Source: a virus
DNA length: 33,258 nt
Virus record (IMG/VR): IMGVR_UViG_3300032223_003546
Coordinates: 1-33,258 of that record
Direction: 5' to 3' (one strand)
A program made the translations under genes and the position numbers. Each line of letters begins with the position of its first letter. Positions within the stretch are counted from its first letter, which is position 1. Positions 1 to 33,258 of the stretch are shown here, in pieces. Below the pieces are notes generated by a model. The model made no database searches. It saw nothing but the letters and a program-made list of their open reading frames with translations, and was not told the origin of the DNA.

Positions 1-123
1 GAGGACATTCGCGGAAGGTTGAACGAAACCGTTCACGACATCGCCGGCGAATTTGCCCGCTATGCGGTGTTCGAGGAATTGCTGACGCCGCAGCGCGGCA
101 TGGTGCAACTGGCGTTGCTGTAA
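1..123 (+). CDS. 3' end of a flanking (probably host) gene
   Basis: An open frame enters from the left edge and ends at TAA (121-123). The visible last 40 residues end in RGMVQLALL and are not recognised. It is GC-rich and coding, and it lies on the opposite strand from the whole late operon, so it is most likely host DNA next to the insertion. The proposed element terminus (TGTAA, from 119) overlaps the last codons. The stop codon may therefore be supplied by the inserted element, which would make this a truncated gene. Function unknown. Confidence 0.5.
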   Translation, partial: EDIRGRLNETVHDIAGEFARYAVFEELLTPQRGMVQLALL

Positions 124-235
124 TTTGCCAAAAAAGAATTAAGTCGGGACATTAAAGTTAAGGTTGTCCCGATTCGACGGCATTCAAATTTAGAGAATCA
201 TAAAAAGGTTTTCAGCCACCAGAATTAGACATTGC
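119..235. repeat. Left end of the transposable prophage with transposase-type binding sites
   Basis: A non-coding, AT-rich stretch between the flanking gene and the last late gene. It contains TCGGGACA (144-151) facing its inverse TGTCCCGA (165-172), TCAAATTTAGAGA (184-196) and CAGAATTAGACAT (220-232). The last is matched exactly in inverted orientation at 33034-33046. The run AAAAAGAATTAAG (131-143) recurs inverted at 33124-33136. Several short sites in both orientations near an end that starts TG resemble the L1-L3 sites bound by MuA in phage Mu. The exact first base (119) is inferred from the TG rule only. Confidence 0.6.
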
Positions 236-272
236 AGACGCCATGCAGTCAACCTGCAATCACCCGCCAACC

Positions 273-1703
273 TCACGGCGCGAGCTGCTTGATTCGCACC
301 ACGCCGTTTGAGACGGACACACTCACCAACGCCAGACCGTTACTGTTGCCCGTCCAGAATCCACGGTCGCCCATGCCGTTGGTGATGCTCGCCAAGTTCC
401 ATGTGTTTGACGGGTAAAGCGTCCCCGCCGCCATCGTCACCGGCGCGTTAAAGGTGATGCTGCTGATCGACGACGCGCGCAGGCTGAAAAAGCGCATTGG
501 CTCGGTCAAATCCAGCGGCACGGTGAGCGTCACCACGCCAGTGTTAGTAACAACAGTATAATTAGTGAAAATCGTGAAGCTGCCACTCACCGCCAGATTG
601 GTTGAACTGTCCAGCTCCCAACCAGAAACGAAGTTGGTCTGGTAGGCGTTGATAATGAAGTTTGTGCCAGTGCCATCCACCGACGTGCTGGTGATGGGAA
701 CCCAATTTATCGTGTTGGCAAAATCGGCCAGCACCGCGCCGAAATACGAATACACAAAATGGTTCGTGTTGCCACTGATGGTCGTTGACCAGTTGTTATT
801 AAACGCGCTCGCGAATTTGTTGTCGGTGTAATTCTTCGTAGCGGCCTCGCGGGGGTCAATCGGGTCGTTGTATAAATCATGTTGTCCGAAGTGGCCATTC
901 ACCTTGCCGACGAGTTCAGGGTGATCCACAGAAAGTATCAATAGACCGCCCGGCTGCGGCAAACTGCCCGCGCTCAAAACCGCAACAGTAATGGCGTTGG
1001 TGGTTTGAAAACCATTCGTCAAGGTGAACCACGAAGTTGTGCCATCGTAGCTGCCGACGACACTACCTGCCTCGGCCATTGGTGGATTGCCGCCGTCGTT
1101 GCCGGGGTTAAGTCCAAACCGCGAGATGTTCGCCACGCGCCCGATGTAATTGGACGTAGCCCAGAAAGCGAAGTTCGTGTTGTAAGCGGTGTATTGAACG
1201 CTGCTCATGACGACGTTCGTGGGCAACGCGCCGCCGCCAGAACCAAGCAGCGCGAGCGTGGCCGCATCGAGCGCGTTGCTGTTCACCGTGCCGGTGACGA
1301 GGTTTGTGCCGTTGATGGTCAGGCGCTGGCCGTTGCCGCTGAACGTGCCGCCGAGGTTCGCCGTGCTGCTGTTATTGGTTACTGAATTTGTGCCAAAATA
1401 CGTGAGCTGATTATTGATCAGCGTGATAGCAATAGAATTGCTCAAAATTCCGGACTGCACGTAGGTGAAATTGTTATTTATTTTGCCAAAAGCCACCGGC
1501 AGAGTATCGCCAACAAATCTACCGCTATGATTTGTGTAAGAATAAGCAGTGTTGGTGCAGATTCCGGTGATGGTGATCTGTGCGGCACCACCCCCACCGC
1601 TGATGGGATTGGTGGAAACCGTGCTGATATCCACGGCTTGAATGTTGGTTTGAGCATAAACGGCACGTGCGCCGAGTGCTAAAATTAAGATGATTTTTTT
1701 CAT
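273..1703 (-). CDS. Exported Asn/Thr-rich protein, putative tail fibre or tip protein
   Basis: A 476-aa product with a clear Sec signal peptide: MKK, then hydrophobic ILILALGARAVYA with an AxA-type cleavage site near residue 17. The mature part is rich in Asn, Thr, Ser and Gly (repeated 'GTNL', 'TNFV', 'SNTW'), typical of beta-structured fibres or surface proteins. It is the last gene of the late operon, which in siphoviruses is where receptor-binding or fibre proteins lie. It starts 2 bp after the stop of the upstream gene. A signal peptide on a virion protein is odd. It could instead be a cargo surface protein of the host. No family is recognised. Confidence 0.6.
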   Translation of the reverse strand: MKKIILILALGARAVYAQTNIQAVDISTVSTNPISGGGGAAQITITGICTNTAYSYTNHSGRFVGDTLPVAFGKINNNFTYVQSGILSNSIAITLINNQLTYFGTNSVTNNSSTANLGGTFSGNGQRLTINGTNLVTGTVNSNALDAATLALLGSGGGALPTNVVMSSVQYTAYNTNFAFWATSNYIGRVANISRFGLNPGNDGGNPPMAEAGSVVGSYDGTTSWFTLTNGFQTTNAITVAVLSAGSLPQPGGLLILSVDHPELVGKVNGHFGQHDLYNDPIDPREAATKNYTDNKFASAFNNNWSTTISGNTNHFVYSYFGAVLADFANTINWVPITSTSVDGTGTNFIINAYQTNFVSGWELDSSTNLAVSGSFTIFTNYTVVTNTGVVTLTVPLDLTEPMRFFSLRASSISSITFNAPVTMAAGTLYPSNTWNLASITNGMGDRGFWTGNSNGLALVSVSVSNGVVRIKQLAP

Positions 1704-1704
1704 A

Positions 1705-2907
1705 TTATAGTCCTGAGTTTAAGTTGTCGCCGCCGTCATAGTTTGAACCTGCACTCGCATTCGGATTGCCCGCGCCAGCCACAGTGGATAAAGCGGGCGC
1801 ACCCCAGACCGCTGCCAACACGCCGAAGGCAGCACCCAAATCTGAAGGTAAAAAAATATGCTGGCCTTGTAGCAACGCGGGAAGCGCGAGCGGGCTCATA
1901 ACTGAAGAATTTGTTAGCGGGTCGTAAACCTGTTCAACAAAGGAATCGATTCCCGATGCAAACGTGAACGCCGAAGACATACAAGCAACAAAATCATAAG
2001 TCGAATTGGCCGGCGCACTCGTGGTCGAAGTCGGGATTGGAAACAGAAGATTACCCGTGGAACTTGGTGGCCATTCCAGCCAACTCGAATCTGCACTACT
2101 GAACGGATAACCAATTTTTACAGGCACACCGCGCGCGGCGACAACTAATCGCTGGCCACCTTGCCATGTGGTGGGGATGCATTGATTATTTTCTATCAAC
2201 TGGACGCCAGTTCCCGGCCAGTTGACAAACGCCGTTTTGCTGGCGGTTGCTACTTGGGTATTATAACAAATCAACAGCGACCGATAAGCCGATGCCAACT
2301 CCGTTCCAGCGGCGGGCGCAGCCAAACCCGTCGTGCGCAGGTCAGCGGGCTTGATGGCGGTATAGCCAGACGCCGGCGCGAGCAGAGTGGCATTAGACAA
2401 AAGCGCGGCGGCATCGCTAGTCGCATCGGCATAAGTCACCGGATCGGTTAGTTCGATCGTCACCTTGCCGTCGTCAAACGCCGGAAATGAAAAAAGATAG
2501 AGAGTGGCAAACGAATCCGTCGCGGTTACTGCGTAAACCCCATAAGGAATGGTCGCGTAGCTGGTAAATAAATTGATGTAGTTAGGATTTGAGCCACTTA
2601 AAGCGATGGAGTCATCGTGCAATATCGTTTCCACGCCGGTGGTGCGGTCAAACCGCGATAGCTTATACCCAATCAACACATTGCCCGCCTCATAAATTGA
2701 AATCTTTCGTGTAAGAAATTTAACCGAATTAAGTATGGGACTGGTTTCGCCGATTTTCGGCGTGGATGAAATATTGGTTCCGATTGAGCCACTGACCTTA
2801 CCGGCAATCAGTTGCCGATAAAAGTTATACGGCACCAAAGAAACCAGTTGCACCAAACCGGTATTGCCAGCGCAGCGGCAACCGCATTTTCCAAGTCCAT
2901 TTTTCAT
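1705..2907 (-). CDS. Late structural protein, probably tail tip associated
   Basis: A 400-aa protein with no recognised family. It begins MKNGLGKCGCRC, a short Cys cluster, has beta-rich Ser/Thr/Ala sequence and ends in a Gly/Asn-rich tail. It overlaps the upstream gene at a single base (2907) and is followed 2 bp later by the putative fibre gene, so it belongs to the tail-tip end of the late operon. It has no signal peptide. Its role as tip or fibre-adaptor protein is inferred from position only. Confidence 0.55.
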   Translation of the reverse strand: MKNGLGKCGCRCAGNTGLVQLVSLVPYNFYRQLIAGKVSGSIGTNISSTPKIGETSPILNSVKFLTRKISIYEAGNVLIGYKLSRFDRTTGVETILHDDSIALSGSNPNYINLFTSYATIPYGVYAVTATDSFATLYLFSFPAFDDGKVTIELTDPVTYADATSDAAALLSNATLLAPASGYTAIKPADLRTTGLAAPAAGTELASAYRSLLICYNTQVATASKTAFVNWPGTGVQLIENNQCIPTTWQGGQRLVVAARGVPVKIGYPFSSADSSWLEWPPSSTGNLLFPIPTSTTSAPANSTYDFVACMSSAFTFASGIDSFVEQVYDPLTNSSVMSPLALPALLQGQHIFLPSDLGAAFGVLAAVWGAPALSTVAGAGNPNASAGSNYDGGDNLNSGL

Positions 2908-3182
2908 TACCAGCCAGAAGGTTTAGCGAAACGCTCGCTCATCACGACCAACCGACAAAATTCAGCAGTCGTGCCGGCACCGCTGCCATCATCTTCACAG
3001 GTGACAATTTGCCAAACTTCGAGCGTATGCGGATTGCCGGCCGTGTCCAAGCAACCGCCGACCACAACCGATGAACCATCCGGCAAAGTAACCGACGATC
3101 CGCCAGCGACCGCGCCGCCAGCGGCCGGGTTGTTATACTTCGCCGCCGCCTTGATATTCAGAATGATTTTTCCTTGGGCCAT
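2907..3182 (-). CDS. Small late protein, 91 aa
   Basis: Begins MAQGKIILNIKAAAKYNN and contains a Gly/Ser-rich stretch and three Cys residues. It starts 3 bp after the stop of the large tail-tip protein and runs directly into the next gene, so it is co-translated with the tail-tip module. It could be a minor tail-tip component. No family is recognised. Confidence 0.55.
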   Translation of the reverse strand: MAQGKIILNIKAAAKYNNPAAGGAVAGGSSVTLPDGSSVVVGGCLDTAGNPHTLEVWQIVTCEDDGSGAGTTAEFCRLVVMSERFAKPSGW

Positions 3183-3185
3183 AAT

Positions 3186-5186
3186 TCACATGATGACGAG
3201 GTGTCCCTGATCTGCATCTTGCGTAACGCTGGTATTGGTCGGAGTTGAATAAACCACTTGTTGCGTAAAATCCGCATTGGCCGGCACAGAATTTTCGCGC
3301 GCGGCTTCGCTGCTCAAATCCACCTGTGTGGAACTGATGCCACCGGTCAAGCGTTGATACGCATCGATGCCCGTGCGGTTGCGGTTGCAGAATAGATTGG
3401 AAAGCTGAACGAGATAGCCGGGTTCCAAATGGTTTACCGGCCCGCAATTGATGCTGTGATGCGCCACCAGTTTGCCATCGGCATTGCGGAATAGCTCGAT
3501 ATTCACAATTTCCGGCACGGCATTCATCGATTGCCACGCCACGGCACCACCCGAAAGATTGATTTTGTGTTTCCCTGGCTTGATGAACGTCGGCAACGAG
3601 GTGGTGCTGGCCGCGACTTGAATGATTTCGTGCCGCAATTTCCATTGTAGGTCTGCCAGCTCGGTGTAAATGCGCTGGGCAAGATTCGCGGGAATGCTTT
3701 CGCCCGTGTTCAACGTCTGCTTGAGCCAATACTGACCGCTCGGCGCGTTGGTCAGTTTTAGACGCATCGAATGAAAATGGCGCGGGATTTTCTGAACCAC
3801 GGCCATTGTTCCCCCCGTTACTTTTTTGTATGAGAAAGCCCCAATCACATTCGCTTTGGCCACCACCACGGGCGTGGCCGGCGGGCCGGTGATTGTCATC
3901 CACGGGTAAACATCCGCGTCTGTATAATATTGGTAAGTGGAAAGATTGATGGCGGCGCCGGATTCATCCACCACTTGCAAACCATCGGGGTGGCCGCCGC
4001 CGCCGTTGATGGTCGTATCGAGCAACGCCAGCGCGCCCGCATTGCCATCATTCGGAATCTGGCCGCCTTCGGCAATCTGCTTGAGCGAATTCACCTTTTT
4101 CCGCCACAGATTCAGCGAAGTCGGGTCAAACGGATAGCTGACGAAATTGACAATCGTTTGCGCCGTGGCCGCGCCGGTGATATCGATGGAATAATCCAGC
4201 GCGAGCAAGCTGTTCGAGCTGCTGGGGTAACAATCGCTGGCGAAACTGATGACGTTCTGACCGTTGAATGTGCCGTTGATTTTGTAGAACAGCCGCACGG
4301 CATCCGGCACCAGCTCATCGAGCGATTGGATATCCGTGGCGATGTGCGTGATACCAGCGGCATCCGTGCTCTTGTAGGGCAATGTGATGGCCGTGAGATT
4401 GGCGCGATTGCGGAAATGCAACGTCGGCGGCGTGGTGCTGTAATCGATTTCCGTGAAGACGCCCGGATGCGGCCGCAGGCAAATGGTCAGCACTTCCGCG
4501 CATTTGGCCGAGCGCACCGGATACCAATTGCAATACACCGGCGTGAACTCCGCGCCAGATCCCGCCGACCAGACGCCGGCGGTCAGAGTTCCTCTGCCGG
4601 CGAGTTGCAACTGCACTGCATCATTGCCGCTGGCGTAGCTCGCCGCGAAACGGATGATATCTTGGATCTGTTGCCACGTGGAAATGGTGCCGCTGACGGC
4701 GGGCGGATTGTAAGTGGTGCTGGGCGCGGCCTGAAAGAGCACGATATCCGTGAATGGAAACGTCGAATACGTCGGGGCGGCAATCGTCCCGCCGGAAATA
4801 TAATTCCACGGAATGGAGTAAGTGACTTTCTCCAAATCTTTCCACGCATCGAGCAGCGTGATGGCTTGGCTCACGCGCGTGGCGCTGGCGCTGCCTTCAT
4901 TATCCCAGCGGCGACCTTGAAAAATCATGGTGCCGCCGTTGAAAGAATTGGCATTGCCGCTGCCGGAACTGCGCCCTGCCCACACGATGCAACGGCTCTT
5001 AAATGGGATTGCAATGGGCGTTTCCGGCGGTTGCGCCCAGGTGATTTCAAAGCTGCTGGCCGCATGACTGCGCGGCGTGAATTTGACGCGGTTGTTGGCC
5101 GGAACGCCTGCGAGATTAACGAGCGAAAGCGCGACTTCTTGGGTCGCGCCCAGCGCATCCACATATTGGAGCGTGTCGTAGATCAT
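3186..5186 (-). CDS. Large tail-tip/hub-like protein
   Basis: A 666-aa soluble protein directly downstream of the tape-measure gene (4-bp overlap at 5183-5186). In siphovirus tails this place is normally held by distal-tail or hub (gp27-like) proteins. The sequence is beta-rich with scattered aromatics (for example residues 1-110 and the 480-600 region, which contains LAQRIYTELADLQWK). No motif is diagnostic, and the hub assignment rests on size and synteny. Confidence 0.5.
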   Translation of the reverse strand: MIYDTLQYVDALGATQEVALSLVNLAGVPANNRVKFTPRSHAASSFEITWAQPPETPIAIPFKSRCIVWAGRSSGSGNANSFNGGTMIFQGRRWDNEGSASATRVSQAITLLDAWKDLEKVTYSIPWNYISGGTIAAPTYSTFPFTDIVLFQAAPSTTYNPPAVSGTISTWQQIQDIIRFAASYASGNDAVQLQLAGRGTLTAGVWSAGSGAEFTPVYCNWYPVRSAKCAEVLTICLRPHPGVFTEIDYSTTPPTLHFRNRANLTAITLPYKSTDAAGITHIATDIQSLDELVPDAVRLFYKINGTFNGQNVISFASDCYPSSSNSLLALDYSIDITGAATAQTIVNFVSYPFDPTSLNLWRKKVNSLKQIAEGGQIPNDGNAGALALLDTTINGGGGHPDGLQVVDESGAAINLSTYQYYTDADVYPWMTITGPPATPVVVAKANVIGAFSYKKVTGGTMAVVQKIPRHFHSMRLKLTNAPSGQYWLKQTLNTGESIPANLAQRIYTELADLQWKLRHEIIQVAASTTSLPTFIKPGKHKINLSGGAVAWQSMNAVPEIVNIELFRNADGKLVAHHSINCGPVNHLEPGYLVQLSNLFCNRNRTGIDAYQRLTGGISSTQVDLSSEAARENSVPANADFTQQVVYSTPTNTSVTQDADQGHLVIM

Positions 5187-6712
5187 CGCGATTGGCTAGG
5201 CATGGAACGGCTCTGGCGCTGGATGGCTAACAAATCGGCTTCCTGTTTTGATAACCGAGATTCCAAACCCACAAAGACGCTTTGCAGATTCAGCGTGTGA
5301 TTAAGAATGCCGCTGATGATGTTCAGCTTTTGTTGCTCGGTTAATTTCAGCACTGCCGCCAATTCGCCCAAAGATGCGTTGGTTTTGCCGCCGTGAGTAT
5401 TGACCACTTCCACCGCTGATTCGCCAGTGTCGGTGACGGACTGCACGCGCTGCGCCTGTTGGATTTCGCCCGGCAATTCGCGTAGCCGGCCACGGTTCGT
5501 TTCGCTCTCGCCAGTGGCTTCGGCAGCCCGAATGCCGGTTTCTTTTTCCTGTTCTTGCAATGGAAAAACTTTGGCGCTCAATTGCGCTTGCCGCGCCACT
5601 AGCCGATTAAATTCAGCGTTCGCGGCATCCACGGCCACTTGCGCATCCGCGATGGCTTTGGCCTTAATCGCATCGTGGTCAATCACCACGCTGCCGCCCT
5701 GGTCATCAGTGCCAACGGTTTCCTTGCCGCCGCGCATACCTTGCGCCGCCGCCATCAGATCTGCCGCGTCTTGTTGTTTTTTGGCCAGAGCTTTGCCCGC
5801 TGCTTTTGACGGGTCAAGCGCTTCATTGGCAAACGCTAATTCATCGGCGTTTTTCTTGTTTTCTTCTTTAGCCCTGCCCGCGAGTTCGACGGCTTCAATG
5901 GCTTTGCGCTGTAATTCGTAATCCTGCGCCGAGCGCATTTTCTGTTCTTGCTGCAAACCGCCCACGCCATCGGCAAATTCTTTTTGGGAATCAATCTTGG
6001 CCTCGGCCATGCGCATCCGCTCCTCGGCGGCGGCGATTTGCTGTTCAGTTCCGCCATGAGCACGTAACCAAGCGATTTCCTGTTTGCCGAGCGCTTCGAT
6101 GATTTTCTTGCTGGATTCGAGCTGCGCATCGGTGACGGCCTTGATGTTTTCAAGCTGCTTTTTGGTCGGGTCTTTTTCCGTGCCAGCCGTGTTCATTTCG
6201 GCGTAGTAATCGCCCAAGGCTTTTTTCGTATCGACCCACGCCTGCTTCAAGTCATCGATGGATTTTTGATGCTCGGTCAACTGCTCTTGGTTGAGTTCTT
6301 CTTCCTGCTTTTCGACATCCTCGATTTTCTTGCGGAGATATTCAAAAGCGGCGGTCAGCGCCAGCGCGGCGCCTACGGGGCCAAACGCCAATTCGCCGAG
6401 CGCGCGCCCCGCACCCGGAGCGACCACGTTGCCGATTTCGTTCAGCACCTTGCGCGTCTCGCGGTGGCTTAACGTTTCCAGTTCCACCGCTGGCACGACT
6501 TCGGATTTGATGGCGGCGGCAAGTTTGGATTTGGTCTTGGCGATTTCTTCATCCAGCCCCACGGCGCTCAGGCCCTGCACATTGGCGAGGCGCTGTTCTT
6601 CTTCCAACCGCACAAGCTGCGCGCGTAATTCAGCCGAAGACGCACCCGCCGATTTGAAGCCGGTATTATCGGCATCACTGACGATGTGGATTCTGAATTC
6701 TTGTTCGGCCAT
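5183..6712 (-). CDS. Tape measure protein (short)
   Basis: A 509-aa, strongly helical, charged protein. Coiled-coil stretches rich in E, K, Q and A cover about 25-70 and 125-400. A hydrophobic Gly/Ala segment (GRALGELAFGPVGAALALTAAF, about residues 103-124) is the typical single membrane-like segment of a tape measure. The start MAEQEFRIHIVSDADNTGFKSA resembles the beginning of many tape-measure proteins. If tail length scales at roughly 1.5 Å per residue, the tail would be short, about 75 nm. Neighbours are the exported fibre-like proteins upstream and the hub candidate downstream. Confidence 0.65.
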   Translation of the reverse strand: MAEQEFRIHIVSDADNTGFKSAGASSAELRAQLVRLEEEQRLANVQGLSAVGLDEEIAKTKSKLAAAIKSEVVPAVELETLSHRETRKVLNEIGNVVAPGAGRALGELAFGPVGAALALTAAFEYLRKKIEDVEKQEEELNQEQLTEHQKSIDDLKQAWVDTKKALGDYYAEMNTAGTEKDPTKKQLENIKAVTDAQLESSKKIIEALGKQEIAWLRAHGGTEQQIAAAEERMRMAEAKIDSQKEFADGVGGLQQEQKMRSAQDYELQRKAIEAVELAGRAKEENKKNADELAFANEALDPSKAAGKALAKKQQDAADLMAAAQGMRGGKETVGTDDQGGSVVIDHDAIKAKAIADAQVAVDAANAEFNRLVARQAQLSAKVFPLQEQEKETGIRAAEATGESETNRGRLRELPGEIQQAQRVQSVTDTGESAVEVVNTHGGKTNASLGELAAVLKLTEQQKLNIISGILNHTLNLQSVFVGLESRLSKQEADLLAIQRQSRSMPSQSR

Positions 6713-6730
6713 AAATTGAAGTGCCGCCAG

Positions 6731-7957
6731 TTATTTCGCCAAGCCCAGCCGATAACGATTCGTGTCGCCCGCAATTTGCACCGAAATCCACACCACTAAA
6801 TTCGTGCTGACCGGCGGCGTGTTCGTCGCGGAGAAAACCACTTGGTTCGTCGTGCCGGTGATGGTGAAGTATTTGGCGGTGACGTTCGTAGTCGTGGTGA
6901 CTTGATTTGAAATAATTCCGAAAAGGTTTGTCGTCGGCATTTGTCCAGATTGGTTCAAAACTGGATTACCGCGATAATGAAACCAGCCGTTCACAGTTGC
7001 TTTTCCACGACCAATTTCGGTGGTATCTGACAACCCTCCTAAAATGGTTGCTGGCGTGCCATTGCCGCCAGCAGGGTCACTTCCAATAGCGATGTTCCCA
7101 ACATTGGGGTCAACTGGGCCTCCAGAGTCATCTGCTTGAGCGTTTGCACCAATGGCAATGCCTCCGTTGTATGCCCAAGCACCCGAACCAATCCCAATAC
7201 CATAAGAACTTCCTTCCGCCGCAAAGCCAATTCCAACACCATTATCATTTCCGATTGACTGATAACCGATGGCAACTCCATTTGCTTTTCCAAAGCTGGT
7301 CACACCGATTGAAACACCTCTGTCCCATGCTTGAGACTGACTTCCAATAGCAATACCACTGTTGGTTCCAGTTGCTTGATAACCGATGTTTACTGATGAA
7401 TCATTTGTCCCAAATGCGTCGAAACTGAAAGCGATGCTGTTGCTTTTCGGGTTAAATCCGTTACCAGTGACATCCATTATATTATTTATTGAAACAATGT
7501 TGATATTGGTTCTAACACTAAACGTAAAGCTGCCCGTAAATGCACCACTCACATTCAAATTCGTGCCGGTGGCGTTGTTGATGTTGGTGCTGCTGGAATA
7601 AAAAATCTGCAATGGCGAAAACGCATTGGTGTTGATCAGCGTGTAGGCGGCCACGGTGTTCGTGCCATCAGCCACGTTGATGTGCGCGCTGCGCGGCCAG
7701 CCGTCCACGCGGATGGAGTAACCCCACGCCGCGAGGTTGGTGGTCACCGATCCGTTGGTCGGGTAAAGGTAGAACGGCGCGAGCGAAACGAGGTTGGTGC
7801 CAATCACGAGCGGATTCTGGTAAGTATCCGGCGTGACCAGGATGCTGCGATTGTTCACCGTGCCAGTGAGCGATTGCAACGTGAACAGCACCGGCGTGGC
7901 AAGCGCCGAGCCACAGATCAGCACAGATGAAACACAGATAAGAAATAGTTTTTTCAT
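6731..7957 (-). CDS. Exported fibre-like protein with YadA-head-type repeats
   Basis: A 408-aa protein. Residues 1-20 form a Sec signal peptide (MKK, hydrophobic core, GSALA cleavage site). Residues about 188-295 hold 14-16-residue repeats of the form IGYQA.G.NSG.AIG, GVAIGYQSIGNDNG and GIAIGANAQA. This is the NSVAIG-type pattern of YadA/Hia trimeric autotransporter heads, a left-handed beta-roll also found in phage fibres. There is no C-terminal autotransporter membrane anchor; the end is a Thr/Asn-rich beta segment. It lies between the tail tube candidate and the tape measure, and its start overlaps the upstream stop by ATGA. Likely a trimeric adhesin or fibre; the purpose of the signal peptide is unclear. 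Confidence 0.65.
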   Translation of the reverse strand: MKKLFLICVSSVLICGSALATPVLFTLQSLTGTVNNRSILVTPDTYQNPLVIGTNLVSLAPFYLYPTNGSVTTNLAAWGYSIRVDGWPRSAHINVADGTNTVAAYTLINTNAFSPLQIFYSSSTNINNATGTNLNVSGAFTGSFTFSVRTNINIVSINNIMDVTGNGFNPKSNSIAFSFDAFGTNDSSVNIGYQATGTNSGIAIGSQSQAWDRGVSIGVTSFGKANGVAIGYQSIGNDNGVGIGFAAEGSSYGIGIGSGAWAYNGGIAIGANAQADDSGGPVDPNVGNIAIGSDPAGGNGTPATILGGLSDTTEIGRGKATVNGWFHYRGNPVLNQSGQMPTTNLFGIISNQVTTTTNVTAKYFTITGTTNQVVFSATNTPPVSTNLVVWISVQIAGDTNRYRLGLAK

Positions 7958-8589
7958 TGATGTTGGTAATTGAGGGTGTTGGTGCCGTAAGTGAGCACGA
8001 TGTTGGTGATGGCGCCGCTGCCGTTCGTGGTGACGGTCAGGCCGGACACATAAACGATGATGTTCGTGGCCGGATTGTTCGTGGCCGGCGCGAACGTGAG
8101 CGCATTGGTCAGGCTGGAATAATTGTTCGTTGGCGGCATGTAACCGAGTGCGGCGATGATGCCAGAACTGGAATTGGTCGCGGGCGCGAAACTCAGCCAG
8201 TTGGTCACGAGGCCATAACCCGTCAAAATGTTGCCCGTGGTCGGCACACTGGTCACGCAGGCCGAGAGCGAAACCACGTTAGTGGTGTTCGGAATCGTGA
8301 GATAAAACCCGCTGTTCAGATTCGAGAACAGCAATTGATACGTGTTCGGCGCGATGGCGTTGGAAATATAACCGCTGCTGTTCGGCGTGAACGTGATGGC
8401 GTAATTGCCATAAACCAAGTTGGTGCCGACCACCGTCCACACATTCGCCGCCGGATAGGCAGAGAGCGTGAAACTGTTGGTTTGCGCCGTGCCATCAGGA
8501 TTTTGGAATACCTGGATAAATGGTGTCGCGCGCACGGCACCGGCCATTGCAATCAGAATCAAAACGAGAATAAGAAAGATTTTTTTCAT
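7954..8589 (-). CDS. Exported Asn/Thr-rich protein
   Basis: A 211-aa protein with a signal peptide (MKKIFLILVLILIAMAGAVRA). I chose the ATG at 8589 because it gives this signal peptide and sits after an A/T-rich leader; the open frame extends further upstream but only through the neighbouring gene. The mature part is full of 'ATNNPATN', 'GTNTLNYQ' and 'NTTNVVSLS' segments. It overlaps the YadA-like gene by 4 bp. The two may form one fibre or chaperone pair. No family is recognised. Confidence 0.6.
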   Translation of the reverse strand: MKKIFLILVLILIAMAGAVRATPFIQVFQNPDGTAQTNSFTLSAYPAANVWTVVGTNLVYGNYAITFTPNSSGYISNAIAPNTYQLLFSNLNSGFYLTIPNTTNVVSLSACVTSVPTTGNILTGYGLVTNWLSFAPATNSSSGIIAALGYMPPTNNYSSLTNALTFAPATNNPATNIIVYVSGLTVTTNGSGAITNIVLTYGTNTLNYQHQ

Positions 8590-8593
8590 AAAA

Positions 8594-9016
8594 TTAAGGC
8601 GCGGTGGTGGTGACATCCGAGGTTTCAAACGTGAGCTGGTGCGCCACTTCGCAGCCGTGTTGATCGTGGGCGCTGGCCGTGAGCACAGCATTGGGAAAAT
8701 ACAGGACGGTGGCACCGGAACCCGTGCCAACCGTCACTTGCAAGTGGATTGCAACGCCTTTGAAGGTGCTGCGCAGATTGGCAATCGCGGCTGCCCCAGC
8801 GGCGGACGTGGCGTAATTGCTCGACCAACGGAACGGCAACGTGCAAGCCGTGTTGCCCATCGGGATGCGCGCTTCGCTGGGCGAACCGTAGCCGGGAATT
8901 TTCTCTACCAAATCGCGGAATGAGGGCGCGAACTTCTCGTTCGCGTCCCCCGCCGATTCGTCGAACAGCAACGCATAGTTGCTGACCGCCCCCACGATTT
9001 TGTATTTGACCAGCAC
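8594..9016 (-). CDS. Small tail protein candidate, 140 aa
   Basis: Starts with GTG (MLVKYKIVGAVSNYALLFDES). It is a soluble alpha/beta sequence ending HGCEVAHQLTFETSDVTTT, which resembles the antiparallel ending of tube- or completion-type proteins. It is directly downstream of the tail tube candidate. No family is recognised; a tail assembly role is inferred from position. Confidence 0.5.
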   Translation of the reverse strand: MLVKYKIVGAVSNYALLFDESAGDANEKFAPSFRDLVEKIPGYGSPSEARIPMGNTACTLPFRWSSNYATSAAGAAAIANLRSTFKGVAIHLQVTVGTGSGATVLYFPNAVLTASAHDQHGCEVAHQLTFETSDVTTTAP

Positions 9017-9041
9017 GTTTTGATTTTAGTTGGCCGTTGAA

Positions 9042-10019
9042 TTAAGCCGAGAACACCACCATCGGATTGCTCGCGCCGGTGGTGAACGTCTGCGAAATGA
9101 TGAAACCAATTTCGCCGTTGCCGAGCTTGGTGCCGCCGAACTCGAAGCCTGCACCTTTGATTTCCGCCGACTTGAGCGTGATGGTTTTGCTCGATGGGCC
9201 GGTGAGCACCACATCGGCGGCATTGCTGCCAGCGCCGAAGCGAGAACCTGCCGCGTGCGCAAGCAAGGCCGTGGCCAGTTGCGTCTGCGTGGGGCCGACC
9301 GGACGGCCTTTCAACATGAAGCTGACGGAATCAAGCACCATGTGGCGCGTGACCTTTTGCACGGTGCGCGGTGAATACTTGATATCCGGCACGAGCTGCC
9401 AGCCGTCTTCGGCTTCCATCGCGCTGCCGCCATCGCCGCCGAAGCCCGCGAGCGTTCCCCACGCCGCCGTCCATTTGCCCCGGATAAAGTCAGACATCGA
9501 GAACGCACCGCCCGGATCGGAGCCGGCGCTTTCCGTGATGGCATTGCCCGCGAGCAAAAAGGCGGAATCACCGGGATTCTTGGAGATGTCGCCCAGCGCG
9601 GTGAACTTGACGCCGCCGTAGAGCGGCTGGCCGTTGCCCAGATTCAACGTCGGATGCGCGGTGATGGCCGCGCGCACGAAGTTGTAGAGGCGACCATCCG
9701 GCGTGAAGATTTTCAGCGGCACATTGCTGGCCGTGTGCGGACGTTGGCCGATGAGCAGCGCGCCGGTATTGCTGCCGGTAGTCACGCCGAGGAACGTCGG
9801 GAACAGCGTGGGCAACAGGCCCCACGTGTCGAACGGCGTCAATTCGACTTCGGCATATTGGTCATCGAGCGTCTCGGCAATCTTGCCGAATTGCGCCGTG
9901 CCGGCATCCGTGGTTTTTTCGATGAGGCTGGCTTTGATGGTTCCTTGCGCACCGTTGGCTTGTAAACCAACGCTGTTGAAGTAAGCCTTGCCCGGCCCCG
10001 TGTAGTATGTTTGGCTCAT
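9042..10019 (-). CDS. Putative major tail tube protein
   Basis: A 325-aa soluble, Gly/Thr-rich, beta-type protein (MSQTYYTGPGKAYFNSVGLQ...). It follows the connector and tail-terminator genes and precedes the tape measure, which is the usual place for the tail tube subunit. The A-rich leader (AAAAAAATATG) matches that of the decoration and capsid genes, which suggests strong expression. The end (about 275-325, SAEIKGAGFEFGG...GFIISQTF) has the alternating pattern of tube beta-sheets. No sheath gene is seen upstream, consistent with a non-contractile tail. Confidence 0.5.
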   Translation of the reverse strand: MSQTYYTGPGKAYFNSVGLQANGAQGTIKASLIEKTTDAGTAQFGKIAETLDDQYAEVELTPFDTWGLLPTLFPTFLGVTTGSNTGALLIGQRPHTASNVPLKIFTPDGRLYNFVRAAITAHPTLNLGNGQPLYGGVKFTALGDISKNPGDSAFLLAGNAITESAGSDPGGAFSMSDFIRGKWTAAWGTLAGFGGDGGSAMEAEDGWQLVPDIKYSPRTVQKVTRHMVLDSVSFMLKGRPVGPTQTQLATALLAHAAGSRFGAGSNAADVVLTGPSSKTITLKSAEIKGAGFEFGGTKLGNGEIGFIISQTFTTGASNPMVVFSA

Positions 10020-10046
10020 ATTTTTTTAGTGTTAGTGGTGGTTGGT

Positions 10047-10220
10047 TTATTCAGACGCCCCCGTGGCGGCAGAAAGTTTTTCTTCGTGGATCCACGAAGC
10101 GGTTTTATCCGGTAGCTCGACCAGGTATTCGATGTGGTCGGCAAATTCAGCGGCATTGGTCACGACTCCGGTGGCCGTGGGCGTCTTGACGGTTGCGCCG
10201 ATTTGGAATTTCAGTTTCAT
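10047..10220 (-). CDS. Small SH3-like protein, 57 aa
   Basis: A short frame that starts at ATG 10220-10218, overlaps the upstream stop (ATGA) and ends at TAA 10049-10047. The translation begins MKLKFQIGATVKTPTATG and continues VVTN...EYLVELPD...WIHEEKLS. The pattern 'basic start, G-x-V, turn, V-E-L, W-x-x-E-x-L' looks like a small SH3/KOW-type barrel. It fills the gap between the tail-terminator and tail-tube genes and keeps the operon's overlap pattern, so I regard it as real. Confidence 0.6.
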   Translation of the reverse strand: MKLKFQIGATVKTPTATGVVTNAAEFADHIEYLVELPDKTASWIHEEKLSAATGASE

Positions 10221-10975
10221 GTTGGGGTGACGAATAAGGTGGCGCGGTTTACGCCGCTGGCGATGGAACCATCGAGATACGCAGCGGCGCGCACGACGGT
10301 GGCACCCGCCGCCAGATTGACGGGGCCGGAATAAAGTTGAGCGGTGGAGTTCGGATACGTGTCTTTGTCGCCGTTGAACGGAAACGAATCATCCGTGGTG
10401 AACCAAATCGCCGCGCCCAGTGTCGGGCAACTGATGGTGAACTGCGGTGCGCTCGGTGCCCCGGCGGCGGCAATCACCGGCAACTGCACTTGCGTGAGCA
10501 CTTCGTTGGAAACTTCCAAGCACTCGAAATTCACCTGGTGCGCGACATACGATTCATTGCCCAGATCCACCGGCTCGATGCACGGCGTGGCCGATTTCAT
10601 GTCCTGCACCAAGCCCATGAGGTTGCAATTCTTGATGACGTCGCGAATCTTCCGCGCCACTTTGCGCGCCGATTTCTTGGTGCCGTTGCCGTCGTTGTTC
10701 AGCTCCACATTTTCCACCACTTGAAACGCGGGCTTCAAAATCATGGGGCCGAACTGCAAGTTGCTCGAAAAATCGTTGGCAACGATCTGCAAAACGATGA
10801 CCGCGATGCCGCGTTTGCCGCTGGTTTCCTGAATCACGGCCTGCTGCCGCGCAAACTCGGCGGCGACGTTGCCCTTCTCGGCCACCACCACGGCGATGTC
10901 CGCGAAGAACGGGTCGCACTGCAACCGTGCGGCCAGCTCGCCGGGCAACTGTTCAATGATATCGATAGCCTTCAT
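10217..10975 (-). CDS. Tail-terminator-like protein fused to a chitobiase-C-like beta domain
   Basis: A 252-aa protein. Residues 1-165 have the size and place of a tail terminator/gp37-type (DUF1834-like) protein, located after the gp10-like gene. Residues about 175-250 (PQFTISCPTLGAAIWFTTDD...G...LYSGPVNLAAGATVVRAAAY) match the chitobiase/beta-hexosaminidase C-terminal pattern, a small immunoglobulin-like sheet found in cell-surface proteins ('I.YTTDGS.P...S..Y.GPI.L..GTTVKA.A'). Such a fused surface domain is unusual in a neck protein. The N-terminal assignment is moderate, the C-terminal one fairly strong. Confidence 0.6.
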   Translation of the reverse strand: MKAIDIIEQLPGELAARLQCDPFFADIAVVVAEKGNVAAEFARQQAVIQETSGKRGIAVIVLQIVANDFSSNLQFGPMILKPAFQVVENVELNNDGNGTKKSARKVARKIRDVIKNCNLMGLVQDMKSATPCIEPVDLGNESYVAHQVNFECLEVSNEVLTQVQLPVIAAAGAPSAPQFTISCPTLGAAIWFTTDDSFPFNGDKDTYPNSTAQLYSGPVNLAAGATVVRAAAYLDGSIASGVNRATLFVTPT

Positions 10976-11487
10976 CAGTTTTTATCCAAAGAGTTCATCG
11001 CTTCCACAATCGCGGCGGAAATGTTGCGGTTGTAATCCGGCAAGGTTTCACCGATGCCCGTCTGAAACGGTGCGCGGGCGGGCAGCGTGTAACCTTTGGT
11101 TTGCGGATGCCGTTTGGCGAAATTCTTATTTTTGTTGCGCGTGGCGCGCGAGGCAATCACCGCGCCAAATTCATGCACAGCGGCGTAATTCACGCCCTTG
11201 TTCACCGTGTTGGTGCCGATGCTCGTTTCCACCGTGTTGCCGCTGATGACCGGTTGGCTGGCGCGCACGCCCGCGAACAACGAACCGCTGCGCCGGCCGA
11301 GCCGATGTTCCACGGCGGGGAACGGCCCCACGCCCACCAGCCGCAATTTCACATTGCGCAACGCCAGTTGATTCGTCTGCTGCATGGCGGCGGCGATGTA
11401 ATTCAGCACGCGCGGCGGCAGCGTTTGCAGATTGGCGACAATCCGTTCCGCTTCCGGCGCAAGTTGAATTTTGATTTGAACGGCCAT
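10975..11487 (-). CDS. HK97 gp10-like / Mu virion-morphogenesis-like protein
   Basis: A 170-aa protein from ATG 11487 (MAVQIKIQLAPEAERIVANLQTLP), which lies just after the upstream stop. The N-terminal helix with 'NLQTLPPRVLNYIAAAMQQTNQLALRNVKLRL' followed by 'VNYAAVHEFGAVI...' (the YA..HEFG motif) and 'PARAPFQTGIGETLPDYNRNISAAI' is the typical pattern of gp10-like and Mu gpG-like tail completion proteins. It abuts the connector upstream and the terminator downstream. Function: head-tail joining or tail completion. Confidence 0.7.
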   Translation of the reverse strand: MAVQIKIQLAPEAERIVANLQTLPPRVLNYIAAAMQQTNQLALRNVKLRLVGVGPFPAVEHRLGRRSGSLFAGVRASQPVISGNTVETSIGTNTVNKGVNYAAVHEFGAVIASRATRNKNKNFAKRHPQTKGYTLPARAPFQTGIGETLPDYNRNISAAIVEAMNSLDKN

Positions 11488-11488
11488 A

Positions 11489-12124
11489 TCAAATGAGTTT
11501 GTAGCGCACAAATTGACCGAGCGTTTTTTCCACCGTGGGCGCAAATTCTTCGGGAAAGCGCAGACTCTTGGCCGCGCCGTCTTTCAACAGATCCGTGCCG
11601 ACTTTATCCATGAGCGACCACAGATGGCGGCATTGCAGCAGCCACGCTTGGAACAGATCAGCGGGCAACGCATTCGCTCCGGTGGGCAACGCGCTGGGAT
11701 AAGTCGCATCATCCGGTTCGCGCGTTTCCCAGAAATAACCGCCGGTGTAAGTGAAGCGCACTTGGCCGTAATACGGCCCCACATCTTGCGGGCCGCAGTT
11801 GATGATTCCGTTCGGTTGATCGAGTGCGAGGATGAAGTTCGGGTCGGTCTGGGTGATCCAGCCATCGGATTCGCGCACCTTCACTTCGCTCAACGTCACG
11901 GCTTCAATCGGGAAACGGCTGAGGATGAATTCGCTTTGGTCGGCGGGAAATATTTCGGTATCGCCCACCATGCGCGCAAACCGGCGCTGCGTGAAATTCT
12001 GGAATTGCGCGGCCACGCCCTGACCGAGCGCGAGAATGACGGGATCGAACCGCTTGTCATTCGCCAACGTGCCGGCGAGCAATTGTTTCTTGAGCGTATC
12101 GAGATTGGAAAAGCCAGCGTTCAC
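11489..12124 (-). CDS. Head-tail connector-like protein
   Basis: A 211-aa protein that starts with GTG at 12124, overlapping the stop of the small upstream gene (GTGA). It begins with helices (NLDTLKKQLLAGTLANDKRFDPVILALGQGVAAQFQNFTQRRF) and has 'VRFTYTGGYFWE' in the middle and a helical C-terminus. This is the usual look of gp6-like connector adaptors, where an aligned '(V)xYxAGY' element is common. Position between capsid and tail genes supports the call. Confidence 0.6.
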   Translation of the reverse strand: MNAGFSNLDTLKKQLLAGTLANDKRFDPVILALGQGVAAQFQNFTQRRFARMVGDTEIFPADQSEFILSRFPIEAVTLSEVKVRESDGWITQTDPNFILALDQPNGIINCGPQDVGPYYGQVRFTYTGGYFWETREPDDATYPSALPTGANALPADLFQAWLLQCRHLWSLMDKVGTDLLKDGAAKSLRFPEEFAPTVEKTLGQFVRYKLI

Positions 12125-12288
12125 GGTTTTTTAGGGGTTGCCAAATTGCGGTTGATTGATGGCGGCAAAATATCTGACGTGCGCGCTGGGCGACGTTCCA
12201 CCGGGGAACGCACGGCACGGTCGAGCACCACCCCTGCAACGAGGTTGCAGACGGCTTGCGGCACTTTGTTATTTTGCTCTTTTTTCAT
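12121..12288 (-). CDS. Small late protein, 55 aa
   Basis: Starts at ATG 12288-12286 after an A-rich leader (translation MKKEQNNKVPQAVCNLVAG...) and ends NLATPKKP at TGA 12123-12121, overlapping the connector's GTG by GTGA. Basic, with a short hydrophobic stretch around residues 12-22. No family is recognised. The exact translational coupling is the main evidence that it is a gene. Confidence 0.55.
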   Translation of the reverse strand: MKKEQNNKVPQAVCNLVAGVVLDRAVRSPVERRPARTSDILPPSINRNLATPKKP

Positions 12289-12296
12289 TTTTATTT

Positions 12297-12343
12297 GGGG
12301 AGCTGGTGTCAGAAGCCGAAACTCGGCCTGTCACCAGCCCCCC
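12297..12343 (-). terminator. Stem-loop between the decoration gene and the connector block
   Basis: An imperfect inverted repeat. GCTGGTG (12302-12308) pairs with CACCAGC (12332-12338), extended outward by GGGG/CCCC and inward by CAG..GCCGA / TCGGC.CTG around a 3-base loop. There is no U-run after it on either strand, so it is more likely an attenuating or mRNA-stabilising hairpin than a full terminator. Confidence 0.4.
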
Positions 12344-12386
12344 GGTATCACAGCGCAGAGGGACTAGAACTGCGCCGCAAATTGGT

Positions 12387-12968
12387 TTACCGAGTTCCGC
12401 GAAACACAATGACGTCATTCAATGCGCATGCGCTGGTGCCGTTGATGCTGACCAGCAGCGGGCGACTGGCTTCGCTAAAGAACAACGCTTCGTTGTAAAG
12501 TTTCACCGTCGTTGCGCCCACGGGCGAAGTGATCATGTTTGTCATCTGGTAAATGTTGTCGCCCACGGCCACGGGAAAACCGATTTGCGACGTGAACGTG
12601 ATGTTCGTGCCGCCGATGATTGTCCCCACGGTCAGGTTGGTAACGAGGTCGCCAGCGGTTTGAATCACCACCGTGTTGCCGTTGGTGATGACGCCATTGG
12701 CCGTCACGATCAGGTTGGTCGCGGCGGAATTGGTTTGCGCTGCGCTGACCGACAGGCCCGTGCCACCGCTCAGGAACGTGAGCTTGGAACTAGACAAATC
12801 GCTGGTGGCATCCACCGAGCACAAAACGGTTTGGAATGGGCGGCCAGGGAACACGACCGAACAATTGGTCGTGCCGCTGGCAGATTTCTGCGCGTAGTTT
12901 TGCGCGCTGGCGGAAAAAGCCAGGGCGAGCGCCGCAGCGCCGGTGATGATCAGGTTTTTCAGTGTCAT
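12387..12968 (-). CDS. Signal-peptide-bearing protein next to the capsid, putative decoration protein
   Basis: A 193-aa protein. Residues 1-23 (MTLKNLIITGAAALALAFSASAQN) are a textbook Sec signal with ASA|Q cleavage. The rest is beta-type, rich in Thr, Asn, Val and Gly. It follows the major capsid gene directly, where head decoration or cement proteins normally lie, and has the same A-rich leader (AAAAAAATATG). Hairpins on both sides suggest independent dosage of this transcript segment. Either the decoration protein is exported or anchored, or this is an unrelated exported cargo gene. Confidence 0.5.
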   Translation of the reverse strand: MTLKNLIITGAAALALAFSASAQNYAQKSASGTTNCSVVFPGRPFQTVLCSVDATSDLSSSKLTFLSGGTGLSVSAAQTNSAATNLIVTANGVITNGNTVVIQTAGDLVTNLTVGTIIGGTNITFTSQIGFPVAVGDNIYQMTNMITSPVGATTVKLYNEALFFSEASRPLLVSINGTSACALNDVIVFRGTR

Positions 12969-13008
12969 ATTTTTTTAATTGGTTGTTGGTGTTGCTTTCG
13001 GTTCATGG

Positions 13009-13034
13009 CTGCCACCGACCGAAGCCGGTGGCAG
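13009..13034 (-). terminator. Stem-loop after the major capsid gene
   Basis: A perfect 9-bp stem, CTGCCACCG (13009-13017) with CGGTGGCAG (13026-13034), and an 8-base loop. It lies 18 bp beyond the capsid stop codon in the leftward direction. There is no U-run, so partial termination or 3'-end protection of the capsid mRNA is more likely than complete termination. Confidence 0.45.
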
Positions 13035-13051
13035 GTTGAACTGATTAGCGA

Positions 13052-14470
13052 TTAGCTGGCGGCCAGCTTGATAGCGGCCGTGGACTTCTGACCCATCTGG
13101 TGGATGTCGAAGCGTTCCAGCGCGCGGATGCCGACTTCATCCGTGGCGAAGTAAACGTCGCGGCTGGTCTGCACATCGAGGTCGCGGCGCACGCCCATAT
13201 ACCACCAGCTCAAATCACCGAAGTAGAGCTGGAAGGCACTGACCGTGGCGCTGGTCGTGTAAACCGGCATCGCGGCCGTCCACACAATCGGGAACCCGTC
13301 GAGCGTGGCCACCGCGCCGTTACGGATGTAAGGCGTGACCGTCGCACTGGTGTTGAACGAAACGAACAACGCTTCCATGCTGGGATGCGCGTAGTATTTC
13401 GCCGTTTGCAACACCGCGCCCGTGACTTTGCTGCGCAGGTTGCGCACGTCGCTCAGGGTGATGTCGCTCGGGTGGGTCTTGGTGCTCGCCAAAGTGAGCG
13501 TGACAGAATCGGTATCGGATTGGGTGCCGATGCTGGCGATGCTGTTGTAGGTCGAGGTGCCGTCCGATTGGAACAAGCAGTAATCTTCCCAGTAAGCCAT
13601 CTGGCGGGCGATGTAGCGCGCCACGAACTGGCCGATGTCGAAGATGCTGTCTTCTTCGATTTCCGAGGGGAGACGCACGATGCCACCGGCTTTGCCCGGG
13701 GTGAACGTGACCCATTCAGACTGTGGCACTTTTTCCGTGACCGAGCCGGAAACGTTGATGAATGCGAATTGCGGTTCACCCGTTTTCAAGCGCGGCAGTT
13801 TTTGGCTGTTACCGGAGAGTGGGTAAACGGTGCATTCTTTGCGGGCCGTGCCATACATATAGACCAGCTCGGCGATCTGCTGACCGTAAGCAACCGGCAA
13901 CGGGATATCCGTGGTGGCCACCGCCGCCTTGGTTTCCATGCCGAGCAAGCCAGCGGCTTTCGCCAACAACGCTTCGCCCATCACGCCCTTGATCTTGCCA
14001 TCTTGCACCGCTTTGACGACGAACATGGAACCGAGGAAGTTCGCACATTCTTCGGTGACGTAGCCGAGGCCGTTCTTGACGATGATGCCTTTCTGCTCGT
14101 TCGCGAGGCGCTTGGTCAATTTCTTGACGATCGCATCGAGTTCATCGTTGCGTTTCTGTTCGGTCTTGAACAGTTCCGGCAAGGATTTCAGCCAAGCGAA
14201 ACCGCCTTCGACTTCGGATAACTGCTTGATGCCCGGCAAATGTTTGCCGATGTCTTTGAATTCGCCGAGGATGTTCTCGAATTCTTTGATTTGTTCCGGC
14301 GAAAGCACGGAAGTCATGCACATCGCATGACGTTTGCTCATGCCGAGCTGCGCCAACTGGTAACAGCCCACGAGGGCGACGCACATGACGGCCGGGCAGC
14401 CGAGCATGGCCAGCGCAATCGCGCCGAAGATGACTGCGGCCAGCGCAATCAGATGTTTGAATTTTTTCAT
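13052..14470 (-). CDS. HK97-type major capsid protein with N-terminal membrane-like segment
   Basis: A 472-aa protein. Residues about 53-130 are a charged, coiled delta/scaffold-like region (SPEQIKEFENILGEFKDIGKHLP...). Residues about 185-472 have the HK97 fold texture: GQQIAELVY..., VSGSVTEKVPQSEWVTFTPGKAGGIVRLPSEIEEDS, FVARYIARQMAYWEDYCLFQSDGTST, and DLSWWYMGVRRDLDVQTSRD...ALERFD near the end. It follows the prohead protease. Residues 1-43 contain two hydrophobic stretches (IALAAVIFGAIALAML and AVMCVALVGCYQLA), which is unexpected in a capsid. A start at Met44 or Met52 would remove them, but the A-rich leader favours 14470. Confidence 0.8.
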   Translation of the reverse strand: MKKFKHLIALAAVIFGAIALAMLGCPAVMCVALVGCYQLAQLGMSKRHAMCMTSVLSPEQIKEFENILGEFKDIGKHLPGIKQLSEVEGGFAWLKSLPELFKTEQKRNDELDAIVKKLTKRLANEQKGIIVKNGLGYVTEECANFLGSMFVVKAVQDGKIKGVMGEALLAKAAGLLGMETKAAVATTDIPLPVAYGQQIAELVYMYGTARKECTVYPLSGNSQKLPRLKTGEPQFAFINVSGSVTEKVPQSEWVTFTPGKAGGIVRLPSEIEEDSIFDIGQFVARYIARQMAYWEDYCLFQSDGTSTYNSIASIGTQSDTDSVTLTLASTKTHPSDITLSDVRNLRSKVTGAVLQTAKYYAHPSMEALFVSFNTSATVTPYIRNGAVATLDGFPIVWTAAMPVYTTSATVSAFQLYFGDLSWWYMGVRRDLDVQTSRDVYFATDEVGIRALERFDIHQMGQKSTAAIKLAAS

Positions 14471-14521
14471 ATTATTTTTGGGATTAACTGCGTTTGTTTA
14501 TTTGGTTCAACTTGCAGCCGT

Positions 14522-15208
14522 TCAACGGAACGACCGCCTCACTTCCAACAACTGCGCCGCAAGAACATCCCAGGCGGCGGCGCTGTCCTTGCCTTGGGCG
14601 TTTGAACTGTCGTCGGAAAATTGTTTGAAGTAATCAGCCACGGCTTTCAGATCCGCGCGTTCAATCGCGCCGGACTTGAGCGCCAGCCCCACGGTCGCCC
14701 CGGGATTCGCTGGCACCACCACCATGCTGATCTCCAACAGCTCGCACTTGGTGAACGTGCGGTCGGGTTCGTTCGCATTCTTGCCGGATGTCCATTCTTC
14801 GGGAATGAAACCGACGCTCTGCGAATTGAGAAAACCGTTCTTCGCCATTTTGTAGGCGAGCGCGCCCATCGGATTATCCAGGCAGAACTCGACGCGGTTG
14901 ATGAGCTTGCCATCCACCACGGCCACGCTGATGGCTTTGCCGAGGATGCGCGCCACGGAATCGTAATTGTGGCAATCGGGAATCACCGGATTGGCTTTGA
15001 AATTCGCCATGTCGCCCCACGCCTTGGGGTCAATCACTTCGTTGTAGCGGTCAACGCTGTTATCGCTGCCGATAAATTCCAGCACCGGAGCGTCACCCGC
15101 GACGTCCTTCACGGAAAAATGTAAACCGGCGCGGATGCCCGCTGCGCCCGTGTTCAACGTCACCGCGCGCTGGCCGAATTCTTTTTGTAATTGTTCGAGG
15201 GTTTTCAT
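14522..15208 (-). CDS. HK97-type prohead maturation protease
   Basis: A 228-aa protein. The core 'FIGSDNSVDRYNEVIDPKAW' (45-64), 'NPVIPDCHNYDSVARILGKA' (73-92, candidate catalytic His80), 'FLNSQSVGF' (126-134, candidate Ser131) and 'ELLEISMVVVPANPGA' (156-171) follows the order of the HK97 gp4-like serine protease family (peptidase family S78). It cleaves the scaffold region of the capsid protein during head maturation. It lies between the portal and the capsid gene, as in HK97-like phages; Mu itself has a different protease-scaffold, gpI. Confidence 0.85.
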   Translation of the reverse strand: MKTLEQLQKEFGQRAVTLNTGAAGIRAGLHFSVKDVAGDAPVLEFIGSDNSVDRYNEVIDPKAWGDMANFKANPVIPDCHNYDSVARILGKAISVAVVDGKLINRVEFCLDNPMGALAYKMAKNGFLNSQSVGFIPEEWTSGKNANEPDRTFTKCELLEISMVVVPANPGATVGLALKSGAIERADLKAVADYFKQFSDDSSNAQGKDSAAAWDVLAAQLLEVRRSFR

Positions 15209-15217
15209 GTTTGATTT

Positions 15218-17521
15218 TTATTTGGTGGCCGTTCGCAAGAACTTCATTTCGCCGACGCCGAAGATTTTGAACGTCACGGATTTTTCATCTTCGGAAACTT
15301 TTTGCGCAGCGAGCACATCGCACTGGCAATTGATGATGTTATCCAGCGAAGCGCCGAGGCTGCCATCGAGCGGGTGCATCATCTGGTCGCCATCCACATC
15401 AAACGCATCGGTGATGAGAATCGGTGTATCGATGGTGGCATCTTCCACGGCCTGATGTTCCGGGCGCGCGTGCGGGCCATGACTGCCAAGCCACGATTTG
15501 TATTCGATGCCCGCATCCGTCATCGCAAAGAAGCCCGCTTTGCTCGCCGCTGAATTGACTTCCGTGCGGGCGATGCGCTTGGCTTCGTTATCCGCCAACG
15601 TGGTGAACACGGCTTTGACGCGCGCGGCCAATTCATCGTGCGTTTCGCCAGCAGCCAAACCTGCTTCGAGCGAAGTGTTCAACTGGTTGCGCACCGTCTC
15701 GCCGCAGTCCTGAATCTTTTGCGTGCGGCTATGCAGATACGCCAACACATCTTTCGACGGATATTTCCACGGATCATCGAGGCCAATCTCAGACCGCATA
15801 TTTTCCGCAGACGCCTGCAACGTGGCGGTGATGGGCGTGGTCAATTCATCGTTCAGCGATTTGCTGAACGCGAGGTGCGAGAAAATAATGTCCACCAAAC
15901 CTTTGGCTGCAATGTCGCTGAAATCCTTGCGCAAGTGCGTTTCATCCAATTTGGCGAGCGCCGTGGCGCGATACTTCATCAGCACCTTGCCGATTTTGCT
16001 GGTGAACAGATTCACGTGCGATTTGCGGAACGCCATGCGCTTCTTCCACAGATTGGCCGCGTGAATTTTTTCCACCGTGGCCGGCGCTTTGACGCCTTTC
16101 AAAAGTTTCAGCATCCGCGCAAACGGATTGCTCTTGGTATCATCCGGGTCATTATCCGGTTCCTTCTCGTTCGGATCGGATTCGCTCGGCAACGGTTCGG
16201 CGGCCGCACCGGCATCTTGCAAATTGAACGGGATGAAACCTTTTTTATACCAGGGCTGCGCGGGCAAACCTAAATCGAGATTCGTGTTGATATCTTCCAC
16301 CGGCACGCTCATCGCAAACATCTTGGTGGCCGTGTCCCAGCGCGTGCGGCGCGCGGCCTGCATGATGGGCAGCGAATCGATGTCGAACCAGCCGACGTAA
16401 TTCGGGTCGAAGCTGGCAACCACCGGTGCGAGCGCGCATTCGATGCGTTGGCAGAGCGACGTGATGGTGGATTCGATGAAGCTGGCTTTGGCGGCATCCA
16501 GTGAACCACCCGCGCCGCCATCGTTCAAATCGGAAGTGAAACCCGCCAGCGATTCCGGCACTTTGAGAATCGCAAAGATTTCCTGCCGCAAGAATTTGCG
16601 CGTCTCGAGAAATTGCATATCCATCATCGAGAGCGTGGGCTTCTCAATCTTCGCGCCGCCGAACAGGAATAGCGGGCGGTCGGGCGTGCCGGCCTTGCGT
16701 TTGCGTTCGCGCAACGCGGATTCAATCGAACGGCGTTGGTCATCGGCCAGAATCTGATCCGTGGTGACGATGACGCCGGTATCGGCATTGTTCATCCACA
16801 AACCTTTTTGGAATTGTTCGCCCGCGAAATCCGTGGCCGCCGGCGCGAGCGCCACGGTGAGCGGCGACATCCCGCGCCAATAGAGATACGGATTCGGCAG
16901 CTTGCTCTGGATGACTTCGCCCGGCGAAAACATTTCGCTCGGCAACGGACTCATCAGCGGCGAGCCGGTGTAACGCCACGCGGCCAGATCGTAACCCTGC
17001 ACCACGTGCCAGAATTTATCCGGGTTCAACGTGAGCAACCGCTTGATGCGTGGCGCGCGGTCGGTCAAATCGACGGGGCCATCGGCGGCATCGAGCGGCA
17101 CCACAAAGAATTCGCCGCGCAACGCGAGCCACGTCACGAGCAGCTCGAAGAACATCTGGCGATCCATCGTCGGGTGCGGACGGTTGAACAGATCCACCAC
17201 CTCGCCACTGGAAAGAATTTCTTCGTTCAACGCTTTGCGCACGAACTGACGGTGCGGGGCGGAATCGCGCAAACTGCGCACGTGCCGCGCATTCCCGCCG
17301 CCGATTTTGGAAATGCGGAACGGAATCTGCGCCACGGTTTGCGCCAGAATGGAAGTGGCCGTGTAAACCCACGCGCTCTGGGAATACGGATTGTTGAGCG
17401 TAGCGCCGTTCCCAGCGCCGCCGTTCATGTCCTGACCTTGCAAGAACGCTTGCGCATCCGCAAAGCTCTTGCCGATGCTGAAACCGAACTCCCGACCGGC
17501 GATGTTTAGAGAAAGTTTCAT
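15218..17521 (-). CDS. Portal protein fused to a MuF-type head morphogenesis domain
   Basis: A 767-aa protein. Residues about 1-430 are an HK97-type portal: 'NPYSQSAWVYTATSILAQTVAQIPFRI' (44-70), 'LFNRPHPTMDRQMFFELLVTWLALRGEFFV' (111-140), 'SPLTVA' and 'RQEIFAILKVPESLAGF' (312-328). An acidic linker follows (about 440-465). Residues about 595-740 are a Mu protein-F-like domain, with 'RIARTEVNSAASKAG' (649-663) and 'LGASLDNIINCQCDVLA' (722-738). In Mu these are two proteins (gp29 portal and gpF). It overlaps the upstream 48-aa ORF (TGATG). Confidence 0.85.
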   Translation of the reverse strand: MKLSLNIAGREFGFSIGKSFADAQAFLQGQDMNGGAGNGATLNNPYSQSAWVYTATSILAQTVAQIPFRISKIGGGNARHVRSLRDSAPHRQFVRKALNEEILSSGEVVDLFNRPHPTMDRQMFFELLVTWLALRGEFFVVPLDAADGPVDLTDRAPRIKRLLTLNPDKFWHVVQGYDLAAWRYTGSPLMSPLPSEMFSPGEVIQSKLPNPYLYWRGMSPLTVALAPAATDFAGEQFQKGLWMNNADTGVIVTTDQILADDQRRSIESALRERKRKAGTPDRPLFLFGGAKIEKPTLSMMDMQFLETRKFLRQEIFAILKVPESLAGFTSDLNDGGAGGSLDAAKASFIESTITSLCQRIECALAPVVASFDPNYVGWFDIDSLPIMQAARRTRWDTATKMFAMSVPVEDINTNLDLGLPAQPWYKKGFIPFNLQDAGAAAEPLPSESDPNEKEPDNDPDDTKSNPFARMLKLLKGVKAPATVEKIHAANLWKKRMAFRKSHVNLFTSKIGKVLMKYRATALAKLDETHLRKDFSDIAAKGLVDIIFSHLAFSKSLNDELTTPITATLQASAENMRSEIGLDDPWKYPSKDVLAYLHSRTQKIQDCGETVRNQLNTSLEAGLAAGETHDELAARVKAVFTTLADNEAKRIARTEVNSAASKAGFFAMTDAGIEYKSWLGSHGPHARPEHQAVEDATIDTPILITDAFDVDGDQMMHPLDGSLGASLDNIINCQCDVLAAQKVSEDEKSVTFKIFGVGEMKFLRTATK

Positions 17522-17667
17522 CAGGGTTTGGCCGAGTTAAGACCCGGATAAGATTTTGGGCATTGCAACGCCAAAACGCCGCCTTGCAACGAGCGCACCG
17601 CGCGACCCGACTGTGGGGACGTTCCTTTTATCGCGTGGCTTAAAACTGATTTTAGGCGTCGAATCAT
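17521..17667 (-). CDS. Small ORF between terminase and portal, 48 aa
   Basis: ATG at 17667-17665; stop TGA 17523-17521 overlaps the portal start (TGATG). The translation begins MIRRLKSVLSHAIKGTSPQSG and is basic. It starts 14 bp after the terminase stop and fills an otherwise empty 160-bp gap. It shows the same coupling as its neighbours. No family is recognised; it could be a non-functional reading frame. Confidence 0.4.
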   Translation of the reverse strand: MIRRLKSVLSHAIKGTSPQSGRAVRSLQGGVLALQCPKSYPGLNSAKP

Positions 17668-17681
17668 AGTTAGATATTCAT

Positions 17682-19112
17682 TCAGCCGACGTAGGCGAAA
17701 ATTCCCGCGGGTTTTTTTCCGGCATGAACCGCCAGCGCCAGCGCCCAGAACCGGTCGCTGTGGCCCGTCTTGCTGCGGTCAGCGGTGAAACGGATATTGC
17801 CGCTGGTGGTGGTTTCTTTTTTGATGGCGCGCAAATCGGCGCGCACCACGTTGTCATTCGGGATGCGCAACGTTTTATCTTCAAACGCAGCGCGGAGCGG
17901 ATAGGCCAGTTCTTCTTTGACGGGGCCGGTGAACGAAACGCCTTCCACTTTGTATTTGCCGAAGCGCAGCGCGGCGCGTTCCGCGAACTGCCGGCCAATG
18001 CCCGTCTGGTCGATGCAGCAGCGTTGCACCTGGGGAAGTTTCAGCAGCGAATACAATTCCGCTTCCTGTTTATCGAATGGCGTGTTCTGCAATTCGATTT
18101 TCCGGCGCGTGTAATTGACATCGCCCAATTTCTCCATCACCCAGATCACCGTGAGATCGTTCGTGCGGCCCACGTCCACGCCGATGAACAGTTTGCCTTT
18201 GGCATCCGCCAGATCCGTTTCCCATTTTTCTCCCGGCGCATATTCGCACGTGGCAATCAAGTCGTAGCTCAGGAACGCGCTGGCATCATCGCTCGGCGCG
18301 CAGCAATATTCTTGCTGGAAAGATTCTTCGTCCGGGCAACCGGCTTTGATGAAGTTAAAATAATCCGCTTCATCCATCTGCTGGCGTTCATCGTGCGCGG
18401 GCAATTTCTTTTGCAGCTTGTAAAGAAATCCTTCATCGAGCGCGTCTTGAAGGGTCACGCGATGAAGGGAGAAGCCTTTGGGATTCCCTTTGTGTTTCAC
18501 CTCGTTGATGAGGTCGTTGAAGAAATTCTGCGTGCCGCGATGCGTGGAGAAAATCGAAAGCCCGCCGCCCCACGTGATACCAGGGTAAGCGATGGCGTAA
18601 AGTTTGCGCGGGTCAGGATGCAACGCAAATTCATCCAGCGTGCGCCCGCCGCGTTTGCCCGCTTGCGCATCCGGGTTGCTGCTCATGCTGTGAGCGCGCA
18701 GGCCGTTGGCGAACGCCAGCACGTAAGCGGTGTTGCCCTTGTCATCAATCGCCATCTGGCCGAGGTCACGCGCACCGAGATTCAGCAGGTTTGCAAAGCC
18801 CTTGCAATCTTCCAGAAACAGCCGGGCTTGAATCTCATCGCGGCTGGAAATCCAATGGTCGAGTTTAGAATCAGCCTGCGATTTATCGCGCACAATCTTG
18901 TAGCCTTCGCTCCACGTCCAACCAATCTGGCGGGATTTCTCGGCAATCTTCAACCGCGCATCATCGAGCACCCAATCGGCTTGATACGCGAGCAGCGTCG
19001 GCTCTTTGCCTTTTTCCGTGGACGCGGGGAACCGTTTGCATTTGCCAATAAAATCCGGCGCGACCCACATGGGCCGTTTGCTTACCGCACGAATTTGTTT
19101 TTTGGTTGGCAT
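17682..19112 (-). CDS. Terminase large subunit, Mu gp28-like
   Basis: A 476-aa ATPase-nuclease that packages DNA into the prohead. Residue numbers here count from the upstream in-frame GTG. A Q-motif (LLAYQADWV, Q45) precedes 'EKSRQIGWTWS' (59-69), the degenerate Walker A of the gp28 family. Walker B and the catalytic Glu are 'RTLDEFAL' (D161, E162). The C-terminal RNase H-like nuclease has 'IGVDVGRTND' (D314), 'CCIDQTGIG' (D369) and 'SDRFWALALA' (D454). ATG 19112 is preferred because it overlaps the gp27-like stop (TGATG). The length is close to Mu gp28. Confidence 0.85.
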   Translation of the reverse strand: MPTKKQIRAVSKRPMWVAPDFIGKCKRFPASTEKGKEPTLLAYQADWVLDDARLKIAEKSRQIGWTWSEGYKIVRDKSQADSKLDHWISSRDEIQARLFLEDCKGFANLLNLGARDLGQMAIDDKGNTAYVLAFANGLRAHSMSSNPDAQAGKRGGRTLDEFALHPDPRKLYAIAYPGITWGGGLSIFSTHRGTQNFFNDLINEVKHKGNPKGFSLHRVTLQDALDEGFLYKLQKKLPAHDERQQMDEADYFNFIKAGCPDEESFQQEYCCAPSDDASAFLSYDLIATCEYAPGEKWETDLADAKGKLFIGVDVGRTNDLTVIWVMEKLGDVNYTRRKIELQNTPFDKQEAELYSLLKLPQVQRCCIDQTGIGRQFAERAALRFGKYKVEGVSFTGPVKEELAYPLRAAFEDKTLRIPNDNVVRADLRAIKKETTTSGNIRFTADRSKTGHSDRFWALALAVHAGKKPAGIFAYVG

Positions 19113-19666
19113 CACAACATTCCCGCTGCTTCTTCGATGGCCTTGAGCGTTTCCGGCGTGAGACCGCCCTTGGTCTTCGCGCCCGCGAGCGCCTTCTCAA
19201 TTTTCTCTTTCTGTTCGCGCACCTGGGCTTTGTATTTATCCACTTCCAACGCGCCCTTGCTCAACTTCGCCAGGCTGTTCACGATGGCCGCGTAATTTTC
19301 CGGCTTCTCGGCGAGCAACGTTTTCAGATTGCCGATGTCGTAATCGGTCAGCGCTTCGTAAAGCTGGCTGGCCGCGAGGTGCAACGTGGCTTCCTGCAAC
19401 TGGCTGCCTTGGTTCTGCCGCACGATCTCCATCGCGAACTCGCGCTTGAACTGCATCTCATCCAACCGGCTCTGCTCTTTCAGAAAATCCTGATAACCGC
19501 CGTCGCGCCAGTTGGTCACGTTCTGCTCGTTCACGGCCGTGATGCCCTGCTCGGCGAGATACTCGATGACCTGACCAGCGGTTTTGCCGTCCCGCAACAT
19601 CACGTTCACCTGCTTGCGCACTTCGTAAGGCGCACGCGCAATCTTTCCTGTGCGGGCTTGGCTCAT
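19112..19666 (-). CDS. Small terminase subunit, Mu gp27-like (DUF3486 type)
   Basis: A 184-aa protein. Residues about 8-50 (GKIARAPYEVRKQVNVMLRDGKTAGQVIEYLAEQGI) match the DUF3486/Mu gp27 start ('GkI..LP.evR..vn.mL.dG....I...L...G'), a helix-turn-helix that recognises phage ends for packaging. The rest is helical, for oligomerisation. It is coupled to the large terminase. In Mu-type phages packaging starts near one genome end and takes host DNA with it, so the same scheme is likely here. Confidence 0.8.
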   Translation of the reverse strand: MSQARTGKIARAPYEVRKQVNVMLRDGKTAGQVIEYLAEQGITAVNEQNVTNWRDGGYQDFLKEQSRLDEMQFKREFAMEIVRQNQGSQLQEATLHLAASQLYEALTDYDIGNLKTLLAEKPENYAAIVNSLAKLSKGALEVDKYKAQVREQKEKIEKALAGAKTKGGLTPETLKAIEEAAGML

Positions 19667-19667
19667 G

Positions 19668-19931
19668 TCAGGCAGCGTATTTTTCCTCGTAAGTGGTCAC
19701 GCCGAGCGCGTGGATGCGATACACCTTGCCGGTGGTGCCGGGTTCGCGTTCGCCGATGACCAGTTTTTCGTCTTCGAGAAATTGCAACTCGCTTTTGATC
19801 TCGTGTTCGCTGTAATCGTAATTCTGCTTCTTCGCATCCTTGGCGATGCGCTTGGGCGTGATGGACAGCGGGCGCAGCGCGTAAAGCTGCATCAAGATTT
19901 CTTTGCGGATATCGTTGGAACGTTCACTCAT
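19668..19931 (-). CDS. Small winged-helix protein, Mu gp25/gp26 position
   Basis: An 87-aa protein: 'DIRKEILMQLYALRPLSITPKRIAKDAKKQNYDYSEHEIKSELQFLEDEKLVIGERE', then 'KVYRIHALGVTTYEE'. This is a clear winged-helix pattern (three helices, then a beta wing). It lies directly before the terminase genes, where Mu-like phages carry small gp25/gp26-type proteins. Probably a DNA-binding accessory to packaging or late regulation. Confidence 0.7.
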   Translation of the reverse strand: MSERSNDIRKEILMQLYALRPLSITPKRIAKDAKKQNYDYSEHEIKSELQFLEDEKLVIGEREPGTTGKVYRIHALGVTTYEEKYAA

Positions 19932-19937
19932 AAATTT

Positions 19938-20348
19938 TTATTGGCCGTCATCGCGATCCATCCGGCGGATGATGAACTCGACGTTGCTCATCATCTTGGC
20001 GAGCTTGATATCCAGCGCATGGATTTCACCTTGCAACGCCTGCCACTTGCGTTCGCGGTCGAGTTTAATTTCCTCGATCTCGCCTTCCACTTCGTTCGTG
20101 CGCGCCGATAATTCGTTGATGTCCTTGCCGATTTCTTTTTTCACGCGCCCGCTGACTTCGTAGATCTCGCTGCGCAACTTTTTGAATTCCTGATCCAGCG
20201 GCGGCGTGCGGCCAAAAACTTTTTTGATGAGCAACACGCACGTGAGCACCGTGATCACCAGCACCATCAGGCCGATGATGCCCACCAGCGTTTTCATCGT
20301 GTCGCTCAGTGGCACGTCCACGACGGCCTGTGCAATTATTCCCCTCAT
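19938..20348 (-). CDS. Membrane-anchored coiled-coil protein (holin or inner spanin candidate)
   Basis: A 136-aa protein. ATG 20348 overlaps the lipase stop (ATGA), which decides the start; the frame is open further upstream but only as the shadow of the lipase gene. One transmembrane helix (about residues 20-42, LVGIIGLMVLVITVLTCVLLIKKVF) is followed by a long charged coiled coil (EFKKLRSEIYEVSGRVKKEIGKDINELS...). One N-terminal helix plus a coiled coil fits an inner-membrane spanin or an accessory holin. It is part of a possible lysis cassette with the lipase and lipoprotein. Confidence 0.6.
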   Translation of the reverse strand: MRGIIAQAVVDVPLSDTMKTLVGIIGLMVLVITVLTCVLLIKKVFGRTPPLDQEFKKLRSEIYEVSGRVKKEIGKDINELSARTNEVEGEIEEIKLDRERKWQALQGEIHALDIKLAKMMSNVEFIIRRMDRDDGQ

Positions 20349-21094
20349 ATCAGTTGCATTCTCCGTTGATAGGCCGCGATAAAATGTTGGCTGAACAGCA
20401 CGTCTTCGCGGTTGCGATACGCGCCCCACAGCCCAAGCGCATCGGCGATGAGCTTGTAGATCAGCGGCACGTTGACGCCCCAGCCGGTGCCGGGTTCCAA
20501 AAAGATTTCCTGCCCGCAATGGCGATAACTCATCAGCACCCCGGGCAAACGCGGCACCAAATCGTTTTGATTCACCACGCGGAACGTGAGGTCGCGCAAG
20601 CTGGCATCGTAGATGTCGCGGAACGCAGCGTTGCCGACGCGCGGCTGGCCGAACGTGACCACCAGCGCCAGCGGCAATTTCTGGCGGGAAAATTCCAGCG
20701 CACATAGAATCGCCAGTGCGCCACCGAGCGAATGGCCGGTGACGATGACCTTGGCCGTGGGCGTTAGTTCCAGCACATTTTTGACGGCCTTGACCACCGC
20801 CACATCAATCGCCTCGAAGTCTTCCAGAAAACCGTGATGCACCGAGGCCGTGCGGTCGTCTTGCGACCAGATCAAATCCGATTGCCAGCATTCCGCGTCC
20901 TGGATGAAGTCCCGCGGTTCTTTGCTGCCCCGAAACGCCACGATGACATACGGTGCGCCATTGATGACTTCCGAGAGCACCAGCGCCTGCGCCGACGTCT
21001 TGGGGTCACTCACCGTGGCTTCGCGGTAAGCGCGTTCGGAACGGGCGGCCAGCAGCCTCAGCAGGTTCCAATCAAGATTGGCGGGTAGTGTCAT
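20345..21094 (-). CDS. Class-3 lipase (alpha/beta hydrolase)
   Basis: A 249-aa protein that should hydrolyse ester bonds in lipids. The nucleophile elbow is GHSLGG (G120-G125, Ser122). The oxyanion segment is VAFRGSKEPRDFIQD (52-66). 'FGQPRVGN' (148-155) is the typical lipase-3 strand. The acid is Asp178 in NQNDLVPRLP and the base is probably His237 (FSQHF). There is no signal peptide, so it would act in the cytoplasm or after membrane collapse. Its place between a lipoprotein and a membrane coiled-coil protein suggests a role in lysis, comparable in idea to LysB esterases. Confidence 0.85.
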   Translation of the reverse strand: MTLPANLDWNLLRLLAARSERAYREATVSDPKTSAQALVLSEVINGAPYVIVAFRGSKEPRDFIQDAECWQSDLIWSQDDRTASVHHGFLEDFEAIDVAVVKAVKNVLELTPTAKVIVTGHSLGGALAILCALEFSRQKLPLALVVTFGQPRVGNAAFRDIYDASLRDLTFRVVNQNDLVPRLPGVLMSYRHCGQEIFLEPGTGWGVNVPLIYKLIADALGLWGAYRNREDVLFSQHFIAAYQRRMQLI

Positions 21095-21128
21095 TTATAA
21101 CCGGTGGCAAATTTGAACCCAGTGTTTA

Positions 21129-21632
21129 TTAGGGTTTGGCAGCGGATTTGGCCACTTGCGCGGCCACATTGCCCACCGCCGAGCCAACGGCGTTGACCAG
21201 GGCGACGGCGTTGGTGGTGATGGTGGAATCCACTTCACCCACGGAACTGGTGCGGCCACCGCCGAGCGCGTTCTGGTTGGTATGCGCAAACGCCAAGGCG
21301 CTGGCCTTTGGATCCGTGAGCAGGAACGTGCCGCCGCCGGCGCTCGTATCCGTCCATGATTCATCGAAGGCGACAAAGACGTGCGGGCGCGGGCTGAAAA
21401 AACCAACGGCGTTGGTGCCGCTGGCCGTGTAGGTGATCTGGTTGAGCTGGTTGTTGGCCGGCGCGTTGTTGACGTTTGGGATGATGGCCGACCAACCGGG
21501 CGGCAAGATGATGCCGTGCGCCACAATGCGGTGAGCCGTGGCTGATTTGACGTGCGCCGAAGCGCAGCCGGTGGCGAGGACAGCGCCAAGCAAGAGGATG
21601 GCGACCAGTGTGAGCGAGCGAAGCGTTTTCAT
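21129..21632 (-). CDS. Lipoprotein, first gene of the late operon
   Basis: A 167-aa protein from ATG 21632 (MKTLRSLTLVAILLLGAVLATGCAS), a lipoprotein signal with lipobox ATGC and Cys at about residue 23. Further upstream starts add only polar residues before the signal. The mature part is rich in Ala, Asn and Thr, with one Trp pair and no recognised fold. A strong dyad lies 4 bp upstream of the start. Together with the lipase and the coiled-coil membrane protein it could be the outer-membrane (o-spanin-like) part of a lysis module, but it is longer than most o-spanins. Confidence 0.65.
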   Translation of the reverse strand: MKTLRSLTLVAILLLGAVLATGCASAHVKSATAHRIVAHGIILPPGWSAIIPNVNNAPANNQLNQITYTASGTNAVGFFSPRPHVFVAFDESWTDTSAGGGTFLLTDPKASALAFAHTNQNALGGGRTSSVGEVDSTITTNAVALVNAVGSAVGNVAAQVAKSAAKP

Positions 21633-21635
21633 AAA

Positions 21636-21657
21636 TGTGACCCTGATTCTGGTCACA
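21636..21657. promoter_or_regulatory. Dyad operator at the start of the late operon
   Basis: TGTGACC (21636-21642) is inverted as GGTCACA (21651-21657), with 8 bases between. It ends 4 bp from the first late start codon, so a bound protein or a hairpin in the mRNA would block expression. The GTCACA half is shared with the early operator (GTCACA at 22841-22846). The spacing is too long for a CRP site. Confidence 0.5.
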
Positions 21658-21683
21658 TCTTGAAAAATTCCAACATCCCGCTA

Positions 21684-21696
21684 CTCACATTGTGAG
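21684..21696. promoter_or_regulatory. Short palindrome in the central control region
   Basis: CTCACA-T-TGTGAG, a perfect 6-bp dyad around one base, about 50 bp upstream of the first late gene. It is a possible regulator half-site pair in the late promoter region. I could not assign confident -35/-10 elements on the minus strand here. Confidence 0.35.
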
Positions 21697-21775
21697 CAAA
21701 GTTATCCCCAAAACGAACGCGGCAACCCTGCCGCCATAGTCATAATTAGACAATTTAAGACCCGAATTGGGCGTA

Positions 21776-21887
21776 ACTTTCTCTAAATTTGATTCTCAAA
21801 GTTGACAGGGTGGCAAGTTTGACCCCTGCTTTTATTGAACGAAATTGCTGTTTTGAAGCCGATTGGCTGGACTTTCTCTAAATTTGA
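21776..21887. repeat. 17-bp direct repeat with left-end motif (possible internal activation site)
   Basis: ACTTTCTCTAAATTTGA occurs exactly at 21776-21792 and 21871-21887, 95 bp apart. Its 13-bp core TCTCTAAATTTGA occurs inverted at 184-196 near the left end. Nearby AATTAGACAATTTAAGACCCG (21744-21764) also echoes the end motifs. In Mu, the transposase binds both the ends and an internal enhancer that overlaps the repressor operator; this region is in the equivalent functional place. The rest of 21658-21910 has no gene that I can support. Confidence 0.55.
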
Positions 21888-21910
21888 CTACAAAGAAAAC
21901 GACCAACTAT

Positions 21911-22318
21911 TTATTGCGGGCGGGAATCGATTTCACGCAATTCGCGATGGTAGATTTCAAGCCCATCAATTTGCACCATGATGTTTGTTTGGCCACCTAC
22001 ATCGCTGACATATTCCAAAAAATAAAATGGTATGTTAGTGCGGTCAATACCGCCAAAATGATTGACCACTTCTACAACCGCTTCGGCTTTCCAATTCGTA
22101 ACATTGTCGGATATAGGAATAAATCTGTATTGGATAACTCGCGAAAGACCAACAACGTCGTGGGCCACGGCCTCGTGAAATATTTGTTCGGCAAGTTTCT
22201 GCTTAGCAAATAAATTTTCGGCGATTGAGTTGGTATGCTTTGAAGCTAGAGCTGGCGGAACTGATTTTTCGCAGCCGCAAATCAATGCGAGCAATAAGAT
22301 GGCGGCGATAGTCTTCAT
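21911..22318 (-). CDS. Lipoprotein beside the repressor (candidate lysogeny/superinfection gene)
   Basis: A 135-aa protein from ATG 22318 (MKTIAAILLLALICGCEKS), a lipoprotein signal with Cys17. The mature part is mixed alpha/beta (ENLFAKQKLAEQIFHEAVAHDVVGLSRVIQYRFIPISD..., ...YFLEYVSDVGGQTNIMVQIDGLEIYHRELREI). It lies between the late operon and the repressor on the same strand as both. It is separated from the late operon by about 280 bp of regulatory DNA, so it could be expressed in the lysogen. Phage lipoproteins in such places often block superinfection; here that is inference. No family is recognised. Confidence 0.6.
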   Translation of the reverse strand: MKTIAAILLLALICGCEKSVPPALASKHTNSIAENLFAKQKLAEQIFHEAVAHDVVGLSRVIQYRFIPISDNVTNWKAEAVVEVVNHFGGIDRTNIPFYFLEYVSDVGGQTNIMVQIDGLEIYHRELREIDSRPQ

Positions 22319-22338
22319 AAAGTTATTGGCGTTATTCA

Positions 22339-22359
22339 CATGGACAGCCAATGTCCATG
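22339..22359. promoter_or_regulatory. 8-bp dyad between repressor and lipoprotein genes
   Basis: CATGGACA (22339-22346) is inverted as TGTCCATG (22352-22359), with 5 bases between. It could be a weak terminator after the repressor or an operator for the lipoprotein gene. There is no U-run. The remaining sequence between the two genes (about 110 bp) shows nothing else I can name. Confidence 0.35.
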
Positions 22360-22428
22360 CTTCGCTGTCATCGTTGATCCGTATGAAAATGGGAATCAAT
22401 CAATCACTGGGCAAACGGATTGCAAAAC

Positions 22429-22797
22429 TCAACTCGCGGCAGATCCGGGCGCTCCGGGCCTTGCTCGCTTCTTGGTATAGCTCACGCGGCGCTCGGCCTG
22501 CTCGACGATAGTATTAAATATTTCGAGCACTTCGTTGCGCTCGTTCTCGGGGAGCGCGGCCAGCTTGGCTTCCACGCCATAGCTCACGGATGCCTTGTTC
22601 AATTCCATGCTGGATAATTTGCCGGTTTCCGCCACCAGCATTTCCAGCAGTTTCACGGCAGCGGCACTGGGCACTGTGTTGCCGGTGATAATTCCATTTA
22701 CACCACCGCGCGTCATTTCCAGACGCCGAGCCGTCTCGGCCTGAGTCCATCCGCTGGCCTCAAACAACTTGATAAATCTATGTTTTAGCGCTTCCAA
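22429..22797 (-). CDS. Cro/CI-type repressor
   Basis: A 122-aa protein, apparently from TTG 22797; an in-frame stop lies just upstream and no ATG occurs before Met28. Residues about 6-55 form an HTH of the XRE/Cro-CI family (FIKLFEASGWTQAETARRLEMTRGGVNGIITGNTVPSAAAVKLLEML). A helical C-terminus (about 75-105, LPENERNEVLEIFNTIVEQAERR) may dimerise. It is divergent from the early operon across a promoter with repeated operator-like sequence, which is the usual lysogeny switch layout. It has no RecA-type autocleavage domain, so induction would need another route. Confidence 0.75.
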   Translation of the reverse strand: MEALKHRFIKLFEASGWTQAETARRLEMTRGGVNGIITGNTVPSAAAVKLLEMLVAETGKLSSMELNKASVSYGVEAKLAALPENERNEVLEIFNTIVEQAERRVSYTKKRARPGAPGSAAS

Positions 22798-22827
22798 AAA
22801 AATTGTAAGATTAAATTACTTTTTCGC

Positions 22828-22860
22828 TTGACGATGTATTGTCACATGACGTATTGTCAC
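22828..22860 (+). promoter_or_regulatory. Early rightward promoter with operator direct repeats
   Basis: TTGACG (22828-22833) and TATTGT (22852-22857) form a -35/-10 pair with 18-bp spacing. GTATTGTCAC is repeated exactly at 22836-22845 and 22851-22860, a 15-bp period, and the second copy covers the -10. GTCA..TGAC (22841-22850) adds a small dyad. A repressor bound to the repeats would block the early operon; the repressor gene starts 30 bp to the left. Transcription would start close to the Cro-like start at 22879. Confidence 0.6.
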
Positions 22861-22878
22861 CTTACATTAACTGACTGT

Positions 22879-23070
22879 ATGTCCAATCCGAATAAAATCA
22901 ACAGAAAAGATTTACGCCGCTTGAGCCACTTGGCTGGGTTCGCTGGCGTTTCGGATTTGTGCCGTTCCATCGGCATCACGCGCAACACGGCTTACGAGGC
23001 CGTGACGGTGCCAGCCAAATATCCGAAGGCGTTCCCGAAAATCATCAAAGCTCTCAATGGACAAAACTAA
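22879..23070 (+). CDS. Cro-like small DNA-binding protein
   Basis: A 63-aa protein from ATG 22879 (MSNPNKINRKDLRRLSHLAGFAGVSDLCRSIGITRNTAYEAVTVPAKYPKAFPKIIKAL). The segment SDLCRSIGITRNTAYEAV is a helix-turn-helix. The frame is open from 22828, but those codons would lie inside the promoter. It is the first gene of the rightward operon, opposite the repressor, so it probably acts as Cro does, turning down the repressor or limiting early transcription. Confidence 0.65.
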   Translation: MSNPNKINRKDLRRLSHLAGFAGVSDLCRSIGITRNTAYEAVTVPAKYPKAFPKIIKALNGQN

Positions 23071-23275
23071 CCCATCCGAATTTTTAGCGATGCACGCTAT
23101 CGCCACCATGCCTGATTCATTGGCAGCCCGCAAACGGTTGCTCGGGGCGATTACTGGTTCACTGCCGCGCAACAACGCCACCCGCCTCACGGCGCAGGCG
23201 ATTTTGCACACCATCAAACAACAAGAGGAATTGCAGGCGCAACTCGCGCTGACGTTTTTATCAATTTCAAAATGA
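23057..23275 (+). CDS. Small early protein, 72 aa
   Basis: Starts inside the end of the Cro-like gene (14-bp overlap) and ends with an ATGA overlap into the next gene. The sequence (MDKTNPSEFLAMHAIATMPDSLAARKRLLGAITGSLPRNNATRLTAQAILHTIKQQEELQ...) is helical and Ala/Leu-rich. No family is recognised. The tight coupling supports a real gene of the early operon. Confidence 0.55.
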   Translation: MDKTNPSEFLAMHAIATMPDSLAARKRLLGAITGSLPRNNATRLTAQAILHTIKQQEELQAQLALTFLSISK

Positions 23276-23886
23276 GTGAACAACTACCAATCAAACGGAA
23301 CGGCTCTGCCGCCAAATATGTCGAGCAGGGTATTCAGCAACATCAACAATTCATCGCGGCGTTTCGTAAGGCTAAAGAGCACGCGCTGAATGCCGGTTTC
23401 TTTTTTCTCTCTGCGCAGGAATGTGCCGAGCATGGCGATTTTGAAAGTGTGCTGTTGAAGTATGAAGACCAAATCAGCAGCCGGACGATCTATCGCTACA
23501 TCGATTTTGCCAAGGAAGTTTTAGAGTGGGCGCGTTTGGAATCCGGCAAGGATGCCACCGCCGAGCAACTGCTGGCCGCTGGCCGCTCGATGGTGCTGCA
23601 ATCGCCACGCGGTTATATCGCGCTCTGCCGCCAGCTCTCGTTGATGCGTAAGTTCGGCGAATACGATGAAGTGAAATACAAGACCAAGAAACTGCTGGGC
23701 GAATCCAAACAACTCGCCTTCTCGTTCGCGGAACTCTCGGCGCACATCAAAGTTTTCTCCACGGATTTCCGCCTGACCGAATTGCCCGAGGGCAAAGACG
23801 AAGCCACGGCGCTGGCGGAACTGGAAACGGAACTGGAAACCGCGCTCAACAACGTGCGCCAACGCAAAGCCACCATCGAAGTATGA
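23272..23886 (+). CDS. Early protein with DUF3102-like pattern, 204 aa
   Basis: Residues about 15-95 (YVEQGIQQHQQFIAAFRKAKEHALNAGFFFLSAQECAEHGDFESVLLKYEDQISSRTIYRYIDFAKEVLEWAR) follow the order 'helix with A..AL..G..L..A, HG.F..., (S)SRT..RY..FA' seen in phage DUF3102-type proteins. The C-terminus is a charged helix (ALAELETELETALNNVRQRK). It starts and ends with ATGA-type overlaps. Function unknown; such proteins often sit among early replication genes. Confidence 0.55.
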   Translation: MSEQLPIKRNGSAAKYVEQGIQQHQQFIAAFRKAKEHALNAGFFFLSAQECAEHGDFESVLLKYEDQISSRTIYRYIDFAKEVLEWARLESGKDATAEQLLAAGRSMVLQSPRGYIALCRQLSLMRKFGEYDEVKYKTKKLLGESKQLAFSFAELSAHIKVFSTDFRLTELPEGKDEATALAELETELETALNNVRQRKATIEV

Positions 23887-24125
23887 AACTCGTCACCCAC
23901 AAACAAGAAATCGAAATGCTCGGCGACTTGGTTTCGCCGCAACCGAAATTCTTTCTGCCGAATGTGGCGGGCAAACGCACCGTGACGGTGCATCGGCAAG
24001 AAGCGGTGGTGGTGGAACGGGTGGAAGCGCGCGGCGTGATTGTAGATCTGGCCACGCCGGTGGTGGGCGTGGAATTGCATAACGCCACGCATCGTTTGCC
24101 CATTTGTTTTTACGGCCTCAACTGA
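23883..24125 (+). CDS. Small early protein, 80 aa
   Basis: A beta-rich sequence (MKLVTHKQEIEMLGDLVSPQPKFFLPNVAGKRTVTVHRQEAVVVERVEARGVIVDLATPVVGVELHNATHRLPICFYGLN) that looks like a compact barrel. It overlaps the previous gene by 4 bp and precedes a winged-helix gene. No family is recognised. Confidence 0.55.
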   Translation: MKLVTHKQEIEMLGDLVSPQPKFFLPNVAGKRTVTVHRQEAVVVERVEARGVIVDLATPVVGVELHNATHRLPICFYGLN

Positions 24126-24132
24126 ACCAACT

Positions 24133-24417
24133 ATGAAAAACAACTCAACCAAATCCAAACGTAAAGTCGGGCGGCTCTCGGAAGATTCGCAGTGCGCGTT
24201 GATTCTCGGCGCGTTGCAATCGGCTCCGGGTCGCAAAATCGCCATGCCGGAACTGGTGCGCATCAGCGGCAGTTTCAACATCCACACGCGCGTCGATGAA
24301 CTGCGCCACGTCCACGGCTTTACCCAAATCCGCAATGAGACGGATAGCAGCGTGAAGCCGCATCGTTCGGTGTATTGGCTGCCGAAAAATCATTTCCGGA
24401 ATCCGGCGGCGAACTGA
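24133..24417 (+). CDS. Winged-helix early protein, 94 aa
   Basis: A basic N-terminus (MKNNSTKSKRKVGRLSED), then 'SQCALILGALQSAPGRKIAMPELVRISGSFNIHTRVDELRHVHGFTQIRNETDSS'. This is the pattern of small phage helix-turn-helix proteins in which 'NI.TRV.ELR..HG..I.N' is the recognition helix followed by the wing. Likely a regulator or replication accessory of the early operon. Confidence 0.65.
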   Translation: MKNNSTKSKRKVGRLSEDSQCALILGALQSAPGRKIAMPELVRISGSFNIHTRVDELRHVHGFTQIRNETDSSVKPHRSVYWLPKNHFRNPAAN

Positions 24418-24435
24418 TTACGCCACACCACGACC

Positions 24436-24576
24436 ATGAATTTACTGCCTAAACATAAACACGCGGACAATAGCGTGGAGCGCCTAGGGGCAGTTAACCA
24501 GTTGACCGAAGCGCTCGTTCCTTCGGACGGCCCACGCCCACCGCAATATTGTCAGCGTGGAAATTTTTGGGACTGA
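24436..24576 (+). CDS. Small ORF, 46 aa, upstream of the DnaA-like gene
   Basis: ATG 24436 to TGA 24574-24576, ending 2 bp before the next ATG. It begins MNLLPKHKHADNSVERLGAVN and ends QYCQRGNFWD. It fills the only gap in this part of the early operon. No family is recognised. It may be a small regulator or simply a leader. Confidence 0.4.
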   Translation: MNLLPKHKHADNSVERLGAVNQLTEALVPSDGPRPPQYCQRGNFWD

Positions 24577-24578
24577 CC

Positions 24579-25013
24579 ATGAGCAAAGACCAAACACCAA
24601 CGATTGATTGGGCTGAGGCCCGCCGGCTGGCCGCGCAGAGCGAGACGATGTGCAAGCTCATCCTCGCAGCGGTGAACGGCGCGGCCGCGCAGACCAGCGG
24701 CGGCACCAATCGCCTGGGCAAGCGGCAAGCGGCCAAGATTCCCGGCATGGTGGCGACGTGGTTTGGTTTTACCCGCAAGGATCTATTGACCGGTGGCCGC
24801 ACGGCGGAACTCGCCTGGGCGCGGCAAGTGGCGATGTATTTCTGCCGCGAACTCACGATCGCCACGATGGTGGATGTCGGAATCATTTTCGGCAAAGACC
24901 ACACGAATGTCGGCCACGCGGTGAACGTAGTCAACAACCGCATCGAAACGGAAGCGCGCACGGCGGAAGACATCATCGCCCTGCGCACCCACTTGTTACT
25001 CAAACTGAAATGA
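24579..25013 (+). CDS. Stand-alone DnaA domain-IV-like DNA-binding protein
   Basis: A 144-aa protein from ATG 24579 (a TTG at 24549 is less likely). Residues about 61-140 match DnaA domain IV: 'FGFTRKDLLTGGRTAELAWARQVAMYFCRELTIATMVDVGIIFGKDHTNVGHAV'. The line 'FG+DHT.V.HA' is the DnaA signature that contacts the DnaA box. There is no AAA+ domain, so it cannot be an initiator by itself. It could bind DnaA boxes to recruit or block host DnaA, or act as a regulator. It is coupled to the next gene by ATGA. Confidence 0.75.
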   Translation: MSKDQTPTIDWAEARRLAAQSETMCKLILAAVNGAAAQTSGGTNRLGKRQAAKIPGMVATWFGFTRKDLLTGGRTAELAWARQVAMYFCRELTIATMVDVGIIFGKDHTNVGHAVNVVNNRIETEARTAEDIIALRTHLLLKLK

Positions 25014-25639
25014 AACGCTACTTGAAATTGCGGGATGTTTTTCCCGCGCCGCCCGAGGTGGTGGATGTGGATTTCTACAAACACGAAATCGTGCAGGCGC
25101 GCACGTTCGACAAGCTGGCGGAAATCCGCGCGACGGTGATGGCGGATGAATCGCTGGGCGGCGATGAGAAGGATGCGCTCGACGCGGCCATCGCCGAACG
25201 CAAGGTCACGCTGAAAGGCATCAACAAAGCAAAACGGTTTTGGGAACGCAAAGTTGCCACTATGGCAATTTTGGCGCTTGGTTTCATTGGGTTTTCTGCG
25301 CGTGGCATGGACAATTTTGCCGCGCTCTCGCAAATCGAAACGGGCGACCGCGATATCGTGGGCGTCTCGGGCGATGTGAGCCGCTACCAGATCAGCCGCG
25401 CCGTATGGGCGCGCTACACCACGTTGCCGGTGAGCGCCGCCAAGAATCCGCTCACGGCTTTCAACGTGGCCAAAGCCATCATGCAAGACCGTTGCACGGC
25501 GTTTGAAAAGGCCAATCATCGCCCGCCCACGGCGGCGGAATTCTACATCTTGTGGCATCGGCCCGCGCAGTTGAACCACGCCACCCGCGCCACGCGGGAT
25601 TTGGCCAGCCGCTTCTCCAATTTGGTAGCCAGCAAATAA
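25010..25639 (+). CDS. Transglycosylase-like protein with an internal membrane segment
   Basis: A 209-aa protein from ATG 25010 (overlap with the DnaA-like stop). Residues 1-83 are a charged cytoplasmic-type helical region. Residues 85-99 (MAILALGFIGFSARG) are a weakly hydrophobic Gly/Ala/Ser segment. Residues about 101-190 (DNFAALSQIETGDRDIVGVSGDVSRYQISRAVWARYT...AAEFYILWHRPAQL) look like a lysozyme-type transglycosylase with Glu110 as the likely acid. Translation from Met85 (25262) would give an endolysin with a SAR-like signal. It may be the phage endolysin, though it sits among early genes. Catalytic fold moderately sure, topology inferred. Confidence 0.55.
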   Translation: MKRYLKLRDVFPAPPEVVDVDFYKHEIVQARTFDKLAEIRATVMADESLGGDEKDALDAAIAERKVTLKGINKAKRFWERKVATMAILALGFIGFSARGMDNFAALSQIETGDRDIVGVSGDVSRYQISRAVWARYTTLPVSAAKNPLTAFNVAKAIMQDRCTAFEKANHRPPTAAEFYILWHRPAQLNHATRATRDLASRFSNLVASK

Positions 25640-25640
25640 T

Positions 25641-25847
25641 ATGAACCAATCTTTCATCATCCTTTACGCGGGCGCGCCGATGAAGCTGCCGGAAATCCAG
25701 ATGTGCGAGCCGCGCGAAGCCACGGTGTTCGCCAACGAGGTGGATGCCTGGGCCGCCATCAAGAACCATTACATCACGGTGAAATATTGCCGCGTAGTGG
25801 ATCTCAATAAATACATCGAACAGGGACACAACCAATACGCATTCTGA
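25641..25847 (+). CDS. Small protein upstream of the transposase, 68 aa
   Basis: MNQSFIILYAGAPMKLPEIQMCEPREATVFANEVDAWAAIKNHYITVKYCRVVDLNKYIEQGHNQYAF. A small alpha/beta sequence with no recognised family. It starts 1 bp after the preceding stop and ends 2 bp before the transposase start, so it is translated with the transposase. Confidence 0.55.
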   Translation: MNQSFIILYAGAPMKLPEIQMCEPREATVFANEVDAWAAIKNHYITVKYCRVVDLNKYIEQGHNQYAF

Positions 25848-25849
25848 TT

Positions 25850-28027
25850 ATGGAAACTGTTGCCCCAGACTTTTTCAGCGCCAAGGACATCGCCCGCGCC
25901 ACCGGTGCCAGCAAGAAGACGGTGCAGCGCACAGCGCTGCGCGAAGGCTGGCCGGTGCGGCGCGATGGTAACAAAGACTTGTTCCAAGTTCCCGCGAACA
26001 TCGCCGCCATCATCATCGCCAAGCCGAGCGCGGATAAACGGTGCGAAGCCATCACAGTGCGTTTCGCCGACCTGACCGGCAACGATGCGCAGCGCGAAAA
26101 TGTGTTGCTGCGCGAGAAGGCCGTGAAGCTGGTGTCCGCCAATGCCGCGTTCGGCAAAGAGCGCGCGCTGGATCTGGTCATCGCGCACATGAATCAGGAG
26201 CATCCGCTGTTCAAGCTCGGCAACAAAATCACGTTGCGCCAGTGGATCACCAAATACGAACTGCACGGCATCGACGGTTTGGTGGAACAGAAACGCGGGC
26301 GCGTGGGCGTGAAACCGTTCGTGAACGATTTGACGGAAGAACAGATTTTGCAAGGCCGCGCCGCCGCCATCGAACACGGCAACGCCCGCCGCGGCGATGC
26401 CAAGGCGCAATTGAATATTGCCAGTGCGTTCCGCGACCTCGCGGGAATGCCCACCATCAACGGCAGCGCGCGCCGCTGGTTGCATGGCGGTTATGCTTCA
26501 AAATCTTATGTCCCGCCCTCGGTGCGCGATGCGCTCCGCACCCCTGAACTGGCCACCAAGCTAATCCAAATTGGCCCGAAAGCCATGAAGCTGGATGGGC
26601 CGTTCACGGAATGCACGTATGACAACGTGCCGGCGGGACATACTTTCACCGCCGACGATATGACGGCCAACGCCTACGTGTGGTGCGAATGGCCGAACGA
26701 TGAAGGCTTCCTGCTCATCCGCCCGCAGATTCTTGCCGTGTGCGATGTGGGCAGCCAGGCATGGTTGAACATTCGCGCCGTGATGCGCCCGAAAGGTCAA
26801 TACAACAAGGACGACGTGTGGGGACTCATCGGCGATACGCTCGACCAGTTCGGCCTCTACAAACAAGCGGTGCTGGAAGGCGGGACGTGGCAGAGCAGTC
26901 AGGTCATCGGCCAGAAAACGAATCTCGATGACGACACGCGCTTCGGCGGTTTGCGGTCGCTCGGCGTGAAGGTGATTCACACGCGCAGCCCACGCGGCAA
27001 GATCATCGAGCAGATGTTCAACGTGCTGCAACACGCGGCGGATAATGTGCCGGGCTTTTGCGGGCGCATGGAGATGAAAGATTGCCCCGAAGTGACCAAG
27101 AAGAACAAGGCGCTGGTCGATGCCGGCCACGCGCATCCGCGCCAGTTTTTCATGCACATCAGCCAATACACCGAGCACTTGAAGAAGGTGATGAATGAGC
27201 TAAACCACACGCGCAACGACGGCAAGGTGCTGCGCGGTGAAGCCCCGGCGGATAAATGGGCAGCCGACGCCCCGACCTTCGACGTCATGCCCGACCATGC
27301 GAAGTGGCTTTACCGTTCCGCGTATCGCGTGGTGGAAATCACCCGCAATGGCGTGCGCATCGGCGTGGGTTCCGGCCGCAACATGATTCACCACACCTGG
27401 TCGAATCCCGAAGCGTTGGAACAATGGCGCGGGCGCAAGGTCATCGTGTTCTGGAACGATTCAAATCCCGAAGCCGATGCGCTGATCTACTCCATCCGCA
27501 GCGGCAAGCAGGACAAGTTCATTGGCCGCGCCGAATATGTGAATCCGATTCCGCGCTTCGGTGCCAGCGATGAACAGGCCGAGAAGGAACTGCACCGCAA
27601 GAAACTTTCCACGCAGCTCGCCCGCACGCACGCGGCCAGCCTTGCACCCTATCTGCAACGCTCCACCAATACCCTTGCACCCGCGCCGGAACAGCTCGCC
27701 GTGGGCGAACGCATCCACGCCGCGCGCGTTCAAGCGGGCAAGCAAATCACGCAGCGCAAGAACGTCAAGCGCTTCACCGGCGACGCCGAGGCGTTGCTCG
27801 GCCATGCGCCGCGCGCGACGCAACCGGAAGATTTTCAGGCTGAATCCGATGAGCAGCAACCCTCGCCGCGCTGCGTGGTTTCGGAAAACGAAACTGCAGC
27901 ACGAATCGGGCACCCATCAGTCTCTGAGGAAAGCGCGAGCCGAGAGGCAGCCACGCCTGAAAACTTTGAAGTGAACCGCAACGAACAACACGAAACCGAA
28001 CTGACCACCGACGATTTGTTAGGCTGA
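25850..28027 (+). CDS. MuA-like transposase (DDE recombinase)
   Basis: A 725-aa protein, slightly longer than MuA (663). Residues about 8-50 are a MerR/Mu-type winged HTH (FSAKDIARATGASKKTVQRTALREGWPVRRDGNKDLF), which should bind the central control sites. About 80-215 would be the end-binding helices. The catalytic RNase H-like core is about 245-440: a first acid at D269/D270 (FTADDMTANAYVW), a second strand 'YKQAVLEGGTWQSS' (E343) and a third 'RGKIIEQMFN' (E387), lining up with MuA D269, D336 and E392. A beta-barrel follows (about 490-565), then a charged tail likely to contact the MuB-like ATPase. It catalyses integration and replicative transposition. Note Glu at the second acid. Confidence 0.8.
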   Translation: METVAPDFFSAKDIARATGASKKTVQRTALREGWPVRRDGNKDLFQVPANIAAIIIAKPSADKRCEAITVRFADLTGNDAQRENVLLREKAVKLVSANAAFGKERALDLVIAHMNQEHPLFKLGNKITLRQWITKYELHGIDGLVEQKRGRVGVKPFVNDLTEEQILQGRAAAIEHGNARRGDAKAQLNIASAFRDLAGMPTINGSARRWLHGGYASKSYVPPSVRDALRTPELATKLIQIGPKAMKLDGPFTECTYDNVPAGHTFTADDMTANAYVWCEWPNDEGFLLIRPQILAVCDVGSQAWLNIRAVMRPKGQYNKDDVWGLIGDTLDQFGLYKQAVLEGGTWQSSQVIGQKTNLDDDTRFGGLRSLGVKVIHTRSPRGKIIEQMFNVLQHAADNVPGFCGRMEMKDCPEVTKKNKALVDAGHAHPRQFFMHISQYTEHLKKVMNELNHTRNDGKVLRGEAPADKWAADAPTFDVMPDHAKWLYRSAYRVVEITRNGVRIGVGSGRNMIHHTWSNPEALEQWRGRKVIVFWNDSNPEADALIYSIRSGKQDKFIGRAEYVNPIPRFGASDEQAEKELHRKKLSTQLARTHAASLAPYLQRSTNTLAPAPEQLAVGERIHAARVQAGKQITQRKNVKRFTGDAEALLGHAPRATQPEDFQAESDEQQPSPRCVVSENETAARIGHPSVSEESASREAATPENFEVNRNEQHETELTTDDLLG

Positions 28028-28055
28028 AAAATTAACCATCAACACAAAAGGGACT

Positions 28056-29225
28056 ATGAGCACTACCACTGAAACACCAGATGCCGCTGTCGCGGCGATT
28101 CCGCAGAAAAATTCCGGCAATACCGTGCGCGCTTCGTGGCGCTATTCGCTGGATGATATTCGCCCGAATATCCAGACCTACAATGCCGATGCCAAGGCCG
28201 CGCTGATCTCCGCTTTCCTCTGGTGCATTGACCCGCGCCATCCGGTGAGCCAGGGCGATTTCGCCAAGCGCGTCGGCACCAGCGAAAACACGCTCTACAA
28301 GCTCTACATGGGCAAATACGAGCACCCCACCAGCAAGGAAAAGATGGGGCCGAGCACCGAGCTGGTGCGCAACATCAACAACTTTCTCGACCTCGAAAAA
28401 GAACGCTTCCAATCCGGCGAGACGCAACTGGTCATCACGCCCACGCTCAAGAAGATTGTCACGGCCTGCGAGCTGGCGCGCGAGAGCAACAGCATCGTGT
28501 TCATCGTCGGGCCGTCGCACGTGGGCAAGACGTGGGCGGCAGAACGGCATTACACGCCGAACAATAACCACGGCCGCACGGTTTATATCCGCTTGCAAGC
28601 CGCCAGCGGCCTCGGTGGCATGGTGCGCCGGATTGCCGAGCGCGTGGGCGTTTCGCCCAAGGGCAACACCGCCGACCTCGTGGCGAGCATCAAGCACGCG
28701 CTGAGTCAGGATATGCTCATCATCATTGATGAGGTTCACTTGCTGGCGCACACGTATCGCGCAGGCAGTTTTCATAACTGTATGGAAGTCATCCGCGAGA
28801 TTCACGATGAAACCCGCTGCGGCATGGTGCTGATGTTCACGCTGCTCGACCAGGTGAAAGCGGCCAGCCAAAAGGAATTGCAACAGCTCTGGCGGCGCGG
28901 CGTTCACAAAGTGATGTTGCCAGCCATGCCGAGCAAGGGCGACCTCGCGGCGATTCTGAACCACAACGGCCTCGATTTTCCTGACCGCGATTTCAAGGTG
29001 AGCATCACATTCAAGGACGGCAACAAGAAAGCGACCATCGAAGAATGTCCCTACGAAATCTTGCGCCAAGTTTCCAAGAACGAGGCGCTGCTCGCCATCA
29101 CCGAGCGCCTGCGCTACGCCCGCAAGCTGGCGAACAAGGCCGGTGAAAAGCTGGACTGGAAACATTTCGTGACCGCGCATCTGCTCATCGCCAAACAAAG
29201 TTCCCAAGAAGAAGACTGGGACTAA
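28056..29225 (+). CDS. MuB-like AAA+ ATPase (target selection)
   Basis: A 389-aa protein. Residues about 60-90 are an HTH (SQGDFAKRVGTSENTLYKLYMGKY), as in MuB's N-terminal domain. Walker A is GPSHVGKT (152-159), Walker B LIIIDE (221-226). Around 267-300, 'QLWRRGVHKVMLPAMPSKGDL' fits the sensor region. It is longer than MuB (312 aa). It binds target DNA with ATP, activates the transposase and gives target immunity. It directly follows the transposase, as in Mu and Tn7-like systems. Confidence 0.8.
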   Translation: MSTTTETPDAAVAAIPQKNSGNTVRASWRYSLDDIRPNIQTYNADAKAALISAFLWCIDPRHPVSQGDFAKRVGTSENTLYKLYMGKYEHPTSKEKMGPSTELVRNINNFLDLEKERFQSGETQLVITPTLKKIVTACELARESNSIVFIVGPSHVGKTWAAERHYTPNNNHGRTVYIRLQAASGLGGMVRRIAERVGVSPKGNTADLVASIKHALSQDMLIIIDEVHLLAHTYRAGSFHNCMEVIREIHDETRCGMVLMFTLLDQVKAASQKELQQLWRRGVHKVMLPAMPSKGDLAAILNHNGLDFPDRDFKVSITFKDGNKKATIEECPYEILRQVSKNEALLAITERLRYARKLANKAGEKLDWKHFVTAHLLIAKQSSQEEDWD

Positions 29226-29267
29226 GCAGCGTGACGCTGCACTCCACCATCAACTAATAAAAATATT

Positions 29268-29825
29268 ATGCCAAAATCAAATAAATCAGCGACCCATGTG
29301 CGCCTTGTAAAAGCTGTTAATGGTTTAATGGGAATCGTCGAAGGTGTTCAGAATGTTCGGTGGTCATATCAAGGCCGCCGACTCGTTGACACAAAAGAAT
29401 GGTGCGAACTCTATTGCGCGTGGCGCGAACTGCGGCGCAAAGAAGATTTGGCCTGGATGAAAAAAACCAAGCCTGCTTTGTTTCGTGAAATTAAACGAAT
29501 TGTTCGCGGTTCAAAAACACAACTCATCACTCTAACCCTCGCAGTTCTGGCTCTGGCTGGCTGCGCGACTGAACCGAAAAACACCTGCGTGTTGTTGAAG
29601 TTTCAACACACCCCCTCGCGCACGGTCATTGAAACGCTGGCGCAAACCCAGCCGGCCAGCGACCGCCAAGCCATCCTCGCATGGTTCCAAGTGCAGAATG
29701 AAACCGGTTTTATCCTGCGCGGCGACCATACCAACGCCATCGCCGCCGCTATTGCCGATGGCGCGACGGCCACGGTGATTCATCAAGGCGGCAGTTCCAT
29801 GCTGGTGAGCTACGGCAAACGCTGA
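29268..29825 (+). CDS. ORF with an internal lipoprotein signal
   Basis: A 185-aa frame. Residues 1-63 are soluble and basic (HVRLVKAVNGLMGIVEGVQNVRWSYQGRRLVDTKEWCELYCAWREL...). From Met64 (29457) the sequence reads as a lipoprotein signal: MKKTKPALFREIKRIVRGSKTQ, then LITLTLAVLALAGC. The mature part (CATEPKNTCVLLKFQHTPSRTVIETLAQTQPAS...) is small and may be an outer-membrane lipoprotein. Either two genes are fused in frame, or the smaller protein starts at 29457. Codon and base use of the first part is more AT-rich than neighbours. No family is recognised. Confidence 0.5.
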   Translation: MPKSNKSATHVRLVKAVNGLMGIVEGVQNVRWSYQGRRLVDTKEWCELYCAWRELRRKEDLAWMKKTKPALFREIKRIVRGSKTQLITLTLAVLALAGCATEPKNTCVLLKFQHTPSRTVIETLAQTQPASDRQAILAWFQVQNETGFILRGDHTNAIAAAIADGATATVIHQGGSSMLVSYGKR

Positions 29826-29852
29826 TTTTAACCAAAACCAAAAACTAAACAC

Positions 29853-30185
29853 ATGAAAACGAAAGAACAATTGACGGAAGATGTCGGGCTGGTGCGCGAC
29901 ATCGAAGCGTGGTGCAGCGCGTTCTGCGCCAATGATAACGAACGTAATTTCCGCGATGCCCTGTTCCGCAAGGCGTATGCGGAATTGCCCAAGCTGGAAA
30001 ACATCGCCCACGTGCGCCGCATCAATGAGGCGTTGTGCGGCATGGATTTTCCCAGCGCCACGGCGCTCGGCTTGCGCGAAGGCGTGCTGAAACGCCTGGC
30101 GGAACATCACAAGCTGAAAGATTACCGCAACGTGAAGATGCCCAACATCACCGTGCCGCCGCAACCCGCCAGCAGCCGCAACTGA
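29853..30185 (+). CDS. Helical early protein, 110 aa
   Basis: MKTKEQLTEDVGLVRDIEAWCSAFCANDNERNFRDALFRKAYAELPKLENIAHVRRINEALCGMDFPS... This is a soluble helical sequence with two Cys near the start and a Pro-rich tail. It follows the lipoprotein gene by 27 bp after an A-rich leader. No family is recognised. Confidence 0.55.
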   Translation: MKTKEQLTEDVGLVRDIEAWCSAFCANDNERNFRDALFRKAYAELPKLENIAHVRRINEALCGMDFPSATALGLREGVLKRLAEHHKLKDYRNVKMPNITVPPQPASSRN

Positions 30186-30256
30186 TGAAGGCATTGGCCA
30201 CCATAAATTTCGGCGCCGAAATAGAACACGGCGTCGGAAACTCAAAAACCAGCAGG

Positions 30257-30293
30257 GCGCAATCATGCCGGATTTTCTGCCGGAAGGTTGCGC
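30257..30293. promoter_or_regulatory. Hairpin upstream of the tyrosine recombinase
   Basis: GCGCAA (30257-30262) pairs with TTGCGC (30288-30293), and CCGG with CCGG inside, around a loop of 8 bases with an internal bulge. It lies 27 bp before the recombinase start. It could be a regulatory hairpin or, given the IntI-like enzyme, a recombination site. It lacks a clean GTTRRRY core, so an integron site is not supported. The rest of 30186-30320 has a 44-codon frame of doubtful value. Confidence 0.3.
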
Positions 30294-30320
30294 TCTGCAC
30301 TGCCTCGAACCATTGATTCT

Positions 30321-31328
30321 ATGGAAAAGTTCCGTATATCATACCCGGCTGGCAGTGTTCCGGCGCTGCTGTTGGCTGAATGTGAGTTTCGCCATTTCAA
30401 GCGTAACACGTTCAAGGCTTACAACACCTGGTTGATGCGGTTCTGGAATTTCCACGGTAAGAAACCAGTCCGCGACCTGCGCGAGTCGGAGATTAAATCG
30501 TTTTTGGCCTCGCTCCGCCACGGTTCGGCCAGCGCCCAGGATCAGGCGTTCAACGCCCTGATTTTCCTCTATAAGCACGTCCTGAAAATCGAGCTGGGCA
30601 AGCTGGATGAAATTCCGCGCGCAAAGAAATTCAAAGGCATCCCGGTGGTGCTCTCGCCGCTGGAAGTGCGGGCGATGCTGGCGCATCTGTCCGGTGACGA
30701 GCAGTTGCAGGCGGAAATGCTTTATGGCTCCGGAATGCGCTTGATGGAACTCTTCCTCCTGCGCGTGAAGGAATTGGATTATGCGAACGGCCAGATCATT
30801 GTGATGGATGGCAAGGGCGGTCATCGGCGCACGCTATTGCCGATGTCGGTGCGTGACCGGCTGCTGACCCATTTGCAACTTCGCCAGGCGGAGCATCGGC
30901 GGGATTTGGAGCATGGCATCTTTGCGCCGATTCCGAACGGGTTGGATAAAAAGTTTCCATCGGCCTGCAAGGAGTTTGGTTGGCAATATGTGTTTGCCTC
31001 CTCGGTGGCGCGGCGGGGTGAGCGCTGGCACGCGACGGAAACGAAGTTGCAGAAGGCCATCCACGCGGCCTATATCGCCGCCGGCATTCACAAGAAAGCC
31101 GGGTGCCATACGCTGCGCCACAGTTTCGCCACCCATCTGCTGCAAGCCGGCTATAATATCCGGACGGTTCAGGCGTTGCTCGGTCACAAGGATGTGAAGA
31201 CGACGGAGATTTACACCCATGTCTCAACGCTTTCGCCCAAGGAAATCACTAGCCCGGCAGATCAGGTCTGCGTGCCGGTGCGTCCGGTGATAGAGATTGG
31301 CTATCCCTCGCCACTTTTACTCAAATGA
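30321..31328 (+). CDS. Tyrosine recombinase, integron-integrase-like
   Basis: A 335-aa protein from ATG 30321 (a TTG at 30288 would add 11 residues). The SAM-like N-terminal domain is followed by the catalytic domain: Arg140 (YGSGMRLMEL), Lys165 (DGKGGHRRTLLP), H263-x-x-R266 (HTLRHSFATHLL), His289 (LLGHKDVKTTEIYTHV) and Tyr298. Residues about 217-250 hold an extra stretch (KEFGWQYVFASSVARRGERWHATETKLQKAIHAA), like the IntI-specific patch ('W.WVF...R...RRHH....LQRA'), and the end 'ITSPADQV' resembles IntI 'V.SPLD'. It may resolve cointegrates or mobilise genes. It overlaps the ASCH gene (ATGA). Confidence 0.85.
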   Translation: MEKFRISYPAGSVPALLLAECEFRHFKRNTFKAYNTWLMRFWNFHGKKPVRDLRESEIKSFLASLRHGSASAQDQAFNALIFLYKHVLKIELGKLDEIPRAKKFKGIPVVLSPLEVRAMLAHLSGDEQLQAEMLYGSGMRLMELFLLRVKELDYANGQIIVMDGKGGHRRTLLPMSVRDRLLTHLQLRQAEHRRDLEHGIFAPIPNGLDKKFPSACKEFGWQYVFASSVARRGERWHATETKLQKAIHAAYIAAGIHKKAGCHTLRHSFATHLLQAGYNIRTVQALLGHKDVKTTEIYTHVSTLSPKEITSPADQVCVPVRPVIEIGYPSPLLLK

Positions 31329-31834
31329 AAGCACTCTCCATCCGCCAGCCGTGGGCATGGCTCATCGTGAACGGTTTCAAAGACGTGGAAAACCGCACCA
31401 AGCGGTCGCACCATCGCGGGCCGCTGGCCATCCACGCCAGCGCCACGATGACCAAAGGCGATTACGAGGCTTGCTGCCTGTTCATCAACAGCATGGAAAT
31501 CACGGATGAAAAGCTGCGGCAATTGGTCGTATCGTTCCCCACGTTCGAGCAGCTAAAACCGTTGTGCGGCGGCATCGTGGGCGAGGCGGTGATGACGGAT
31601 TGCGTCTCGCAATCTGATTCGCCGTGGTTTGTGGGCGAGTTCGGCTATGTGCTGACCAACGCCCAGCCGCAACCGTTCCGCCCATTCAAAGGCGCGCTGA
31701 GTTTCTTCGAGGTGCCAGCGGTATCAAATGATACCAATCCAGTAACTAGCAATTGCTGCGGTGCGGCGTTCGCTTATCCGGGCTGGCCGGATAATGACAT
31801 TTGCAGCAAATGCAAGGAGCACGCCGAGCCATGA
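31325..31834 (+). CDS. ASCH-domain protein with C-terminal zinc-ribbon
   Basis: A 169-aa protein. 'MKALSIRQPWAWLIVNGFKDVENRTKRSHHRGPLAIHAS' is the classic ASCH start (SIRQPWA..I..G.K.VENR), a PUA-like barrel that binds nucleic acids or modified bases. 'GGIVGEAVMTDCVSQSDSPWFVGEFGYVLTNAQPQPFRPFKGALSFFEV' completes the domain. Residues about 143-165 (NCCGAAF...DICSKCKEH) form a C4-type zinc knuckle. It overlaps the neighbours by 4 bp on both sides. Substrate unknown. Confidence 0.8.
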   Translation: MKALSIRQPWAWLIVNGFKDVENRTKRSHHRGPLAIHASATMTKGDYEACCLFINSMEITDEKLRQLVVSFPTFEQLKPLCGGIVGEAVMTDCVSQSDSPWFVGEFGYVLTNAQPQPFRPFKGALSFFEVPAVSNDTNPVTSNCCGAAFAYPGWPDNDICSKCKEHAEP

Positions 31835-32043
31835 AACGTTTCCGTTCCGAAATTACCCAGGTATTTGCCACGCCGCAGGCCGAGGCGGATGCCATCGAAT
31901 GGTTTTTGGAACAGTCGGCAACGGTTCGCCGGATGTTTCGCAGTAATCCCAATGCGGCGGCGCAGTTCAAATCGGATGGCTATAAAATGGCCGTGGATCT
32001 GCGGCTGGTTTCGCTGCGCCAAGTGCTTTCCCATCGTTTATGA
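31831..32043 (+). CDS. Small protein, 70 aa
   Basis: ATG 31831 overlaps the ASCH stop (ATGA), which decides the start. MKRFRSEITQVFATPQAEADAIEWFLEQSATVRRMFRSNPNAAAQFKSDGYKMAVDLRLVSLRQVLSHRL is helical and basic. It overlaps the next gene by 4 bp. No family is recognised. Confidence 0.6.
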   Translation: MKRFRSEITQVFATPQAEADAIEWFLEQSATVRRMFRSNPNAAAQFKSDGYKMAVDLRLVSLRQVLSHRL

Positions 32044-32516
32044 CTGTGGCCGAACTCATCACGGATGTCAGCCGCTGTGTGCGCAATAGTTTCTACGCGG
32101 ATAAGCCGGCGCGGGATTATCTGCGGGATGAGCGGGCGATTACCCGGGCGATTGCTCGTTACGGGGTGGAATGTGAGCGCCGTGGCTGGCATTTTCAGGT
32201 GGATTTCATCTTTCACGACCTGTTGCAACTGCTGAAAGCCATCAAATTGACCAATGCGGATATCCAATATCTGCCGGTCTATCTCGAAGGGGCAGTAGAT
32301 CGGCATATTCGGATGCGCGCGGATGAGCTGAATGCCGCCGCCAAGACGGCCAAAAACGTGGATGTGGTCGCCAGCCGGATCGTGGCCGGCGTGCAACGGG
32401 TGGCCGTGGTGGAAAAATCGACGGTGGAAACGCTGGCGCTGCTGTATAAAGACCTGAAGAAACGCAAGAAACCGACCACCAAAACGGTGGTGGCTAAGCA
32501 AGGGAGTTTGTTATGA
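32040..32516 (+). CDS. Helical protein, 158 aa
   Basis: MTVAELITDVSRCVRNSFYADKPARDYLRDERAITRAIARYGVECERRGWHFQVDFIFHDLLQLLKAIKLTNADIQYLPVYLEGAVDRHI... Helical, with a basic Lys-rich tail (KDLKKRKKPTTKTVVAKQ). It lies directly before the GemA-like gene and is coupled to it by ATGA. No family is recognised; probably a DNA-associated early protein. Confidence 0.55.
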   Translation: MTVAELITDVSRCVRNSFYADKPARDYLRDERAITRAIARYGVECERRGWHFQVDFIFHDLLQLLKAIKLTNADIQYLPVYLEGAVDRHIRMRADELNAAAKTAKNVDVVASRIVAGVQRVAVVEKSTVETLALLYKDLKKRKKPTTKTVVAKQGSLL

Positions 32517-33034
32517 GTCTTTCCAGCGCTCAAAAGGGGTTTATCAAGCGCGCCCAGATTGAGGCTGGCATCACTGATTTTGATTATCGCAGCAGCGTGG
32601 CCACGGTGAGCGGCATGGCGGATTGCACCAGTTCCACCGATCCGCGCCTGACCGACCGGCACTTCGATTTGCTCATGGGTTTCTTTGATGCCATCCACTG
32701 GCGGGCCGTGGATGCTGGCACCTTGCAACCGAGCTGCAAGGCAAATGCAGTCTTCCGTAAACGGGGTTATTGGGCGGCTAAAAATCCTCGCGGAAACACC
32801 AGCCGCGACCGTTACGCCGGCGGAGATCTGTCCCAAGAGATTGCCCAGGTGGAAGCCGAGCTGGCCAAGCACGGTTACGGCCTCGCCTACTTTCAAGCCA
32901 TCCAAAACAATCTGCGGCGCAATGGTGGATTCAGCCCGGCAGCTTATCTGGGTGCCATCAAACGCACGCTCACTTCCAAAACTCGCAAGGCGGCTGTTCC
33001 AACTTCGCAGAGCGCAGACGGCAATCCGTTCTGA
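32513..33034 (+). CDS. GemA/Mu gp16-like protein (DUF1018 type)
   Basis: A 173-aa protein. Residues about 4-60 (SSAQKGFIKRAQIEAGITDFDYRSSVATVSGMADCTSSTDPRLTDRHFDLLMGFFD) follow the Mu GemA pattern 'K..IHV...ELGL.D..YR..L....G..S...LT..E...L...L'. A second part (120-160) is helical. GemA modulates host gene expression and DNA supercoiling in Mu. It is the last gene of the right arm; its stop codon touches the first right-end motif. The match is partial. Confidence 0.6.
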   Translation: MSLSSAQKGFIKRAQIEAGITDFDYRSSVATVSGMADCTSSTDPRLTDRHFDLLMGFFDAIHWRAVDAGTLQPSCKANAVFRKRGYWAAKNPRGNTSRDRYAGGDLSQEIAQVEAELAKHGYGLAYFQAIQNNLRRNGGFSPAAYLGAIKRTLTSKTRKAAVPTSQSADGNPF

Positions 33035-33226
33035 TGTCTAATTCTGATTTGGTTTTCGGGCGCAGTTTTGTCTAAATCTAAATTCTTTTCTGTCCCGATT
33101 TTGACCCGTTTTCCTGTCTCGAAACTTAATTCTTTTTGTGAAGCCGCGCAGTTTTCAGAAAGTGAATTTCATCCAGTCTTTTCAAGGCGAATCAATCTAA
33201 ATCAAGGCTGTCCCGTTCCTTAATAG
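33034..33226. repeat. Right end of the element with repeated transposase-type sites
   Basis: Non-coding and AT-rich. Sites of the form TGTC(C/T)... occur at 33035, 33069, 33091, 33115 and 33209. ATGTCTAATTCTG (33034-33046) is an exact 13-bp inverse of the left end. CTTAATTCTTTTT (33124-33136) is the exact inverse of 131-143. The block 'TCTAAATC...CTGTCCCG' occurs twice (33071-33097 and 33194-33215). CA at 33149-33150 would give an end at about the same distance from its TGTC site as at the left end, but the second block suggests the end may lie further right. 33227-33258 shows nothing I can name. Confidence 0.55.
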
Positions 33227-33258
33227 TTTTGCTTTTCTTTAATCTTCTTCGGCGTATA

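Follow-up and report, generated by a model that had tools for sequence, protein, structure and literature searches.

The window (the whole 33,258-base stretch analysed, one IMG/VR virus contig, IMGVR_UViG_3300032223_003546) very probably represents a nearly complete temperate phage that infects Verrucomicrobia, moves by replicative transposition of the Mu type, and has a genome arranged as in Pseudomonas phage B3. We assign it to the Mu-type transposable phages because of its gene families, its Mu-group transposase, the insertion seen in a relative (G013), and the conservation of its layout. Computation established the gene content, the strands, where the element ends, and that the layout is conserved. 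The fixed aspartate-to-glutamate change in the transposase is a more unusual feature of this element than its layout.

As the initial annotation had proposed, the late arm is on the minus strand and the early arm on the plus strand. Of the called genes, 22 lie to the left of 22.8 kb and read on the minus strand, and 16 lie to its right and read on the plus strand; they cover 90% of positions 119-22,797 and 91% of 22,798-33,040, respectively. The left arm encodes the tail, connector, capsid, protease, portal-MuF, both terminase subunits, and a lipase:

273..12124, minus strand: tail and connector genes, conserved in relatives
3186-5186, minus strand: gene of the tail/connector block
5183-6712, minus strand: tape-measure-like gene
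10975-11544, minus strand: gpG-like gene (weak match to PF05069)
11489-12124, minus strand: head-tail adaptor (phrog_442)
13052..14470, minus strand: HK97-type major capsid protein (PF05065, E=4.8e-23)
14522..15208, minus strand: S78 prohead protease (PF04586, E=1.1e-12)
15218..17521, minus strand: HK97-type portal fused to a MuF-like C-terminal domain (PF04860, E=3.6e-42)
17682..19115, minus strand: terminase large subunit of Mu gp28/B3 type (PF17289/PF03237)
19112..19666, minus strand: terminase small subunit of Mu gp27 type (phrog_426, E=6.7e-10)
20345..21094, minus strand: class 3 lipase, start of the late operon (PF01764, E=1.6e-34)
21,911-22,399: small lipoprotein-like gene

The MuF-like domain of the portal (PF04233, E=2.6e-6) and the match of the small terminase to PF11985 (E=9.6e-6) both fell just under the family cutoff. 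The large terminase is 56-61% identical to those of B3, Aussie, StopSmel, Lsp-JY19, and Mwe-Yong1, and the class 3 lipase is also carried by five relatives (G001, G002, G003, G012, and G013). The late block had been described as everything left of about 21.6 kb; its strand holds, the late genes start well to the left of the switch, and the gene at 21,911-22,399 is lipoprotein-like. On the suggestion of a siphovirus, with a long non-contractile tail, family searches gave neither a sheath or baseplate match nor a positive marker of tail type, and no late activator of the Mor/C kind or holin was identified among the window genes.

The right arm carries the early genes, among them one for an ASCH protein and the following:

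23272..23886, plus strand: early gene at the position of B3 ORF13, kept upstream of the transposase in relatives
25850..28027, plus strand: MuA-like transposase (phrog_310, E=3.7e-29)
28056..29225, plus strand: MuB-like AAA+ ATPase (phrog_296, E=7.5e-29; PF13401)
30288..31328, plus strand: integron-type integrase (TIGR02249, 317 bits against a cutoff of 265)
32513..33034, plus strand: GemA (Mu gp16)-like protein, at the outer end of this arm

The first of these had no family match, and its name, DUF3102, is given by position only. The GemA-like protein was recognized solely by profile comparison with the GemA proteins of Mu, B3, and D3112 (prob 92.7, E=4.4e-7). The integrase is cargo with no match in the relatives; no integron attC array was evident near it, with only three scattered GTTRRRY boxes found. 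The gene families thus bear out the earlier description of MuA/MuB-like proteins and a gp27/gp28 terminase combined with an HK97-type portal, protease, and capsid. The window has the hallmarks of a transposable phage, namely, a MuA-like transposase with an RNase H fold, a MuB-like ATPase, and a gp27/gp28-type terminase; the MuA-like and MuB-like profiles, together with the fold match described below, uphold its classification as Mu-type.

The region between the two arms contains the putative genetic switch:

22429..22797, minus strand: HTH repressor (PF13560, PF01381)
22828..22860, plus strand: early promoter-like hexamers with two copies of GTATTGTCAC (candidate operator)
22879..23070, plus strand: small HTH-like early gene at the position of Ner, assigned from sequence and position only

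The repressor and a divergent promoter-like site are therefore located where they had been proposed, the operator as a candidate. The two GTATTGTCAC copies, at 22,836 and 22,851, suggest an operator because they sit on the promoter-like site; the count of the 10-mer alone is within chance for the window, as 24 of 100 shuffles reached two matches. The gene at the Ner position had no family match.

By analogy with Mu and B3, we infer the steps of induction, transposition, and packaging as follows. In the prophage, the small HTH repressor would keep the divergent early promoter near 22.83 kb shut. Upon its release, the early operon would be transcribed rightward, giving the Ner-position protein, the transposase, the MuB-like ATPase, and the GemA-like protein. 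The transposase would bind both ends and the ATPase would bring target DNA, so that copies of the element arise at new sites. Leftward expression of the late operon, with its genes for terminase, portal-MuF, protease, capsid, and tail, would follow in the direction of the other end, and the DNA would be packaged by the gp27/gp28-type terminase.

The transposase profile aligned end to end with that of the Mu group (hhalign E=3.2e-12). In this alignment, D269/D270 of the window transposase corresponds to D269 of MuA, E343 to D336, and E387 to E392, the MuA residues being the catalytic ones (PMC3362531). All 29 family members examined, down to about 23-30% identity, carry D-E-E instead of D-D-E, with the second-position glutamate mostly within an E-G/R/N-G motif. 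In contrast, the second position is aspartate in all eight named phages compared (Mu, D3112, KS10, B3, Lsp-JY19, Aussie, Mwe-Yong1, and vB_PeaS-P1). The full-length model of the transposase was poor (pLDDT 50.6), and a model of the catalytic region with 17 sequences was used instead (mean pLDDT 83.8, pTM 0.78). This confident model places D269/D270 on strand one; E343 closes strand beta-4, which comes after the first long helix, and E387 opens the helix that succeeds the following strand. All of these are canonical positions. A sequence-profile search of solved structures gave no match for the transposase, but fold comparison did: Foldseek with the catalytic model returned the Mu transpososome (4fcy) first (E=6.5e-15), and the TM score against the MuA core (1bcm) was 0.69-0.70 by target length, the structural match being judged from Foldseek and the strand and helix positions.

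The presence of E343 in place of MuA D336, together with the integron-type integrase, could point to an immobile or domesticated element, in which the transposase is dead from the substitution and the integrase moves the element. We consider this improbable. The glutamate is fixed in all 29 members examined, distant ones included, and the reading frames are open, which is not the pattern of decay; furthermore, the relatives lack the integrase. Glutamate at this strand position is also normal in RuvC-type RNase H folds. We infer that Glu343 serves in catalysis. The D-E-E family has so far been seen mainly in Verrucomicrobia and environmental virus contigs. A literature search found no paper combining the phrase "DEE motif" with transposase, which is no proof of novelty. 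The family would serve as a natural experiment on how strictly Mu-type strand transfer depends on the DDE rule.

The divergent layout had been regarded as distinctive; instead, it is the known "B3 organization," and the claim of novelty is unsupported. The window has the elements of this plan, with two opposed arms split by regulatory genes and GemA near one end. In B3, Mor, GemA, the transposition genes, and the regulators are on one strand (124-9,904), while the repressor and all late genes are on the other from 9,990. The plan of Leptolyngbya phage Lsp-JY19 is very similar to that of B3. In Leptospira transposable prophages, the arms are likewise opposed, with one to three regulatory genes between them and no Mor/C; these prophages differ in their Myovirus-like tails and B3/Tn552-type transposase (PMC8705779). 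In Burkholderia phage KS10, a minus-strand late block and repressor face a plus-strand HTH gene and transposase, although its head module is split between the arms and its transposase is D3112-like with DDE. It is thus very unlikely that the central switch is a derived innovation of this lineage: the layout is kept in seven well-covered relatives, and Mu and D3112 do have the repressor at one end, as the initial annotation had stated of Mu, but B3, Lsp-JY19, and the Leptospira prophages refute a distinctly new layout, and the divergent repressor/transposase junction of KS10 also speaks against it. A described phage with this layout, which had been named in advance as contrary evidence, therefore exists in B3 and Lsp-JY19.

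The likeness to B3 (Beetrevirus) extends to a MuB-like gene in the early arm and a gp27/gp28 terminase whose large subunit is 57.5% identical. In contrast, the B3 transposase is unrelated to that of the window at the profile level (hhalign prob 0.1), and the portal of B3 is of Mu gp29 type and its head genes are Mu-like, where those of the window are HK97-type. As only the large terminase matches B3 by tblastn and the transposase profile is unrelated, the element falls outside Beetrevirus. Escherichia phage Mu shares the transposase fold, the order of the catalytic residues, MuB, GemA, and the gp27/gp28 terminase, but differs in its one-direction layout with the repressor at the left end, its DDE transposase, and its Mu-type portal and head; the window, having neither that layout nor a DDE transposase, does not belong to Muvirus. 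The Mu/HK97 mosaic, also taken as a sign of novelty, recurs in Sinorhizobium phage Aussie and Microcystis phage Mwe-Yong1. These have MuA/MuB, a gp27/gp28 terminase (56-58% identity), and the same Pfam set of portal-MuF fusion, S78 protease, and HK97 capsid. They differ in their DDE-type transposases, their tblastn similarity to the window is confined to the terminase, and the genes of Aussie follow Mu's one-direction order, its repressor lying close to the left end.

The divergent layout was present in all seven well-covered closer relatives (G001, G002, G003, G004, G005, G012, and G013), and the strands of terminase and transposase indicated divergent arms also in G006, G008, L020, and L070. 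In contrast, G010 (terminase 64% and transposase 39% identical) has the same head block but carries everything on one strand in Mu's order. G001, the closest relative by transposase (82% identical to that of the window), has a different large terminase (30-33% identity). Separate occurrence of the two arms, the other finding named in advance as contrary evidence, was therefore seen in part, as an exchanged large terminase in G001 and a flipped early arm in G010. The HK97-type rather than Mu-type head genes and the other large terminase of G001 might suggest that a Mu-like early arm was joined to an unrelated HK97-type prophage, as a chimera or by misassembly. Independent contigs and a 165-kb host contig refute this, as both arms occur there together in an unchanged order; terminus-type sequences at both outer ends also speak against it, and we give it almost no weight. 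Because G010 has the same head block in one-direction order, the arms can flip. Divergent arms accompany B3-type, D3112-type (KS10), and D-E-E-type transposases; arm orientation thus looks like a recurring, switchable trait and no mark of one lineage.

That the element nevertheless belongs to a lineage of its own, as had been claimed, agrees with its relationships. Among 50,697 deposited phage records, only the terminase was close (56-61% identity). Portal and MuB reached about 25-27% and the capsid at most 24% identity, while the transposase, the GemA-like protein, and three more distant members of the transposase family had no match. In the transposase tree, the family branches apart from the Mu, D3112/KS10, and B3 types, on long branches. 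The relatives are virus contigs and a metagenome-assembled genome of Verrucomicrobia subdivision 3 (165-kb contig), and a related transposase was found in 29 of 384 sampled genomes of this class, many of them distant. Thus, the element is a separate lineage of Verrucomicrobia prophages. It provides an entry to the transposable phages of this phylum, having no close relative among the deposited phage records searched. Patescibacteria and Pirellulales were rejected as hosts: in each case, only the query bin matched (1 of 192, and 1 of 149 sampled Planctomycetota, respectively), on a contig that was probably mis-binned.

The ends of the element were placed as follows:

119..150: left (late-side) terminus, R-type, TGTAATTTGCCAAAAAAGAATTAAGTCGGGACA, with the same TGTAATTT start in G001
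33085..33240: right (early-side) terminus, L-type, from alignment with G003, G005, G012, and G013 and from the G013 empty site

The left end is TGTAATTT at 119, and TGTA.. opens the corresponding ends of G003, G004, G005, G012, and G013. Two rows with wrong coordinates were left out of one of the alignments. R-type ends have the TGTA start and one site. L-type ends consist of a distal end-like site, a spacer with a TTGATTTAGGTTGAAAG-like sequence, and a proximal end-like site; at the right terminus of the window, the spacer between the proximal and distal sites is ~90 bp. The element had been taken to span 119-33150. The left boundary stands, but the right one moves outward, as 33,150-33,240 is conserved in relatives. 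The possibility that this conserved flank is host target DNA was ruled out by the empty site beside the G013 prophage: in G013, which sits in a Verrucomicrobia subdivision 3 genome, an insertion of about 37.7 kb that includes the conserved L-type end separates tRNA-Val from a glycosyltransferase gene, while other genomes from the host's family have these two genes directly adjoining. Because we applied this boundary to the window, its right end is placed near 33,240, giving a span of 119 to about 33,240. The G013 host sequence ends in ..AATCAAA and restarts at CAAAGTTCC, with only CAAA matching on both sides, so a target duplication of 4-5 bases is possible; no full duplication was found for the window itself. 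In alignments read by eye, the window and G005 have their L-type end at the GemA side, but in G003, G012, and G013 it is at the late side, and G010 has a weaker version on the repressor side. End polarity has thus likely switched between relatives, as judged from few sequences aligned by eye.

An 11-bp motif, TCTAAWTYTGA, is shared by the ends and the switch region:

184..229, minus strand: two copies near the left end, spaced 35 bp apart (candidate sites for the transposase)
21740..21887: three copies in the gap that lies upstream of the late operon (candidate internal sites for the transposase or an enhancer)
33037..33081, plus strand: two copies near the right end, spaced 34 bp apart

Allowing up to one mismatch, eight copies occur in the window (chance mean 1.24; 0 of 100 shuffles reached eight), and seven of these belong either to the ends or to the 21.7-21.9-kb gap. 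Across six genomes, 36 of 46 matches fell in end/switch zones making up about 12% of the sequence, where 200 shuffled motifs gave at most 6; the motif was picked after viewing the window, the zones were set by us, and some palindromic sites were counted twice, so the p-value makes the enrichment look stronger than it is. Better support comes from the pairs about 35 bp apart, which recur at the ends of the window, G001, and G012. We take the end copies for candidate transposase sites; those in the center may form an enhancer, like the internal activating sequence of Mu, or be bound by a regulator. We would put slightly short of even the combined reading in which the D-E-E family uses its glutamate catalytically, the motif marks the ends and the switch, and the central sites act as a long-range enhancer of transposition, 11-22 kb from the ends. 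No 11-mer common to the ends and the switch was found in B3 or Lsp-JY19, allowing one mismatch. Some copies of the motif lie between late genes in G001, G002, and G005, which favors the regulator reading.

In the MuA-like transposase family (window 25850-28027, plus strand), the second catalytic aspartate of the DDE triad is replaced by glutamate. This substitution was found in 29 of the 29 members examined, that is, at residue 343 of the window protein and in 28 relatives, whereas eight named phages of the Mu, D3112 and B3 types carry aspartate at this position.

The following features were located in the window:
184-229, 21740-21887 and 33037-33081: 11-bp motif TCTAAWTYTGA, at both ends and in the switch region between the arms
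20345-21094, minus strand: class 3 lipase, first in the late operon
30288-31328, plus strand: integron-type integrase in the early arm (TIGR02249, 317 bits, above cutoff)

At the window ends, the copies of the motif are paired and lie approximately 35 bp apart. The ends themselves are asymmetric, an L-type end consisting of a distal end-like site, a spacer and a proximal site, and an R-type end starting with TGTA and carrying one site. When window 33085-33258 is compared with the ends of the related loci L032, L042, L033, L027 and L040, the side on which each end type lies, early-arm or late-arm, seems to be exchanged from one close relative to another. The related genome G010 (L039/L040) has the same head and terminase block, but its early arm follows the one-direction order of Mu. 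Two bins carrying related phage, from Pirellulales and Patescibacteria (L020, L021), are probably mis-binned.

The window represents a transposable phage with an integron-type integrase in its early arm. No counterpart of this integrase was found in the relatives searched, and no attC array was evident near it in the window. Directly upstream of the transposase, the product of 25010-25639 matched nothing in family searches; by eye, the C-terminal part of its sequence resembles a lytic transglycosylase. The late-operon lipase is kept in most of the closer relatives.
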